From: Winslowiella toletana
GTDB taxonomy: Bacteria; Pseudomonadota; Gammaproteobacteria; Enterobacterales; Enterobacteriaceae
Length of the DNA: 64,000 nt
Assembly (NCBI RefSeq): GCF_017875465.1
Contig: NZ_JAGGMQ010000001.1
Location: 4,526,001-4,590,000 of the forward strand
Reading direction: 5' to 3'
The notes under the pieces were generated by a model. It did not search any database, was not told the origin of the DNA, and saw nothing but the letters and a program-made list of their open reading frames with translations. This document shows, piece by piece, positions 1 through 64,000 of this stretch; the stretch's first letter is position 1, and every line of letters starts with the position of its first letter. The translations under genes were made by a program, and so were the position numbers.

Positions 1-168
1 CCAGTGATTGGCCTGTTCCTTGATGGCGCTGCACTGCCGGTGGCGATTTCGCCGTGGCAGGTGGTGGCAATTGCCGTTACCGCGATGGCGGTGGCGCTGC
101 TGTCGACGCTTTATCCTTCCTGGCGCGCTGCCGCCGTACAACCCGCTGAGGCTTTACGCTATGAGTAA
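1..168 (+). CDS. lolC: LolC, C-terminal end (partial)
   Basis: The first codon of the window is in frame with the last 55 residues of an inner-membrane permease that ends in the sequence ALRYE just before the stop. A hydrophobic segment (residues about 17-38 of the visible part) is the last transmembrane helix of the FtsX-like domain. LolC pairs with LolE and the ATPase LolD to extract lipoproteins from the inner membrane. The stop overlaps the start of lolD by eight bases, the usual arrangement of this operon. The 5' part lies outside the window. Identity rests mainly on position and on the conserved C-terminal tail. Confidence 0.88.
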
Positions 169-865
169 TTCGATCCTGTTGCAGTGTAATGATCTGTGCA
201 AACGCTATCAGGAAGGCAGCGTGCAGACAGATGTATTGCGCAATGTCTCTTTCAGCATTGAGCCGGGTGAAATGATGGCGATTGTCGGCAGCTCCGGCTC
301 CGGCAAAAGTACCCTGATGCATCTGCTGGGCGGACTGGATTCACCGACCTCCGGTGAGGTGGTGTTTAACGGCAAGTCGCTGAACAGTTTATCTTCATCG
401 GCGAAAGCCGAACTGCGTAATCGCGAGCTGGGCTTTATCTATCAGTTCCACCATCTGCTGCCGGACTTCACCGCGCTGGAAAATGTGGCGATGCCGCTGC
501 TGATTGGCAAAGTGCATAAAACCGAAGCGCAGGAAAAAGCGCGCGCCATGTTAGCGGCGGTCGGGCTGGAGAAGCGTGCGACCCATCGTCCCTCTGAGCT
601 TTCCGGCGGTGAGCGTCAGCGCGTGGCGATCGCCCGTGCGCTGGTTAATAATCCGCGGCTGGTGCTGGCGGATGAACCGACCGGTAACCTTGATGCACGC
701 AACGCTGACGCCATTTTTGATCTGCTGGGTGAACTCAATGTGCGCCAGGGCACCGCGTTTCTGGTGGTGACCCATGATATGCATCTGGCAAAACGCCTGA
801 AGCGCCAGATGGAGATGCGTGATGGTCAGCTGAGTGGTGAACTGACGCTGGCAGGAGCGCTGTAA
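161..865 (+). CDS. lolD: LolD, lipoprotein-releasing ABC ATPase
   Basis: 234-residue ABC ATPase that powers release of outer-membrane lipoproteins to LolA. Visible motifs are the Walker [10 protein letters not shown], the signature LSGGERQR and the Walker [13 protein letters not shown]. The start at 161 (MSNSILLQC) is chosen because it gives the usual family length and overlaps the lolC stop. An upstream in-frame start at base 8 would read through the lolC coding frame and is not credible. It overlaps lolE by one base (TAATG), so translation of lolCDE is coupled. Confidence 0.97.
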
Positions 866-2109
866 TGGCATCTTCTTTATCCCTGTTACTGGGATTACGT
901 TTCAGTCGCGGCCGTCGCCGTGGCGGTATGGTTTCGCTGATTTCGGTAATCTCTACCGTCGGTATCGCGCTCGGTGTGGCGGTGCTGATTGTCGGCCTGA
1001 GCGCAATGAACGGCTTCGAACGCGAGCTGAATAACCGCATTCTGGCAGTGGTGCCTCATGGCGAGATTGAGCCGGTCAATCAGCCAATGACCGGCTGGCA
1101 GGCGATGTTGCCACGTATTGAAAAGGTGCCAGGTATTGCCGCCGCCGCGCCCTATATTAACTTTACCGGCCTGATTGAAAGCGGCGCTAAACTGCAGGCG
1201 ATTCAGGTGAAAGGGGTTGATCCGCAGCTGGAAACGCGGCTAAGCGCGCTGCCGAAATTTGTGCAGAACAACGCCTGGTCGAGTTTTACGCCGGGCAAGC
1301 AGCAGGTGATTATCGGCAGCGGCGTGGCGAAATCGCTCAATCTGCAGCAGGGCGACTGGCTGACGATTATGATCCCCAACAGCGACACCGGGCATAAACT
1401 GTTACAGCCAAAGCGCGTGCGCCTGCAGGTTAGCGGGATTCTGCAGCTTAGCGGCATGCTCGATCACAGTCTGGCGATGGTGCCGCTGGCCGATGCGCAG
1501 CAGTATCTGAATATGGATGATAATGTCACCGGCATTGCGATTAAAGTTAACGATCCCTTTAGCGCCAATAAGCTGGTTCGCGATGCCGGTCAGGTAACGC
1601 AATCCTATGTCTATATCCGCAGCTGGGTCGGCACTTACGGCTATATGTATCGCGATATTCAGATGATCCGCGCGATTATGTATCTGGCGATGGTGCTGGT
1701 GATCGGCGTGGCCTGTTTCAATATCGTTTCAACGTTAGTGATGGCGGTCAAAGACAAGAGCAGTGATATTGCCGTGCTGCGTACCCTCGGGGCGAAAGAT
1801 GGGCTGATCCGCGCTATCTTTGTCTGGTACGGACTGATGGCGGGTCTGCTTGGCAGCGTTAGCGGCGTGGTGGTCGGTGTGCTGGCGGCGTTAAATCTGA
1901 CGCCGCTAATTCGTGGCATTGAAACCCTGCTCGGTCATCAGTTTCTGTCCGGCGATATCTACTTTATTGACTTCCTGCCGTCAGAATTGCACTGGCTGGA
2001 TGTGATTTCGGTGCTGGCGACGGCGATTGTCCTTAGCCTGGTAGCAAGCTGGTATCCGGCGCGGCGCGCCAGCCGTATCGATCCGGCACGCGTGCTTAGC
2101 GGGCAGTAA
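865..2109 (+). CDS. lolE: LolE, lipoprotein-releasing permease
   Basis: 414-residue inner-membrane subunit of LolCDE. The N-terminal transmembrane helix (about residues 25-48), a large periplasmic domain (about 50-265) and three C-terminal helices (about 270-400) follow the FtsX/MacB permease plan. The protein starts on the A of the lolD stop codon. It is the same length as E. coli LolE and sits in the standard operon position. An inverted repeat follows 4 bases after the stop. Confidence 0.97.
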
Positions 2110-2113
2110 CTCC

Positions 2114-2133
2114 GGGAGCCGTTAACGGCTCCC
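2114..2133. terminator. Perfect 20-bp palindrome after lolE
   Basis: GGGAGCCGTTAACGGCTCCC is fully self-complementary and starts 4 bases after the lolE stop. No T-tract follows, so it may be a weak terminator or an mRNA 3'-end stabiliser. A similar stem (GGGGAGCC/GGCTCCCC) sits between cobB and potD. Confidence 0.5.
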
Positions 2134-2145
2134 CTACGGATTTGT

Positions 2146-2182
2146 CGTAGTGGCGGCGTTCTCGCCGCCTGTGCCGATGATT
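2146..2182. repeat. REP-like intergenic palindrome, copy 1
   Basis: Core GGCGGCGTTCTCGCCGCC (2152-2169) followed by GTGCCGATGA. The same unit recurs inverted at 15,009-15,046 and its core again at 63,538-63,566, always between or at the ends of genes. This behaviour is typical of REP-type elements. No transposase (RAYT) gene is in the window. Confidence 0.65.
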
Positions 2183-2213
2183 TATACGACAGGTAAGGGA
2201 AACGGGTAAGCAC

Positions 2214-3122
2214 ATGTACTATGGCCTCGATATGGGCGGCAGCAAAATCGCCCTCGGTGTGTACGACGCGCAGCGGCGGCAGGTATGGAGCACGCGCGTG
2301 CCAACCCCGCGTGATGATTATCCGCAACTGCTGGCGGTACTGGAGCAGCTGGTGCGCGAGGCCGATAAACGTAGCGGCGGGCAGGGCAGTGTCGGTATTG
2401 GTGTACCGGGGTTGCCGGTGCCGGATGATGGCACGCTGTTTACCGCTAATGTGCCCGCCGCGCGCGGTAAAACGCTGGGCGCCGACCTGTCGCAGCGTCT
2501 GCAGCGTGAAGTGCGTATCGATAACGACGCCAACTGTTTTGCCCTCTCCGAAGCCTGGGACGATGAATTCCAGGTTTATCCGGTGGTGTTTGGCCTGATC
2601 CTCGGCACCGGCGTCGGCGGCGGCTTAATTGTCGAGGGCAAACCGGTCACCGGACGCAATTTTATCACCGGCGAATTTGGTCATCTGCGTCTGCCGGTCG
2701 ATGCCCTTGAAGTGCTGGGGCGTGATATCCCGTTGCAACAGTGTGGCTGCGGCAAGCGCGGCTGTATTGAATCTTATCTCTCCGGAACCGGCTTTGCCTG
2801 GCTCTGGCAGCAGCAGTATCAGCAGACTCTCAGTGCGCCTGATATCATCACCCGTTATTATCAGGGTGATCGGCAGGCGCTGGCCCACACCGAGCGTTAT
2901 CGCGAGCTGTTAGCGGTTTGCCTTGGCAATCTGCTGACGCTGATCGATCCGCATCTGGTGGTGCTGGGTGGAGGACTTTCTAATTTTGATGCACTCTATG
3001 AAGGGCTGGAACAGCGTGTGGCGAAGTACCTGTTACCGGTTGCCAGAACGCCTCGTTTCGCCAAAGCCCGTCATGGAGATGCCGGAGGAATGCGCGGCGC
3101 CGCTTTCCTCCACCTCAGGTAA
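2214..3122 (+). CDS. nagK: NagK, N-acetyl-D-glucosamine kinase
   Basis: 302-residue ROK-family sugar kinase that phosphorylates GlcNAc, notably the GlcNAc released by murein recycling. The N-terminal phosphate-binding DMGGSK motif, the ILGTGVGGG glycine loop near residue 128 and the ROK zinc motif [11 protein letters not shown] near residue 177 are visible. The length matches E. coli NagK (303). It lies 14 bases upstream of cobB, as in E. coli, so the two are probably co-transcribed. Confidence 0.95.
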
Positions 3123-3136
3123 CTAAAGGAGCTTTT

Positions 3137-3970
3137 ATGCGCACACCCCGTCGCCGACTGCGACTCGCACGCTACAAGAAGACTAAGCGCCAGATCCATC
3201 AACGTTTTCGCCAGCGCATTTTTGAGCGCGATCGCACTGCGGAACTGCTGGCCCATCCGCTGCCACGTGTGGTGATCCTGACCGGTGCGGGTATTTCCGC
3301 TGAATCCGGGATTCGCACTTTCCGCGCCGATGATGGTTTGTGGGAAGAGCATCGGGTGGAAGATATCGCCACGCCGGAAGGCTTTGCGCGCGATCCGGAG
3401 AGGGTGCAGGCATTTTACAATGCACGTCGCCGCCAGCTGCAACAGTCGGAAATCCAGCCCAATGCCGCCCATCAGGCGCTGGCGGAACTGGAAGCGGCGC
3501 TGGGCGATAACTTTCTGCTGGTGACGCAGAATATCGATAACCTGCATGAACGCGCCGGTAGCGAACGGGTGATTCATATGCACGGCGAGCTGCTGAAAGT
3601 GCGCTGCCCGGGCAGCGGGCAGATTTTTGAGTGGCTTGAAGATGTTAATCCTGGCGATCGCTGCCACTGCTGTCAGTTCCCCAACCGGTTACGCCCGCAT
3701 GTGGTGTGGTTTGGCGAGATGCCGCTGGAGATGGAAGAGATCTATCAGGCGATTGAAAAGGCGAACTACTTTATTGCCATTGGCACCTCAGGCCATGTCT
3801 ATCCGGCGGCCGGCTTCGTCCATGAAGCTCGCTTACAGGGTGCGCATACCGTTGAGCTGAATCTGGAGCCAAGCCAGGTGGGTAGTGAGTTTGAAGAGAA
3901 AAAATACGGTTTAGCCAGCGAAGTGGTGCCGCTGTATGTGCGGACGTTTTTACTGGGGCTGTATAAATAA
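3137..3970 (+). CDS. cobB: CobB, NAD-dependent protein deacylase (sirtuin)
   Basis: 277-residue class III sirtuin, which removes acetyl or succinyl groups from lysines using NAD. It shows the NAD-binding motif [14 protein letters not shown] (from about residue 51), TQNIDNLH, the catalytic His in HMHGEL, a CHCC zinc-site cluster and VVWFGEMP. The arginine- and lysine-rich N-terminal 35 residues match the long E. coli CobB isoform. A ribosome-binding site (AAGGAG) precedes the ATG. The gene is convergent with the pot operon and separated from it by a hairpin. Confidence 0.96.
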
Positions 3971-3974
3971 ATTA

Positions 3975-3999
3975 AAGGGGAGCCGTGCTGGCTCCCCTT
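3975..3999. terminator. Bidirectional hairpin between cobB and potD
   Basis: AAGGGGAGCC (3975-3984) pairs with GGCTCCCCTT (3990-3999) around a 5-base loop, giving a 10-bp stem. It lies between two convergent genes and can serve both strands. Confidence 0.7.
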
Positions 4000-4003
4000 G
4001 CAA

Positions 4004-5047
4004 TTAGCGTCCTGCTTTTAACTTCTGGAACAGCGTCTCGTACTGAATGCTGGCGTCGCCGACATCATCCTGCCATTCGCCTTTTTTAATCACCTCATCG
4101 CCGGGATAGAGTGACGGATCGCCGGAAACCTCTTTTGGCAGCAGCTTCTTCGCCGCCAGGTTTGGCGTCGGATAACCGATGGTTTCTGCGACCTGAGCCG
4201 CCACATCCGGGCGCAGCAGGAAGTTAATCAGCTTCAGCGCGCCGTCGACGTTTTTCGCATTCGCCGGGATCGACAGGCTGTCCATCCAGAAAATACCGCC
4301 TTCTTCCGGCCAGATGATTTGCAATGGCGTGCCTGCCTGCCGGGCGACATAAGCCGACCCATTCCATACCATGCCGAGATTCACTTCACCTTCCATATAA
4401 GGATTACCCGGGTTGTCCGAGTTAAAAGTCAGCACATTCGGCATCAGTTTTTTCAGCTCGGTATAAGCGGCTTCAATCTGCTCAGGGTCTTTACTGTTGC
4501 CCGAGTAGCCCAGCTTACGCAGCGCGATCTGGAACACTTCACGCGCATCATCGGTCAGCAGCAGGCTCTGTTTATATTCCGGTTTCCACAGGTCGGCCCA
4601 GCGGGTAACGCTTTTGGGATCAATCACATCGCTGTTCAGGCCGATAGCCGTGGCGCCCCAGATATAGGGGATTGAATAGTCGTTATTGGGATCAAAAGAC
4701 TTATTCAGCAGCAGCGGATCGAGGTTATGGAAGTTGCTAAGCTTACTTTTATCAATCTTCTGGATCATGCCTTCGTTGCGCATTTTGGCCACAAAGTAGG
4801 TTGACGGCACCACCAGATCGTAGGCGCCGTCTTTATAGGTCTTCAGCTTGGCGTACATACTTTCGTTGGATTCATAGGTGGAGTAGATCACCTTGATACC
4901 GGTCTCTTTGGTAAACTGCTCCAGCAGTCCGGGCGGCACATATTCCGTCCAGTTGTAGAAATAGAGAGTTTTACTGTCGTCCGCCTGTGCGCTCTGTAAA
5001 CCTAACGCCAGCGCCCCGGCCATCAGCCAGTGTGACCATCTTTTCAT
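4004..5047 (-). CDS. potD: PotD, spermidine/putrescine-binding protein
   Basis: 347-residue periplasmic solute-binding protein that delivers polyamines to PotABC. The signal peptide runs from MKRWSHW to about AQA, followed by the mature start DDSKTLYFYNWTEYVPP that is typical of PotD/PotF. The start at 5047 is chosen over 5053 because GGGAG lies 8 bases upstream. The resulting length matches E. coli PotD (348). It is the last gene of potABCD, about 80 bases after potC, as in E. coli. Confidence 0.96.
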   Translation of the reverse strand: MKRWSHWLMAGALALGLQSAQADDSKTLYFYNWTEYVPPGLLEQFTKETGIKVIYSTYESNESMYAKLKTYKDGAYDLVVPSTYFVAKMRNEGMIQKIDKSKLSNFHNLDPLLLNKSFDPNNDYSIPYIWGATAIGLNSDVIDPKSVTRWADLWKPEYKQSLLLTDDAREVFQIALRKLGYSGNSKDPEQIEAAYTELKKLMPNVLTFNSDNPGNPYMEGEVNLGMVWNGSAYVARQAGTPLQIIWPEEGGIFWMDSLSIPANAKNVDGALKLINFLLRPDVAAQVAETIGYPTPNLAAKKLLPKEVSGDPSLYPGDEVIKKGEWQDDVGDASIQYETLFQKLKAGR

Positions 5048-5132
5048 TATCATTTCTCCCAAAGGTTGGGACTGCACGCCGTCGCAGCCCCGATTTATTA
5101 TCGCCGCGATTATATGCCAGCGGGCTGAGGGG

Positions 5133-5921
5133 TCAAGGCGCAACCACCCGACGGGTTTTATCACGCAGCAACAGCTGGCTGGCGGCAACCATCAGCAGTG
5201 ACAGCAGCATCAGAATGGTGGCCAGCGCATTAACCTCTGGCGAGACGCCCACTTTGACCATTGAATAGATCTTCAGCGGTAAAATCTCGTAGCTGGGGCC
5301 GGTGACAAATGATGAAACCACCACATCATCCATCGACAGCGTAAAGCTCAGCAACCAGCCCGCCGCCACCGCCGGCAGCGCCAGCGGCAGAATGATTTTA
5401 CGCAGAATTGTCAGTTCGCTGGCACCCAGATCTTTCGCCGCTTCCAGCATCCGCACATCAAAGCCTTTCAGCCGCGAGAACACGGTGATCACCACAAACG
5501 GCAGGCAGAAGGTGATATGGGAAAACAGCAGCGACCAGAAGCCGAGGGAAATGCCCAGCAGCATAAACAGCACCAGCAGGGAGATCGCCATTACAATATC
5601 CGGTGACATCATCACCACAAACAGCATACCGCCGACAAAAGGCTTACCGCGGAAACGGTAGCGATAGAGCGCCACCGCCGTCAGCGAGCCAATCAGCGTG
5701 GCGAACGTGGCGGAGAGGACGCCCATGGTCAGCGAATGTTTTGCCGCTTCAATCAGACTGTCGTTATTCAGCAGCAGGCTATACCACCGGGTGCTGAAAC
5801 CCTGCCAGTTGATACCGAAGCGGGATTGATTAAACGAGTTAATAATCAGAATGCCAATCGGGATATATAACCAGGCGTAAATAACGGCCATAAAGCCGCC
5901 GCGTAACCAGCGCGCGATCAT
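5133..5921 (-). CDS. potC: PotC, spermidine/putrescine ABC permease
   Basis: 262-residue inner-membrane permease with six predicted helices. The BPD-transport EAA loop (EAAKDLGASELTILRKIILP) lies at about residues 160-179. It pairs with PotB to form the channel of the polyamine importer. Its start overlaps the potB stop by four bases, so the genes are translationally coupled. Confidence 0.96.
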   Translation of the reverse strand: MIARWLRGGFMAVIYAWLYIPIGILIINSFNQSRFGINWQGFSTRWYSLLLNNDSLIEAAKHSLTMGVLSATFATLIGSLTAVALYRYRFRGKPFVGGMLFVVMMSPDIVMAISLLVLFMLLGISLGFWSLLFSHITFCLPFVVITVFSRLKGFDVRMLEAAKDLGASELTILRKIILPLALPAVAAGWLLSFTLSMDDVVVSSFVTGPSYEILPLKIYSMVKVGVSPEVNALATILMLLSLLMVAASQLLLRDKTRRVVAP

Positions 5922-6778
5922 TCTGGCACCACCTTATTATTCAGCAGACGTGCAGCCCGCCAGTAAATCAGCAACATCAGTCCCATAATCAGCGTCAGCA
6001 CCACGCTGGTGGCGGCACCGAACGGCCAGTCGCGGATATTAAGGAACTGACTTTTAATCACATTGCCGATTAGCAGGTTTTTCGCGCCGCCCATCAGATC
6101 CGAGACAAAAAACAGCCCCATCGCCGGTAGCAGCACCAGCAGACAACCGGCGACAATCCCCGGCATCGTCAGCGGCAGAATAATGCGAATAAAGGTCTGC
6201 AGTTTGCTGGCGCCGAGATCGCGCGCCGCTTCGAGCAGCGGTTTATCCAGCTTTTCCAGGCTGGAATAGAGCGGCATAACCATAAACGGCAGCAGAATAT
6301 AGACCAGCCCCAGCACTACCGCTTCCGAGCTGTACATAATGCTGAAAGGTTTATCGATCACACCCAGCCATAACAGAAAATCGTTCAGCCAGCCGCGGGT
6401 GCTGAGAAATATTTTCAGACCGTAAATGCGGATCAGCGAGTTCGTCCAGAATGGCACAATCAGCAGAAACAGCATCAGCGGGCGCAGACGTGCGGGCAGA
6501 CGGGTCAGACACCAGGCGAAAGGGTAGCCGAGCAGCAGACAGCAGAGGGTGGCGATAAGCGCCATATTCAGCGAGTGCAGCAACACCGAGGCGTAGAGCG
6601 GATCGGCGAGGCGGCTGTAATTATCAAGGGTAAAAACCAGCTTCACAAAACTGCTGTCATCACGGGTGAGAAAGCTGGTGGCGAAAATCATCAGATTGGG
6701 CAGAAAGACAAACAGCACCAGCCAGCTGACTACGGTCAGAATCACCCCTTTCTGTAAGCGATTACGCGTCGTTTTCAT
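5918..6778 (-). CDS. potB: PotB, spermidine/putrescine ABC permease
   Basis: 286-residue permease partner of PotC. It has six helices and an EAA loop, [20 protein letters not shown], at about residues 184-203. The length is within the family's range (E. coli PotB 275-285). It overlaps the end of potA by 17 bases, which is normal for this operon. Confidence 0.96.
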
Positions 6779-7877
6779 CTTTCAACACCACTTCCCAGCT
6801 TTCAACCCAGTTCACCGCCATCTTCTGATTCAGCGAGTGGTCGAAATCGGGATCATCTTCGTTAAAAAATTCACTGACGGTGACCAGCTTGCCATTTTCC
6901 AGCTCGACGGTCGATTCCAGCGTCATGCCTTTGTAGTTACGCTCACGCACGTAGCCAATCAGGCCGTCAATGGTATTGTCATCATTGATCTCTTCCACCC
7001 GCAGATCTTCCGGACGCAACAACACATGCAGTCGCTCGCCGGGTTGCACCGCGAAAGGCACCTGAATATCGCACTCACGTCCTTCGACGCGCGCACGCAC
7101 GCGCTGATGACCGAGATCGGCGATCACCTCGGCGTCAAAGACGTTAATTTCGCCAATAAAGCGGGCGACAAACAGGTTGCGCGGCTCTTCATAGATTTCA
7201 CGCGGCGTGCCGTCCTGCTCAATACGTCCGTCACGCATCACCACGATGCGATCTGACATGGTCAGCGCCTCTTCCTGATCGTGGGTGACAAAAATAAAGG
7301 TGATGCCCAGTTTGCGCTGCAATGCTTTCAGTTCGTTCTGCATCTGCTTACGCAGCTTATAGTCGAGCGCCGACAGGGACTCATCAAGCAGCAACACTTT
7401 TGGCCGGTTGACCACCGCACGGGCGATGGCCACACGTTGCTGCTGGCCGCCGGAGAGCTGATGCGGGCGGCGTTGGGCAAACTGATCCAGCTGCACCATT
7501 GCCAGCGCGTCATTAACCCGGCTGATAATCTCTGCCGCCGGCGTTTTCTGCATACGCAGACCAAAGGCGACGTTTTCAAATACTGTCATATGCGGAAACA
7601 GCGCATAACTCTGAAATACGGTATTGATATGGCGGTGTTCCGCCGGGGTGTCGGTGATGGTTTCGTTGTCCAGCACTATGTCGCCGCGATCGGCGTTTTC
7701 CAGTCCGGCAATCAGACGCAGAATGGTGGTTTTGCCGCAGCCTGACGGACCAAGCAGCGTAATAAACTCGCCATGATTAATGGTGAGGTTGAAGTCGGCG
7801 ATAATTTCTTTGCCGTCAAACGCTTTGCCAATCGAGGAAAGCGTGACCAGTGGCTTGCGCGCGTGGGTTTTCATCAT
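6762..7877 (-). CDS. potA: PotA, spermidine/putrescine ABC ATPase
   Basis: 371-residue ATPase of the polyamine importer. Walker [10 protein letters not shown], signature LSGGQQQR and Walker [12 protein letters not shown] are all intact. A C-terminal TOBE domain (about 285-365) follows. It is the first gene of potABCD and is transcribed away from pepT. A neighbouring ATG one codon downstream (7874) is an equally possible start. Confidence 0.96.
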
Positions 7878-8198
7878 CTTCGCTGCCAGGTTTAAAATTT
7901 GGGGGTGCGATGATACCTGAAAAAGTCGCAGCCCGCCTGAGTAAAGCCTGCGGGCGAAGCCAATGTTGCCTGATTCGTGGCTTTTGCGGCAATTTTAGCC
8001 ATCTGATCGCGATGGTTAGTTATAGCTAATTGCTGACAATAAAATAATGATGCGAATCGCAGTCACTCCACGCAGTGCTAATCTGGACTAACGTTATGCT
8101 AATAAATCCATATTAACGTTAGCCGCTTATGACTTTACGCAATACTTTCACTGGCAAGGCTCAGCATAATAATCGGCAGGCACTCAGAGGGACGACAG
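7878..8198. promoter_or_regulatory. Divergent potA-pepT intergenic region with a dyad
   Basis: A 321-base region holds the promoters of both potABCD and pepT. A perfect 9-bp inverted repeat, CTAACGTTA (8088-8096) and TAACGTTAG (8114-8122), is spaced by 17 bases and lies about 75 bases before the pepT ATG. It could be an operator or an mRNA leader hairpin. No FNR consensus (TTGAT-N4-ATCAA) was seen, although pepT is FNR-linked in E. coli. Confidence 0.4.
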
Positions 8199-9425
8199 AT
8201 GGACAGATTACTCGATCGCTTTTTACACTACGTTTCTTACGATACGCAATCAAAAAGTCATGCCCGCCAGGTTCCCAGTACTGACGGCCAGTGGCGGCTG
8301 GCGGAAGTACTACAGAACGAGTTACGGCAACTGGGTTTTCAGGATGTCACGCTGAGTGAATATGGCTGCGTGATGGCCAGTATGCCAGCCAATGTGGCGT
8401 GGCCAACGCCAGCGATCGGTTTTATCGCGCATATGGATACCTCGCCCGATTTCACCGCGAAAAACGTTAATCCGCAGATTGTGGAGAACTACCGCGGCGG
8501 CGATATCGCGCTGGGCAGCGGTGAAGAGATCCTGTCGCCGGTGATGTTTCCGGTGCTGCACCAGCTGACTGGTCATACGCTGATTACCACCGACGGCAAA
8601 ACGCTGCTCGGCGCGGATGATAAAGCCGGTGTCGCCGAAATTATGACCGCCATGGCGCGGCTGATGCAGGGCGATATCCCGCACGGCAAGATCTGTGTGG
8701 CGTTTACCCCGGATGAAGAGATTGGCAAGGGCACCGCCCATTTCGACGTGGCGGCGTTTGGCGCTGACTGGGCTTACACCATTGATGGTGGTGGTGTCGG
8801 CGAATTTGAATTTGAAAATTTTAATGCCGCTTCAGCTACCATCAGGATTACCGGCAATAATGTCCATCCGGGTTCTGCCAAAGGGGTGATGGTCAATGCG
8901 CTGGAGCTGGCGATGCGTTTTCATCACGAAGTTCCGGCGCAGGAAACACCGGAACACACCGCCGGGTACGAAGGTTTTTATCATCTGCATCAGATAAAGG
9001 GCAGCGTCGAACGTGCCGAACTGCACTATATAGTGCGCGATTTCGATGCGGATAATTTTGCCGCGCGCAAAAAAACGCTGCAGGATATTGGTAAACGTCT
9101 GAGCCGCGGTTTAACGGCGAATTGCGCGATTGAAGTCACGCTGGAAGACAGTTATTACAATATGCGCACGAAGGTGGAAGCCCATCCGCATATTATCGAG
9201 CTGGCGCTACAGGCGATGCGTGATTGTGATATTGAGCCGGAAGTGAAACCGATTCGTGGCGGCACGGACGGCGCCAGTCTGTCGTTTAAAGGGCTACCTT
9301 GCCCGAATATCTTTACCGGTGGCTATAACTATCATGGCAAACATGAGTTCGCCTCACTGGATAATATGGAAAAGACCGTGGCGGTGATTATGCGCATAGC
9401 GCAACTGGCGGCAGTGCGGAAATAA
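8199..9425 (+). CDS. pepT: PepT, peptidase T (tripeptidase)
   Basis: 408-residue M20B zinc aminopeptidase that removes the N-terminal residue of tripeptides in the cytoplasm. The metal and catalytic ligands are visible as AHMDTSPDF near residue 78, GADDKAG near 139, TPDEEIGKG near 172 and the C-terminal YHGKHEFA. The length equals E. coli PepT. The ATG is preceded by AGAGGGACGACAG. A bidirectional hairpin follows the stop. Confidence 0.97.
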
Positions 9426-9427
9426 GT

Positions 9428-9451
9428 CAGGGCGGCATTAGCGCCGCCCTG
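9428..9451. terminator. Bidirectional terminator between pepT and roxA
   Basis: CAGGGCGGC (9428-9436) pairs with GCCGCCCTG (9443-9451) across a 6-base loop. The stem lies between two convergent genes and is followed by a short T-rich stretch on the plus strand. Confidence 0.7.
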
Positions 9452-9456
9452 GTAGT

Positions 9457-10581
9457 TTATTCGTCGCCGAAATACCAGTAGCCGCTGTTTACCAGCGCCG
9501 CCAGCTGGGCGAGGAATGACGGATCGTCCAGCGCGTCGCCAAACGCATCCAGTCCGAGTGTTAACTGGTTGGCCAGCGCGGCCAGTGCTTCCGTATGTGC
9601 GCTCTCCAGCGGTTCGCCATTGATAAACACCGCATTGCCAATGCACAGCACGCGCAGGCCTCCGAGGCGCGTCAGGGTATCGCCCTGCTGCAAGGCGTCG
9701 TAAATCTCATCCGGCTGGTAAGGCGGTTCCGGCGGCGCCACATCCAGTTCATGACGGGATTGCGAAATAAACTCGCCAAACCACTGGTTAAAGTGTTCTG
9801 GCTGATTAATCACATCCAGCATCATCTGGCGGATGCCGTCGATCTCCTGCGGCAGGATATCGGCCGGACGATCGCGCGTGGCAACATCCGGATCGCTAAA
9901 GCGATAACTGCCCAGTTCATGCGCCAGTACATAATCCGCGAAGCCGCTGATCAGTTCACGTCCGCTTGGGGCGCGGAAACCCACGGAATAGTTAATGGCG
10001 TTTTCCAGCGAGTAGCCTTCATGCGGGAAACCCGGTGGAATATAGAGAATATCGCCCGGTTCCAGCTCTTCATCGATAATGGCGTCAAATGGCTCGACCT
10101 GTAGCAGGTCCGGATGCGGGCAGTGCTGTTTCAGTGGCTGCTTCTCGCCGACACGCCAGCGACGGCGGCCGGTGCCCTGCACAATAAACACGTCATACTG
10201 ATCGAAATGAGGACCGACGCCGCCGCCCGGCACAGAGAAAGAGATCATCAGATCGTCGGTACGCCAGTCAGGCAGAAAGCGGAAAGGGCGCATCAGCGCT
10301 GCCGAAGGTTCGTGCCAGTGATCCACCGCCTGCACCAGCAGCGACCAGTTATTCTCGCCGAGGTGGTCATAGCTCTCAAACGGGCCATGGCTGACCTGCC
10401 ATTTGCCATCCTGATGGCTGACTAAGCGGCTGTCGACTTCATTTTCCATCGCCAGACCGGCCAGTTCATCGGGAGAGATAGGATCGACAAAATTTTTAAA
10501 GCCGCGCTTAAGCACTACCGGGCGTTTCTGCCAGTAGCGTTGAATAAAATCGGGCCAGTTAAGATCAAGCTGATAATCCAT
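9457..10581 (-). CDS. roxA: RoxA/YcfD, ribosomal protein uL16 arginine 3-hydroxylase
   Basis: 374-residue JmjC-type 2-oxoglutarate/Fe(II) oxygenase that hydroxylates an arginine of ribosomal protein L16 in E. coli. The iron site HFDQYD and the distal His in GFPHEGYS are present. The RYWQKRPVVLKRGF N-terminal motif is typical of the family. The start MDYQLDLNW at 10,581 is chosen for its family length (373 in E. coli). The longer ORF upstream has no conserved sequence. Confidence 0.94.
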   Translation of the reverse strand: MDYQLDLNWPDFIQRYWQKRPVVLKRGFKNFVDPISPDELAGLAMENEVDSRLVSHQDGKWQVSHGPFESYDHLGENNWSLLVQAVDHWHEPSAALMRPFRFLPDWRTDDLMISFSVPGGGVGPHFDQYDVFIVQGTGRRRWRVGEKQPLKQHCPHPDLLQVEPFDAIIDEELEPGDILYIPPGFPHEGYSLENAINYSVGFRAPSGRELISGFADYVLAHELGSYRFSDPDVATRDRPADILPQEIDGIRQMMLDVINQPEHFNQWFGEFISQSRHELDVAPPEPPYQPDEIYDALQQGDTLTRLGGLRVLCIGNAVFINGEPLESAHTEALAALANQLTLGLDAFGDALDDPSFLAQLAALVNSGYWYFGDE

Positions 10582-10655
10582 AATAACGTTCCAGTTCAGG
10601 CGGTAATTTGCTGGAAGTATATACCTTCGCATCTTAAGTTGCAGTGCGGCTTTCG

Positions 10656-12116
10656 TTATTCGCCGCTGTGCACCACTTCCTGACGCTGGAACACCACCTC
10701 CATGCGTGCGCCGCCCAGTTCACTGACGCCGGTGAGAATATCGCCATCATATTGTTCCAGAATATCGCGCGCTACTGCTAAACCTAAGCCCTGACCGGGA
10801 CGCATGGTATCGGCGCGCTGACCGCGCAGAAAAATCAGGTCGCGTTTGCTTTCCGGAATGCCCGGCCCGTCATCCTCAACGATAAGGTAAAGCGCGTTAT
10901 CAGTCTGGCGGGCGGAGATCTCAACAAATTCCAGGCAATATTTGCAGGCGTTATCGAGCACGTTACCCATCACTTCCATAAAGTCGGTCGGGTCGCCGAC
11001 AAAAGTGATTTCCGGCGACAGATCCAGCGTCAGCGAGACCCCTTTACGCTGGTAGACTTTATTGAGTGCCGAACAGAGGCTGTCGAGCAACGCGGAGACT
11101 GAATGCAGCTCGCGCTTCAGCGGATTGTGATCCGCCTGCATACTGGCGCGATGCAGATAGTAGCCAATTTGCTGTGAAATACGGCTGATTTGCTCCAGCA
11201 TTAGCGGCTCGGCTTGCTCAATCGAATACGTTTTGCTGCCGCGCAGCGATCGCAGAGTACTTTGCAGCACCGACAGGGGCGTTTTCAGGCTGTGTGCCAG
11301 ATCGGAAAGGGTGGTGCGGTAGCGGGTATAGCGCTGGCGCTCGTTATCCAGCAGCAGGTTGAGGTTGCGTACCAGACTGCGCAGTTCCTGAGGTGGATAA
11401 GGATCAAGCGTTTCACGGATGCCGGTTTCCAGTTCGCGCACCTGGCTGGCCAGTTCGCCAATCGGTCGCAAACTCCAGTGCGCCGCCAGCCACAGCAAGG
11501 GGATCACCAGCAGCAGATTTACCAGCAGCACATAGTTAAACCACACCCAGACCATATCCGACTGCTGCAGCTCTTGCGGAATCGAATCCACTACAACAAT
11601 GGTCAGCGCGGGCAGGTTGGTAGTGGCATCGTAGCGGTTGACAGCCACCGAGTGGGTAAAGGAGCTGCTGCCGTCATCGTCGTAGGCATGCAGTTTGCTT
11701 TGCGCATCTTTGTTATTGCCCAGCGCTTCGCGGCTGGTGCTGCTGTTGGTATCGATTTCGTAGAAGTCAGGCTTACGCAACCATTCTGGCTTTATCTTAT
11801 TGCTGATTTCCGGCACATCACGCTGTTGCCACAGCAGGCGACCGCGTTCGTCATAGATAAACACCAGCGTCGGAAAGTTAAGCGTCATACGCTCCGGCTG
11901 AGCGATGGATAGTTTGCCATCCTGCCACTGTGCGAGGGTAAAGAACAGATTGCTTTCACCCCGCATCACCCGATAGGTATTTTTATCAAAACTGACCACA
12001 TACCCAACAACTGCCACCATGCCGTAGGAGAGTGAAAGAACCAGCACTACCGCGGCGGTTGCCAGCAGGAATCGGGCGCGCAGGGAGTAAGGGATAAAGC
12101 GTCGCAGTAGTGACAT
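10656..12116 (-). CDS. phoQ: PhoQ, Mg2+/acid/peptide-sensing histidine kinase
   Basis: 486-residue inner-membrane sensor kinase. It has two helices (about 14-37 and 192-214) bracketing a periplasmic PAS-like sensor, then a HAMP domain. The H-box [20 protein letters not shown] follows at about residue 273. N, G1 and G2 boxes ([23 protein letters not shown]) complete the kinase. The periplasmic acidic patch is short (DDD within AYDDDGSS) compared with the longer acidic run in E. coli. It lies 3 bases after phoP in one operon. Confidence 0.96.
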
Positions 12117-12119
12117 TGC

Positions 12120-12788
12120 TCAGAGGTCGAAGCGGTAGCCCTGACCGCGGACAGTGGTGATCACGTCTTGCGGGTATTCCGCGAGGATTTTCTTTCGCAG
12201 ACGCCCCATTAACACGTCAATGGTGTGGCTTTCACGCAGTTCAGCATCCGGATAGAGTTGCAGCATCAGCGAATCTTTGCTGACGACTTTACCGTTATTA
12301 CGGATAAGCGTTTCAATAATGGTGTATTCAAAGGCGGTCAGCTTAATTTGCTGCTCATTGATGGTCAGTTCACGACGTGACAGATCGACCTGGAAGGGGG
12401 GCAGCGTAATAATCTGCGAGGCGAGCCCGCTGTTGCGGCGCATCAGCGCCTGCATACGCGCAACCACTTCTTCAATATGAAAAGGTTTGGTGACATAGTC
12501 ATCGGCGCCAGCTTCCAGCGCAGCCACTTTGGCCTGCCAGCCATCACGGGCGGTCAGCACCAGGATTGGCTGCTTCACTTCCTGCGTGCGCCAGCGGCGT
12601 ATCAGCGTCATGCCATCTTCATCGGGCAGACCCAAATCCACCAGTGTGATATCCGGGGTATGTTCATTGAGAAAATAATCCGCTTCTTTGGCATCTTCAG
12701 CGGCATCAACCTGATGTCCCATATCCCGCAGCTGTACTGCCAGGTGATGACGCAGCAGGGCATTGTCTTCTACAACCAACACGCGCAT
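12120..12788 (-). CDS. phoP: PhoP, response regulator
   Basis: 222-residue OmpR-family regulator, cognate to PhoQ. The phospho-acceptor Asp lies in [10 protein letters not shown] near residue 51. The switch residues are in VLTARD and KPFHIEE, and a C-terminal winged helix covers about 125-222. The start [12 protein letters not shown] has a good AAGGAAAG ribosome site; the longer ORF upstream is not used. A TGTTTA half-site resembling a PhoP box lies on the minus strand at 12,845-12,850, but a second well-spaced half-site is not clear. Confidence 0.97.
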
Positions 12789-12862
12789 AAGCCTTTCCTT
12801 TATGAAAACACTAATAATATATGCCGAGTATAGGTTAAAGCAGCTAAACAACAGGTTAACAT

Positions 12863-12882
12863 GGGCTGACTTGCGCCAGCCC
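12863..12882 (-). terminator. Hairpin after purB
   Basis: GGGCTG (12,863-12,868) and CAGCCC (12,877-12,882) form a small stem just after the purB stop on the minus strand, before phoP. No strong T-tract follows, so termination is likely partial. Confidence 0.4.
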
Positions 12883-12890
12883 ACCGGACA

Positions 12891-14964
<2,074 letters not shown>

Positions 14965-15008
14965 GGTTACTCCTGTTTACGCGTCGCGCGCATTTGATGC
15001 TGTGCAAT

Positions 15009-15046
15009 TCATCGGCACGGGCGGTGAGAACGCCGCCCCGGCCTAC
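15009..15046. repeat. REP-like intergenic palindrome, copy 2
   Basis: TCATCGGCAC followed by GGGCGGTGAGAACGCCGCC is the reverse complement of the unit at 2,146-2,182, with a few base changes. It sits between hflD and mnmA and touches the last codon of mnmA. Confidence 0.6.
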
Positions 15047-16149
15047 AGTAGCGGTAAACGCTGTTCAATGATGCCGCCACCAAGGCAGACATCATCCAGA
15101 TAAAAGACCGCTGACTGACCGGGAGTAACCGCGGCAACCGGTTGGTCAAAACGCACTTCAATCGTATCGTCATCCAGCGGGGTGATCACACAAGGAATAT
15201 CCGCCTGACGATAGCGGGTTTTAACCACGCAGCGTAGCGGTTCGCGCAGATTTTCACGGTCGACCCAGTCCAGCTGACGGGCAATCAGGCCAACCGACAT
15301 CAGGCGCGGATGCTCGCCGCCCTGGGCGACAACCAGCAGGTTACTGGCGACATCTTTGTCCACTACATACCATGGGTCGTCGTTGCTCTCTTTCATGCCG
15401 CCAATACCCAGTCCTTTACGCTGACCGAGGGTATGGTACATCAGACCCTGATGTTCGCCGACGGTCTGACCATCGACAGTGACAATCGCGCCGGGCTGCG
15501 CAGGCAGATAGCGGCCCAGGAAATCGCGGAATTTACGCTCGCCGATAAAACAGATACCGGTGGAGTCTTTTTTCTTCGCGGTGATCAGATCCAGCTCTTC
15601 AGCAATGCGACGCACTTCCGGTTTCGCCAGTTCGCCAACCGGGAACAGGCTCTGGGCAATTTGCTGATGGCTTAAGGTATAGAGGAAGTAGCTCTGATCT
15701 TTATTGTCGTCGAATCCGCGCAGCAGGCGGCTTTTACCATCGACATCCTGGCGGCGCACATAGTGGCCGGTAGCAATAAAGTCCGCGCCAAGATCTTCTG
15801 CGGCGAATTCAAGGAAGGCTTTGAATTTGATCTCTTTATTACACAGAATATCCGGGTTTGGCGTGCGACCGGCTTTATACTCTTCGAGAAAATGTTCAAA
15901 CACATTATCCCAGTACTCGGCGGCAAAGTTGACTTTATGCAGGCGCATGCCCAGTTTATCGCAGACCGCTTGCGCATCAGCCAGATCTTCAGCGGCGGTG
16001 CAATACTCCTCACCGTCATCTTCTTCCCAGTTTTTCATAAACAGGCCTTCTACCTGGTAGCCCTGCTGTTGCAGTAACCAGGCGGAAACGGAAGAGTCGA
16101 CGCCGCCGGACATACCGACGATCACTTTTTTCTGGCTGTTGTCAGACAT
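15043..16149 (-). CDS. mnmA: MnmA, tRNA 2-thiouridylase
   Basis: 368-residue PP-loop ATPase that thiolates U34 of tRNA Lys, Glu and Gln with sulfur from the Tus relay. The PP-loop [15 protein letters not shown] is near residue 11. The two catalytic cysteines are in [12 protein letters not shown] and [10 protein letters not shown]. The start MSDNSQKK gives exactly the E. coli length; the extra 24 upstream codons are rejected. nudJ lies 49 bases upstream. Confidence 0.97.
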
Positions 16150-16198
16150 GACACACTCACGATAAGGAAATAAGGAATAAAACAAGCGGCGTATTCTA

Positions 16199-16672
16199 TC
16201 ACGCGTCGCGGGCGGGCGCACCCTCGCAAAACGGCCACTGAAACGCCTGTAAAAGCGCCAGCGGATAGCGCTCTGCGCGTTGCCAGATACGTACGCTTTC
16301 CGCTACCAGCGGCGAACGCAAATTACTGGCCTGCAGAATCTGTTGCGGTGGCAGCCACCAGCAGCGGTCAATATCGCTATCCTGCGGCGTCGTTGGCAGG
16401 CATGAAGGCAAATCGAGGGCGAACAGTACGCGCAGAAACGGCGTATTATCCGGCGCGATCCACTGATGAATGCGCAGCAACCACTGTGGCGACGCCTGAA
16501 TGCCGGTCTCTTCCAGCAGTTCGCGCTCAGCGGCCTGAATCAGGGTTTCATCCGCTTCCAGATGGCCCGCAGGCTGATTCCAGGTGGCGACGCCGTTAAT
16601 GGTCTCTTCCACCACCAGCAGCTGTCCTTCGGCCTGCACCACACAGGCGACGGTAACATGGGGTTTAAACAT
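16199..16672 (-). CDS. nudJ: NudJ, Nudix phosphatase
   Basis: 157-residue Nudix hydrolase (E. coli 153), which acts on thiamine pyrophosphate precursors and nucleoside di/triphosphates. The Nudix box [20 protein letters not shown] lies at about residues 37-56 and fits GX5EX7REUXEEXGU. The gene is in the conserved rluE-nudJ-mnmA block and read in the same direction as mnmA. Confidence 0.93.
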
Positions 16673-16709
16673 GGTGCTCTCCGTGATAGTTAACCTGTGG
16701 TTATCGATT

Positions 16710-17342
16710 TCAGCTGCTTATGTCGGCGCTGATATCGCGCCATTCACCGGGTTGCAGATCGCCCAGCTGTAAAGAGCCCATGGCGAAACGAATCAGCCGC
16801 AGCGTCGGGAAGCCAATATGCGCCGTCATGCGGCGCACCTGGCGATTACGGCCTTCGTATAAAGTGACTTTCAGCCAGCTGGTGGGAATCGCTTTACGCT
16901 CACGAATCGGCGGATTACGCGGCCATAACCAGGCGGGTTCGGTCACCCGTTCGATGCCTGCTGGCAGGGTTGGGCCATCTTTCAGATTAACCCCAGTGCG
17001 CAGCGGCTGTAGTTGCTGCTCTTCCGGCACGCCTTCCACCTGAACATAGTAGATCTTTCCGGTGTTTTTACCTGGTTGCGTCAGCTTCGCCTGGAGTGCG
17101 CCATCGTTGGTCAGCACCATCAGTCCTTCACTGTCACGATCAAGACGACCCGCGGCGTAGACATCGGTTACCGGGACAAAATCTTTGAGCGTTGCGCGTC
17201 CCGCTTCATCGGTAAACTGCGGCAGGACATCAAAAGGTTTATTAAAAACAAGCACCCGACGCGGGCCTTTTGGCGCACGGCGGGCGTCAGCACTCTGGCT
17301 GAATCGTTTAACGCGGTGATTTTTAACAGGAGTTTTCGGCAT
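16710..17342 (-). CDS. rluE: RluE, 23S rRNA pseudouridine 2457 synthase
   Basis: 210-residue RsuA/RluE-family pseudouridine synthase. The catalytic Asp motif [17 protein letters not shown] is present, with the basic N-terminal extension typical of RluE. The start [10 protein letters not shown] is chosen for length (E. coli 217). The additional upstream codons overlap the divergent icd promoter and lack conserved content. It is divergent from icd. Confidence 0.93.
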
Positions 17343-17474
17343 GGTCTTTGCAGTTTGTGACAATAAGCGCATTATAACGCAAACCCGAGGTGATTGGCGC
17401 GGAGTTAATATTCGAGTAGTATTGACGCGCATCTTACAAGTCATTAACAAAAAAAGCGCTCGAAGGAGAGGTTA

Positions 17475-18725
17475 ATGGAAAGCAAAGTAGTTGTTCCGGC
17501 TGAAGGTCAAAAAATCACCCTGGATCAGGGAAAACTGGTTGTTCCGAATAACCCTATCATTCCTTTTATCGAAGGCGATGGTATCGGGATTGATGTTTCC
17601 CCAGTGATGATCAAAGTGGTTGATGCCGCAGTACAGAAAGCCTATAACGGCGAGCGAAAAATCTCCTGGATGGAGATCTATACCGGTGAGAAGTCCACCG
17701 AACTGTATGGCCCGGATGTCTGGCTGCCAGAAGAAACCCTCGATCTGATTAAAGAATATCGCGTTGCCATCAAAGGCCCGCTGACCACCCCGGTCGGTGG
17801 CGGTATTCGTTCTCTGAACGTTGCCCTGCGTCAGCAACTCGATCTCTATATCTGTCTGCGTCCGGTCCGTTACTATCAGGGCACCCCAAGCCCGGTAAAA
17901 CGTCCGGAAGAGACCGATATGGTGATCTTCCGCGAAAACTCTGAAGATATCTATGCGGGTATCGAATGGAAAGCGGGCTCTGCGGAAGCAGACAAAGTGA
18001 TTAAGTTCCTGAAAGAAGAAATGGGTGTGAAGAAAATCCGTTTCTCTGAGCAGTGCGGTATCGGTATCAAGCCGTGTTCAGAAGAGGGCACTAAGCGCCT
18101 GGTTCGTGCAGCCATCGAGTATGCGATCACTAACGATCGTGACTCTGTGACGCTGGTACATAAAGGCAACATCATGAAATTCACCGAAGGTGCGTTTAAA
18201 GATTGGGGATACCAGCTGGCTCGTGAAGAGTTTGGTGGTGAACTGATTGATGGCGGCCCGTGGCTGAAAATCAAGAACCCGAACACCGGCAAAGAGATCG
18301 TGGTAAAAGACGTGATCGCCGATGCGTTCCTGCAGCAGATCCTGCTGCGTCCGGCTGAGTATGACGTTATTGCCTGTATGAACCTGAACGGTGACTACAT
18401 TTCTGATGCCCTCGCGGCACAGGTTGGCGGTATCGGTATTGCTCCGGGTGCTAACATTGGTGACGAGTGCGCGCTGTTCGAAGCTACCCACGGTACGGCA
18501 CCGAAGTATGCTGGTCAGGATAAAGTGAACCCTGGTTCAGTGATCCTGTCGGCAGAAATGATGCTGCGTCATATGGAATGGTTCGAAGCCGCCGATCTGA
18601 TCGTCAAAGGGATGGAAGGCGCTATCGCAGCGAAAACCGTGACTTACGATTTCGAACGTCTGATGGACGGCGCTAAGCTGCTGAAATCATCAGAGTTTGG
18701 CGATGCAATGATTAAGCATATGTAA
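17475..18725 (+). CDS. icd: Icd, NADP-dependent isocitrate dehydrogenase
   Basis: 416-residue TCA-cycle enzyme converting isocitrate to 2-oxoglutarate. The regulatory Ser of AceK phosphorylation is in [14 protein letters not shown] near residue 113. The metal and substrate motif [13 protein letters not shown] is near residue 336. The ATG has a strong AAGGAGAGG site. The 3' end of icd is a known integration site for phages such as e14 and phage 21. A diverged copy of codons from residue 363 onward recurs at 20,444. Confidence 0.98.
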
Positions 18726-19074
18726 TTCAGCTTGATCAGTATCAGGCCGGTCAGGGGGGAACTTCTGGCTGGCCTGATGTGTTTTAAGGCCTTTTCCCAA
18801 AACTCTCCGCCAAAACCGGTTGTAAAATGTAATGACCTTAACCTCAATCATGAATTTTTCTGGAAAGTCACTTCTTATGGTGATCGTAAAAGTTCAGTTT
18901 CTGGCTGATTTCATATTGTAGTGTTTTTTTATAAACCCGAATTATGTCATATGAAAATCCAGGGATATTCTACAACGCCAGACAAAAGGTATATAAATTT
19001 TATAATTTCAATATTGTATATTCTGGAGTCAGAATATTGAAAAGAATATATTATAACCATCAGGAGGGTTTGAA
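18726..19074. other. AT-rich segment after icd
   Basis: 349 bases hold the icd terminator and then AT-rich sequence without a convincing gene. Base composition changes sharply from the GC-rich icd gene at about 18,830. Two overlapping minus-strand frames (18,947-19,165 and 19,152-19,385) are open but lack recognisable sequence or good starts. Confidence 0.5.
18741..18778 (+). terminator. icd terminator
   Basis: ATCAGGCC at 18,741-18,748 pairs with GGCCTGAT at 18,771-18,778. The stem extends six more pairs inward with two G-T wobbles, then T-rich sequence (GTTTTAAGGCCTTTT) follows. Confidence 0.75.
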
Positions 19075-19125
19075 GTGAAAATCGATGCCAGTATGATTTA
19101 TACGATAATTCTATGGTTAAAATAA
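19075..19125 (+). CDS. Possible 16-residue peptide (GTG start)
   Basis: A GTG codon follows a strong AGGAGGG site by 7 bases and opens a 16-codon frame reading MKIDASMIYTIILWLK. The ribosome site is among the best in the island, although the product is very short. It is followed 21 bases later by a 30-residue hydrophobic ORF, so it could be a leader peptide or a toxin-like membrane peptide. Identity unknown; translation is not proven. Confidence 0.3.
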   Translation: MKIDASMIYTIILWLK

Positions 19126-19146
19126 GTAATGTAATATGGGTGTTAC

Positions 19147-19239
19147 ATGGCTTATAAAACAGCAATTTTAAGTGTAATTATCTTCTGTGGTATATATTCT
19201 GTGATTGTTTTTTCTCGGTTATTTCCATTTAATGGATAA
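19147..19239 (+). CDS. Possible 30-residue membrane peptide
   Basis: A 30-codon frame begins MAYKTAIL. It has a continuous hydrophobic stretch of about 17 residues (positions 6-22) followed by a polar SRLFPFNG tail. This is the layout of a single-pass small membrane protein. The ribosome site (ATGGGTG) is weak. It might be coupled to the 16-codon frame just upstream. No family was recognised. Confidence 0.3.
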   Translation: MAYKTAILSVIIFCGIYSVIVFSRLFPFNG

Positions 19240-19282
19240 ACGAGAGAAGAAATGGGGCAGTTAAGGGACTTATGGATTTTTG

Positions 19283-19456
19283 ATGTTGTTTTATAATTTT
19301 TTGGGGGCGCATGGGGAAAAATTTGAAAGATTCGCGATTGATTATGCGATATTCTCCAATATTCCATTGGAGAAGCTTGTTGCAAAGAAACATGTTCTTC
19401 TAATCGATAGAAAATTTTTTGGAAACCAAAATATAGCTAATTTCTTAGCTGAATAA
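19283..19456 (+). CDS. Hypothetical 57-residue ORF or gene remnant
   Basis: A 57-codon ATG frame in AT-rich DNA reads MLFYNFLGAH and continues with a charged, non-membrane sequence ending IANFLAE. Ribosome site is poor, so this may be the tail end of a decayed gene. It lies between the hydrophobic peptide ORF and the BrnTA genes. Confidence 0.25.
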   Translation: MLFYNFLGAHGEKFERFAIDYAIFSNIPLEKLVAKKHVLLIDRKFFGNQNIANFLAE

Positions 19457-19631
19457 TAAAAATTCCCGTATTGATGTGCGCCAATGTTAAGCATTCAAAT
19501 ATCTAAATAATTGAGGGGCCTTAACTTCGCCCCTATGCTCGCAAGAGGTTTTGGGGAATATTATCCTCTATTATAATTTTACTCACAAGTACACTAAAAC
19601 GCGGCGCCGTGGAAGACGACACAGCCAGATC

Positions 19632-19946
19632 TCAAATTTTCACATCAGAAGGATTATGTTCTTTTAGCCACTCCTTCAATGCTGCATCAATACGAGGCTG
19701 CCAGTTGCTGCCAGTCGCGCGGAAAGCCGCGATAACGTCAGGAGAAAACCTGATCGTTACTTTTTCCTTTTTAGTGTCCGCTACGGGACGCCCACGCCCG
19801 CTCTTTTCTCGCAGCGACTTCAGCGGTATCAGTTTCCTCGCAGGATCTTCCAGAAGCATGGCATCAGGATCAGACGCCACAGCTTCACGGATTTTTGCGT
19901 CTTCTTCATCTGTAGGGAAGATAGTGCCGGGTTTAAGCTTCGGCAT
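19632..19946 (-). CDS. brnA: BrnA-like antitoxin
   Basis: 104-residue ribbon-helix-helix-type protein. The C-terminal half has KVTIRFSPDVIAAFRATGSNWQPRI, the DNA-binding fold used by BrnA to repress its own promoter; the N-terminal half would wrap BrnT. It follows brnT with a 14-base overlap, the usual toxin-first order for this type II system. The pair lies in the AT-rich insert between icd and the icd fragment, where it would favour retention of the island. Confidence 0.85.
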   Translation of the reverse strand: MPKLKPGTIFPTDEEDAKIREAVASDPDAMLLEDPARKLIPLKSLREKSGRGRPVADTKKEKVTIRFSPDVIAAFRATGSNWQPRIDAALKEWLKEHNPSDVKI

Positions 19947-20217
19947 AACGTTTCACCTCCTGTTTAGTTGCAAGGCGCAGGCTGATGATCCTGCATGTCT
20001 GAAAGTCGTCTGATTCGGTGAAACAAACCGAAAAAATCCGGTCACCAAGCCGGGCAAGCCCATAGGTTATGCCCACATAGCGAGTTTCACCGTAATCCAT
20101 TCTGTCGTCTTCCAGAACGACCATTTCATTCCAGTCGAGTTTCTCTGCATCAGACAACGAATAGCCATGCTTTTCTTTATTGCTGGCATCCTTTGCCGGG
20201 TCGAAAACAATGTCCAT
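19933..20217 (-). CDS. brnT: BrnT-like ribonuclease toxin
   Basis: 94-residue BrnT/DUF497-family RelE-fold toxin. Typical features are FDPAKDASNKEKHG at the N terminus, a DRMDYGETRYVGIT strand and the closing RIISLRLATKQEVKRY, which resembles the family end RxISARxAxxxE(x)R. BrnT cleaves RNA and is neutralised by BrnA. The start MDIVFDPAK is preferred over an 11-codon longer form because the family begins there. Confidence 0.85.
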   Translation of the reverse strand: MDIVFDPAKDASNKEKHGYSLSDAEKLDWNEMVVLEDDRMDYGETRYVGITYGLARLGDRIFSVCFTESDDFQTCRIISLRLATKQEVKRYAEA

Positions 20218-20443
20218 ATTTATTGTACCTACATTAAATGCGGAGTTCAAAGTCTGAACAGCATTACTATGCCATATTACAGCTTCGTTGCGGGAGATTG
20301 AAATCCTCTAAAGCAGCGATTTTCTTTCCGCAAAAAAACAGTTAACTAACTGGTAATAATAGTATTTTAATGCGTCTCTGAATGCCCGTTCTGCATGTCA
20401 ATGAACCCAAATAAAGATTTATTAGAATCAATTGGCCGTAATT

Positions 20444-20578
20444 ATGCTGCGTCATATGGAATGGTTCGAAGCAGCCGATCTGATCGTAAAAGGTATGGCA
20501 GGCGCTATCGCAGCGAAAACCGTGACTTACGATTTTGAACGTCTGATTGACGGCGCTAAGCTGCTGAAATCTTCAGAG
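20444..20578 (+). pseudogene. icd': Truncated duplicate of the icd 3' end (icdC-like)
   Basis: This 135-base stretch matches icd 18,561-18,695 at 128 of 135 positions by eye. Five of the seven differences are synonymous, which suggests it evolved as part of a working icd in another lineage. It stops abruptly at the codons for KSSE and lacks the last nine icd codons, and runs on into unrelated sequence. This is the mark left by an element that integrated into icd and supplied a replacement 3' end, like icdC next to e14. Cannot encode an active enzyme. Confidence 0.9.
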
Positions 20579-20690
20579 CGTATCGCCAGAACATCTTCAA
20601 TATTGTTGCCAAAACGGTTTATAAAACGATTAATCACAGGGGGTAATCAACCCATCTTTTCACCATTAATCAAAACATCTGTCCGTGATC

Positions 20691-20849
20691 TTACCGATCT
20701 AAAGAATAACAATTTCCGGTAAATATACGGTGTTCTGTTATCTCTTCTTCACAAAATTGTTTTGATTCATACCAGTTAAGCAATGCCTCAACACAGGTTG
20801 TGCCATCAGCTGGACAAACAGTAATGATTAAGGCAAATAACCGACTCAT
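20691..20849 (-). CDS. DUF1482-like small phage protein
   Basis: 52-residue frame starting [12 protein letters not shown], with four cysteines and ending GNCYSLDR. The pattern (hydrophobic start, VC, spaced cysteines, GNCY end) resembles DUF1482 proteins encoded in the left arm of lambdoid prophages. GAGG lies 8 bases before the ATG, and it begins 4 bases after the upstream 77-codon ORF. It sits leftward of the repressor, as expected for a left-operon relic. Function unknown. Confidence 0.55.
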
Positions 20850-20853
20850 GCAG

Positions 20854-21087
20854 TTACCTCGTTATTGATGCGTTCTTTCCCGCCGTCAGAACAAATCGCT
20901 GAGCTACTGCTGTGCTTAAATTGACTGCGATTATTGGGTCATCATAAAAGGTCGTATTAAGAGCTTTGGTTTCAGGCTTAAGACCGTTAAACCCTGCAAT
21001 ATCGCACCTGCCGTCATGTTCATATGCCTCAGGCTGGCTACTTAGCTTCAGACTGCGCCGGGTTAACTCGTGGTATTGCCCCGGCAT
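20854..21087 (-). CDS. Hypothetical 77-residue left-arm ORF
   Basis: Open frame of 77 codons beginning MPGQYHELTRRSLK, with no transmembrane helix, no recognised domain and no clear ribosome site. The same frame is open for a further 13 codons upstream without an ATG, so this may be the rear part of a truncated gene. It lies downstream of the operator-like site at 21,126 and upstream of the DUF1482-like gene, so it would be read leftward with it. Confidence 0.35.
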   Translation of the reverse strand: MPGQYHELTRRSLKLSSQPEAYEHDGRCDIAGFNGLKPETKALNTTFYDDPIIAVNLSTAVAQRFVLTAGKNASITR

Positions 21088-21125
21088 GTTCAGTTTGCCG
21101 CGAGGGATGCTTTGCTGAAACTGAA

Positions 21126-21141
21126 TTTACTAAACGATAAA
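21126..21141. promoter_or_regulatory. Operator-like site left of the repressor (oL-like)
   Basis: TTTACTAAACGATAAA shares 14 of 16 bases with the reverse complement of 21,643-21,658 on the other side of the repressor. It lies about 40 bases before the leftward ORFs. This is the position of an oL operator in lambda-like control regions. Confidence 0.5.
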
Positions 21142-21227
21142 TCATAAGTAAAGTGTATGATAAACAAAATTGAACCAACAATAAAAAAACCAGCGCTATG
21201 CTGGCTTCTGTATTGCAGGGCGCAGGC

Positions 21228-21593
21228 TCAGGTTTGAGCCGCCTGACGAAGGCGGGCTAGCTCATCAAATAGTTTATCGTATCCTTCAGCTTTCTCGCGG
21301 AAAAGAGTAAGCACCTCTTGCTTACCTGCGTCAGGAAAACGTCTGAAATAGCCGATTAATTCCTTTTCAGGCGCGCTTAGCTCCAGCTGAAATGCAGTAT
21401 CGACGCCGTTCATCAACGTATCGAGGTGCTTCAGCGGCATCCCGTAATCATGCTCAATTCTGCGCGCTGCCTTTTCACCAAAAGACGATTTGCCGTTTAT
21501 CAGTTGTGATAAATAGCTCTTTTCATTTTCCGGAAGCGGTTTACCAGTAAACCACTCTTTAAGGCGGATTCGCCTGATTTCTCTTATGTCCAT
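21228..21593 (-). CDS. XRE-type phage repressor (short CI-like)
   Basis: 121-residue helix-turn-helix protein of the phage-repressor type starting MDIREIRRIRLKEWF. The YLSQLINGKSSFGEKAARRIE segment, about residues 26-46, is the DNA-binding helix pair. The C-terminal part is helical and has no LexA-like S24 peptidase domain, so it cannot self-cleave like lambda CI. Induction must then rely on another signal or an antirepressor. It is flanked on both sides by matching operator-like sequences. Confidence 0.75.
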   Translation of the reverse strand: MDIREIRRIRLKEWFTGKPLPENEKSYLSQLINGKSSFGEKAARRIEHDYGMPLKHLDTLMNGVDTAFQLELSAPEKELIGYFRRFPDAGKQEVLTLFREKAEGYDKLFDELARLRQAAQT

Positions 21594-21636
21594 AACTCAT
21601 TCTGATAACAATGTGCCAAATAAGCAAATGCTTGAT

Positions 21637-21672
21637 GTTTAGTTTAGTGTTTAGTAAACTTTGTGGTGTTTA
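21637..21672. promoter_or_regulatory. Operator region right of the repressor (oR-like)
   Basis: GTTTA occurs at 21,637, 21,642, 21,649 and 21,668, with an inverted TAAAC at 21,655-21,659 forming the near-palindrome GTTTAGTAAAC. It lies in the divergent region between the repressor and the rightward arm. Its motif matches the left site at 21,126. Confidence 0.55.
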
Positions 21673-22029
21673 CAGCAGCAAAAAATGCATTTAAACAGTC
21701 TGCTCATCAGCGTAAGCAGGATGCGGCAGTTAATTCAGCAAAGTGTCTGGCACCTTCACTCTGTTAACACCCGCGCGGCTCAGGTTCACTCACAGAGCCA
21801 GATAAGTCTGGGCGAAACCGGCTCAGGTAAAGGTTTATTATTTTAACGTTTTGATATTTATTAAATTAATAATTATATTTTTATCTATTTATAACGACAG
21901 GTTTACAGTGCAAGTAAAAAAACAGAATCGTTTTACTCTGCCACTTTGTACTGAGGGTTAAGAATATCTTAATTTTACAGGGTTGGAATGGAACCAACAG
22001 CAAGCTGTAAATTTGCATGGAGAGGTAAA
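21673..22029 (+). other. Decayed early right arm, no clear gene
   Basis: 357 bases where cro, cII and replication genes would be expected. Only short open frames are present, such as a 61-codon frame at 21,661-21,846 and a 17-codon frame beginning GTG at 21,908 that reads QVKKQNRFTLPLC. None shows a helix-turn-helix or a recognised family. The middle part (21,840-21,900) is very AT-rich. This looks like deletion scar tissue. Confidence 0.45.
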
Positions 22030-22236
22030 ATGATTGACAGAAAACAACTGATCAAAAATCTCCCTCGAAACGGTATGACAGTCGTACATACGGGCGATGG
22101 AAAGATTATTTCAGTACGGTCATTAAGCAACAGTGAACATATTGCAACTGTTGCTGAATTTATTGAAATTGCCCGCGCGGCGGGCTATAAATGTCATATT
22201 GTCATACCTAATGACCAACGTTACACTGCTAAATAA
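22030..22236 (+). CDS. Hypothetical 68-residue protein
   Basis: The frame starting MIDRKQLIKNLPRNGMTVV has a good GGAGAGG site 5 bases upstream. It appears to be a compact alpha/beta protein with a helix (VAEFIEIARAAG) and a strand (YKCHIVIP). No family recognised. Its place, between operator and antiterminator, suggests a phage early gene kept during deletion of its neighbours. A 14-codon longer form starting at 21,988 is possible but lacks a ribosome site. Confidence 0.5.
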   Translation: MIDRKQLIKNLPRNGMTVVHTGDGKIISVRSLSNSEHIATVAEFIEIARAAGYKCHIVIPNDQRYTAK

Positions 22237-22287
22237 ACTGGCCTGAACAACCAGTGCTGAGTGACTGCTGTGCCTTCGGAGGATATG

Positions 22288-22524
22288 ATGGCGCAGCTTC
22301 AGTTTATACAGATAAGTCAAAATATATTCACCCCGGCAATGTCCGCGGCCAGTGAGCTCCTGCACAGCATTAAAGCTGGCGCCGGGTCAGATGACGATTT
22401 TATACCTGGACGCAATAATAAATTGTCTAATAATCTTTTTCGCCTTAACAGCATATCCGGTATCTTCCGGCTTGCTGTGGGCATTTTCCGCATAACGGAA
22501 ATGCTACGCGAGGAGGCAGTATGA
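22288..22524 (+). pseudogene. DUF1367-like N-terminal fragment
   Basis: 78-codon frame beginning MAQLQFIQISQNIFTPAM, which resembles the start of DUF1367 phage proteins that are normally about 180-200 residues. After about residue 45 the similarity fades into a sequence ending EMLREEAV. A GGAGG site precedes the start. The stop overlaps the ATG of the DUF1133 gene (ATGA), so even if the protein is dead its translation may be needed for coupling. Probable internal deletion product. Confidence 0.5.
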
Positions 22525-23102
22525 TGATTTATCCATCCACTGTCGGTAAAGCCGATGCCAGTGACATTCGACTCTGTACTCTCGAAACTGTCTGGATACA
22601 AGGCAAGTTAAGAATGTGGGGGCGATGGTCTTATATAGGGGGAGGGAGTGTCAGTAATATGTTTAATCAGTTGCTTGCTTCGGGAAAAATAACCCAAAAG
22701 GCGATAAGTGAAATTTTGCACAATCTGAAAAAATCCGGATTAAGTAAAGATGAATTAGCTGCTTACTTTCGTGAGCTTCTGGCAAGTAAACACAAAAGCT
22801 CGCTGGTATTCTGTACCGACCACGAAGCGATGATTATCGACAGAGTCGTTAGCGAAGTTCTTTTCCATTATCCGCAGCTTATCAGATTGCTGCATGACCG
22901 TTTCGACGGACGCGGCAAAAGCAAAAAGCAGTTAGCGCGTGAATTCAATAACAGCCATCCCGAGCGGAGCCTGAGAACCTGTGAAACTCGAATCGATATC
23001 TGGCTTAATATTGCAGAGTCTATGCTTTACCGGCCAATGTGCGATGCGTTCGAAATAAACAGTGAAAGATTTCGCTTGCACGGCTGCGCAAATAGTGATT
23101 AA
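22521..23102 (+). CDS. DUF1133 antiterminator (Q-like late regulator)
   Basis: 193-residue protein with the DUF1133 landmarks MWGRWSYIGGGSVSNMFNQLL (about residues 33-53), a central helical region, and a C-terminal ETRIDIWLNIAESMLYRP segment. DUF1133 proteins occupy the place of Q antiterminators upstream of late genes in lambdoid prophages. An intrinsic terminator and then the holin and tail genes follow at once, which fits late-gene control by antitermination. Mechanism is inferred from family and position. Confidence 0.75.
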   Translation: MMIYPSTVGKADASDIRLCTLETVWIQGKLRMWGRWSYIGGGSVSNMFNQLLASGKITQKAISEILHNLKKSGLSKDELAAYFRELLASKHKSSLVFCTDHEAMIIDRVVSEVLFHYPQLIRLLHDRFDGRGKSKKQLAREFNNSHPERSLRTCETRIDIWLNIAESMLYRPMCDAFEINSERFRLHGCANSD

Positions 23103-23150
23103 CTTTATATACGCTTCGCAAAGCTGTATTTACTGAGAGCGAAAATCAAG

Positions 23151-23177
23151 GCCCTGATTATATGTCAGGGCTTTTTT
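23151..23177 (+). terminator. Intrinsic terminator between DUF1133 gene and holin (tR'-like)
   Basis: GCCCTGA (23,151-23,157), a 7-base loop, TCAGGGC (23,165-23,171) and then six Ts form a textbook rho-independent terminator. It sits where lambda has tR', between Q and the lysis/late genes. No clear consensus promoter was found upstream. Confidence 0.85.
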
Positions 23178-23313
23178 ATTGGTCGATTTTAATTTATCTG
23201 ATTAATAATTTGGGCATGCTGATGTCTGAATAAGGTAAGGGAATATATTATCCCTTTCTGAACTGGTTTATTTTCCCCTTCGTACGCAAAGCCGCTCATT
23301 CAGGGAGGACAGG

Positions 23314-23643
23314 ATGCACTCCACGCCGTCGGCACTGCTGGAACAAATAATAAAATGGATAGCAATTAATTTACCTTCAATCTATGCCGGTCTCTGTGCA
23401 TTGGGCATTTCCGCCTTAATCGATGTGCGCGCCGGGAAATCAAAATTGTATACCGCTACGGGCGCATTGATTTGCGGCATCTTCGCGTTGGCTATTTCAG
23501 TTTTATTAGAGTATCTCGGGCTTCCGGCAAACTCTGGTGCTTTTGTTGGCGCGCTGGTGGGGTTTATTGGCGCGGATCGCCTGCGCGATATCGCATTGAC
23601 ACTTATTGCGCGCCGCACTCGTATGGACAATTCAGAAAAATAA
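23314..23643 (+). CDS. Lambda-family phage holin
   Basis: 109-residue protein with three hydrophobic segments (about residues 17-33, 45-66 and 72-88) and a positively charged, hydrophilic tail ARRTRMDNSEK. The fold and length match the lambda-family holins (class I). A GGAGG site precedes the ATG. It would permeabilise the inner membrane to release particles. No endolysin or Rz spanin gene follows, unlike in intact lambdoid lysis cassettes. Confidence 0.8.
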   Translation: MHSTPSALLEQIIKWIAINLPSIYAGLCALGISALIDVRAGKSKLYTATGALICGIFALAISVLLEYLGLPANSGAFVGALVGFIGADRLRDIALTLIARRTRMDNSEK

Positions 23644-23779
23644 TTTTCGTTTCTTTTTTGTCATTCAACTGGTGGCTGTTTTCCGCGCCGGACTTACTGT
23701 GCGCTGGAATTGATCCCGCCCGATGCAGGATGAACTCAGTTGCTGATTATTTACCCTGACTTTTTTGCATGGACAGATA

Positions 23780-24721
23780 ATGATGCCGAGCCTTGACGAC
23801 ATTGCCGGGAACACCGGTAACCAGCTTGCCTCTGTACTTCAGCCAGCAGGCGAAATCCTCTCCTCAAACCAGCAAATCACTTTTCGTCTTTATATAAAAC
23901 AGCTGCTGCCGCTGGATGGTTTTGCCTGCTGGGTTAGCGCGGCAATCATCAATCGGGACGTACTAAAGCGTCTGAATATCAATAACCGTTTCACAATAAC
24001 GATTAACGGCAGCCTTCACCGCCAGCTGATCCCGGAACCAGCAGAAGCCGTCTCCCGCATGCTCAACAGCATCATCTTTACGCCGACTGAGCAGATTGAT
24101 GATTTTAATCTGCAAAGCCCCGATGCGATCTGGTTAGCGGAATTTTCCGGTACACAGTTTGCCTTTGCCCGTATGGATAGCGCTTACGGCCAGGCGGGGA
24201 TCTTTCATTATCGGGGCACGGCAATAGTACCGACGATGCGCAGGCAACTTATCACTGACCCTGAGGATATTTCTGATCAGCAGGTGTTATCCAACAGTAT
24301 GCCGATCTGGTTAAGTCTCAATCAGTTTGCTCCGGTTTATCCGTCATTTCTCAACCCAGCCAGGCTGGAGCCGCCGTATATGATTGCCGATATCAGCGAG
24401 AGCCAGCCTTTGCAGGCCGCGCCTTATAGCCCGGGCCGCTGGCAGCACGCACAGGATCAGGTACGTATAACCCTGTATGGCCTGAATAACTCCGTCGCGC
24501 TGGAATACCTCGACTATGTCGTGCACAGCGCGCTGGAGGATGGAAATTTCGGCATAACCAATATCCCGGTCATCACCGATGACATATCAAATCAGACAGA
24601 GATTGACGTGCTGGAGAATAGAAAATTTATCGATTTTTCCGCCAACTATTACCAGTCTGCCGCGCGGGACATCGCCAGACAGCTGATTAAAGAAGTCATC
24701 TTTAACTATGAGGTAAAATAA
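23780..24721 (+). CDS. Tail terminator/gateway-like structural protein
   Basis: 313-residue protein opening the tail operon, starting MMPSLDDIAGNTG. The last 110 residues (DQVRITLYGLNNSVALEYLDY ... FSANYYQSAARDIARQLI) look like the tail-completion proteins of myophages that precede the sheath. The front 190 residues are unlike that family and may form a separate domain that caps the tail where a head would join. A TTG start 15 bases upstream is possible but less likely. Its stop overlaps the sheath start (TAATG). Confidence 0.5.
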   Translation: MMPSLDDIAGNTGNQLASVLQPAGEILSSNQQITFRLYIKQLLPLDGFACWVSAAIINRDVLKRLNINNRFTITINGSLHRQLIPEPAEAVSRMLNSIIFTPTEQIDDFNLQSPDAIWLAEFSGTQFAFARMDSAYGQAGIFHYRGTAIVPTMRRQLITDPEDISDQQVLSNSMPIWLSLNQFAPVYPSFLNPARLEPPYMIADISESQPLQAAPYSPGRWQHAQDQVRITLYGLNNSVALEYLDYVVHSALEDGNFGITNIPVITDDISNQTEIDVLENRKFIDFSANYYQSAARDIARQLIKEVIFNYEVK

Positions 24722-26049
24722 TGAGTTACAACATTGTTACTGTTAACGTTTCACAAACTATCGGTGCAACGCCGTCAAGCCTGCAACAGATGTCCGCTAT
24801 TATCTCGCATGGCGCCACGCTGCAAAAAAATGGCAATCCGCTACTGATTACGCACAGTGCTGAAATCACCGGGCTGGTGCAAAATACCATCGGTTCGCTG
24901 GAGGCGGAACCCTCCTCATCCGGCGCAGATGTGACACTGCGCCTGCCTGCGGGGGAGGTTATTGAGCGCGATACGGGGAGCGAAATTGATATCATCATTA
25001 GCGGTTGCGCGCCATCGGCGTGGAACGGTAAATATACCGCGACGCTGACCGCCGATGGCATGCTGAAATGGACCATCGCCCCTTCAACGTTGTCAGGAAA
25101 ACCAGTAACGCTGGGTGTATTTACGCTGGCAAGCAGTGAAGAGCTGGTTACGGCGGTAAATACTTTTTTCGCCCAGGGGAATTCTGTTGGTACTTATCTG
25201 CTGGAACTGGGTGATCAGGGCGGGAAAACATCAGCACAGGTCGCCGCGTTAAAGCGTTATCTGGAAGAACCAGCTAAGCGCTTTTATGCCTGGCTGGTTC
25301 CGTCTCACTGGGACGGCGATGCTGATTTTATTGCACTGGCCAGGTTATATACCGGTAATGAAGCGATGCACTATTTTTTCACGCTGACCGCCGCACCGAC
25401 TGAAGCCAGTTACAGTAGTCCATACGCCAATATCAAATCGGTTGTCGCGGTTTGCGATGACAGCTGGCCGGTGACCAACGCAGCGGCAGCCGTAATGTGG
25501 AATCTGGTTTCCGCCTCGCCTGGCGAAATCAATAAAGTCCCACCGATGGCTTTTCGCTTTCTGCTGGCGGTCAATGCCTGCCAGGCAAAACCGTCACTTC
25601 TTACCACCATGCTAAAGAATCATATCAACTACGTCGGCACTGGCGCAGAAGGAGGGATCGCCAATACCATGCTGGTTAAAGGGGTGACCAGCGACGGCAA
25701 CGATATGACGTACTGGTACTCAGTGGACTGGGTGCAGATCAACGTCGATACGATGCTGGCGAACGCGGTAATCAACGGCAGCAATAATCCGATTAACCCA
25801 CTGTATTACGATCAGGATGGCATCGATCGTCTGCAGATGGTTGCCCAGGGCGTATTTAATACCGGTATGGCTTACGGCCTGGTTAACGGTCACACCGCGG
25901 TTAACGCCGTACCATTTAAAACCTACGTAACGAATAACCCCAACGATTACGGAATTGGCCGTTACGCAGGGCTGTCTGCGACTTATACCCCTATGCGCGG
26001 TTTTGTGGAAATTATCTTCAACATTAACGTGACGATGCAGCTGTCTTAA
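24721..26049 (+). CDS. Contractile tail sheath protein (DUF3383 type)
   Basis: 442-residue protein with the sequence style of DUF3383 sheaths: an N-terminal MSYNIVTVNVSQTIG strand, a long central domain with WLVPSHWDGD, and a C-terminal TPMRGFVEIIFNINVTMQ strand used for mesh formation between sheath subunits. Its place directly before a tube-length protein supports the call. Sheath contraction drives the tube through the target envelope. Identification is by recall, without a profile search. Confidence 0.8.
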   Translation: MSYNIVTVNVSQTIGATPSSLQQMSAIISHGATLQKNGNPLLITHSAEITGLVQNTIGSLEAEPSSSGADVTLRLPAGEVIERDTGSEIDIIISGCAPSAWNGKYTATLTADGMLKWTIAPSTLSGKPVTLGVFTLASSEELVTAVNTFFAQGNSVGTYLLELGDQGGKTSAQVAALKRYLEEPAKRFYAWLVPSHWDGDADFIALARLYTGNEAMHYFFTLTAAPTEASYSSPYANIKSVVAVCDDSWPVTNAAAAVMWNLVSASPGEINKVPPMAFRFLLAVNACQAKPSLLTTMLKNHINYVGTGAEGGIANTMLVKGVTSDGNDMTYWYSVDWVQINVDTMLANAVINGSNNPINPLYYDQDGIDRLQMVAQGVFNTGMAYGLVNGHTAVNAVPFKTYVTNNPNDYGIGRYAGLSATYTPMRGFVEIIFNINVTMQLS

Positions 26050-26063
26050 AAAGGAACTGAACA

Positions 26064-26504
26064 ATGCATAATCCAATGATCAGCCCCGGCGTGCTTAATC
26101 GTGTGAGGGCCAGCGCTAAATTTACCGATCACCCTGAACTGAATGTCTCCGCCTCCTCTCTCGCGAAGGAAGGTGTCGAGATAACCTTTCAGGGCAATAT
26201 CGTTGAAGCTCTACCGGCAATGACCGGAATCGTGCAGTCGCCTCAGCCTTATGTGCTGGTGCAGGCCAAAATTCATCTGTTACGCAGCCAGGCGATGGCG
26301 GCTCGGTATAAGAAGCAGATCGAAAATGATGGTCTTATCGGGGATGTGCGTCTTTATACCGACAGCAGTACTTTTGGCGAGTTTGATATGGCCAATACCG
26401 CGATTACTTCGGTTGGCGATATGACCTTTGCCGGAGGAGACCCGGGGGTGGTGATTACGCTTACGGGTACTTATTACATCAACTCGGCCTTATGGGAGCT
26501 CTGA
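26064..26504 (+). CDS. Tail tube protein (DUF3277 type)
   Basis: 146-residue protein of the size and order expected of a DUF3277 tube subunit, following the sheath by 14 bases with an AAGGA site. Beta-rich sequence includes GVEITFQGNIVEALPAMTG and the closing VVITLTGTYYINSALWEL. The tube is the rigid inner needle of the particle. The stop overlaps the next start (TGATG). Confidence 0.78.
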   Translation: MHNPMISPGVLNRVRASAKFTDHPELNVSASSLAKEGVEITFQGNIVEALPAMTGIVQSPQPYVLVQAKIHLLRSQAMAARYKKQIENDGLIGDVRLYTDSSTFGEFDMANTAITSVGDMTFAGGDPGVVITLTGTYYINSALWEL

Positions 26505-27088
26505 TGAAAATCTCGCGTGTAATGAATCTGATTGTGCCGGTAGAAACGGAGTCGGGAGCGGGCTGGATCCATTCAACGCCAATTTCCCGGGAGATTTACA
26601 AACAGCATTTCCTGATCCTCAGCAAAACTTTTGCCGCCATTTTTACCGAAGGGTTAGGCACCGTGGCCGGGCCGCGAGTCGCCTGTCTGATGCTGGAGAA
26701 AATAGCTGTTGAAGCGGGTGTCTGGGACGGTGCGAATGGTGTGCGCAATACGCTGGTGGGGGAAATTATCCGCCTTTCAAACCTCGTTTATGCGCAGGAA
26801 GGAAAAGGCTGGCAGACTCAACCGCTGGATGTGGCTATCGAAAAAGGCATCGTTGTGCTGGATGAGATCATTGGTGAACTGGTTTTTTTTACCTGTGTCT
26901 CTGCGATAAACAAACCGGATCAGGCGAGGGGACTTATGGAGGTGGTGGCTGGTCTGTGGAACAGTGCCACCACATCATTGAGCCTTATGGCCTGGATCGA
27001 TTCATTAGTGATATCGAAACCAGGCGGCAATTCTGGCGGGATGGAGAACACGTCGTTAGCGACATCCTCGACTACTGTGCCGGTGTAG
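26504..27088 (+). CDS. Tail assembly chaperone, unshifted form
   Basis: 194-residue protein between tube and tape measure, the fixed position of tail assembly chaperones. The start MKISRVMNLIVP at 26,504 overlaps the tube stop and has GGGAG upstream; the ATG four codons earlier is less likely. The body is helical (about residues 30-170). Inside it, codons 127-129 carry the slippery run T_TTT_TTT, which lets part of the ribosomes enter the -1 frame. The two products would be 194 and about 226 residues. Confidence 0.72.
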   Translation: MKISRVMNLIVPVETESGAGWIHSTPISREIYKQHFLILSKTFAAIFTEGLGTVAGPRVACLMLEKIAVEAGVWDGANGVRNTLVGEIIRLSNLVYAQEGKGWQTQPLDVAIEKGIVVLDEIIGELVFFTCVSAINKPDQARGLMEVVAGLWNSATTSLSLMAWIDSLVISKPGGNSGGMENTSLATSSTTVPV

Positions 27089-27183
27089 GTTTTCGCCAGT
27101 TATTTATCGATACCCCGCTGAACCTGAAAACAGCAGCCCAGCTACGTGAACTGCTGAAATGCACCCCTCCCGGAGGCTTTTAA
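26878..27183 (+). CDS. -1 frame extension of the tail assembly chaperone
   Basis: The -1 frame opens right after a TGA at 26,875 and stays open to the TAA at 27,181. It is entered by slippage at 26,884-26,890, giving 129 upstream plus 97 new residues. The extension reads as real protein, with a helical IEPYGLDRFISDIETRRQFW stretch and a Gly-rich linker just after the shift. Its stop overlaps the tape measure start (TAATG). This copies the G/GT and E/E+E' design of other tailed phages. Confidence 0.7.
   Translation, partial: TGFFYLCLCDKQTGSGEGTYGGGGWSVEQCHHIIEPYGLDRFISDIETRRQFWRDGEHVVSDILDYCAGVGFRQLFIDTPLNLKTAAQLRELLKCTPPGGF
26884..26890 (+). promoter_or_regulatory. Programmed -1 frameshift site T_TTT_TTT
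   Basis: The heptamer fits X_XXY_YYZ in the chaperone frame (codons GTT TTT TTT). It lies 9 bases after the last stop in the -1 frame, so only a shift at this point yields the long product. Confidence 0.75.
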
Positions 27184-28973
27184 TGGCCGGAAACCCGCTC
27201 CCCGTTGTTACCCTTGATATCGATGACGCAAAGATTCGCCAGTTGCAGAAAGTAGCGGAAAAATTTAAGGCAGCTTTCAGTGTAGGTCCTGGCGGATCTG
27301 ACAGGCTGCGAAGCAGTAACATCGATATCGGATTTAATACGTTTCTGCAAAATCTTAATCAAGAGACTCAGGACACCCTGAAAGCTTTTGCTTTGATCAA
27401 TAAGACACTGGAGGTCACCACCAGAACTTTAAAAGGACTCTTCGCAACAACCTTATCATGGGGCAGCAGACTGGTTTCGTTCAGGGTTGCGGGGCCATTT
27501 GGCTATGGCCTGTTCGCCAGGCAGGCAACCAGCCAGCACCGGGATGCCCAGGGACTGGGGGTGACGACCGGGCAGTTGCAGGCGGCAAAAAGCGTTTATG
27601 GCTCCCGTATCTCTGCTACGGATAACATCATGCAGGCTCTGGCCGCTGCCCGCAATAATCCCGGCCATCCTGCCTATGGTGGAATTATGTCTCTGGGTAT
27701 GAATCCCAATGCCAGTGTTTACCAGAATCTGCCAATATTTCTCACCAAAATCACCGGGTTATTAGAGAAGCATCAAGATACCGGCACTGCACAAGCCATT
27801 CTGCATGCAAAAGGGCTGGATTTTATTCGTGCTGCCGATGCTAATCAGCTGATGGCAAATCGCGACAGTCTGCCTCTGGTTAATCAGCAATATCATGAAC
27901 GGTCACTCTATCTGGATGCAGCGATTGGCGATGGTAGCCAGGGCAGGCTGCAGCAGGTGTATTCCAGCCTTGCGTATAACGCAGATCGGCTCGGCAACAC
28001 TTTGATTAAATCACTCAGCGACCTTGCGCCCGCAATAATAAAATTTTCCGATTCAATCACTTCTGGTCTGGAGCAATTTATCCGAGGTGAGAACGGTAAA
28101 GCGCTTTTCGAGCTGCTGGGCAGGGGACTGAATTCGTTAAGTAACTGGCTTGGCAGCGAACAGTTCCAGAAGGATCTGCAAACCTTTGCCGACAACATTA
28201 AAACCATTGTTGTCGTATTGGCAAAAGCGATTGGGTGGATCGCCGGCAAAGTATCCAGTGTTGAACCTGGCGGCAGCGGAACCGGGCGAAACAGTGCGGC
28301 TCCTGAACTGGTGAATTTTGGCGATAAGTATCTGGGTGGCAAACTGCCTGGTGCTAATCCACTTAACCAGTACACCAGTATTTTTTCTCAGGAGAGGGTG
28401 TACGACAATTATCAGATGCCTGACGGTCTGAAAAAAAACATTAAGAATTTTGTCGCGCAGATGAATGATACGGCGAAATTACCCAAAGGGTTGATGACGG
28501 CGATTGCGCAGACCGGATCCTCCTGGAATCCGCTGGCCAGAAATAGGTTATCCGGCGCCGCCGGTTTATTTCAGCTCCTGCCAACAACCGCTGCCGCTTA
28601 CAGCCTGAGTGAAGAGCAGGCTTTTGATCCCAATAACGCCACTCTGGCGGCAGCAAAATATTTGCAGCACAACATGCAGCGTTATAACGGCGATATTGCA
28701 AAGACTCTGGCGCAGTATAACGGCGGGCAAATTGATCAGGACGGCAACCTGAGCCTTAAAAAACAGACCGTAGACTATCTGCTGAAAACTCTGCCGCAAG
28801 TGGAGGGGGGGCTGGCGCAGCACCCCGGCATCATACCCAAATTAAGAGAGGCGAGTTACGCACTGGCGCGCGCGCCTGACAACGTCCGCGCCACCATTCA
28901 ACTTGATATTAACCAGATGCCGGGATCCGATATCAGCGCCCAGGTGAAAGGCATGTACAACACTCCGGGGTAA
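27183..28973 (+). CDS. Tape measure protein with inactivated lytic transglycosylase domain
   Basis: 596-residue protein that sets tail length. Residues 1-400 are mostly helical with hydrophobic patches. A goose-type lytic transglycosylase domain (about 430-540) keeps GAAGLFQLLPTTA and LAQYNGG. The catalytic Glu expected in the 'IAQ-x-E-S-x-x-NP' motif reads Gly445 (IAQTGSSWNP, codon GGA at 28,515). The start MAGNPLPVV at 27,183 overlaps the chaperone stop and is preferred to an earlier frame. At about 0.15 nm per residue the tail would be under 90 nm. Confidence 0.78.
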   Translation: MAGNPLPVVTLDIDDAKIRQLQKVAEKFKAAFSVGPGGSDRLRSSNIDIGFNTFLQNLNQETQDTLKAFALINKTLEVTTRTLKGLFATTLSWGSRLVSFRVAGPFGYGLFARQATSQHRDAQGLGVTTGQLQAAKSVYGSRISATDNIMQALAAARNNPGHPAYGGIMSLGMNPNASVYQNLPIFLTKITGLLEKHQDTGTAQAILHAKGLDFIRAADANQLMANRDSLPLVNQQYHERSLYLDAAIGDGSQGRLQQVYSSLAYNADRLGNTLIKSLSDLAPAIIKFSDSITSGLEQFIRGENGKALFELLGRGLNSLSNWLGSEQFQKDLQTFADNIKTIVVVLAKAIGWIAGKVSSVEPGGSGTGRNSAAPELVNFGDKYLGGKLPGANPLNQYTSIFSQERVYDNYQMPDGLKKNIKNFVAQMNDTAKLPKGLMTAIAQTGSSWNPLARNRLSGAAGLFQLLPTTAAAYSLSEEQAFDPNNATLAAAKYLQHNMQRYNGDIAKTLAQYNGGQIDQDGNLSLKKQTVDYLLKTLPQVEGGLAQHPGIIPKLREASYALARAPDNVRATIQLDINQMPGSDISAQVKGMYNTPG

Positions 28974-28975
28974 AA

Positions 28976-29638
28976 ATGGCATTAAATTATTTCGGCAAGG
29001 CCTGGCAACTGGCATTTGAAATCTCACCAATCATGCTGGTTGATGGGCTGGCTGCCACTATTCCCGGCGGCACATTACCCATTGCGGCGTTTACGGAAGG
29101 GCTAAGTGTTGTCAATGGGCTTTTACACGGTGAACTCGGCACCGGACCTACCGCACGTTTTATGCCGATGGCCGGGACCACTCTTATTCAACAAGATATC
29201 GGCAATCTCAATTTCTATAACCAGACAACGGCAGCTAATGCCGTCGTGAACAAACCCAATCGGATCCTGATGCAAATGCAGCGTCCCGTCGCCACCCGCG
29301 ACGGCGGCTATGCGACAAAATCACTGACGTTTACCGCACTGAAAATGGCGCTTGATAAACATAATCAGTGCGGCGGCAGCTATAACGTGCTTACTCCGGC
29401 CTTTATCTATACCGGATGCCTGTTGCGCGCAGTAACAGATAACTCTGGTTTCTCAACCCAGAACAAACAGGTGCAGCACGCCTGGATGTTTGAGTTTGAG
29501 CAGCCGCTGTTAACCCTGTCCCAGCTTGAGGCGGTGCTTGGTAACCTGATGAACAAATTTGAATCAGGTTTGCCCGCAACCGGCGGGCTGGGCTGGACAA
29601 CCCATGGAACTCAATTAGCGGGGCCACCGCCATTATGA
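28976..29638 (+). CDS. Baseplate-associated protein after tape measure
   Basis: 220-residue protein, beginning MALNYFGKAWQLAFEISPIML, that starts 3 bases after the tape measure stop. The sequence has an early hydrophobic, Gly-rich region (about 15-50), followed by mixed alpha/beta sequence. In myophage operons this slot holds a baseplate or tail-tip protein that binds the tape measure end. No family name can be given with confidence. It overlaps the next gene by four bases. Confidence 0.5.
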   Translation: MALNYFGKAWQLAFEISPIMLVDGLAATIPGGTLPIAAFTEGLSVVNGLLHGELGTGPTARFMPMAGTTLIQQDIGNLNFYNQTTAANAVVNKPNRILMQMQRPVATRDGGYATKSLTFTALKMALDKHNQCGGSYNVLTPAFIYTGCLLRAVTDNSGFSTQNKQVQHAWMFEFEQPLLTLSQLEAVLGNLMNKFESGLPATGGLGWTTHGTQLAGPPPL

Positions 29639-29901
29639 CCACTTATATTCCGTTCAGACCCAACGACCAGCTACCGTTTTCGTTTCAGGCAACAATTGGT
29701 GGCGTGGATCTTTTTGCCTCTGTGCCGTTTAACCTTTATGCCAATCGTTTCTATCTGAAACTGGTCGATGGCCAGGGAAACACTGCCGTGTATCTTCCTC
29801 TGATAGATTCACCGGATGATTACGACATCAATCTTGCGCTGCCCTGGGCGCCGGGTTCACTGGTTTATCGTGCTAGCAGCCGCCAGTTTGAGGTAACTTA
29901 G
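29635..29901 (+). CDS. Baseplate plug-like protein
   Basis: 88-residue beta-rich protein, MTTYIPFRPNDQLPFSFQAT, resembling the short baseplate-plug proteins of phages that carry DUF3383 sheaths. The RFYLKLVDGQGNTAVYLPL stretch is the core. It begins in the ATGA overlap with the preceding stop and ends just before the hub gene. Confidence 0.55.
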   Translation: MTTYIPFRPNDQLPFSFQATIGGVDLFASVPFNLYANRFYLKLVDGQGNTAVYLPLIDSPDDYDINLALPWAPGSLVYRASSRQFEVT

Positions 29902-29902
29902 G

Positions 29903-30916
29903 ATGAGATATTACAGACTGGAAATCGCCGACAAATATGGCAGACCGGCAATCGCCCGCGACGGCACGTTAATCGGGCCATTCGACACATCAGTCAGTGC
30001 AGGCAGTGGGTTGCATATTGATTTCGATGCGACGATTGCCGGTTACGATATTGTTAAAAGCGGAACCAGGATTACCCTGTACGGTTTGCCCGTTTCAATG
30101 CTGAGTCAAAGCGTCCAGCTTAGCGGATACTATTTAAAACTTAAGGCCGGTTTTACTGCGGGATTGCCTTTAGCGAATCGGAATCAGGCAGACTGGATAA
30201 TCAGTGGTGAGATTTATAACTGTTATGCGAACTGGATCGGTACAGAACAGTCACTGAATTTTATCGTTAACCCCTGTCCGCTATTTAACGACGAAGGGCA
30301 AGCGCTCTGTATTACGCTGTCGGGAAAGAAAGGGGATAATCTTGGTGAGGTGGTGAAACAGGCGCTAAAAGGAGCTTACCCAAACACTGATGTGATAACC
30401 ACAGTCAGCAACAAATTAGCATTACCAGAGGATGCCACTGGCGTTTGCCCACGAATGGAACCATTTTCCACCATGGTACGCAGTCTGTCGAAAAGTATCA
30501 TTAAAGACGATGGCTATAGCGGCGTGCAGATCGTGAGGCAAAACGGGGCTATTCATATTTTCGATAACTGGTGGGTTAGCAGGGACGACGCTAAACAGAT
30601 ATTGCCGCAGGAATTAATCGGCCAGCCAACATGGGCAGGATTGAACCAGGTTTCTTTTACATGCCCTTTAAGAGCCGATCTGCGCTGTGGCGAAAAGATT
30701 AGCCTGCCGCAAAATATTATTTCCGGCCCTTCATCTTTGCTGTCGGTTAATAACCAACACTCCAGCCCCATGCTGCGGAATAATGTGAATTTCTCCGGAA
30801 TATTTTTGATTTCCTCTGTGCGTCATGTCGGCAAGTACCTTTTAGCTGACAGCAGTAATGCCTGGGTTACCATTTATGAAGCGCTTGCGCAGCATCGTGA
30901 GGCCGAAAATGAGTGA
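29903..30916 (+). CDS. Baseplate hub protein (gpD/gp27-like)
   Basis: 337-residue beta-rich protein located immediately before the spike gene, the normal place for the hub (P2 gpD, Mu gp44). Segments such as GLHIDFDATIAGYD and ITLYGLPVSMLSQ near the N terminus match the strand pattern of hub proteins that form the first ring below the tube. It overlaps the next gene by eight bases (ATGAGTGA). Confidence 0.62.
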   Translation: MRYYRLEIADKYGRPAIARDGTLIGPFDTSVSAGSGLHIDFDATIAGYDIVKSGTRITLYGLPVSMLSQSVQLSGYYLKLKAGFTAGLPLANRNQADWIISGEIYNCYANWIGTEQSLNFIVNPCPLFNDEGQALCITLSGKKGDNLGEVVKQALKGAYPNTDVITTVSNKLALPEDATGVCPRMEPFSTMVRSLSKSIIKDDGYSGVQIVRQNGAIHIFDNWWVSRDDAKQILPQELIGQPTWAGLNQVSFTCPLRADLRCGEKISLPQNIISGPSSLLSVNNQHSSPMLRNNVNFSGIFLISSVRHVGKYLLADSSNAWVTIYEALAQHREAENE

Positions 30917-31613
30917 TGCGCAGAAATTCCCCTTTGCTAAAGCACTAACCAATATTCTCACCACTGCGGGGCAGAATAATGACGCGTTACGCGGCCGTGC
31001 ATTACCCTGCCATGTAGTGGCAGTAAAAGGGCAGATTGTTACTGTCCAGTTCGATCTGCTGCCTGAGGGGGTTCACTACCCGCAGATAACCATACCGATC
31101 GCAACCTTTGCTTATATTCGCTATCCGGTTCAGCCCGGTGATAAAGGTGTCACGATTCCCGCCGATGTCTCGCTACGCGGGGTATCCGGTTTGGGTACAG
31201 GCATTGCCAGCCTGTCTCTGTCGCCTTCACTGACGCCGCTGTTTTTTGTTCCGCTCGCTAACGTCAACTGGTCTGATGAAGACTCACAAAAGGTCACCCT
31301 GTATGGCCCGGAAGGGGTGATTTGTAAAACTGTTGGCGGGGATGCATCGGTAATCATTGAGCCAGGTAAAGTGACACTGAAAGCTGCCCATATCTGCCTT
31401 GAAGGGACAATTCATCTTAACGGCCAGATTGTTCAGGATGCAGAGCAGATTAGCGGCGATACTGCCGCATCACTAATTGGCCCGCTCAGCGTACAGCACG
31501 ATGCAATCATCAACGGTGTCAGCGTCAGCCAGCACGGCCATGACATCAAAAATGTGCAGGGCGGTAGCAGCACCATTACTTCAGAAAAACCCAATTCCGG
31601 AGGCAGGCAATGA
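30909..31613 (+). CDS. Membrane-puncturing spike (gpV/Gp138-like)
   Basis: 234-residue spike. The N-terminal OB-fold part (about 1-130) is followed by a repetitive beta-helix-like stretch (KVTLYGPEGV, GKVTLKAAHICLEGTIHLNG). The tip carries SVSQHGHDIKNVQGG. The HGH motif is the iron-binding apex seen in P2 gpV-type spikes. The start MSDAQKFPF at 30,909 is chosen because it overlaps the hub stop. The ORF upstream of it has no ribosome site. Confidence 0.75.
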   Translation: MSDAQKFPFAKALTNILTTAGQNNDALRGRALPCHVVAVKGQIVTVQFDLLPEGVHYPQITIPIATFAYIRYPVQPGDKGVTIPADVSLRGVSGLGTGIASLSLSPSLTPLFFVPLANVNWSDEDSQKVTLYGPEGVICKTVGGDASVIIEPGKVTLKAAHICLEGTIHLNGQIVQDAEQISGDTAASLIGPLSVQHDAIINGVSVSQHGHDIKNVQGGSSTITSEKPNSGGRQ

Positions 31614-31957
31614 GAACCTGGGGAAGAATCACTGACGAACACGGTCAGGCAAAATGGATTGCGGTGGAAGCCGATGAGAAAGGGGATTTCTCCTGGGGCT
31701 GGTTAACCACGCTGATCCAGACGCTAAAACTTAGCCTGGGTGAATCCCCGTTCTACGCCCAGTACGGTATGCCGACGCAGCAGTCAATCGTTACGCAAAT
31801 ACATCCCGATTACTATGTCAACATCACGCAGCAGCAGTTTGCTGGCTACTTTGCCTCGTTATCGATCAGCAAAACAGAGGGGGCTGACCGTCCCACTTAT
31901 GAGATACAAGCCGTGTTTCTTAACGGAGCATCATTCAGCGAGCGTATCGCGGTTTAG
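31610..31957 (+). CDS. Baseplate wedge protein (gp25/gpW-like)
   Basis: 115-residue protein with LKLSLGESPFYAQYGMP near residue 42 and a C-terminal PTYEIQAVFLNG strand. Size, context and motif match gp25-type wedge proteins, which start sheath polymerisation. It overlaps the spike stop by four bases. A 119-base gap with no evident gene or terminator then separates it from the gpJ gene. Confidence 0.68.
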   Translation: MRTWGRITDEHGQAKWIAVEADEKGDFSWGWLTTLIQTLKLSLGESPFYAQYGMPTQQSIVTQIHPDYYVNITQQQFAGYFASLSISKTEGADRPTYEIQAVFLNGASFSERIAV

Positions 31958-32076
31958 TCCTGAAGCTGACTAACCCTGCACCATTACCGCGATAAAGGTA
32001 AATGGATTGCTGATTAATCTCGGTGAAATATTGGTTCCATCTCGTTAAACATCCTTATGCATATAACAGGTAATCT

Positions 32077-33303
32077 ATGTCAGATCTCCCCGTCATTATT
32101 ACTCAATCCGGCGCACAACCCACACCGCCCAGGACATTGCTGTCCAACCTTATTACCCATGTTGCCGCAATCGTCCCCGGTTACACTGCAAATCTGCCTG
32201 CTGGTTTAATTACTGATTTAGCCAGCACGGCCACCGGTGCAATTGCCCTTATCGACAGCGCGATGGTAGAGACTATTAACGCCGTCACGCCCTACGGTGC
32301 TAATCTGCCAATGCTGATGCAGCTGGGGCATATCTACGGCATTCCGCAGGGAAAAGGCTATAATACCTCGGTTAATGTCACCTTTATAAGCCTGCCGGGG
32401 TTTGTGATCCCCAAAGGTTTTATTGTTTCTGATGGAAACTACCAGTATGTGGTACAAAATAATACTGTGGTGCCAACCGGCGGGCAAACGAAGCCCGTTT
32501 ACTGTCTGGCGACAACCGGAGGGAGCTGGGCGGTGCCTGCCGGCTCGGTCACGCAGATTATTACCTCAGTGCCCGGCACCATTACTTTGACTTGTACCAA
32601 CGTCACTGCGGGGGTTCCCGGCGCGGAGAAACAGTCCGAATCCTCGTATCGCGCTCAGGTTATGCAGGCCGGGATGGTAACCGCTCAGGGAGTGCCTGGC
32701 TTTCTGAAAACCCTGCTGCAAAAAGTATCCGGCGTTAAAAGTAATCTGATCGCCTACAGGAATGTGAGCACCGGCAAATGGGCGCTTATTGTCGGCGGCG
32801 GCGATCCCTACGAAGTCGGACTGGCCGTCTATAATGCTATCCCTGATATTTCGGTTCTGACTGCGGACGTGCTCGATGGCGAGGGGAATAAACCCGATAG
32901 TATTACCATTACAATAACGGATTATCCGGATAACTATAATATACCGGTTATCCTGCCGACGTCGCAAATGGCATCGGTGATCCTCACATGGAATATTCGG
33001 GTTGCTGATCAACTGGATCCTGATAGCGTCTCTGTCGTCGCCATTACGCCACTGGTGGACTATATCAATGATATTCCCATCGGCGAGCCGATAAACACAT
33101 ATCAGATCAAGTCGATATTTCTCAGCGCAATCTCGCCCCTGATCAGCCCTACGCAGATATCACTGATTGACGTCAGTATCGGTATCAACGGCGTTGTTGT
33201 CCCACCCTTGACCGGGACGGGGCTGATATACGGTGGTGAGTATGGTTATTTCACCACAGACCCATCACGCGTTACGGTGCAACGATATGGCAAATCCGAT
33301 TGA
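32077..33303 (+). CDS. Baseplate J/gp47-like wedge protein
   Basis: 408-residue protein with the gpJ-like order: an N-terminal helical domain, ITSVPGTITLTCTNVTAGVPGAEKQSESSYRAQV region near 165-195 (turn followed by 'E-S-x-x-x-Y/F-R-x-R' pattern), and a beta-rich C-terminal domain. It connects hub to wedge in the baseplate. The next gene begins 17 bases before its stop. Confidence 0.75.
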   Translation: MSDLPVIITQSGAQPTPPRTLLSNLITHVAAIVPGYTANLPAGLITDLASTATGAIALIDSAMVETINAVTPYGANLPMLMQLGHIYGIPQGKGYNTSVNVTFISLPGFVIPKGFIVSDGNYQYVVQNNTVVPTGGQTKPVYCLATTGGSWAVPAGSVTQIITSVPGTITLTCTNVTAGVPGAEKQSESSYRAQVMQAGMVTAQGVPGFLKTLLQKVSGVKSNLIAYRNVSTGKWALIVGGGDPYEVGLAVYNAIPDISVLTADVLDGEGNKPDSITITITDYPDNYNIPVILPTSQMASVILTWNIRVADQLDPDSVSVVAITPLVDYINDIPIGEPINTYQIKSIFLSAISPLISPTQISLIDVSIGINGVVVPPLTGTGLIYGGEYGYFTTDPSRVTVQRYGKSD

Positions 33304-33913
33304 TAAAATCATTCCATCCTATCCATTTGTGCAATACAACGATGATCCAAATGTTGTGGCCTTTTTTACTGCATACAACACAATGGCGCAACACTACCTG
33401 ACCGCATTTAATAAACTGACATTACCTTACTGGCCAGACGATGGTATCAATGGCTATCTGCTCGACTGGATTACAGCAGGTATATATGGACATGGCAGAC
33501 CGTATCTGAAAATTTCCACGGAAAGTATAGCGAAGGGAGCCTATAACAGCGTGGAGTATAACACGGTCCCTTATGCAAAATTAAAAAGCTACTGGCCGGG
33601 ACAAACACAATATCTGCCAGATGAATACTTTAAGCGCATACTGACGTGGAATTTTTATAAAGGGGATGGTTTTCAGTTTTGTACCGGCTGGTTAAAGCGG
33701 CGTATAGCAAGGTTTATATATGGCAAGTCAGGTGGGGATTTTACCCTTCAGAGTGCATTCAATATCAGTGTGTCGAGTTCAGCCGGAACCTTTAATCTCA
33801 CGGTGCCTGAATATGGTGACGGGGTTGGGCAATTTCTGAAAACGGCAATTGAGCAAGGGTTAGTTAATCTTCCCTTTATTTACACCTTCAATGTGACGGT
33901 AAATAAACCATGA
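33287..33913 (+). CDS. gpI-like tail protein (DUF2612 type)
   Basis: 208-residue protein that follows gpJ, the usual place of gpI-like proteins connecting the baseplate to the fibre. The start MANPIDKIIPSYPFVQYND is chosen because it opens the conserved part; the longer ORF runs back into the gpJ gene. A conserved core includes WPDDGINGYLLDWITAGIYG. It overlaps the fibre gene by four bases. Confidence 0.65.
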   Translation: MANPIDKIIPSYPFVQYNDDPNVVAFFTAYNTMAQHYLTAFNKLTLPYWPDDGINGYLLDWITAGIYGHGRPYLKISTESIAKGAYNSVEYNTVPYAKLKSYWPGQTQYLPDEYFKRILTWNFYKGDGFQFCTGWLKRRIARFIYGKSGGDFTLQSAFNISVSSSAGTFNLTVPEYGDGVGQFLKTAIEQGLVNLPFIYTFNVTVNKP

Positions 33914-35154
33914 TTACAGGATTCGGTAATAATGTGGTGTCTTCGCTCGCATCTGATATCACCGCGACACAGACAATATTTGCAGTAAAACCTGGCTCAG
34001 GCGAGCAGTTTGCTAAATTGTTGACGACGGATATTGCCAATCCCGACAGTCTGCATCGAATTTATGCAAAGCTTACGCTCACGGATGCTCAGCAAACCGT
34101 GTTTGAAATCTGCCATCTGATGGCGGTATCACAGGACGCCTTAACCGTCATTCGCGGACAGGAGGGAACCAGGGCGAAGGGCTGGTCGTTAAATGATGCG
34201 GTAGCAAACTTTGCGACACGCGGTTCCGAACAAAATTATGTGCAGATTGAGCAGCTGCAGGCGGGAGACTTCACGACCGCCAGCGCGGGCGGCACGGCGA
34301 ACGCCCTGACGGTTTCTCTGCCCTCAACGTATTTTAATAACAGCGCGACAGACTGGCAGTTAAAAACGCCGCTGATTATTACCCCGACAGCAGCGAATAC
34401 GGGGAGCGCTACATTGCAGGTAACGCTTTCAGGGATCGTACTCGGCATATTTCCACTGTATAAAGGTAACCGAAGGGAACTTGATAGCGGTGATTTAGTC
34501 AGTGGGGTGCCGTTTTGCTGTTTACTCGATCAGAGCAAAGAATTCTTTAATGTGATAAACCCTACCGCTTTATATCACTATTCGGTTGATCAGATGTACC
34601 CAGTAGGAATCGTGACCTGGTTTGCACAGAATAAAAATCCGAACCTATTATTCCCCGGCACAAGCTGGGTATATATCGGTGAGAACAGAACGATACGCTT
34701 AGCAAGGGCAGATGGCGCCGATATTATGACAACCGGCGGTGCTGATGCCGTTACGCTGGCTTCTGGGAATTTACCGGCACATAGTCATAGTTTCTCGGCT
34801 AATACCAGCAGCTTTGATTACGGTACGAAGACCAGCAGTAGTTTTGACTATGGGACCAAAACGACTAACTCTGCGGGGGCGCATACCCATAATGCCTGGC
34901 AGTTTACCTTAGATGGGGCGGTACAAAGTTACAGAATTTCTTTGCATGATCGATGGTTCGGCAATAACGTGGCCGCTACCAATAGCGCGGGAGCGCATAC
35001 GCATACTGTCGCTATCGGGGCGCACACCCATACAACAGGCATAGGTGCGCATGCTCATAGCGTATCAGGAACAACCGAAAACACTGGAGGCGATAGTGCA
35101 TTTTCGGTTGTTAACACCTTTGTGAAACTTATGGGGTGGTACAGAAGCGCCTGA
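33910..35154 (+). CDS. Tail fibre / receptor-binding protein
   Basis: 414-residue fibre. The N-terminal 150 residues probably bind the baseplate. Residues about 245-414 form a tip with a repeated SFDYGTKT motif and five HxH pairs (HSH, HTH three times, HAH). This resembles the iron-coordinating needle tip of T4 gp37-like fibres. The C terminus FVKLMGWYRSA is also typical of such fibres. It determines which cells the particle kills. No fibre-assembly chaperone follows. Confidence 0.75.
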   Translation: MITGFGNNVVSSLASDITATQTIFAVKPGSGEQFAKLLTTDIANPDSLHRIYAKLTLTDAQQTVFEICHLMAVSQDALTVIRGQEGTRAKGWSLNDAVANFATRGSEQNYVQIEQLQAGDFTTASAGGTANALTVSLPSTYFNNSATDWQLKTPLIITPTAANTGSATLQVTLSGIVLGIFPLYKGNRRELDSGDLVSGVPFCCLLDQSKEFFNVINPTALYHYSVDQMYPVGIVTWFAQNKNPNLLFPGTSWVYIGENRTIRLARADGADIMTTGGADAVTLASGNLPAHSHSFSANTSSFDYGTKTSSSFDYGTKTTNSAGAHTHNAWQFTLDGAVQSYRISLHDRWFGNNVAATNSAGAHTHTVAIGAHTHTTGIGAHAHSVSGTTENTGGDSAFSVVNTFVKLMGWYRSA

Positions 35155-36180
35155 TTATGTCTGGTTGTGAGCCAGAACGCGTGAGCGCAATGCAATAAAT
35201 CGGTTGTAAACCTCATCAACGCTCAATAACCCGACATTCCTTTCCGGAGCCTCTAACATTTCGTTTGCAACCCCCCATGGTCCCCAGAACCAGGCGTCGC
35301 TGTCGCCAAACATGGCAACAGTCGGGACGCCAGCCCCAGCAGCAATATGCAATGCACCTCCGTCGCTTGTAAGGATCTGATCGCAGAGTGACATTGCCGC
35401 CATCAGCTCTCTGAGGCTTTTAGTCTCGACAGCAGTGATAAACGAACCCTCTAATGCCGCGATGATTTGCTGTGCTTTATTATCATCCCCGGGGTGCTCT
35501 TTATTACTGGTTTTGCCTGGTGACCAAAAGAGCAGAATATGGCATTTTTCACGCTGGTTCAGCCGCTGCGCGATTTCGACGAATTTTTCTGCCTGCCAGC
35601 GTTGCATTGGCTTTCTGGCGCTGATCTGTAACCCATACACTGGCAAATTTTCAGGAATGGACAGTCGGGTTTGTATGAAGCTGATTTCCTCCGCTGTGAT
35701 ATAAAGCTCCAGTGGCCCTGGCTCCCGGTAAACGCCGATGGGTTTTGCCAGTTCGGCAAGTAACTGTACGATATGACGCCTTTCTGTCGGCTGCGGGATA
35801 AGGTCTGTAATCGCCGCCGGTGAATTATTACCGATAGCGATTACCCTTTTGGCGCCGGATAATCTGGCCCACTGAAGAGGGCGTTTATCCCATTTTTCGC
35901 GTGCGATTATCGCCACATCATAACGTGCAAGCCGCAACTCAACACAGGTTTTCAGACGGCGCAGGATCACGCCCAATGCTGACTGGTGAGGTTTACGATG
36001 GTGTAGTTTGCTATAAAGATGTCTGCGTCCAATATGCGGATTATTGTCCAGAACAGATTGATTGTAGGTATTAACTAAAACATCGACTTTAGTGCCGTAA
36101 ACATGCGCGATGCAGGCTATCAGCGGAGTGGTTAACACTAAATCACCGATGTTATCCCTGCGTATAATAAGTATTTTCAT
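35155..36180 (-). CDS. Glycosyltransferase family 9 (heptosyltransferase-like)
   Basis: 341-residue GT-B enzyme related to WaaC/WaaF/WaaQ. It opens MKILIIRRDNIGDLVLTTPL (the N-terminal GT9 signature) and has the sugar-nucleotide site SDGGALHIAAGAGVPTVAMF near residue 275. Such enzymes add heptose-like sugars to LPS core in the cytoplasm. It is convergent with the fibre gene with no gap, which suggests it belongs to the tailocin locus. The start at 36,180 has AAAGGA upstream; a 56-codon longer frame exists but a related sequence elsewhere shows stops there. Confidence 0.85.
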   Translation of the reverse strand: MKILIIRRDNIGDLVLTTPLIACIAHVYGTKVDVLVNTYNQSVLDNNPHIGRRHLYSKLHHRKPHQSALGVILRRLKTCVELRLARYDVAIIAREKWDKRPLQWARLSGAKRVIAIGNNSPAAITDLIPQPTERRHIVQLLAELAKPIGVYREPGPLELYITAEEISFIQTRLSIPENLPVYGLQISARKPMQRWQAEKFVEIAQRLNQREKCHILLFWSPGKTSNKEHPGDDNKAQQIIAALEGSFITAVETKSLRELMAAMSLCDQILTSDGGALHIAAGAGVPTVAMFGDSDAWFWGPWGVANEMLEAPERNVGLLSVDEVYNRFIALRSRVLAHNQT

Positions 36181-36554
36181 TCCCATTCCTTTGGTATTGA
36201 AGAGAAGAAACAACCTGTTTCTTGTCAGGCGTTTTTTATAAAATCGTCTGAAGATTCTACCAGCGGACAGGCGCGATAAAAATGCTGCCTCGTTTCGGCA
36301 TGCTGATAAAAATGAGATCAATTTATAGCTATGATAATTATAAATCATCCATTATTATCATTGGGGTTAAAATTACGCGTAATATATGTGTATTCTAACT
36401 GGATGAATATGGCTGCTGAGTATATCGCACCCTGATTTATTAAATGCAGGGTAATAGCTTAATCTAGCGAAAACATTACTCGGGGGCGTTACATGATATG
36501 GTCTGGCTGCAGGCGGCGTTTGCGAAAGTGCCGTAAGTGAGATTAGTAAGTGAT

Positions 36555-36591
36555 GCCGAAATCCTGCTGATAAATGGCGCAGAATTTCGGC
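36555..36591. terminator. Strong hairpin without T-tract
   Basis: GCCGAAATCCTGC (36,555-36,567) pairs with GCAGAATTTCGGC (36,579-36,591), 13 bp with one G-T wobble, 11-base loop. It lies just after the cold-shock gene (minus strand) and before the GT9 promoter area. Confidence 0.5.
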
Positions 36592-36597
36592 ACAGGT

Positions 36598-37080
36598 TCA
36601 GAGCTTGAGCATTTTCACCGTGGCATCCACGTCAATCTCATCTTCTGAGAAGATTAATGTCGTCCCCTGGAAAGTGGTAATCGCCAGTTTTTTCAGTGAG
36701 CGCATTTCACCCGGCTTAGCGGATGATTTCGGCCTGATACTACTCATCAACACCCCTACAGACAGCACCGCATTTTCTTTATCAATACGGGTATCGGCAG
36801 GCACTTCTTCGCTGTAAACCACGTAAGACTTGAGCGAGGTAAGCTTAAGGCGCTCACCTGCGATATAGATGTATTTGCTTTCCGCTGCGACTTTCACCGC
36901 ATAAGCTGATAAACCCTTGTTATTCGTCGTAGGTTCAAAAGTCACCGCCGCATCTTTCTTAATCAGCTCAGGATTGGCGACCTTTATCACATGAAAATAT
37001 CGGTTATCACCGTTCTCATCTTTGATAAATCCAAAACCTTTATCTTTAAACCAGGTTGTGATCGTTCCGTTCATCGCCAT
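36598..37080 (-). CDS. Cold-shock-domain protein
   Basis: 160-residue protein with an N-terminal CspA-type domain, NGTITTWFKDKGFGFIKDEN (RNP1-like KGFGFI), followed by a C-terminal half of about 90 residues that is unlike classical Csp proteins. Such two-part proteins occur in several enterobacteria; the C-terminal role is unknown. It probably binds single-stranded nucleic acid. An ATG two codons downstream (MNGTITT) is an alternative start. Confidence 0.78.
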   Translation of the reverse strand: MAMNGTITTWFKDKGFGFIKDENGDNRYFHVIKVANPELIKKDAAVTFEPTTNNKGLSAYAVKVAAESKYIYIAGERLKLTSLKSYVVYSEEVPADTRIDKENAVLSVGVLMSSIRPKSSAKPGEMRSLKKLAITTFQGTTLIFSEDEIDVDATVKMLKL

Positions 37081-37412
37081 TACCGCCTGTTAAATCGTTT
37101 ATCTACTCAGTTTTTGCAGCGCGCAGTGTAAAACACATTGCCTGCGCAGACTACGTCTTTGGTTTAAGTCTGGATGATAAATTTCAGGTACGCGAGGGGC
37201 GACTGCAGGTGAAGTTGTAAGCGACGTAAGGTGAAATGCTGTGCTCAGATTGAATCTGACCAATGGCAAGCGCGAGAAACGGGCATTTTGCGGGATTCAT
37301 AACCTGATATGATCGCGAAATAACAGGGCTTCGGCATCTGCCGGACGGCCAGATTCGCCTGTCGGCTGAAAATTAGTTATTATCCGCTCCCACTCTCCAG
37401 CCGGGCAGCCTG
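37081..37412. other. Intergenic region between cold-shock gene and RluA-like gene
   Basis: 332 bases between divergent genes that must hold both promoters. No ORF, repeat or clear hairpin was recognised. The segment just upstream of 37,080 probably carries the long 5' leader usual for cold-shock genes, but no cold box was identified by eye. Confidence 0.4.
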
Positions 37413-38111
37413 ATGTCTGTGATTTACGATAGCTTTATTGCCCCGCCGTGCCATGAGCAGATAGAGATTCTCTATCAGGATGAGCATCTGGTGCTGATTA
37501 ATAAACCCGCCGGGCTGCTCAGCCTCTCAGGGAAAAATCCACAAAATCTCGACTCGGTACATCGTCGGCTGGTTCAGATTTTTCCCGGCTGCACCCTGGT
37601 CCATCGCCTTGATTTCGGGACTTCCGGGTTGATGGTGGTTGCCCGCAATAAGGCTGTTAATGCCGCCCTCTGTCAGCAGTTCAGTCAGCGCACAGTGACC
37701 AAAGTGTACAGCGCATTGCTCTGCGGACATCTGGATAAAAATGAAGGGGTGATAGACGCTGCGATTGCCAAAGACCCGGCGCTGTTCCCGCTGATGTCGA
37801 TTTGCTCAATCCATGGTAAGCCCGCTCGCTCCCGCTATCGGGTCGTTGAACGCTTTTATCATGAGCAGGAAGACAAAAGATTACTGCCGTTGACGCGAGT
37901 ACAGTTAACGCCAGAGACCGGGCGCACCCATCAATTACGCATTCATTGCCAGCAGCTGGGCCATCCTATTTTGGGCTGCGATCTGTATGGCGGTCGTCTG
38001 CTGGCAGGTGCTGAACAGACGCCGCGGCTGATGCTGCACGCCAGTGAGTTGCATTTCGTTCATCCCATCAGCGAAGAGCGAATCAACGCCCGCCATGCCT
38101 GCCCGTTCTGA
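37413..38111 (+). CDS. RluA-family pseudouridine synthase
   Basis: 232-residue enzyme with no S4 domain. It contains YQDEHLVLINKPAGLLSL at the N terminus, the catalytic Asp motif HRLDFGTSGLMVVARN near residue 66 and the RTHQLRIHCQQLGHPILGC motif near 170. It matches the short RluA-type subgroup of enterobacteria, which targets rRNA or tRNA uridines; its exact target cannot be read from sequence. It is convergent with yaiL. Confidence 0.88.
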   Translation: MSVIYDSFIAPPCHEQIEILYQDEHLVLINKPAGLLSLSGKNPQNLDSVHRRLVQIFPGCTLVHRLDFGTSGLMVVARNKAVNAALCQQFSQRTVTKVYSALLCGHLDKNEGVIDAAIAKDPALFPLMSICSIHGKPARSRYRVVERFYHEQEDKRLLPLTRVQLTPETGRTHQLRIHCQQLGHPILGCDLYGGRLLAGAEQTPRLMLHASELHFVHPISEERINARHACPF

Positions 38112-38229
38112 CCGCGGAAGTCTCTGTAACGATGTCGCCGCGAAGACGCCGGGCGTGGCGGCAGAATGGATACGAAAATGCCTGATCAAGGGATTTCGAT
38201 TGTACAAACCCGACATCTGCAAAAATGAA

Positions 38230-38769
38230 TTACCACATCAAATCATCAGGCACTTTAAAATCAGCATACGGATCTTCTTCATCCTGCTCTTCCTGACTCA
38301 GCGCACTGTTTAAGATAATACTGTTCGCATCTCGCTGCGCAATTTTATCAGCTACGCTCGCAGGAATAATCGCGTATTCACTCTTACCACTTTTATCAAC
38401 AACCAGACGCGCGATGGCGAGACGACCACTAATCAGCTGAGTCTGAGTAGTCTTATCCACAAATATTTTTTTAATTAAATTATTATCAGTGAAGTTGAAA
38501 CCAATATCACCTTTTGAAACGTCGATTCTGTTCATTTCAATCAGCTGCTTCACCTGATGCTCATATTCTTTAGATAAAACAGCTTGTTTCTGTTGTTCGC
38601 TTAGCTGTTTATCACGCTCAAGTTGTGCTTGTTTATTTTCTTCCACCGCCTCTCTTGCCTCACGAGCCTGAACCCGGGATTTTTTAGCGGTTCTCTGGAC
38701 TTTGGCCATTTTTTTGCTGGTCACTAATCCAGCTTTTAGCATCTGCTCTTGTAAGGTGAGTTTTGTCAT
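38230..38769 (-). CDS. yaiL: YaiL/DUF2058 family protein
   Basis: 179-residue protein with a basic, coiled-coil N-terminal half (MTKLTLQEQMLKAGLVTSKK, then many K/R/E residues to about 75) and a C-terminal globular half ending DPYADFKVPDDLMW. This is the typical YaiL arrangement (about 179 residues in E. coli), associated with nucleic acids; function poorly known. In E. coli the gene lies elsewhere, so this is not core synteny. Confidence 0.88.
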   Translation of the reverse strand: MTKLTLQEQMLKAGLVTSKKMAKVQRTAKKSRVQAREAREAVEENKQAQLERDKQLSEQQKQAVLSKEYEHQVKQLIEMNRIDVSKGDIGFNFTDNNLIKKIFVDKTTQTQLISGRLAIARLVVDKSGKSEYAIIPASVADKIAQRDANSIILNSALSQEEQDEEDPYADFKVPDDLMW

Positions 38770-38991
38770 CTTCGTATCTAAACCAGTTGAATAATTTGTG
38801 GGATTATACCTGTATTTCCTGAGTCTGCACCAGACCGCAGGAGCTGATCACTGTGTGGTGGCATGAGCGGCTCTCAGGATCAGAGACAAATCTATCGCCA
38901 GAAGCGCGTGGCAGTCTGTAACATCAGATTGTACTCAAATCAGCGAAAGTGTCAGATCGAGCTTGAGTCAGTATACCGAACAGCCTGAACA
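38770..38991. other. Intergenic segment upstream of yaiL
   Basis: Holds the yaiL promoter side and no clear gene. A plus-strand frame running 38,963-39,247 is antisense to the glycosyltransferase relic described separately and is not believed to be real. Confidence 0.4.
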
Positions 38992-39212
38992 GGACTGGTT
39001 TCGGGTGAAAACATGTGAGCACAGTGCAGGAAAGCGGTTGCAGACCGCGTCAGCATTCAGGAAGAGTTCAATAGAGACAGTAACAAGTTTTTTGTCAGGC
39101 ACTTGGGGTAACATTTCCGGAATATGTTATTGGTGGCAATATGCAAAAAAATCCTTGCTTCGGCATGCAGATGAAAATGGTATTATTTATAACCGTGCTA
39201 ATTATAAATCGG
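38992..39212 (-). pseudogene. Relic of a second family 9 glycosyltransferase
   Basis: Read on the minus strand, 38,992-39,063 translates to 24 residues that match the last 24 of the GT9 protein (12 identical, including NRF, AL and NQ). The next part, 39,092-39,210, matches the GT9 upstream leader (36,222-36,346). Anchors TTGTCAGGC, TTCGGCATGC and TAATTATAAATC occur in the same order and nearly the same spacing. The body of the gene is missing. This is a duplicated gene reduced by a large internal deletion. Confidence 0.75.
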
Positions 39213-39352
39213 CTTTGATTAAACTAATCTGTAAAATTAGTGTTTAGATATATTTTTGGGGTGGTTGATTAATACCTGGCTCTTCACCGTTTATAGTGGA
39301 TGTGATACGGTTTTGCCCAAACATTTTCCCGAATTATATGCGAGGATCCTGC

Positions 39353-39793
39353 ATGCGTCTGATTACTCAAATCTTCTCATTCTGTACGTCTGTCGCGTTT
39401 CTTATTACGCCATTTTTCACAATGGCGCAGGGGAGTAGTACTGCTGGCATTAAAGTTGAAAAACTTCTTGAAACAGAACAATCCTGGGATGGCGTATTTT
39501 ATACGGCTTATCCTAAAGGAACTCCTCAGCTTTCGGTGCTTAAAATTACTATTGCACCTGATACCTGGCTTGCCTGGCATGAACACCCAATACCTAATGC
39601 AGGCTATGTGCTGAGTGGGAAATTAACGGTAGAAAATAAAGCTACCGGCGAAAAGCGCCTTTTGAAAGCTGGAGAGGTATTAGCTGAGATGGTTAACAGT
39701 GCTCATCGCGGCTACACCGGTAAAGAGGGCGTTACCCTCGTGGTTTTCTATGCAGGGCAAAAAGGGATACCGCTTTCTGCTCCTGCTGAATAA
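39353..39793 (+). CDS. Exported cupin-domain protein
   Basis: 146-residue protein with a signal peptide (MRLITQIFSFCTSVAFLITP, cleavage near MAQG). A single cupin barrel follows, with metal-ligand pattern WHEHP...GYVLSGKL and a later H (NSAHRGYTG). The start at 39,353 has GAGGA 7 bases upstream. It is likely periplasmic. Substrate unknown; similar proteins are common in Proteobacteria. Confidence 0.8.
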   Translation: MRLITQIFSFCTSVAFLITPFFTMAQGSSTAGIKVEKLLETEQSWDGVFYTAYPKGTPQLSVLKITIAPDTWLAWHEHPIPNAGYVLSGKLTVENKATGEKRLLKAGEVLAEMVNSAHRGYTGKEGVTLVVFYAGQKGIPLSAPAE

Positions 39794-39822
39794 ATACGGT
39801 CGCCGGGATTTCCCCGCCGCTT

Positions 39823-40014
39823 TCACAACCAATGAAAGCCTTTTGCCATCATCCCGGCAAGCCCCATGGCGACAGTAATCATTGCACCGAACAGCATACG
39901 AAAATCTGTTCTGGCATCACGCTTGATCTCGCGGATGTCATCATTAATACCTTTTATTGAATCTTTCATATGCTCGACATTCGATTCAAGCATTGCTAAA
40001 CGAACTTCAGGCAT
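39823..40014 (-). CDS. Small membrane-anchored protein (63 residues)
   Basis: The N-terminal 40 residues are an amphipathic helix (MLESNVEHMKDSIKGINDDI), and the C terminus is one transmembrane helix (FRMLFGAMITVAMGLAGMMA). The layout recalls XhlA-like haemolysin enhancer proteins in phages and plasmids, but similarity is only in general form. An AAGGAGG site precedes the ATG strongly. Confidence 0.65.
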   Translation of the reverse strand: MPEVRLAMLESNVEHMKDSIKGINDDIREIKRDARTDFRMLFGAMITVAMGLAGMMAKGFHWL

Positions 40015-40315
40015 ACCGCCTCCTTCCTTGTCATCATTAAAGTATATGCCCTGAATAAAACTGGCTTTTATATTACCTGATGTAAGGATGATACGACTAG
40101 TGGTTGATCAAAGAAAAAATATCACAGACTTGATTACAGAAGTAATATCACCAGATTTATGCATTACCCGGGATGTTTCATTGTTTTTTTGAGAAGTGGC
40201 TCGAATTTCCTGACACTGTTTTTTTATATTTAAATTAATCGATTGGTAATTATTTCAATGCAATAAGTGCCAAAGTAGATGCTGTCATAAATAAATGTAT
40301 TAATACGAAAATCTG
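40015..40315. other. AT-rich intergenic segment
   Basis: 301 bases between two minus-strand small genes with no ORF of note and no clear hairpin. It is likely to carry the promoter for the 63-residue protein. Confidence 0.4.
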
Positions 40316-40471
40316 TCAAGCGCTCAACCCTATCGCGGCATTAATCACTGCGGCGGTCATGAAACAGCTTCCGGCATACAAAAAGGCTTTATGTTTACTC
40401 GATGCAGCAACGATAAACATCACTACCGCGTTGATAAAGAACGGTATAGCGATCAGGGTAAATGTTGACAT
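40316..40471 (-). CDS. Small 51-residue membrane protein
   Basis: Frame beginning MSTFTLIAIPFFINAVVMFI with an excellent AAGGAGAG site 3-5 bases before the ATG. Two hydrophobic segments (about residues 4-22 and 30-50) separated by SSKHKAFL suggest a two-pass inner-membrane protein. It was too short for ordinary ORF calling. Function unknown. Confidence 0.65.
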   Translation of the reverse strand: MSTFTLIAIPFFINAVVMFIVAASSKHKAFLYAGSCFMTAAVINAAIGLSA

Positions 40472-40582
40472 ACTCTCTCCTTAATTCCGGTCCTTTTTCT
40501 GCCCGTTTTGGTCTTAAAATGGTCTGGTAAATTAACAACATTACAGTGATTATCTGTTAACTACAGTTCAGGAGTAAAGGAA

Positions 40583-40816
40583 ATGCTGGAACTCAGACCA
40601 AATTGTGAACGTTGCGACAGAGATCTGCCGCCCGACTCATTAGCAGCAAGGATTTGTTCTTTTGAATGCACTTATTGCGCTGATTGCTGTGACCACCAGT
40701 TGCAGGGCGCCTGTCCAAACTGTGGCGGCGAGCTGGTGCGGCGCCCCGTCAGGCCAGCCGGCAAGCTGGCTAAGTTCCCGCCCTCCACACAACGTGTTGG
40801 AAAACCATACGCATAA
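40583..40816 (+). CDS. DUF1272 cysteine-rich protein
   Basis: 77-residue protein with eight or more cysteines arranged as CERC, CSFECTYCADCC and CPNCGGELVRRP. This is the DUF1272 pattern, likely binding zinc. An AGGAGTAAAGGAA region precedes the ATG. Its biochemical role is not known. Confidence 0.85.
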   Translation: MLELRPNCERCDRDLPPDSLAARICSFECTYCADCCDHQLQGACPNCGGELVRRPVRPAGKLAKFPPSTQRVGKPYA

Positions 40817-40820
40817 GCCC

Positions 40821-41144
40821 TCAGGAAATATGCAGTACTGCGCCGGGGATTTTCAGCAAAGCGAACATCTCCTTCTGGCTGGCGGCAGAAATATCCCGGG
40901 TACAATCAGGATTGCTGTATTGCATTGAAGTTATCCGCCCCAGCTGACGCCAGACGATAATTACCGACACGATTAACGAGCAGTGTTCTCCTCCCTGCAT
41001 GCAGAGCAGAGTGTAATGCCAGCGCTCATCAAGCTCGTTGGAGAAAAACTGGATAGCGGCCGCAGGCAGCAGCGCGCGCAGATCCTGCAGCAGAATATCG
41101 CTGACTCCCCAGGAGAGCCGTAAAGTTAATGTGTGCTGAATCAA
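40821..41144 (-). CDS. Hypothetical 107-residue protein
   Basis: Open frame beginning MIQHTLTLRLSWGVSDILLQ, convergent with the DUF1272 gene with a 4-base gap. It appears to be a mixed alpha/beta protein with one hydrophobic strand (CSLIVSVIIVW). No family recognised. Ribosome site is weak (GCAACA region). It could be real in view of its tidy placement, but the evidence is moderate. Confidence 0.45.
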   Translation of the reverse strand: MIQHTLTLRLSWGVSDILLQDLRALLPAAAIQFFSNELDERWHYTLLCMQGGEHCSLIVSVIIVWRQLGRITSMQYSNPDCTRDISAASQKEMFALLKIPGAVLHIS

Positions 41145-41369
41145 TATGTTGCCCCTGCTGCTGAGTATTGCCCTTGATAACTTACCTTTTAATCGAAAAG
41201 AGTACAGATAGCCATAGCCAGGCCGTTTTTGGCAAGTAAATCAGCCGTGGCTGGCGAGCCTTTGCTAAGTAAGATCAATTTTTTAGTTAAAAAGTTTCGT
41301 TACGATATTGTGGCGGACAGCGATCGGGCACAACATACAGTCTCTGCTGTTGACTGACTGAGTTTGCCA

Positions 41370-42098
41370 ATGCTGATTAGAGTTGATGAAGCCAGAACGA
41401 TTATTACTGATAGTCGTTTAGCCTGTACTTTAGCCTTTGTTGCCGGCGCACTGAATACTGCTGCATTTGAAGCTGTGGGGTTCTTCTCAGCGAATATGAC
41501 CGGCAATGTCTCTTCACTTTCCGATAATCTCGCCCATGCCAGATTGCAGGGCGGCTGGTTTTTCTTTGAGATTGTCGGCCTGTTTATCCTCGGCTCGCTG
41601 TTTTCGGCGATGGTGATCAATGCCGGACGGCGGCGCAATATTCGTTCCATCTATGCGCTGAATATTCTGATCGAAGCCTGTTTGCTGACGACGCTGGGCA
41701 TCATCGAATGCTGGTTGCATCCGGACTCTGCCGGTGTGCTGCTGATTCTCAGTCTCAGCTTTCTGATGGGATTGCAGAATGCGGTGGTCACACGGATATC
41801 CAATGCGCGGGTGCGCACCACCCATGTTTCGGGTACTTCAACCGATATCGGCATTGAGCTGGCGATGCTGATTGATATTCTGCTGCGCAAAGAGTCGCCG
41901 AAGGATGCTCCGGCCTGGCTGCAAAAGCTGGCGCTGCATAGCAGCACCGTGCTGGCTTTTCTGACTGGCGGCGTAGCGGGGATCTGGTTGTATCGTATGA
42001 TGGGCTATGCATTTCTGATTTTATTTGGCCTGACGCTGTTGCTGATTGCACTATCAGCGATTCTCAAAACCCGTAATCTGCTGGTGAATCCGCAATAA
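41370..42098 (+). CDS. YoaK/DUF1275 family membrane protein
   Basis: 242-residue polytopic membrane protein with about six helices. The DUF1275 hallmarks are GALNTAAFEAVGFFSANMTGNV near residue 27, GLQNAVVTRI near 135 and RTTHVSGTSTDIG near 150. The start ATG at 41,370 is used rather than TTG two codons before. Transport function is suspected for the family but not shown. Confidence 0.85.
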   Translation: MLIRVDEARTIITDSRLACTLAFVAGALNTAAFEAVGFFSANMTGNVSSLSDNLAHARLQGGWFFFEIVGLFILGSLFSAMVINAGRRRNIRSIYALNILIEACLLTTLGIIECWLHPDSAGVLLILSLSFLMGLQNAVVTRISNARVRTTHVSGTSTDIGIELAMLIDILLRKESPKDAPAWLQKLALHSSTVLAFLTGGVAGIWLYRMMGYAFLILFGLTLLLIALSAILKTRNLLVNPQ

Positions 42099-42105
42099 GA
42101 TCGGC

Positions 42106-42134
42106 AAAAAAAAAGCACCTCCGCAGAGGTGCTT
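42106..42134. terminator. Bidirectional terminator between yoaK-like gene and permease
   Basis: Nine As, then AAGCACCTC (42,113-42,121), a CGCA loop, and GAGGTGCTT (42,126-42,134). The A-run gives the T-tract for the minus-strand permease transcript. Confidence 0.85.
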
Positions 42135-42142
42135 GTTAATGA

Positions 42143-43411
42143 TTACGGCAGTCGCAGCTTTTTGGCTATCCAGTAAATCACCCCGGCAACCACCAGCGAG
42201 GTTATCGTTGGTACGCCCCACTCAACATTAAGACCGACGATACTGCCGATGATGCTGGCGATAATCGCGCTCCAGCCAATCACTGGCAGCTCTTCAGGCA
42301 GTACGCCGCTTTTGCGCGATGCATCCAGTGCCGCTCTGTGGCTGCGTAACAGATAATAATCCACCAGCATAATGCTGATAATCGGTGGAAATACCACGCC
42401 AAGCACCGTCAGAAAATCCACAAATCGATCGAGAATACCCAACACCGACAGCAGGGTGCCGATCAGGCCGATAGCGACAGTGGTGGTGGTATAGCGCAGC
42501 TTTTTGCCGGTAATGCCTTCGACCGCATTGACAATGCCCAGCGCGGATGAATAGAGGTTAATGTCATTAATACGCAGGGTGGAGAACACCACCACCAGCA
42601 AGCCGATGCCTCCGGCAGTTTGCGCCATAATGGTGACGACATCCGCAGAACCGAGGGTTTTTGCAATCAGGATCGCCAGACCGTTAACAATAAATTCGCC
42701 GGCGATAATGGTAAGCAGGGTGATATTAAATACCTGCTTGCCATTCTTTGAGTAGCGGGTGAGATCCGGTGTAATCAGGCTGGCGACAATTGCGCCGCCC
42801 ACCACCATGGTAATTCCTGCGCTGATGGAGATCGGCTCACCCGGTGGCAGCAGGCCAAACACCTGATGGATATTGATGCCGGAGAGGGTGGTTACTGAGA
42901 TAAATGCCACCAGCAGAATAAACAGCGGCACCGCAATTCTGGCGGTAATACGCAATGCCTTAAAGCCAAAGGCCACCAGAATAGTCAGGAAAACCCCGGT
43001 CAGGGTTGCGGCCCACGGGAAACTGATATTGTCGTGCAGGGCAAAGGTCAGCGAACGGGCAAAGATGGCGTTCTGAATACCAAACCAGCCTAACAGGCTG
43101 ACGGCAATCACCACGCCAATCAGCACCGAGCCGAGACGGCCAAAGCCACACCAGCGCGCTAACAGGCTGCCGGAGATACCTTCACGCATACCGGCGTATC
43201 CCAGACCAAAGGTGACAATGCCAAAAATCAGGCTGCCAATAAAAATAGCGGTGAACGCATCGGTTAAGGTCATTGAGTGGCCGAGCACTGCACCCAGCAT
43301 AAATTGATCTAATGCGGTCAGCATACCCATATGCACGACAGCAACGCTGAGAAAGGAGACTCTCTTATCCTGTGGCACACGGCTTAAAGGATAATCTTCA
43401 ATCTTTAGCAC
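42143..43411 (-). CDS. NCS1-family cytosine/purine permease (CodB-like)
   Basis: 422-residue inner-membrane transporter with about 12 helices. NCS1 motifs include GSLLARWCGFGRLGS near residue 78 and the N-terminal PLSRVPQDKRVSFLSVAVVHMG. It most resembles CodB-like carriers, so cytosine or a related base is a plausible substrate. No deaminase gene is adjacent. It is the last gene of a three-gene minus-strand operon with a LuxR regulator and a GNAT acetyltransferase. Confidence 0.85.
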   Translation of the reverse strand: MLKIEDYPLSRVPQDKRVSFLSVAVVHMGMLTALDQFMLGAVLGHSMTLTDAFTAIFIGSLIFGIVTFGLGYAGMREGISGSLLARWCGFGRLGSVLIGVVIAVSLLGWFGIQNAIFARSLTFALHDNISFPWAATLTGVFLTILVAFGFKALRITARIAVPLFILLVAFISVTTLSGINIHQVFGLLPPGEPISISAGITMVVGGAIVASLITPDLTRYSKNGKQVFNITLLTIIAGEFIVNGLAILIAKTLGSADVVTIMAQTAGGIGLLVVVFSTLRINDINLYSSALGIVNAVEGITGKKLRYTTTTVAIGLIGTLLSVLGILDRFVDFLTVLGVVFPPIISIMLVDYYLLRSHRAALDASRKSGVLPEELPVIGWSAIIASIIGSIVGLNVEWGVPTITSLVVAGVIYWIAKKLRLP

Positions 43412-43433
43412 AATATTCTTTCCTTGATTTAAT

Positions 43434-44123
43434 TTAAATAAACAGGATGCCTTTAGCGATCAGACGGTCAGGGATATAATTATCTAAATTGTTATGCTTA
43501 CAGAAGCCTTCAAACTGGCGCAAGGTATGAACGCCCGCTTTTTGATAAATATTGTAGACGCGGTTTTCGATAGTTTTATGGCTGACATCATAAAGATTAG
43601 CAATCTCTTTGGTTGAAAGACGTTGCAGCATCAAAAATATAATATCCAGCTCTGATTTAGTAAACATATCGGTGCTGACTTCGGTGGTCAGAACACTGGG
43701 TTTTTGCTTGTTGATATAGATTAACGGCGACAGGGTATTGAGCGGCCGTGCATTCCACACCAGCGCGATAACCTGCTTTTGGTCATTGAAAACCGGGATC
43801 TTTTCGCTGACAAAAGGCATCAGGGCGTCTTTGCCATACCAGTAATGGGTCTCAATCACCGCCACGCGATTCTGCGTCAACGCCGTTTGTCGATCATGCT
43901 CAATAAAATTATCAGCGCTGTCTGCCCAGTCAGCAGGGAATTCATTATCAAGCTTGCCTTCAATCGAAAAATCAGCTGGCGTATTGGTATAGAGAAACGC
44001 CGCTTTATTCATATAAACATGGCGTGATTCTAAATCCTTAATTCCCCACGGCTCACTCAGATGCTCAGTCATGGCAATCAGGGTATTAAAATAGAGTGCG
44101 TTATCTTTGTGAGAAGAATCCAT
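43434..44123 (-). CDS. LuxR-type regulator with PAS-like N terminus
   Basis: 229-residue protein. The N-terminal 130 residues form a PAS-like sensory domain (PWGIKDLESRHVYMNKAAFL). The C terminus has a LuxR helix-turn-helix, TKSELDIIFLMLQRLSTKEI followed by YDVSHKTIENRVYNIYQKAG. It lies 22 bases upstream of the permease gene, so it probably regulates its own operon. Ligand unknown. Confidence 0.8.
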   Translation of the reverse strand: MDSSHKDNALYFNTLIAMTEHLSEPWGIKDLESRHVYMNKAAFLYTNTPADFSIEGKLDNEFPADWADSADNFIEHDRQTALTQNRVAVIETHYWYGKDALMPFVSEKIPVFNDQKQVIALVWNARPLNTLSPLIYINKQKPSVLTTEVSTDMFTKSELDIIFLMLQRLSTKEIANLYDVSHKTIENRVYNIYQKAGVHTLRQFEGFCKHNNLDNYIPDRLIAKGILFI

Positions 44124-44152
44124 CTTTCACCTCATTTTCTGTCTGAAAATGA

Positions 44153-44563
44153 TTATAAGTTCTTCGCTAAATAGTAACGCACATGCTTATGGGCATATTC
44201 GCCTAATTTACCGTAAGCCTGATAACCTAACTTTTCATAAAAGCCTTTCGCCTGAAAACTAAAGGTATCGACATAAGCCATATGACAGCCGCGGTTAATC
44301 GCCTCCTGTTCCGCCTGCTGCATCAGCTGCAGGCCAAGGCCGTTTTTACGGTGTGCCTCACTGACCCACAGATATTGCACTTCCAGACCTCCCCACCAGG
44401 TTCTGGCGACCAGTCCGGCAATGATTTTGTGCTGATCGTCGGTGAAGGTGAGAAACAGCGGGCGGATATCGACTTTCTCGATGGTGTCGTTATGGGCCCA
44501 CAAGCTGTCAATGACAAATTCTTCGTCCTGCGCATTCGGTGTATCGGTAATATTAATTTTCAT
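44153..44563 (-). CDS. GNAT acetyltransferase
   Basis: 136-residue N-acetyltransferase. The acetyl-CoA loop region reads SEAHRKNGLGLQLMQQAEQEA at about 77-97, followed by FYEKLGYQAYGKLG. It resembles a second GNAT in this window (54,269-54,688) in both length and C-terminal motif (FQAxxFYEKxGYQ). It is the first gene of the operon with the LuxR regulator and permease, 29 bases before the regulator. Confidence 0.82.
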   Translation of the reverse strand: MKINITDTPNAQDEEFVIDSLWAHNDTIEKVDIRPLFLTFTDDQHKIIAGLVARTWWGGLEVQYLWVSEAHRKNGLGLQLMQQAEQEAINRGCHMAYVDTFSFQAKGFYEKLGYQAYGKLGEYAHKHVRYYLAKNL

Positions 44564-44851
44564 TTGGATTTCAGATTAGTTATGAGGATGTTTGAAATCA
44601 TTGGCTTTTCTAACCAGCTAATTCGCCATGCATTTTTTAATCTTGATTACAAGGGTGAATTGCACCCCTTCCGTGATTAGTTAAAAATATTTAAGATTAA
44701 GATATACCGCGATGGGGAGAGGCTACAAGCCCTCCTGCGATAAAAAGTTACCATCGCGGAAAGCGTCACTTTAAGCCATACCGGGGAATTTTCAGCTACT
44801 GCACACCGTGATATCCGCCATCATGGCGGGCCAGTGGTAGTAAACCATCAG

Positions 44852-45811
44852 TTAACTCAGTGCGGCTTTACTGCGTAACGCACCTGGGCTTTTGCCATTG
44901 ATACGCTTAAAGGCGCGGCTAAACGCCGCCAGCGAGCCGTATCCCAGACGCCAGGCAACAGTTTCAATCGCTTCACCATCCTGACTAATCCACTGTACTG
45001 CCAGCTGCATGCGCAGTTCTGTCAGATAACGCAATGGCGTCATTCCGGTCACCGTTAAAAATCGCTCAGCAAACACCGTGCGAGAACTTCCCATCTCTGC
45101 CGCCAGCAGCGCCACCGTCCAGTTGCGTCCCGGATCGCGATGCAGCGCGACCAGCGCTTTGCCCAGCCGTGGATCACGCAGCGCCTGCAACCAGCCAGCA
45201 GTATTACCACACCCGTTTTCCACCCAGCCGCGCACGATAAAAGCCGCCACCACATCGGCCAGCCGTGAGAGAATACCGGCGTAACCCGCGCGCCTGGCCT
45301 GCGATTCGCGCTCCATCGCATCGAGCATTGGCTGAACTTCGGGATACTGATGCATCAGGGTGCTGACCAGCATCAGTTCCGGCATCGCCCTGATCAGCGG
45401 CTGCATTCCCCCCAAATCAAACTCCATACAGCCACTAAAGATCAGGGCACCCGGCGCATTGCCGACGCCATCCGCACCGGATTGAATACAACAAACGTTG
45501 TCGCACACTGCTGTGGCGTCAAAAGCGGTGATATCGGTGGCGGGGATGTCAGGCGAAGAGAGCAGCAGGTGATCGACGCTTTGCGGCAGTAATACCGCAT
45601 CGCCGCTGTTCAGCGTCCAGAGTTCACCACTGGCGGTACGCAGCAGCACGGGTCCCCGGCTGACAAAATGGAACTGCGCGCGGCCTGGCGCACTGGCAAA
45701 GTGGATGCCAAACGGCCGCGCCATTTCGATACGTTTGTACTGGACGCCCAGCAGGCGCATTCCCAGTAACAATTCACTGGCAAGATCGTGACTCTGGCTT
45801 ATCTCTGACAT
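44852..45811 (-). CDS. AraC-family regulator with cupin N terminus
   Basis: 319-residue regulator. The N-terminal 190 residues are a cupin-type (AraC_binding_2-like) effector domain. The C terminus has a double helix-turn-helix (WTVALLAAEMGSSRTVFAER and ETVAWRLGYGSLAAFSRAFK). The start MSEISQSHD at 45,811 is preferred to an ATG ten codons upstream. It is divergent from an MFS transporter gene, the usual sign that it regulates that gene. Confidence 0.88.
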   Translation of the reverse strand: MSEISQSHDLASELLLGMRLLGVQYKRIEMARPFGIHFASAPGRAQFHFVSRGPVLLRTASGELWTLNSGDAVLLPQSVDHLLLSSPDIPATDITAFDATAVCDNVCCIQSGADGVGNAPGALIFSGCMEFDLGGMQPLIRAMPELMLVSTLMHQYPEVQPMLDAMERESQARRAGYAGILSRLADVVAAFIVRGWVENGCGNTAGWLQALRDPRLGKALVALHRDPGRNWTVALLAAEMGSSRTVFAERFLTVTGMTPLRYLTELRMQLAVQWISQDGEAIETVAWRLGYGSLAAFSRAFKRINGKSPGALRSKAALS

Positions 45812-45923
45812 GGGACGGCATACTCCCGGACGAATAATCAATAATCACGGATTTTACATCATAGACCATCCGGCGCCAGCGCTTTAACCTGTGGCTTAAT
45901 TTAAATTCGCCGGGATATCACCA

Positions 45924-47120
45924 ATGAACAACGCGAATCACCTGAGGACAACGTCTTCCGCGCAGCAACAGCCGGCATGGGGGGCGGTATTTTCGATGGC
46001 GCTGGGCGTCTTCGGCCTGGTTACCGCTGAATTCCTGCCTGCCAGTCTGCTGACGCCGATGGCCGCCAGCCTCGAGGCCAGCGAAGCATTAACCGGCCAG
46101 GCGGTCACTATTACCGCCGTCGTGGCGTTAATCACCAGCTTTGTCAGCGCCAGCGCCACACGTAAAATGGATCGCCGCTGGGTATTACTGGCGTTTTCTG
46201 TGATGTTGATTGTCTCCAATCTGCTGGTGGCCTTTGCGCCACAGCTGTCATTTGTCTTTGCCGGGCGCGTGTTGCTGGGGGTGGCGATTGGTGGGTTCTG
46301 GACCCTGTCGGCTGCGACAGCGATGCGGCTGGTGCCCGCAGCACTTATCCCGCGCGCGCTGTCGATTATTTTTAGCGGGGTTTCCGTGGCCACTATCGCT
46401 GCCGCGCCGCTGGGCAGTTACTTTGGCGATCTGATCGGCTGGCGTAATGTGTTTATCGCCGCTGCCGCCATTGGCGCGCTGGCACTGGTCTGGCAGATCG
46501 CCAGCTTACCGAAAATGCCACCGGCCGCTGCGGGCCACACCAGTAATTTTTTAACGGTGCTAAAACGACCCGGTATTCAGATGGCGATGTTCGCCGTTAT
46601 CCTGGTTTTCTCTGGCCATTTTGCTTTCTTCACCTATCTGCGTCCGTTTCTGGAGAATGTCACTGGCGTCGGCGTGAACGGGCTGTCGGCGATTCTGTTG
46701 GGTTTTGGCGTCGCCAATTTCGCCGGAACGTTGCTCGCCGGGCTGCTGCTGGAACGCAATCTTAATCTGACATTGATGATGACGCCGCTGGTGATGGGAA
46801 TAATGGGCGTGGCGCTGGTGCTGCTGGGATTCGCTCCGATGATCGATGCGCTGCTGATTGCACTGTGGGGAATGGCGTTTGGCGCGGTGCCGGTTGGCTG
46901 GTCGACCTGGCTGACGCGCACTATGCCTGATGATGCCGAAAGCGGTGGTGGACTGATGGTGGCGGCCGTGCAGCTGGCGATTGCCGTTGGCGCTGCAGCA
47001 GGCGGGGCGATATTTAATCTCGGGGGCGCCAGAGGGGTGTTTATCGGTAGCGCGCTGGCGCTGCTGATTGCGACGGTGACCATCTATATCGCGTTACGGC
47101 CAAAGCCGGCGATGGCTTAA
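45924..47120 (+). CDS. MFS transporter (drug/sugar efflux type)
   Basis: 398-residue 12-helix major facilitator of the DHA1-type. It shows FGLVTAEFLPASLLTPMA in helix 1, the loop motif RKMDRRWVLLA between helices 2 and 3 and FAGRVLLGVAIGGFWT in helix 4. Close families include SotB/YdhP/NepI-like exporters. An export substrate cannot be assigned. It is divergent from an AraC-family regulator and followed by a small hairpin. Confidence 0.88.
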   Translation: MNNANHLRTTSSAQQQPAWGAVFSMALGVFGLVTAEFLPASLLTPMAASLEASEALTGQAVTITAVVALITSFVSASATRKMDRRWVLLAFSVMLIVSNLLVAFAPQLSFVFAGRVLLGVAIGGFWTLSAATAMRLVPAALIPRALSIIFSGVSVATIAAAPLGSYFGDLIGWRNVFIAAAAIGALALVWQIASLPKMPPAAAGHTSNFLTVLKRPGIQMAMFAVILVFSGHFAFFTYLRPFLENVTGVGVNGLSAILLGFGVANFAGTLLAGLLLERNLNLTLMMTPLVMGIMGVALVLLGFAPMIDALLIALWGMAFGAVPVGWSTWLTRTMPDDAESGGGLMVAAVQLAIAVGAAAGGAIFNLGGARGVFIGSALALLIATVTIYIALRPKPAMA

Positions 47121-47133
47121 TTTATCTGCATCT

Positions 47134-47158
47134 GGCGCAGGCAAATGATACCTGCGCC
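47134..47158 (+). terminator. Hairpin after MFS gene
   Basis: GGCGCAGG (47,134-47,141) pairs with CCTGCGCC (47,151-47,158). A weak T-rich stretch follows. Confidence 0.5.
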
Positions 47159-47217
47159 GTCATTCTGCTGAGAAGCTTCTATACTGAGAGTACATTCAGA
47201 AGCAACCGGAGGATTAA

Positions 47218-47649
47218 ATGACCATTCATAAAAAAGGACAGGCTCACTGGGAAGGTGATATCAAGCAGGGCAAAGGTTATATTTCTACCGAGAGTGGCGC
47301 ACTTAGCCAGCAACCCTACGGATTCAATACCCGCTTCGAAGGTAAAGCCGGTACCAACCCGGAAGAGCTGATTGGCGCGGCGCACTCAGCCTGCTTTTCA
47401 ATGGCGTTATCGTTAATGTTAGGCGACGCCGGTTTTGTGCCAGAGAGTATTGATACCACCGCAGACGTTTCGCTGGATAAAGCTGATGGCGGATTCGCTA
47501 TCACCCAGGTGGCGCTGAAAAGCCAGGTTAAGCTGCCAGGCATTGATAAAGAGACTTTTGATAAAATTATCAATCAGGCTAAAGCAGGTTGCCCGGTATC
47601 AAAATTGCTGAAGGCGGAAATCACCCTTGAGTATCAGCTGGACAACTAA
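47218..47649 (+). CDS. osmC: OsmC, organic peroxide resistance protein
   Basis: 143-residue thiol peroxidase. The two redox cysteines lie in AAHSACFSMAL near residue 60 and AKAGCPVSKLL near 125, with the catalytic Glu in NPEELIGAA. It matches OsmC more than Ohr by length and by sequence MTIHKKGQAHWEGDIKQGKG. An ACCGGAGGA site precedes the ATG. It is probably osmotically and RpoS-controlled as in E. coli; no promoter was resolved. Confidence 0.93.
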   Translation: MTIHKKGQAHWEGDIKQGKGYISTESGALSQQPYGFNTRFEGKAGTNPEELIGAAHSACFSMALSLMLGDAGFVPESIDTTADVSLDKADGGFAITQVALKSQVKLPGIDKETFDKIINQAKAGCPVSKLLKAEITLEYQLDN

Positions 47650-47661
47650 TTACTGTTGCCC

Positions 47662-47682
47662 GCGCGCCTCGATGAGGCGCGC
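47662..47682 (+). terminator. Hairpin after osmC
   Basis: GCGCGCCTC pairs with GAGGCGCGC around a GAT loop: 9-bp stem, no T-tract. Confidence 0.5.
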
Positions 47683-47787
47683 ATTGAGCGGAAATTGATA
47701 TCGCTGCGACCGGTTGCCTGCTACAACGTATGGCTAAATATATCGCTGAATTAACTGACCTGTAATCAATAACAAATGGAGCTTGTT

Positions 47788-47988
47788 ATGTCATCTGTAA
47801 CTTCCGGTTCATCCCCTTCATCCCCTGAAACAGTTAGCTACCAGTCTGTGCAGAATATCAATGGCAAAAATAATAGCGCTGAACCTTCGCTTTTGAGCCA
47901 GATACGATCTGCGGGCAATTGCGCGCACACTCTCCATCTTGGTCCCGGCCCATCTTCAGGCGTTGCTGGCGATTCAACCTCGCGTTAA
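47788..47988 (+). CDS. Possible 66-residue Ser-rich ORF
   Basis: ATG with a GGAG site six bases upstream opens a frame beginning MSSVTSGSSPSSPETVSYQ. The first 40 residues are rich in Ser and Asn and low in complexity; no domain is visible. It ends 11 bases before the convergent lipoprotein gene. Both real gene and chance ORF remain possible. Confidence 0.35.
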   Translation: MSSVTSGSSPSSPETVSYQSVQNINGKNNSAEPSLLSQIRSAGNCAHTLHLGPGPSSGVAGDSTSR

Positions 47989-47999
47989 CCGCATCTGCT

Positions 48000-48335
48000 C
48001 TAATGGCAGATATAAGTCACCATCTGATTTTTCGGCGAGTCGATCAGGCAATAGCTGTTATCAGAAAGGCGCTGGGCAAGATAGCCTTCACGGGTCACCG
48101 CTGAGGGCAGATATAACCGGCGGTCGGTGGTTTGTAGCGGCCCGCTATTAATACTCCTTTCGGCGGTGGTCACGGTAAACGAGCTATAGCGGTCGACGAC
48201 CAGCGCCTGCGTCTGGCCCAGCGGCTGTCCGGATAAACTTTGCACTCTGCCAACGCACTCCTTGCCCTGATAATCAGAGGAACAGGCAGCCAGCGTCAGC
48301 GTTGTGGCGACCAGGGTTATTTGCAACAGCTTCAT
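48000..48335 (-). CDS. Small lipoprotein (111 residues)
   Basis: The N terminus MKLLQITLVATTLTLAACSS is a lipoprotein signal peptide with lipobox LAAC. The mature part has DYQGKECVGRV and ends with C-H. A strong AAGGAAGAG site supports the start at 48,335. Function unknown, probably outer-membrane attached. Confidence 0.75.
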   Translation of the reverse strand: MKLLQITLVATTLTLAACSSDYQGKECVGRVQSLSGQPLGQTQALVVDRYSSFTVTTAERSINSGPLQTTDRRLYLPSAVTREGYLAQRLSDNSYCLIDSPKNQMVTYICH

Positions 48336-48544
48336 CTTCTCTTCCTTAACGCAAATCTTTATCTCGCCCAGACCTGTCATGTATAGCGTAGTGGATAAAC
48401 GATGATATCGCCGAAGCTGTAGATTATTTCGCGCGGTTGCACGGTAAACCAGTAATTACTGGCGCTGATAAATGATGACGAATAGCTGCGGGAAACGGTA
48501 TGCTGACAGCATTATGCGCGAAATGACTTAACAGGGAGGACTGC

Positions 48545-48724
48545 ATGAAAGAAGAAGAAGCCAGTTTGATGATTATCCGTAATGCCGTGGCGTCTTTAGC
48601 AGAAGACCAGCAACAGCGCGTCAATGGCTGTGTCAGCGCCATCCGTGATGTGATGGGACAGTACGATGAGGAAGATGCGGGTATCGCACTGATGTTAATT
48701 GCCGCAGAAGTGGCGGCAGAGTAA
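48545..48724 (+). CDS. Small 59-residue helical protein
   Basis: The frame MKEEEASLMIIRNAVASLAE to VAAE has a strong GGGAGGAC site and no membrane segment. It would be an acidic helical protein. Shorter than usual ORF limits, but ribosome site and amino-acid balance support it. It is convergent with the following lipoprotein gene. Function unknown. Confidence 0.6.
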   Translation: MKEEEASLMIIRNAVASLAEDQQQRVNGCVSAIRDVMGQYDEEDAGIALMLIAAEVAAE

Positions 48725-48732
48725 AGCCAGAG

Positions 48733-49056
48733 TTAGCCCGTTATCGGGCATTTGGCTGCTTTTAACGACTCCAGCTGGTTTAACCTGTCATCGGCTTTGT
48801 CAGTTGCGCGGTATTTTGCAATACCATTACCGATACCAAAATCACCGATAAATCCCACCACTGTCAGTGCATCAAATGAGCCGGTGCGGGAGATCTCCTG
48901 CTGCACACTGTGGGATTTGGCGATCTCACGCTCAATGGCCGGACAATCCAGCGAGGCGGACTCCTCAGCGCTGAGCTGCGGTGATTGCGGGTACTGCTTT
49001 AAGGCACAGCCGGAAAGTAACAACGCCGCCAGCGCGAACAGAATTTTATGCCTCAT
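48733..49056 (-). CDS. Small lipoprotein (107 residues)
   Basis: Signal peptide MRHKILFALAALLLSGCALK with lipobox LSGC. The mature protein includes CPAIEREIAKSHSVQQEI, a glycine-rich patch (GFIGDFGIGNG) and a C-terminal helix with KAAKCPI. Length and style match uncharacterised lipoproteins common in enterobacteria. Its role is unknown. Confidence 0.75.
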   Translation of the reverse strand: MRHKILFALAALLLSGCALKQYPQSPQLSAEESASLDCPAIEREIAKSHSVQQEISRTGSFDALTVVGFIGDFGIGNGIAKYRATDKADDRLNQLESLKAAKCPITG

Positions 49057-49257
49057 TTTCTTACGTCTGCCTTGTGGTGATCTCTCTGTCAGATTATCGG
49101 CCAGCCAGCCTGCGACTTTAATATTAGTCGTCTTTATCTCTCTTCACCTTTTTCCCCCTTCAGAGTTGTCTGTAAACCATAATGTTGCGCACCAATGCCT
49201 AAAAATACGTGGCGGGAATTGTTACTCTTACTGTGAATCTGACAAAGGAGCTGAAAC

Positions 49258-49494
49258 ATGACGTTAACGATTAAAAAGACACTTTTAGCCGCGGCAACCC
49301 TGACTGCGGGTCTGTTCCTCGCCGGTTGTGCCAATGATCACGTTATGCATACCAATGACGGGCGCACCATTGTGGTTTCGGGCAAGCCGGAAGTGGATAA
49401 AGACACCGGGATGATCAGCTACACCGATGAGCAGGGTAAGCAGCAGCAGATTAACCGCTCAGAAATTAAAGAGATGTCTGAGTTTGACGATTAA
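49258..49494 (+). CDS. YgdI/YgdR-family lipoprotein (DUF903)
   Basis: 78-residue lipoprotein with lipobox LAGC. The mature domain, VMHTNDGRTIVVSGKPEVDK followed by DTGMISYTDEQGKQQQI, is the small SH3-like DUF903 fold of YgdI/YgdR. The ATG follows an AAAGGAGC site. Function unknown; the family is periplasmic or outer-membrane attached. Confidence 0.88.
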   Translation: MTLTIKKTLLAAATLTAGLFLAGCANDHVMHTNDGRTIVVSGKPEVDKDTGMISYTDEQGKQQQINRSEIKEMSEFDD

Positions 49495-49510
49495 GTCAGT
49501 CTGATATTAT

Positions 49511-49535
49511 CCCCTGAGCGACAGGCGTTCAGGGG
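49511..49535. terminator. Hairpin between lipoprotein gene and dld
   Basis: CCCCTGA (49,511-49,517) pairs with TCAGGGG (49,529-49,535). It lies between convergent genes and lacks a clear T-run. Confidence 0.5.
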
Positions 49536-49547
49536 AGGTCTCCCGCC

Positions 49548-51242
49548 TTACTGCCAGAACTTACGCTTACTGGTTTTACCAATCCCTGGATTACAGCTGT
49601 TGGTTGGGTCAAGATGGCGCATATGCAGTTTATATTCGTCAGAAGCCTGATACAGATGACCGACATTATGCTCTGCCGGATAGCGCGCACCGCGCTGATC
49701 GAGATACGTCAGCACCTGATGTTTAAACGCATCGGCATCCACGCCGGGCTTCAGAATATAATCCTGATGATTAACAAAGCAGAAAAAATGGCCGCAGCAG
49801 GAATCTTCCTGCACCTGCGCCTGCAACTCTGGCGGTAAATTAATGCGCCACTGGCTGTCATTACGTCGCAGCGCCACGTCAAAGGCGATCAGCCGCTTAT
49901 CAGGATCAATGGCGTAGTAATCGCAGTAAGAGATAGTGCAGCCTCCGACGCCAAAGCGTACCAGAAACGCATCCTTTTCCTCCCGATCGTCACAGCGGAA
50001 AAACGCCCCGGGCTGCGCGCTGAAAAAGGTGGTTAACAGCTGTTGTAACTGCACGATGTGGCGGGATTCGGCTTTAATCATCAGATGATGTTCGTAACGA
50101 TCGCGATAATCGAGAAGGCGTCGGGCTACCATTTTGGGCGTCAGATTATTCACCAGTTGCAGCGCCTTATCGACAAAGTTGTGCGGCAGAATGCGCAGCT
50201 TTTTCACCCGCAGATCCCACTTCGCCTTGCCTGCCATTAACGACGGCAGCGCTTCCGGTCCCAGCCGGTTAATCGCCCAGTACATATGTTTGGCGTATTT
50301 CACCGTGAGATCGAAGGCGTTACGATGGATATACTCGGCCTGCAATGGCAGTTCATCGAGGTTCTCCAGCAGATAGCGACGCAGCGCTACCAGCTCGCTC
50401 TCCTGGTGAGTGCCGATATAAAAGGTCGCGGTTTTATCGCTGGCGTCAAAGGTGGAGAGGCGCACGGCAAATACCGCAATCTTTCCGGCGCTACCGGCGC
50501 TGTCATGCAGATACTGTACATTGCCGTTATAGCGGGTTGGCGTATCGGCACCGACATCACGCAGAATCGAGGCGTAATCATCCGCCCAGATCTTGCCCTG
50601 CCAGTCGGCGGCGACGCCGGTGACATACTGCTGCTGCTCCAGCCGCGCGATCATCTCTTCCGGCGTATCGCCAAGGTCGACGCCTAAATGGTTGACCAGC
50701 GACAGGCTGCCGTCGTGATTGATTTGTGCGAACAGCGATTTTTCGGTAAACGCCGGGCCACGCCGAATTAATGATCCACCAGAATTATTACAGACGCCGC
50801 CAATCACCGACGCGCCAATACAGGAGGATCCAATCACTGAATGCGGTTCTTTATGATGCGGCTTAAGGGCATTTTCCAGTTCCGTCAGCGTGCTGCCGGG
50901 AAAGGCAATCACCTGCTGCGCATCATCAATCACCTGCACGCCCTTAATCCGTCGGGTGCTGATAATCACGATTTCACGGTCGTAGTCGCTGCCATCCGGC
51001 GTTGAACCGCCGGTCACGCCGGTATTGGCCGCCTGCATCAGAATAATTTTGTCGCAGGCGACACAAGCCTGTAAAACCTGCCACAGCTGCATCAGCGTTT
51101 GCGGGATGGCCACCGCCAGCGCCTGACCTTTGCCAACCCGAAACCCTTTGGTGTAGTACGCTTTATCGTCTTCGCTGGTCAGCAACTGGTCAGCTGCCAG
51201 CAGACGTTGCAACTGCGGAATAATGTCCTGATCCTTCGCCAT
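49548..51242 (-). CDS. dld: Dld, respiratory D-lactate dehydrogenase
   Basis: 564-residue FAD enzyme (E. coli 571) that oxidises D-lactate to pyruvate and feeds quinones at the inner membrane. The PCMH-type FAD domain includes ANTGVTGGSTPDGSDY near residue 75 and SSCIGASVIGGVCNNSGGSL near 135. The C terminus has the Dld-specific membrane-binding part and ends PGIGKTSKRKFWQ. No partner regulatory gene is adjacent. Confidence 0.95.
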   Translation of the reverse strand: MAKDQDIIPQLQRLLAADQLLTSEDDKAYYTKGFRVGKGQALAVAIPQTLMQLWQVLQACVACDKIILMQAANTGVTGGSTPDGSDYDREIVIISTRRIKGVQVIDDAQQVIAFPGSTLTELENALKPHHKEPHSVIGSSCIGASVIGGVCNNSGGSLIRRGPAFTEKSLFAQINHDGSLSLVNHLGVDLGDTPEEMIARLEQQQYVTGVAADWQGKIWADDYASILRDVGADTPTRYNGNVQYLHDSAGSAGKIAVFAVRLSTFDASDKTATFYIGTHQESELVALRRYLLENLDELPLQAEYIHRNAFDLTVKYAKHMYWAINRLGPEALPSLMAGKAKWDLRVKKLRILPHNFVDKALQLVNNLTPKMVARRLLDYRDRYEHHLMIKAESRHIVQLQQLLTTFFSAQPGAFFRCDDREEKDAFLVRFGVGGCTISYCDYYAIDPDKRLIAFDVALRRNDSQWRINLPPELQAQVQEDSCCGHFFCFVNHQDYILKPGVDADAFKHQVLTYLDQRGARYPAEHNVGHLYQASDEYKLHMRHLDPTNSCNPGIGKTSKRKFWQ

Positions 51243-51377
51243 GCCAGACTGCTCCTGAGCTCATCAAACCGAGGGTTCACATTAACGCGCGTGCGGCATT
51301 GTAACCATTGCCGCGGCAGAAAAATGTCGTTTCGGTGCTAAAATTGGCTTTCACTGTTTTTTTACAAGGGCTTAAGC

Positions 51378-52397
51378 ATGCTGAAATTGACGCGTCATCT
51401 GTTGCTGACGACGGTACTGACCACTTTTGCCGCCAGTGCGCAGGCCGCACCGCAATACGGTCAGGAGTTGCAGGGTTTCGCTATGCCGTATCCGCTGCAG
51501 CACTTCAGTTTTACCTCGCAGTCACAACAGCTGAGTATGGGCTATATGGATATTGCGCCGGAAGGGCAGGCCAACGGCCATACGGTGGTGCTGATGCATG
51601 GTAAAAACTTCTGTGGCGCCACCTGGCAGGAGACGATTGCCGCGCTGAGTAAGGGCGGATACCGGGTGGTTGCGCCGGATCAGATTGGCTTCTGCACCTC
51701 GACCAAACCTGCCGCTTATCAGTACAGCTTCCAGCAGCTGGCGCAAAATACCCAGGCGCTGCTGCAACATCTGCATATTTCACGGGCGATTATTATCGGC
51801 CACTCCACCGGGGGGATGCTGGCGACGCGCTACAGCCTGATGTATCCGCAACAGGTTGAACAGCTGGTGCTGGTCAATCCTATCGGTCTGGAAGACTGGA
51901 AAGCCAAAGGTGTGCCGTGGCGCAGTGTTGATCAGTGGTATCAGCGCGAGCTGAAACTGTCGGCGGAAAGTATCAAGCAGTATGAACTGAAAACCTACTA
52001 CGTTGGCAAATGGCAACCGCGCTATGACCAGTGGGTGGATATGCTGGCGGGGTTGAATAACGGTCCGGGCAAACAGCGCGTGGCATGGAATTCGGCGCTG
52101 ATCTACGACATGATTTTCACCCAGCCGGTCTTTTACGAATTTAAAGATCTGCGTATGCCTACCACCCTGATGATTGGCACTTCAGATACTACTGCAATTG
52201 GCAGCGATATCGCTTCGCCACAGGTGAAAGCGCAGGTGGGGAATTATCAGGTTCTGGGCAAGCAGGTGGCGGCAGTGATTCCGCATGCGCGGCTGATCAG
52301 CTTCCCGGGTATGGGACATGCACCCCAGATGGAAGAGCCGCAGAAGTTCAATCAACAGTTGCTGGAGGCATTAACGCATCCACCAGGCAGGGAGTAA
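51378..52397 (+). CDS. Secreted alpha/beta hydrolase
   Basis: 339-residue hydrolase. A signal peptide ends near ASAQA (residue 23). The oxyanion region is VVLMHGKNF, the nucleophile elbow is IIGHSTGGM, and the catalytic His lies in FPGMGHAPQ. It is periplasmic by prediction. Substrate unknown; the family includes esterases and haloalkane dehalogenase-like enzymes. It is convergent with the dienelactone hydrolase-like gene, separated by a hairpin. Confidence 0.85.
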   Translation: MLKLTRHLLLTTVLTTFAASAQAAPQYGQELQGFAMPYPLQHFSFTSQSQQLSMGYMDIAPEGQANGHTVVLMHGKNFCGATWQETIAALSKGGYRVVAPDQIGFCTSTKPAAYQYSFQQLAQNTQALLQHLHISRAIIIGHSTGGMLATRYSLMYPQQVEQLVLVNPIGLEDWKAKGVPWRSVDQWYQRELKLSAESIKQYELKTYYVGKWQPRYDQWVDMLAGLNNGPGKQRVAWNSALIYDMIFTQPVFYEFKDLRMPTTLMIGTSDTTAIGSDIASPQVKAQVGNYQVLGKQVAAVIPHARLISFPGMGHAPQMEEPQKFNQQLLEALTHPPGRE

Positions 52398-52408
52398 GTG
52401 GCGGAATT

Positions 52409-52433
52409 CTGGCGGACTGTGGCAGCCCGCCAG
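52409..52433. terminator. Bidirectional hairpin between hydrolase genes
   Basis: CTGGCGG (52,409-52,415) pairs with CCGCCAG (52,427-52,433) between two convergent genes. Confidence 0.55.
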
Positions 52434-52439
52434 GGCGAT

Positions 52440-53159
52440 TTACATGACTTCGCTCAACAGGTTATACATCGCGCGGAAGGCGCGCTTGCTGGCCTGGTCA
52501 TGATACATGCTGATACCCGCCACATTCGCCTGTGGATCGGTAAAGGAGTGTACCGCGCCGCCAAAGCTCAGCAACTGCCAGTCAACACTGGCGGCGCTCA
52601 TCTCTGCCGCAAAGGCCGGTAACTGTTCACGTGGCACCAGCGGATCTTCCGCGCCATCCAGCACCAGCACTGAACCGGTAATATTACTGGCGCCATGGCG
52701 GTCAGTGGTATCCAGCGTACCGTGGAAAGTCAGCGTCGCTTTCAGTGGTGCGCCGCTGCGCGCCAGCTCCAGCACACAGTGACCGCCAAAGCAGAAGCCA
52801 AAGGCGGCGAGTTTTTCGCTGTCGACCGGGGCATCAGTTTGCGCCACCAGGGTATCCAGCGCTGCCTGCATACGCGTACGCTCCAGCGGTGTATCTTTTA
52901 CCGCCATCATTGCCGCACCCGCTTCTTCAGCATTGGTGGGACGCACATCAGCGCCGTAGAGATCGGCGATAAACACCACGTAACCCTGAGCCACCACCTG
53001 GCGCACCAGGTCGACCGCTTTATCGCTGACGCCCATCCAGTTTGGCGCCATCACCAGTCCTGGCAGTTTGCCATCCTGACCCGATTGCCAAACCAGACGT
53101 CCCTGTAAAGCCTGGCCATTGGCCTGATAATCGACGCTTTTAACTACAATATTGCTCAT
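52440..53159 (-). CDS. Dienelactone hydrolase family protein
   Basis: 239-residue cytoplasmic hydrolase of the DLH family. The nucleophile is Cys in AAFGFCFGGHCVLE, near residue 122. The catalytic Asp and His are in LDGAEDPLVP and GGAVHSFTDP. The fold and sequence resemble YghX- or carboxymethylenebutenolidase-like proteins. Substrate in enterobacteria is not known. Confidence 0.88.
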   Translation of the reverse strand: MSNIVVKSVDYQANGQALQGRLVWQSGQDGKLPGLVMAPNWMGVSDKAVDLVRQVVAQGYVVFIADLYGADVRPTNAEEAGAAMMAVKDTPLERTRMQAALDTLVAQTDAPVDSEKLAAFGFCFGGHCVLELARSGAPLKATLTFHGTLDTTDRHGASNITGSVLVLDGAEDPLVPREQLPAFAAEMSAASVDWQLLSFGGAVHSFTDPQANVAGISMYHDQASKRAFRAMYNLLSEVM

Positions 53160-53305
53160 AATGGCCTCTGCGGCTGTTGTTATGGGTGATTGATTTTGCA
53201 GGTGATAATTGTAAACGACACACTTAATAGCAATATATGTATATTGTTAGCAAGCTATTTAAATGGTTAGCAGGGGTGTCATAGCGGGTGTTGTGCATGG
53301 GGAAG

Positions 53306-53340
53306 GGTAGCGGAGAAGCCTGATGAAGCTTTCCGCTACC
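53306..53340. terminator. Hairpin in intergenic space
   Basis: GGTAGCGGA (53,306-53,314) pairs with TCCGCTACC (53,332-53,340), with further AAGC/GCTT pairing inside. No T-run. It lies between the KTSC-protein gene's 3' end and the DLH promoter. Confidence 0.4.
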
Positions 53341-53389
53341 GTGCTGCCTGAGCCGCGAAGGGAGCGCATTTAACCGGGATGCGCAATAA

Positions 53390-53602
53390 TCAGGCTACCT
53401 TATTATGCGGATACTGATTTTTAATATTTTCGGCAAAAAACTGTCCTTTTGACTTCGCTGCCATCAGTAAATGGAAAATAGTCAGCGGGACATGCCGGTA
53501 ACGATATATTTCCTGTTGCTGAAACTCTATTTCCAGCAGTTTATTATCCATATCGTAGCCAACGGTATGAATTTTAGTGGAATTAACATTTCGGCGTTTC
53601 AT
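53390..53602 (-). CDS. KTSC-domain protein
   Basis: 70-residue protein with a single KTSC domain: VNSTKIHTVGYDMDNKLLEI then FQQQEIYRYRHVPLTIFHLL and the KSKGQFFAENIK end. An AAGGAGG site precedes the ATG. KTSC domains are often found in nucleic-acid related contexts and phage proteins; function as a stand-alone protein is unknown. Confidence 0.85.
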   Translation of the reverse strand: MKRRNVNSTKIHTVGYDMDNKLLEIEFQQQEIYRYRHVPLTIFHLLMAAKSKGQFFAENIKNQYPHNKVA

Positions 53603-53809
53603 AACGATTCCTCCTTATTACCTGACATGGCTTTATCCTGTAACCTGCTGCTGCGCCACGGCTTAACTTTGATCAATTTTTGCTCATTAATATTAGCTCA
53701 TTTTGCGGTTTTAGGATTTTTCCGGAAATAGTTTTTTGATATGTTAAGCTGTGGCTGAAAATAACGTATAAATTCAGAGAGAAACAATCAGCAGCGGAGA
53801 ATGACACCT

Positions 53810-54193
53810 ATGTCTTATTCAGCACTGGCAGCGTGTCTGCTGGCTTTTACCCTATTTCCGGCACACGCCGACAGTGAGTTTCAAATTACCTGTCCGGGCC
53901 GCGCTACGATGACCATCTCCCGCGCGCAGTATGGTCTGACCACCGCCATGTGGCCGGGCCACCACTTCCAGATTGCCTCTGGCCGTCAGCGTTCACAAAT
54001 TAACGGTGGCGATAGGGTCACTATCACGCGCTTTCGTAATGGCGATCAGCTGATTGTCGATAAAAGCAGTGATGAAACTTTTTTCGCCTTTAATAACAGC
54101 AACGAACTGGTGCCCTGCGCCCGCAGCAGCGATCGTGAAAGCGATGCCATCTCGCTGGAGCGTTACGCCGATTCGGCTACAGACCACTCTTAA
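53810..54193 (+). CDS. Hypothetical exported protein
   Basis: 127-residue protein with a signal peptide (MSYSALAACLLAFTLFPAHA, cleavage before DSEF). The mature part is beta-rich and contains two cysteines (ITCPG and VPCAR). The ATG at 53,810 has GGAG ten bases upstream; an ATG three codons earlier is possible. No family recognised. Confidence 0.65.
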   Translation: MSYSALAACLLAFTLFPAHADSEFQITCPGRATMTISRAQYGLTTAMWPGHHFQIASGRQRSQINGGDRVTITRFRNGDQLIVDKSSDETFFAFNNSNELVPCARSSDRESDAISLERYADSATDHS

Positions 54194-54268
54194 GCTATCT
54201 GTAACGTTGGTTTAATGCTGGTGTGCCAGGCTGGATCGCAGCATTTTCTCAAGGTCAAGGAGCAGTAT

Positions 54269-54688
54269 ATGGAACTTAAAATTACCGCCACCCCCAGCCA
54301 TCAGGATCTGGATGAAATAAAAGCGGGATTGATGGCCTTTAACGCCAGACATATTGATATCGATGAAATTAAATCGATAGCGGTATTTGTCTGCGATAAA
54401 CAGGGTAAAAAGCAGGCGGGACTGACCGGTTCGACCTCCGGCAACTGGCTGCGCATTGATATGTTGTGGGTCAGTGACGCTTTACGCGGGCAGGGCGTCG
54501 GTAGCCAGCTAATCCAGGCGGCGGAGCAGGAAGCGCGTGCGCGCGGCTGTATTTATGCGCAGGTGGATACCGCCAGTTTCCAGGCACGCCCGTTCTATGA
54601 AAAGCAGGGCTATCAGCTGCGCTTCTCGCTGGATAATTATCCGCGCGTGCATCAGCGCCACTATCTGACCAAATCCCTGCAGGCTTAA
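54269..54688 (+). CDS. GNAT acetyltransferase
   Basis: 139-residue N-acetyltransferase with an AAGGAG site. The acetyl-CoA loop ALRGQGVGSQLIQAAEQEA (Q-x-x-G-x-G/A) is near residue 71, and SFQARPFYEKQGYQ is near 106. It is similar to the GNAT at 44,153. It overlaps the convergent metallo-hydrolase gene by four bases. Confidence 0.85.
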   Translation: MELKITATPSHQDLDEIKAGLMAFNARHIDIDEIKSIAVFVCDKQGKKQAGLTGSTSGNWLRIDMLWVSDALRGQGVGSQLIQAAEQEARARGCIYAQVDTASFQARPFYEKQGYQLRFSLDNYPRVHQRHYLTKSLQA

Positions 54689-55353
54689 TAGTGCGGGGCG
54701 TCGCGCATATCCAGCGGCGACTGCTCCGCCTGATTAATCGCATCCTGCCACTGCTCGCGCGTCACTTCCTGCCAGGAGAGATGACCGCGCGTGGTGCTCA
54801 TTAACACCACATCCGGTTGCAGAGTACGGTAGTGCGCCAGCGTCTGTTGCAGATCGGCGGCGTTGCTGTCGGCGACGGTGACGGTGATCCAGCGTCCTTT
54901 ATCCTGCGTCAGCGTATCACCAACAAACAGGTAACTTCTGCCGTAGGGCGAATGATAAAAAAAGCTACAGCAGCCTGGCGTATGGCCGGGTGACGGCAGA
55001 ATATGGAAATCGCCAAAATGGCTCTCCATGGTGTTCAGAGTAGCATCCGGCTCCAGTACCAGACTCACCGGACCGAGCGCGCGCGTATGGCAGTAAAGCG
55101 CGCTGTTAAAACGCTGCTGGATCGCCAGCGCACCGGGAGCCGCTTCATGCCAGTGCGTCAGGTAGTGGCGCATCACGCCGCCCAGATCGGCTAATGCCTG
55201 ATGATCTTCCGGATGTTCTACCCGCGCAATCAGCAGGTTGCCGCGCGGATGCTTCAGCATAAAGCCGTGCATCATTAATTCAGGCTCAGTTTCAGCCGCG
55301 GGAAATTCTGGTGTGGAGATCCACAGATCTTCATACAGCGGCTTCATCGTCAT
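54685..55353 (-). CDS. MBL-fold metallo-hydrolase
   Basis: 222-residue protein with an MBL-like layout. The first metal motif is altered (LTHWHEAAPG instead of HxHxDH), but PSPGHTPGCCSFF and FVGDTLTQD are present. The enzyme may therefore bind a single metal or none. Similar to stand-alone MBL proteins without assigned substrate. Confidence 0.7.
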   Translation of the reverse strand: MTMKPLYEDLWISTPEFPAAETEPELMMHGFMLKHPRGNLLIARVEHPEDHQALADLGGVMRHYLTHWHEAAPGALAIQQRFNSALYCHTRALGPVSLVLEPDATLNTMESHFGDFHILPSPGHTPGCCSFFYHSPYGRSYLFVGDTLTQDKGRWITVTVADSNAADLQQTLAHYRTLQPDVVLMSTTRGHLSWQEVTREQWQDAINQAEQSPLDMRDAPHY

Positions 55354-55375
55354 TTTCCTGATGCATAGAAAGAAA

Positions 55376-56299
55376 TTATCTGAGCGTCGGATGTCCCTTA
55401 ATGCTCAGCTGACTACAGCCCTGATTTACCTGTAATACGGCTTGCGCCCCCAATGGCAGGGTCACGGTATCCTGATGATGACCAAAGGCCAGATCGGTGA
55501 TCACCGGTAATCCGCTCAGCTCGCGTATGCGCTGCCAGACATCGGGGAAATCAAAGCCATTGTCATATTCGCTTAGCGTCACACCGGTAAAACTGCCGGT
55601 GATAATTGCGCGCTGCCGCGCCAGAATGCCGCTCTGATGCAGCTGCAACAACATCCGTTCGGTGCGAAACGGATGTTCATTTACATCCTCAATCACCAGA
55701 ATGCCGTCATCACCCTGCGGCAGCCATGGCGTACCGACCAGCGAGGCAATCATCGCCAGATTACCGCCCCACAGCGTCCCGCTGACCTGCGTATCGGGTG
55801 CGGTTGTCTGCCACTCTACGCTGAATTCCGGCTGAGTGATCGCCCGCCAGAAGTGTTCGATGGTGAAATCAGACAATTGCTCAGCACCAAAATTGCTGCA
55901 CAGCATCGGACCACTGAAGGTTATCAGGCCACTTTGCGTCAGCAGCGCCAGTTGCAGGGCGGTAAAATCGCTGTGGCCGCAGATTGCCAGCGGTTGTCCT
56001 GCCAGCTGACGCAGCGCCGGATAATCGACCTGATCAAGCAGGCGGGTGGCGCCATAGCCGCCGCGCACCGCCAGCACAATATCCGGCAGCGCGGACAGGG
56101 TGGCGAGCGCATTAATATCCTGCAGACGTTCGCGGTCATCGCCAGCAAAACGCTGAAAACGGCGGCTGATAACGGCGCGATTCTCCACGCGATGGCCCGC
56201 TGCGCTTAGCCGCTCGATACCCCGCCGGGCGGCAGCCTGGTTGTGACAATAACCCGATGGCGCAACCAGATGAAAAAGTCGGGAAGTTCCAGACCTCAT
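55376..56299 (-). CDS. ldcA: LdcA, murein L,D-carboxypeptidase
   Basis: 307-residue (E. coli 304) Ser carboxypeptidase that removes the terminal D-Ala from recycled murein tetrapeptides in the cytoplasm. The nucleophile Ser lies in ICGHSDFTAL near residue 108 and the catalytic Glu in VIEDVNEHPFR near 203; the His is in the C-terminal FGHHQD. It is divergent from emtA, another murein enzyme, as in E. coli. Confidence 0.93.
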   Translation of the reverse strand: MRSGTSRLFHLVAPSGYCHNQAAARRGIERLSAAGHRVENRAVISRRFQRFAGDDRERLQDINALATLSALPDIVLAVRGGYGATRLLDQVDYPALRQLAGQPLAICGHSDFTALQLALLTQSGLITFSGPMLCSNFGAEQLSDFTIEHFWRAITQPEFSVEWQTTAPDTQVSGTLWGGNLAMIASLVGTPWLPQGDDGILVIEDVNEHPFRTERMLLQLHQSGILARQRAIITGSFTGVTLSEYDNGFDFPDVWQRIRELSGLPVITDLAFGHHQDTVTLPLGAQAVLQVNQGCSQLSIKGHPTLR

Positions 56300-56588
56300 G
56301 CTCAGTTATCTCCCTCTAAGCGGTCAATGACGACGAATGGTGTGAATAGTCATGGCCAGACAGCCTGGCGCGGCAACCGACCTGCTGTAATAATGTCTGT
56401 TGTTCGCACCGCGCAGATTGGATGATTTCGCGCATTGCGCTGTCCGGACACGCTGATGATGACGAAAAGTGGGCGCGAAGTCACCTCCGGCCCCGGATTT
56501 CCAGGCAATTCAGATAAACGGCAATATTTAACTTTAAGCCAGTCAGTATGATTGAACGCGAATAAGTGGCTGCGAGGAAGAGAATAGC

Positions 56589-57215
56589 GTGAAAACCCGA
56601 TCGCTGATTTTATGTGCACTGTTACTGGCGGGATGCGCCAGTGAAACCCCGCGACATGCGCCACCCGAGCGGCAAACACCGTTAACCAAAGCGCCGCCGG
56701 AAAAAGTTTCTCAGGCCTGGTCAATGTTTACTGAAGACGCGGCCAGCCATTATGGCGTTGATGAACGGCTGATTAACGCCATTATCAGCGTCGAATCCGG
56801 TGGCAATCCAACGGTAGTCAGCCGTTCGAATGCCATTGGGTTAATGCAAATCAAAGCCTCCACCGCCGGTCGCGAAGTGTACCGTGCGCGCGGTCAGCAC
56901 GGTCAGCCGAGCGGATCTGAGCTGCGCGATCCGGCACGCAATATTGATATCGGCACTGCTTATCTGCGTATTTTGCAGTCACAACAGCTGGCTGGCATCC
57001 GTGACCCGGAAACCCTGCGCTATGCCACTATTGTCTCCTACGCGAATGGCGCCGGGGCGCTGCTGCGAACCTTCTCCCGTAACCGCGACCGCGCGATTGC
57101 GATGATTAATACCATGACGCCGCAGGAGTTTTACCAGCATGTGCAGGAAAAACATCCGGCCGCTCAGGCGCCGCGTTACCTGTGGAAAGTGACCACCGCT
57201 TACCGCACCATCTGA
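56589..57215 (+). CDS. emtA: EmtA/MltE, membrane-bound endolytic transglycosylase
   Basis: 208-residue outer-membrane lipoprotein (LLAGCAS lipobox) that cleaves glycan strands internally. The catalytic motif IISVESGGNP is intact, as are IGLMQIKAST and YANGAGALLR. The start is a GTG preceded by GAGGAAG. The E. coli protein is 203 residues. It is divergent from ldcA, the conserved pair. Confidence 0.92.
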   Translation: MKTRSLILCALLLAGCASETPRHAPPERQTPLTKAPPEKVSQAWSMFTEDAASHYGVDERLINAIISVESGGNPTVVSRSNAIGLMQIKASTAGREVYRARGQHGQPSGSELRDPARNIDIGTAYLRILQSQQLAGIRDPETLRYATIVSYANGAGALLRTFSRNRDRAIAMINTMTPQEFYQHVQEKHPAAQAPRYLWKVTTAYRTI

Positions 57216-57318
57216 CCTGCCGCCACCTGCTGCAAGGTGGCGCGTGCTTCTGCTTAATTTCTCCATAATTCAACGCTTTTTACCGTTTAGTGTTAAACGT
57301 GATAACAATGCTTATAAA

Positions 57319-57337
57319 TGTATTGATAATCATTATC
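57319..57337. promoter_or_regulatory. Fur box upstream of TonB-dependent receptor
   Basis: The 19-base window matches the Fur consensus GATAATGATAATCATTATC at 16 of 19 positions. It lies about 140 bases upstream of the receptor ATG and predicts iron-repressed expression. Confidence 0.8.
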
Positions 57338-57476
57338 ATTTATATATTATGGCCGACATAAAAATCAGATCGTTCGTTTCACCTTCTGTCGTTTGCGCAG
57401 AAGGGCGCTTTTTGTTTGTCTTTTTTTGATGGAAGTCACTGCTGAGCACATACCAATAATTAAGCAGGATATTGCT

Positions 57477-59870
57477 ATGCGCACTTTTACACCACACCAG
57501 ATGTTAGTAAAAACATCGTTGTTAACCGGGGTATTGCTGACGGCAACGTTTAACGTCAGCCTGGCCCGTGCAGATGATAAAACCAGTAATAACGCCGCCG
57601 ATCAAAACACCACCCTGAAAATCACCACTAAGCGTCAGAGTGAAACGGTAATGACCGTCACCGCGCGTGAACCGGAAAAAGAAGCGGGCAGTAAGGTGGT
57701 TTACAGCGCCGAAGATTTGCAGAAGAAGGGCGCCAATGATTTCGGCTCGGTCATGCGCTATGAAACCATTATCAGTGCGATGGGCGTAAACGGCGGTTCA
57801 TCGTCGGGAAAAAGCGGTTTCGATCGTAGTGGTTATACCGGTTTTAATATTCGCGGGCTGGAAAGCAACCGCGTGGGGATTGATGTTGACGGGATTCCGC
57901 AGCCGGATGCCACCGGTCGCAGCTATGTCAGCCGCGCCGGTCTGAATACCTTTGGTATCGGCAGAGACTATCTCGACCCCTATATGTATGGCCAGGTTGA
58001 GATTGAAGCCGGCGCCACCAGCGTCTCACGCGCGAATACTTCCATTGGCGGCGCGGTCTCCTTCCTGCCGAAATCGGCGGATGATTATCTCTCGCCAGCC
58101 AGACCCACTTACTTTGGCTACCAGAGTGACTACGACTCCGCCAGCCACAGCTGGCACAACGGCATTACCGCCGCCGCGGGCGATGAATACCTGCGTGGCA
58201 TGCTGGTCTACAGCCGACGTGATGGCCAGCAAACACGCAATAACAGTGATTCGGTATCTGCATACCCGGCTAACTGGCACTCCAATGCATTGCAGGCCTC
58301 GGCTATCTGGCAGCCAGACGATGAGCATAAACTCACCGGCATCATTGATTACTACGATAAAACCAACCATACCCACTATGACAGCTGGGACAGCAGTGGC
58401 AACAGCGTGCTGGGCACCGCCGTGCAGCAGAGTAATACCCGTCGCTGGGGCATCAGCCTGAAGGATGAGTGGACGCCGTATAATGACTTTGTCGACAGCC
58501 TGCTGAGCAAAGTATTTTATCAGCAGACCCAGGCGCATGATAATACCTGGATGCCGGACGGCAGCAACGGTATGAAGCGCGTCTACTCTGATTACAATGT
58601 TGATACTTATGGTTTTGAGACGCAACTGGCGAAAACCCTTGGCCGTCATCAGCTGAGCGGCGGCCTGAACGGGCGCATCAGTGAGACTGAGCGTCCATTC
58701 CGCCAGGAACCGGTGCAGAGTATCTACAGCACCATTATGCAGCCGGAAGCGGACAGCCGCAGCTATACGCTGGGTGCGTTTGTGCAGGATAAAATCCAGT
58801 TTGATCTCGACGGACACGGTTTTAACGTGGTGCCGGGTCTGCGCGTCGCCCATCAAAGTACCAAGGCGCAAAACCTCAGCAGCCTGACCACGGAAAGCAC
58901 CGTGCTGACCACTTCTGACGTAGAAACGCTCTATGGTGAGACCAACGCCGATACCCAGCTGCTGCCTTCCATTAGCTTTAACTACGATCTGACGCCAAAG
59001 CTGATGACATATATCCAGTATAAGCGCGGCGCGCAGTTCCCGAATGCCAGCCAGCTGTACGGCTCATGGAATCTCGGTTCCAACTATATTCCTGGCGCGC
59101 AGTATGCGCTGATCGGCAATCCCGATATGAAGACTGAAACCAGCAATAATTTTGAGTGGGGCATGAAAGGGGAAGTGACCGACGGCGTTACTCTTCGCAG
59201 TTCACTGTATTACAACACCTACAAAAACTTTATCGCCTACAGCCGCTATACCCGTGCCGCTAACCCGGACCGCTTCAGCAATGTGCCATCCAATATTTAC
59301 ACTATTTATCAGTCAGAAAACCGCGATAAAGCCTTTATCTATGGTGGTGATATCAGCGCGCGCCTGAACCTTGGCACCTGGTTCCGGCAGGCTGAAGGAC
59401 TCAGCGCCGCACTGGCCTTCGCGTACAGCAAAGGTGAATCGAAATCGAGTTACGCCGGTGACAAATATGTCGACCTCGAAAGCGTCGCGCCGATGAAAGC
59501 GGTGGTCGGACTGGCATGGGATGCGCCGGCGAAAGCCTGGGGCACGGCGGTGACCGCGACCTTTGTTAAAGGCAAACAGGCGACCGCCACCAATCGCCAA
59601 AGCTACTCGAACAGCGGCAGTGCGATTACCGACTCCAGCAGCGAATATATGCGCGTGCCGGGTTATGGCATGGTGGATATGACCGCATACTGGCAGGCGA
59701 CGAAAAACGTCAAGCTGAGCGGGGGCCTGTATAATATCACCGACCGCAAATACTGGGACTACCTCAGCAGCCGCGACCTGACCAGCGGCACCGCCCAGGA
59801 CGCGAACGATCAGGCGCTGGCGGTAATGCCGGGCCGTACCTTCCAGTTAGGGGTTAATGTCGATTTCTGA
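57477..59870 (+). CDS. TonB-dependent outer-membrane receptor (haem/haemoprotein type)
   Basis: 797-residue receptor. A signal peptide ends near ARADD (residue 32). A TonB-box-like ETVMTVTARE precedes the plug (YTGFNIRGLESNRVGIDVDG and ASVGGAV-like SIGGAVSFLP). The barrel ends with a C-terminal aromatic residue, GVNVDF. The C-terminal segment NITDRKYWDYLSSRDL resembles haemoglobin/haem receptors, so a haem ligand is favoured over a siderophore. The start at 57,477 fits a signal peptide; a longer frame upstream crosses the promoter area. A strong terminator follows. Confidence 0.85.
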   Translation: MRTFTPHQMLVKTSLLTGVLLTATFNVSLARADDKTSNNAADQNTTLKITTKRQSETVMTVTAREPEKEAGSKVVYSAEDLQKKGANDFGSVMRYETIISAMGVNGGSSSGKSGFDRSGYTGFNIRGLESNRVGIDVDGIPQPDATGRSYVSRAGLNTFGIGRDYLDPYMYGQVEIEAGATSVSRANTSIGGAVSFLPKSADDYLSPARPTYFGYQSDYDSASHSWHNGITAAAGDEYLRGMLVYSRRDGQQTRNNSDSVSAYPANWHSNALQASAIWQPDDEHKLTGIIDYYDKTNHTHYDSWDSSGNSVLGTAVQQSNTRRWGISLKDEWTPYNDFVDSLLSKVFYQQTQAHDNTWMPDGSNGMKRVYSDYNVDTYGFETQLAKTLGRHQLSGGLNGRISETERPFRQEPVQSIYSTIMQPEADSRSYTLGAFVQDKIQFDLDGHGFNVVPGLRVAHQSTKAQNLSSLTTESTVLTTSDVETLYGETNADTQLLPSISFNYDLTPKLMTYIQYKRGAQFPNASQLYGSWNLGSNYIPGAQYALIGNPDMKTETSNNFEWGMKGEVTDGVTLRSSLYYNTYKNFIAYSRYTRAANPDRFSNVPSNIYTIYQSENRDKAFIYGGDISARLNLGTWFRQAEGLSAALAFAYSKGESKSSYAGDKYVDLESVAPMKAVVGLAWDAPAKAWGTAVTATFVKGKQATATNRQSYSNSGSAITDSSSEYMRVPGYGMVDMTAYWQATKNVKLSGGLYNITDRKYWDYLSSRDLTSGTAQDANDQALAVMPGRTFQLGVNVDF

Positions 59871-59890
59871 CAGGGAAATATCAGATTCTA

Positions 59891-59914
59891 AGCCGCGCAC
59901 TGCGCGGCTTTTTT
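59891..59914 (+). terminator. Terminator after TonB receptor gene
   Basis: AGCCGCGCA pairs with TGCGCGGCT around a two-base loop, followed by six Ts. Confidence 0.85.
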
Positions 59915-60212
59915 ATTGCGGCGGATTGTCGCTTTTCTTCTCGTTATGTCCGAGATCGCGATCGGGAAAACATTGCGCCCGCAGCCGTCGTTTAATCTCC
60001 GCCGCATCCGGAAAGCCGCCCATGGTTTTGCGATCCCAGATAAGCTGATCGTCAACGGTAATCTGGTAAATGCCGCCTGTCGCCGGAATCAGCGTTACCT
60101 GCGCCAGATCGGTACTGAAGGTGCTCAGCAGTTCTTGTGACATCCAGGCAGCGCGCAGCAGCCAGTTGCATTGTGAACAGTAGGTAATCGTGACTTTGGG
60201 AAGGGTTTTCAT
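59913..60212 (-). CDS. SelT/SelW/SelH (Rdx) family protein
   Basis: 99-residue thioredoxin-like protein with the CxxC motif in TITYCSQCNWLLRAAW and the family's GGIYQITVDDQLIW and TMGGFPDAAEIK segments. No selenocysteine TGA is present at the CxxC position, so it is the Cys form. It is probably a redox protein of unknown partner. Confidence 0.85.
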   Translation of the reverse strand: MKTLPKVTITYCSQCNWLLRAAWMSQELLSTFSTDLAQVTLIPATGGIYQITVDDQLIWDRKTMGGFPDAAEIKRRLRAQCFPDRDLGHNEKKSDNPPQ

Positions 60213-60374
60213 GGTGGCAAATCCTGCATCAACAGTAATACCGCCAGTGTGCCCGATAGCTGTCGCCTTATCATCATCATTTTTACCTGATGGTTTTCCA
60301 TCATCAAAGTGATACCGAGGCCGTCAGGCTGCTGATTATAGTGGTCGCCTGCATTACCACTCGGGAGCAAGCAG

Positions 60375-61292
60375 ATGACAACAGCAGGGGTACAACTTGG
60401 CGTAAGTCCACTGTGCTGGACCAATGATGTGCTGGAGGATCTTGGCGGTGAAATCCCGCTGGAAAACTGTCTGCAACAGGCAGCGGCAGCCGGATATCAG
60501 GGAATTGAACTGGGGCGCAAATTTCCGCGCAGCGTCAGCGCGCTGGCGCCGCTGCTCTCCGCGGTCGGTTTGCAGCTGGCCTCGGGCTGGCACAGCGGGT
60601 TTCTCGCCGATCGCAGCGTAGAGGAAGAGATTGCCGCCGTGCGCGATCATGCGAATTTACTGCGCCAGCTGGGCGCTACAGTGATGGTCTATGGCGAATG
60701 CGGTCAGCTGCCTGGCGCGACGCCGCTGGATGAGCCGATATCGCGATCGCCGGCGCTCAGTAGCATCGATCTGGCCCGCTATGCCGCCAGAGTCAATGCA
60801 TTTGCCGATATATTGCTACGCGATTACGGCCTGAAAATCGCTTATCACCACCATCTGATGATGCTGGTGGAACACGATGACGAACTGGACAGTTTTATGC
60901 AGCACACCAGCAGCAATGTTGGTCTGGTGCTGGACACGGGCCATGGCTACGCCGGCGGTGTGGATATCGCCCGTGTATTGCAGAAATATGGTTCGCGCAT
61001 TGTGCATATCCATCTGAAAGATGTGCGGCCGCTGATTTTGCAGCGCGTTTATCAGCAGGATTTAAGTTTTAACGATGCGGTGCGCGCCGGACTGTTTACC
61101 GTTCCGGGCGAAGGCTGCATTGATTACGCGCCGATTATTGAATTTGTCAGCCACTCGGGTTACCAGGGCTGGCTGATTGTTGAAGCTGAGCAGGATCCGC
61201 AACAGGCGCCACCACTGGCAACCGCCACCCGCGCCGCTCACTGGGTCAGCCAGCAATTTCAGCTGCCGCTTAGCCTTAAGGAGACAGCATAA
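60375..61292 (+). CDS. IolE-like sugar isomerase/dehydratase (TIM barrel)
   Basis: 305-residue AP-endonuclease-2 type TIM-barrel protein. Segments match IolE (myo-inosose-2 dehydratase): GVSPLCWTNDVLEDLGGEIP near the N terminus, HHHLMMLVE near residue 157, LDTGHGYAGG near 195 and HIHLKDVR near 215. It converts 2-keto-myo-inositol or a related polyol. It starts the operon and overlaps the following oxidoreductase by one base (TAATG). Confidence 0.78.
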   Translation: MTTAGVQLGVSPLCWTNDVLEDLGGEIPLENCLQQAAAAGYQGIELGRKFPRSVSALAPLLSAVGLQLASGWHSGFLADRSVEEEIAAVRDHANLLRQLGATVMVYGECGQLPGATPLDEPISRSPALSSIDLARYAARVNAFADILLRDYGLKIAYHHHLMMLVEHDDELDSFMQHTSSNVGLVLDTGHGYAGGVDIARVLQKYGSRIVHIHLKDVRPLILQRVYQQDLSFNDAVRAGLFTVPGEGCIDYAPIIEFVSHSGYQGWLIVEAEQDPQQAPPLATATRAAHWVSQQFQLPLSLKETA

Positions 61293-62467
61293 TGCGGAAT
61301 ACCCTGAATATTGGCCTGATTGGCTCAGGCTTTATGGGGCAGGCCCATGCCGATGCTTACCGGCGCGCGGCGATGATCTATCCCAACCTGCCGAAGCAGC
61401 CGCTGCTGTATGCGGTGGCGGATCAGAATCAGGCCATGGCGGAGGCGTCGGCGGCACGTTTTGGCGCGCAGAAAGCCTTTGGCGACTGGCGTGAGCTGAT
61501 TAACGATCCTGAGGTGGATGTGGTGGATATCACCTCGCCAAACCATCTGCACTGTGAAATGGCGCTTGCCGCCATCGCGGCCGGTAAGCATGTTTATTGC
61601 GAGAAACCGCTGGCGGTCAGCACGCAGCAGGCGCAGGAGATGACCGCTGCGGCACGCCGCGCCGGAGTCAAAACCATGGTGGCGTTTAACAATATTAAAA
61701 CGCCAGCCGCGCTGCTGGCGAAGCAGATTATCGAACGCGGTGACATCGGCACGCCGGTGCGATTTCGCGGCACCTTTGATCAGGGCTTCTACAATGATCC
61801 CTCCTTGCCATGGTCATGGCGCTGTTCGAAAACCCTCGGTGGTAGCGGATCGCTCGGCGATCTGGGCGCGCATACGCTCTCGGTCGCCCAGTTTCTGATG
61901 GGCGGCATCAGTGAGGTCACCGCCAGCGCCCAGACATATCTGCGTCAGCGTCCGGTGCCGCAGGTGGATGCCGGTTACGCCAGCCGTACCGATGCTAATG
62001 CCGAAATGCGTGAAGTGGAAAATGACGATCAGGTGCAGTGTCTGGTGAGCTTTGACAGTGGTGCTTCCGGGGTGATCGAAGCTTCCCGTATTGCCGCCGG
62101 GCGTATTTTCGGCGTGTACTGGGAAGTCTCCGGCACCGAAGGCACACTGTATATGGACGGCGAGCGCTTTAACGAGTTGCAGGTTTATCGCTTCAATGAT
62201 GATAAGCATGATCGCGGTTTTAAAACCCTGCTGGCTGGCAGCCAGATCCCGGCCTATGCCGGTTTTTTTGGCTTCGATTTTGGCGGTGGCGGGCTGGGGT
62301 ACTTTGATATCAAAGTGATCGAGGTCCACGACCTGGTGCAGGGCATCTGTAGCGACCATGACTGCTATCCGAATTTTGCCTTCGGCCTGCAAAACCAGCA
62401 GATCCTGACGGCCATTGAACAATCAATGGCGTCACGCCGCTGGGTGCAGGTTGCTGCAGGCGAGTAA
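61292..62467 (+). CDS. Gfo/Idh/MocA oxidoreductase
   Basis: 391-residue NAD(P)-dependent dehydrogenase. The Rossmann motif GLIGSGFMGQAHADAY is at the start, ISPNHLHC-type TSPNHLHCEMALAAIAAGKH at about residue 73, and the catalytic EKPLA at about 103. It follows the IolE-like gene and is likely to oxidise an inositol or sugar substrate, possibly scyllo-inositol or an inosose. The next gene is 28 bases downstream. Confidence 0.82.
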   Translation: MRNTLNIGLIGSGFMGQAHADAYRRAAMIYPNLPKQPLLYAVADQNQAMAEASAARFGAQKAFGDWRELINDPEVDVVDITSPNHLHCEMALAAIAAGKHVYCEKPLAVSTQQAQEMTAAARRAGVKTMVAFNNIKTPAALLAKQIIERGDIGTPVRFRGTFDQGFYNDPSLPWSWRCSKTLGGSGSLGDLGAHTLSVAQFLMGGISEVTASAQTYLRQRPVPQVDAGYASRTDANAEMREVENDDQVQCLVSFDSGASGVIEASRIAAGRIFGVYWEVSGTEGTLYMDGERFNELQVYRFNDDKHDRGFKTLLAGSQIPAYAGFFGFDFGGGGLGYFDIKVIEVHDLVQGICSDHDCYPNFAFGLQNQQILTAIEQSMASRRWVQVAAGE

Positions 62468-62495
62468 TCTGATAAAAACAACCACAGGAGAGACT

Positions 62496-63536
62496 ATGTT
62501 TCCTTCCTCATTACCCGTACCCCGTCGCCCGGCGGCAGGCGCTATTCCTTCACTGCGCTGGGGGATAATCGGTCCCGGCTGGATTGCCGATCACTTTGCC
62601 AGAGCGCTGTGTGAATACAGTGCGCAGCAGCTGGTGGCGGTGGCGTCACGCAGTCAGCAGAAAGGCGATGCCTTTGCCGCCCGCTGGGGGATTCCGCAGG
62701 TGTTTACTTGTGTTGATGAGATGCTGGCGCGGCCGGATATTGATGCGGTGTATATTGCCACGCCGCATAATCACCACTATCCGGACGGACTGAAAGTGCT
62801 CAGTGCCGGTAAACATACCCTGATTGAGAAGCCGCTGGCGCTAAATGCGCGTGAAGGGGCGGAACTTCAGGCGCGCGCCAGGCAGCAGGACGTCCTCTGT
62901 ATGGAGGCGATGTGGTGCGACTTTACACCAAAATATGATGTGCTGAGTCAGCTGCTGGCAGATGGTGTCTTAGGCGACCTGCATACCCTGATTGCCGATC
63001 ACGGCGAGTTTTTTACCCCCGATCACCGTATCTTTAATCCCGAGCTGGCCGGTGGCCCGATGCTGGATCTTGGCAGCTATCTGATTGCGTTGAGTATGAA
63101 AGTTGGCGGCGCGCCGGAAAGCATTGTCGCCAGCGGCCAGCCGGCGCCCGGTGGCGTTAATGGTCAGGCATCGATGTTACTGACCCATGCTAACGGCATG
63201 CACTCAGTATTAAACACTACCCTGTTTAGCAATACCCCCGGCGGTGCGGTGATTGCCGGGCGTGACGCCACTATACTGATTGACGGGCAGTTCTACGCAC
63301 CTGGCGCCTTTACCCTGACCGCCAGCCAGGGGGGCAAAAGTTTACGCTGGCAAGAGCCGAACAACCGTTATGCCCAGCTGAGCCATGAAGCGGAACATTT
63401 TGCCTGGTGCGTCGGCCAGCGCCTTAACGACTCACCGATCCGCTCGCTGGATAGCGCGTTGCTGACGCTGTCAGTGATGGACGAAGCGCGTCGGCAGATG
63501 GGCATTGTTTTTAATGAAGAGAAAGTAGCAGGTTAA
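62496..63536 (+). CDS. Gfo/Idh/MocA oxidoreductase
   Basis: 346-residue dehydrogenase with RWGIIGPGWIADHFARAL, VYIATPHNHHYPDGLKVLSA and LIEKPLALNAREG. It belongs to a more GFOR/dihydrodiol-like subgroup than the upstream enzyme. The start at 62,496 has an AGGAGA site; a longer frame would begin within the preceding gene. It ends the three-gene plus-strand operon. Confidence 0.82.
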   Translation: MFPSSLPVPRRPAAGAIPSLRWGIIGPGWIADHFARALCEYSAQQLVAVASRSQQKGDAFAARWGIPQVFTCVDEMLARPDIDAVYIATPHNHHYPDGLKVLSAGKHTLIEKPLALNAREGAELQARARQQDVLCMEAMWCDFTPKYDVLSQLLADGVLGDLHTLIADHGEFFTPDHRIFNPELAGGPMLDLGSYLIALSMKVGGAPESIVASGQPAPGGVNGQASMLLTHANGMHSVLNTTLFSNTPGGAVIAGRDATILIDGQFYAPGAFTLTASQGGKSLRWQEPNNRYAQLSHEAEHFAWCVGQRLNDSPIRSLDSALLTLSVMDEARRQMGIVFNEEKVAG

Positions 63537-63537
63537 C

Positions 63538-63566
63538 CGCACGGGCGGCGAGAACGCCGCCCGTTC
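63538..63566. repeat. REP-like intergenic palindrome, copy 3
   Basis: ACGGGCGGCGAGAACGCCGC (63,541-63,560) carries the same core as the copies at 2,146 and 15,009. It lies between convergent genes and may help to end transcription. Confidence 0.6.
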
Positions 63567-63569
63567 CGC

Positions 63570-64000
63570 TTAAAATACGATCCGTTCGATATTACAGAAG
63601 CGTTTCTCCGCCAGTGACTGCACCGCCGCTTCGGCAATCGCCTGCGCCTGCAAGCCATCCACTAATCCTGGCAGATCCGCCACCGCCTCACCGTTTAGCT
63701 GACGCACAAAAGCATCCAGATGCTGATAGTACGTCTCGCGCACCCGGCTAAACCAGTCCGGCCACAGGCCCGGCCGGGTGACCTGCGAACCCTGCCATAG
63801 TGTCGCCCCTTGTGGACACTGACTGGCGGACTCCGCCATTCCGCGCTCGCCGATCACGCTGATACGTTCATCATAGCCATAACCGGTGCGTCGGGTGTTA
63901 TCCAGCTGCGCCAGCGCGCCGCTGTTCATCTGCATAATCAGCACTGAAGTATCAACATCACCAAACGCGCTGATTTCCGGCAATGCCAGCGCCGCACCCA
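63570..64000 (-). CDS. Gfo/Idh/MocA oxidoreductase (inositol 2-dehydrogenase-like), partial
   Basis: The C-terminal about 143 residues of a dehydrogenase run off the right edge in an open frame. Visible parts are PEISAFGDVDTSVLIMQMNS, QLDNTRRTGYGYDERISV and the closing LAEKRFCNIERIVF. The TRRTGYGYDERISVIG segment matches IolG-type proteins well. It is convergent with the preceding operon and carries the third oxidoreductase of the cluster. Start and N-terminal domain are outside the window. Confidence 0.75.
   Translation of the reverse strand, partial: GAALALPEISAFGDVDTSVLIMQMNSGALAQLDNTRRTGYGYDERISVIGERGMAESASQCPQGATLWQGSQVTRPGLWPDWFSRVRETYYQHLDAFVRQLNGEAVADLPGLVDGLQAQAIAEAAVQSLAEKRFCNIERIVF

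What the first reader, a model, noticed from the sequence alone, without database searches (positions are those of the whole stretch)
20691..36180. Headless contractile-tail locus: probable R-type tailocin beside icd
A full set of contractile-tail parts (terminator-like, sheath, tube, frameshifted chaperone, tape measure, plug, hub, spike, gp25/gpJ/gpI-like wedge, fibre) is present in phage order. Integrase, terminase, portal, capsid and replication genes are absent. The genes are tightly coupled with no frame breaks. Control genes of lambdoid type precede them. This suggests a domesticated killing particle of the DUF3383-sheath lineage rather than the P2-like lineage of carotovoricin. Whether this exact lineage has been described cannot be judged from sequence.
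Basis: partly seen in the sequence, partly recalled or inferred. Interest (0 to 1): 0.85.

Follow-up and report, generated by a model that had tools for sequence, protein, structure and literature searches.

The report
Headless phage tail beside icd gene
A bacterium related to Erwinia carries, next to its icd gene, the complete tail of a contractile virus with no head, kept intact by natural selection in two species, so it is probably a bacteria-killing particle, although this strain has lost the enzyme that would let it out.

Summary
Thirteen intact contractile-tail genes (23783-35154) match, in order, the tail module of phage Rac-SA53. Its terminase-portal-capsid-neck block is missing; an 11-codon stub of the last neck gene remains. 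Winslowiella arboricola has the same headless cluster at the same icd site. The 79 other IMG/VR loci examined all keep the capsid gene.

Selection fits a headless tail. Positions invariant in head-bearing kin changed at 26 of 115 in the tail terminator, the head-facing part, but at 19 of 569 in ten other tail genes. Seven terminator changes are shared by both species, so the head was probably lost before they split. Best reading: an R-type tailocin domesticated from a Rac-SA53-like lambdoid myophage.

The same chromosome holds a second, dissimilar contractile cluster, with no head gene between its lysis genes and terminator, a full lysis cassette and a repressor carrying a peptidase S24 domain. 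It could supply lysis in trans. Particle production and killing are untested.

The parts
17475..18725 (+). icd (isocitrate dehydrogenase), complete; left neighbour
   Evidence: Pfam PF00180; 99.8% aa identity to W. arboricola icd
20434..20578 (+). 145-bp copy of the icd 3' end, probable scar of an icd-integrating element other than the tail cluster
   Evidence: 93% identical; eight other genomes of the genus carry an extra icd 3' piece starting near residue 354-360, five of them downstream of icd on the same contig
21228..21593 (-). 121-aa phage transcriptional regulator with no peptidase domain found
   Evidence: phrog_5736; no Pfam hit
21988..22236 (+). small phage ORF of unknown function
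   Evidence: phrog_340
22261..22524 (+). ORF with weak NinB/Orf-type match
   Evidence: phrog_319, E 5.7e-4
22524..23102 (+). Q-type late antiterminator
   Evidence: phrog_753, Pfam DUF1133 and Phage_antitermQ; 52% to Rac-SA53 q
23148..23174 (+). terminator-like hairpin between Q and holin, the expected place for Q readthrough
   Evidence: z -3.1
23314..23643 (+). holin, 109 aa, intact
   Evidence: phrog_126, Pfam Phage_holin_3_1
23644..23760 (.). place of the lost endolysin: no endolysin ORF here; W. arboricola has a 210-aa GH19-domain endolysin at the same position
23761..23796 (+). stub of the last 11 codons of the neck gene rac48, FFAWTDNDAEP*
   Evidence: W. arboricola has KTSFIAWTDNDAEP*, Rac-SA53 KGSFIAWIDNNAES*
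23783..24721 (+). tail terminator (collar), 312 aa from ATG
   Evidence: phrog_6359; 56% to rac49; about 130 residues of the AlphaFold2 model match phage neck terminators and the pyocin R2 collar
24721..26049 (+). tail sheath, 442 aa
   Evidence: phrog_205 tail sheath E 1e-41; 69% to rac50
26064..26504 (+). tail tube, 146 aa, assigned by order
   Evidence: phrog_6566, unknown function; 69% to rac51
26504..27183 (+). tail assembly chaperone pair: zero frame to 27088, -1 frame to 27183, slip at TTTTTTA 26885
   Evidence: same site in 5 of 5 sequences; phrog_11810, unknown function
27189..28973 (+). tape measure with transglycosylase SLT domain
   Evidence: phrog_7694, Pfam SLT E 3e-19; 43% to rac53
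28976..29638 (+). tail protein of unknown function (rac54 homologue)
   Evidence: phrog_7750; 65%
29635..29901 (+). small tail protein (rac55 homologue)
   Evidence: phrog_8737; 62.5%
29903..30916 (+). baseplate hub
   Evidence: phrog_196 E 4.8e-24
30906..31613 (+). baseplate spike
   Evidence: 64% to Rac-SA53 bppV; Pfam match below cut-off
31610..31957 (+). small baseplate protein in the gp25 position
   Evidence: phrog_7986, unknown function; 70% to rac59
32077..33303 (+). baseplate J-like wedge
   Evidence: phrog_6, Pfam Baseplate_J
33287..33913 (+). baseplate protein in the gpI position
   Evidence: phrog_8212, unknown function; 61% to rac64
33910..35154 (+). tail fibre: N-terminal 222 aa of Rac-SA53 type, C-terminal distal-fibre module
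   Evidence: residues 282-400 match T4 gp37 2xgf
35155..36348 (-). GT9 glycosyltransferase, neighbour of the cluster in both species; not part of the tail
   Evidence: Pfam Glyco_transf_9, no PHROG hit; relatives elsewhere in neighbourhoods that look host-like by eye

Best explanation
This is an R-type tailocin locus domesticated from a lambdoid temperate myophage of the Rac-SA53 kind. One deletion, ending inside the last codons of the neck gene rac48, removed terminase, portal, capsid and neck but left the terminator and everything distal to it. This happened before the window species and W. arboricola separated (inferred from shared changes). A repressor holds the operon off. When it is lifted, Q antiterminates a late promoter and the tail genes are read. 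The frameshifted chaperone loads the tube on the tape measure, the terminator caps it, and fibres bind the surface of a target cell. Sheath contraction then drives the spike and tube through the envelope (established for R-type tailocins, not shown here). Release needs holin plus endolysin. W. arboricola has both. The window strain has lost the endolysin and would have to borrow one, most plausibly from its second contractile cluster at about 0.99 Mb, or it no longer releases particles. Shown: anatomy, homology, shared headlessness, selection pattern, lost endolysin, second cluster. Inferred: assembly, induction, killing, trans-lysis.
For: All 13 tail genes pair in order with Rac-SA53 genes, and no queried head gene of that phage matches the window. 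The same headless cluster sits at the same icd site in W. arboricola. 79 of 79 other IMG/VR loci (the best 80 of at least 588, one being the window) keep capsid, rac47 and rac48, and 72 of 79 also have terL and portal. The headless pair is one clade (support 1.0) inside head-bearing phages. dN/dS is 0.065-0.335 over 13 tail genes, with dS 0.26-0.72 against 0.15-0.65 in 11 neighbouring genes. The terminator changed at 26 of 115 positions invariant in head-bearing kin, ten other tail genes at 19 of 569, Fisher p 9e-11. Of 15 qualifying head-bearing control loci the highest was 3/117, against window 19/115 and W. arboricola 17/115. Part of the terminator model matches the pyocin R2 collar. terL and capsid relatives were not found in either genome; the terL query did find a relative in G319.
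Against: The endolysin is gone in the window strain. The regulator has no peptidase domain, and no exact LexA-type palindrome lies in the locus, only one-mismatch sites such as 21885 and 23124. By the terminator search only 2 of 37 genus genomes carry the headless cluster. dN/dS is above that of head-bearing pairs in most tail genes tested, not only the terminator, and the ten other genes also changed at invariant sites more often (14/569 window, 12/569 W. arboricola) than in the control loci (median 0.5%). So some relaxation is general. Changed terminator sites were not mapped on a head-contact face. The control genes (regulator, Q, holin) have saturated or near-saturated dS and did not co-evolve with the tail. 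IMG/VR is a collection of predicted viruses, which favours loci with heads. No expression, particle or killing data exist.
Confidence: 0.74

Rival explanations
1. A decaying prophage: the head was lost by chance and the tail genes are intact only because the loss is recent. The window copy, without endolysin, is dead.
For: Endolysin lost, early region mostly gone, icd scar next to it, dN/dS above that of head-bearing pairs in most tail genes tested, and invariant sites of the ten other genes changed more often than in control loci.
Against: Two species share the headless state, and 3,713 codons have no stop. Outside the terminator only 19 of 569 invariant positions changed. Uniform decay would hit all genes alike, not mainly the terminator. 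Seven shared terminator changes suggest head loss before the split.
Confidence: 0.18
2. The two species lost the head independently and the tail signal reflects earlier life as complete phages. This overlaps with the tailocin reading in function and differs in when the head was lost.
For: The preserved rac48 remnants are not identical in length (11 clear codons in the window, about 14 in W. arboricola), and the upstream junctions differ.
Against: Same site, same retained first gene, both stubs end in AWTDNDAEP, and 7 terminator changes at otherwise invariant sites are shared. The window junction can be explained by a later deletion that also took the endolysin.
Confidence: 0.12
3. The cluster supplies tails in trans to heads of another phage or satellite.
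For: Tail modules can be used in trans in principle (recalled); one phage-lysozyme relative elsewhere in the genome lies in what looks like a P2-like prophage (identity recalled from ORF starts, not tested).
Against: The head-facing terminator is the part that has lost conservation, opposite to what tail donation needs. No relative of the matching capsid or terminase was found.
Confidence: 0.04

Closest known systems
Escherichia phage Rac-SA53 (KU052037)
   Same: Gene order and 43-70% identity over the tail module, Q gene, frameshift site, fibre N-terminus
   Different: It has terminase, portal, capsid, neck, endolysin and other genes that are absent here
Winslowiella arboricola icd-adjacent cluster (NZ_JAODIM010000043)
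   Same: Same site, same headless gene set, 78-94% aa identity in the tail genes
   Different: Keeps a GH19-domain endolysin; has a replication-initiation gene before Q (phrog_2509) and mesX in place of the BrnTA and icd scar
Carotovoricin of Pectobacterium (PMC13195805, passages)
   Same: R-type, with holin, sheath, tube, tape measure, baseplate and fibre genes; conserved by descent in one genus
   Different: Sits between tolC_2 and ybiB. Pectobacterium DUF3383 sheaths resemble the second cluster of this genome (81-82%). That those proteins are carotovoricin is inferred; the carotovoricin sequence itself was not compared
Enterocoliticin of Yersinia enterocolitica (PMC13030884, section 36 and passages)
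   Same: Headless contractile cluster preceded by a CI-type repressor and Q antiterminators
   Different: Authors describe the apparatus as Mu-like; sequence not available here, so homology not tested
Pantailocins of Pantoea (seen only in passages of PMC12873547; the original paper is not held)
   Same: R-type tailocins of the same bacterial family
   Different: Island lies between rpoD and sulP, not at icd; homology not tested
Dickeyocin P2D1 (PMC10719855, passages) and R-pyocins
   Same: Headless R-type particle
   Different: Dickeyocin is P2-like; no P2 or Mu record was among the matches of the window sheath or J protein at E 1e-5

Membership tests
R-type tailocin | Contractile sheath, tube, tape measure, hub, spike, wedge and fibre in one operon | tested here: met
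   tube and gp25 position by order only; that it is one operon is inferred from spacing
R-type tailocin | No capsid, portal or terminase | tested here: met
   for the window; for the genome (relatives of this lineage only; the capsid query had no positive control in that call)
R-type tailocin | Tail terminator kept as the first structural gene | tested here: met
   (about 130 of 318 residues matched)
R-type tailocin | Fixed chromosomal place, inherited and kept by selection | tested here: met
   two species only:
R-type tailocin | Own lysis cassette (holin and endolysin) | tested here: not met
   holin only in the window; both in W. arboricola. A lysis cassette shared by two P. chlororaphis tailocins is reported (PMC12090994 passage), so not strictly required
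R-type tailocin | Particles that kill related bacteria | not testable with these tools
   needs induction, microscopy and spot tests
Rac-SA53-type myophage | Complete head and packaging genes | tested here: not met
DUF3383 sheath (Pfam PF11863) | Sheath reaches the Pfam model | tested here: inconclusive
   window sheath no hit; 13 of 25 members of alignment A2 hit
P2-like tailocin | Tail homologous to P2 | tested here: not met
   no P2 record among the matches of sheath or J; that the collection holds P2 is assumed

The most novel reading that the evidence does not exclude
A strain with two dissimilar headless contractile weapons in which one has shed its endolysin and depends on the other's lysis cassette. 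The icd tailocin (holin only) is released by the lysozyme and spanin of the DUF3383 cluster at about 982.7-995.4 kb of the chromosome, whose repressor carries a peptidase S24 domain. W. arboricola kept the endolysin, and no protein under its name is listed among the 120 best relatives of the second cluster's sheath (many rows carry no name), so it may lack that cluster.
Probability: 0.35. Interest if true: 0.6.

Novelty: new member of a known kind. Interest (0 to 1): 0.5.

Why it matters
R-type tailocins of Pseudomonas are described as arising independently from P2-like and Mu-like phages (PMC12090994, passages). This looks like a further, independent domestication, from a Rac-SA53-like lambdoid myophage, and two species preserve it. 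It offers a possible signature for dating domestication: the tail terminator, which meets the head in a phage, loses its conservation while the rest of the tail largely keeps it. The same test can be applied to other headless tail clusters to tell a maintained weapon from a dead prophage. The loss of the endolysin in a strain with a second contractile cluster makes lysis sharing directly testable.

Tried and rejected
P2-like or Mu-like origin: rejected, because no such phage record was among the matches of the sheath or J protein. An att duplication bounding the tail cluster: only one extra icd 3' piece exists in the window, and it lies before the cluster, so it marks another element. GT9 as a phage-borne self-protection gene: relatives lie in neighbourhoods that look host-like by eye, not searched for families, so left undecided. 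SOS control by LexA: no exact palindrome within the locus; one-mismatch sites exist at 21885 and 23124 among others, and one-mismatch matches over the whole window exceed chance (31 against 16.9 expected), so not excluded. Endolysin search with PF00182 was uninformative because its controls were silent; replaced by a search with the W. arboricola protein. The stretch 23560-23790 found no phage match. Solved-structure searches with the sheath profile and tube gave nothing. Enterocoliticin record not held; pantailocin paper not held. Literature: no paper held tailocin + icd + Erwinia or tailocin + Winslowiella. DUF3383 returned 5 papers, none on tailocins by title. Tailocin + lambdoid returned 7, none describing such a locus by title or abstract start. 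Searches gave the tailocin papers that I read in passages.

In scripts I labelled the ORF at 21988-22236 'cII'; no result supports that name.

Rows dropped before counts: 11 of 87 loci in the tree because a gene was missing or short. In one search only 17 of 87 loci met the rule of having all 11 genes and at least 15 references. In one search, 70 pairs from 47 loci fell in the chosen dS range, J and I had only 3 pairs each, and chaperone, p88, tape measure and fibre were not tested. In some searches tape measure and fibre were left out. Four Rac-SA53 genes of the tail region (rac58, ant, rac61, rac62) and the genes before its CII were not in the query set.
Full report
What is there. Downstream of icd (17475-18725) lies a run of 13 tail genes, 23783-35154, all on the plus strand with overlapping or closely spaced ends (largest gap about 120 bp) and no internal stop over 3,713 codons. 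PHROG names the sheath (phrog_205, E 1e-41), hub (phrog_196), wedge (phrog_6), fibre, Q antiterminator and holin. Pfam adds Baseplate_J, an SLT transglycosylase domain in the tape measure, Phage_antitermQ and Phage_holin_3_1. The tube, the small baseplate protein in the gp25 position and several further tail proteins belong to PHROG families of unknown function and are assigned by order and by their Rac-SA53 counterparts. A T6A slip site in the zero frame of the chaperone at 26885, with a -1 frame open to 27183, is at the same place in the window, W. arboricola, Rac-SA53, Pantoea stewartii and G031: 5 of 5 looked at.

Where it comes from. In the phage collection the sheath finds 14 records, best Escherichia phage Rac-SA53 (68.8%) and Actinobacillus phage pPE4 (68.5%); none is P2 or Mu. 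Rac-SA53 carries terS, terL, rac41 to rac48, then rac49 (terminator), rac50 (sheath) and so on. tblastn of 33 of its proteins on the window finds Q (52%) and 13 tail proteins from rac49 to the first fibre gene, at 43-70% identity. It finds nothing for terS to rac48, holins or endolysin. So the window has the Rac-type tail with the head block cut out.

The junction. In head-bearing relatives the neck gene rac48 runs into rac49 and ends ...SFIAWIDNNAES (Rac-SA53) or ...SFVAWIGDDAES (Pantoea, G031). The window retains FFAWTDNDAEP* and W. arboricola KTSFIAWTDNDAEP* directly before the terminator. The window stub is 23761-23796, and nucleotide similarity to W. arboricola begins exactly at 23761. 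In W. arboricola the gene before the stub is a 210-aa endolysin with a GH19 domain (L002 8281-8913), itself preceded by holin and Q. In the window only 117 bp separate holin and stub. The W. arboricola endolysin finds no relative in the window genome; of 4 genomes searched it matches only its own.

The first gene kept. The 318-aa ORF has no Pfam hit. An AlphaFold2 model on a 45-sequence alignment has mean pLDDT 75.8. About 130 of its residues match phage neck terminators, best 8hdr E 1.7e-4, with the pyocin R2 collar 6u5f at rank 8 (E 2.0e-3) and lambda gpU lower down; TM-scores normalised to the whole model are only 0.2-0.3. The deletion therefore appears to spare exactly the cap that ends a tail.

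Shared headlessness. G319 also has a terL relative at 59%, so it looks like a full, divergent relative. terL relatives: 2 of 37 genomes (G319, and G313 at E 8e-4), neither of them G000 or G299. Capsid relatives: 0 of 2 (no positive control in that call). Wider samples, each including the window genome, gave the sheath in 4 of 295 family genomes, and the terminator in 4 of 392 family and 2 of 394 order genomes. Head genes are present beside the tail in the P. stewartii, G031, G180 and G236 loci. In IMG/VR, at least 588 stretches matched and 80 were kept. One of these is the window itself (L061). Of the other 79, 79 carry capsid, rac47 and rac48 upstream, and 72 also carry terL and portal; three of the seven without those two have short flanks. 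IMG/VR holds predicted viruses, so it favours loci with heads. A tree of terminator, sheath and tube (76 of 87 loci kept) puts the window and W. arboricola together with support 1.0, inside a clade (0.985) with four head-bearing loci.

Selection. Between the window and W. arboricola, dN/dS is 0.065-0.335 over the 13 tail genes, and dS is 0.26-0.72. The eleven neighbouring genes give dS 0.15-0.65 (0.31-0.65 without icd), which fits descent at this site with the hosts. Regulator and holin have dS above 1.2 and Q is saturated, so the control region was exchanged or evolved separately. Compared with up to 70 pairs of head-bearing loci, the terminator stands out: 0.339 against a median of 0.077 (0 of 69 pairs as high). 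The sheath (0.133 against 0.113; 1 of 70) and spike (0.126 against 0.081; 7 of 55) lie closer. Tube, hub, p220 and the gp25-position protein are also above every head-bearing pair (0 of 67, 54, 59 and 57), so there is some general relaxation.

The sharper test takes columns at least 97% invariant in head-bearing relatives. The terminator departs at 26 of 115 (9 window only, 7 W. arboricola only, 7 shared with the same residue, 3 different in both). The ten other tail genes examined depart at 19 of 569 (6 of them shared with the same residue; Fisher p 9e-11). The tape measure and fibre were not in this set. As a control, each locus with all 11 genes and at least 15 references was scored the same way. 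The 15 qualifying head-bearing loci gave at most 3/117 in the terminator, the window 19/115 and W. arboricola 17/115. In the ten other genes the window gave 14/569 and W. arboricola 12/569, above the control median of 0.5%, so the rest of the tail is not wholly unchanged either, but far less affected. The changed terminator sites lie on both parts of the protein (19 of 74 invariant columns in residues 1-200, 7 of 41 after) and were not mapped on a head-contact face. The part that meets the head in a phage has thus lost conservation in both lineages and on their common stem, while the rest is nearly frozen. I read this as a tail that has worked without a head since before the species split. The controls are not independent of each other and the pair is a single case.

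Lysis and the second cluster. A Phage_lysozyme search of the window genome gave three places above cut-off. One, at about 993.4 kb, lies in a second contractile cluster on the minus strand, about 982.7-995.4 kb. It comprises a repressor with HTH and Peptidase_S24 domains, holin, lysozyme, Rz spanin, a neck terminator (Pfam Phage_tail_terminator_9), sheath (DUF3383, E 1e-101), structural protein in the tube position, chaperone, tape measure, hub, spike, wedge, J and fibre. No head gene lies between the lysis genes and the terminator. Three of its proteins fall in PHROG families filed under 'head and packaging' (phrog_280, 349, 587), named only as virion or structural proteins; none is called capsid, portal or terminase. 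Its surroundings were not searched for head genes beyond these stretches. It is not a copy of the icd cluster: the best local match of the two sheaths covers 79 residues at E 8e-4. Its sheath is 81-85% identical to proteins of Erwinia rhapontici, Serratia, Pantoea and Pectobacterium. No protein named for the W. arboricola strain is among the 120 listed, whereas that strain's proteins are listed by name for the icd sheath and terminator. A cluster shared by both species should have appeared, so W. arboricola may lack it, though many rows have no name and the list is cut at 120. Two divergent tailocins sharing one lysis cassette are known in Pseudomonas chlororaphis (PMC12090994, passage). That the window strain does the same is a hypothesis. 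The other two lysozyme places look like a P2-like prophage and a type VI secretion region, judged from memory of their neighbours only.

Control. A 121-aa regulator (phrog_5736, no peptidase domain found), an ORF of unknown function, a weak NinB-like ORF and Q precede the tail. A strong hairpin with a T run (z -3.1) lies between Q and holin, the layout expected for Q-dependent readthrough. No exact LexA-type palindrome is in the locus; one-mismatch sites include 21885 and 23124. Enterocoliticin has a comparable CI plus Q arrangement (PMC13030884, section 36), so lambdoid control of a tailocin is not new.

Place. Between icd and the cluster lie a BrnTA toxin-antitoxin pair and a 145-bp piece of the icd 3' end. 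Extra icd 3' pieces also occur in G302, G308, G312, G313, G319, G323, G324 and G293; in G308, G312, G313, G319 and G324 they lie about 2-58 kb downstream of icd on the same contig. Pieces in G306 may be an assembly break, and one in G326 is weak. So icd is a common integration site in this genus. The W. arboricola locus lacks the piece, so it probably belongs to a different, later element. In G119 and G303, icd is followed within about 0.5-1.7 kb by the relative of window ORF 40821-41144, so relative to these two genomes the whole 18.7-40.8 kb stretch is accessory.

Verdict. The tailocin reading is well supported as ancestry and maintenance and untested as activity. The window copy is probably compromised in self-release. 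Kind: a new member of the R-type tailocins, from a phage branch for which I found no described tailocin in the searches named under Tried and rejected.

Noticed in passing
G000:C1 about 982668-995441 (L146, L148, L149): Second contractile-tail cluster with complete lysis cassette, repressor with a Peptidase_S24 domain, DUF3383 sheath and no head gene between lysis genes and terminator; a probable carotovoricin-type tailocin.
   Followed up: partly
window 19632-20250: BrnT/BrnA toxin-antitoxin pair between icd and the icd 3' fragment.
   Followed up: no
window 20434-20578: icd 3' fragment missing its last codons; eight other genomes of the genus have similar extra fragments, five of them downstream of icd on the same contig, marking icd as an integration hot spot.
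   Followed up: partly
window 35155-36348: GT9 glycosyltransferase abutting the fibre gene in both species; G000 has another copy (57%) in a neighbourhood that looks host-like by eye. Could alter the cell surface, but no link to the tail was shown.
   Followed up: partly
L002:2715-4750: mesX and a MetE-like gene (the latter named from memory) between icd and the tail cluster in W. arboricola, absent at that place in the window.
   Followed up: no
IMGVR_UViG_2917948106_000003 (L061): IMG/VR already lists this stretch as a 15,490-bp viral contig starting at window 20691.
   Followed up: yes
window 23644-23760: 117 bp between holin and the rac48 stub with no phage match; origin unknown.
   Followed up: partly
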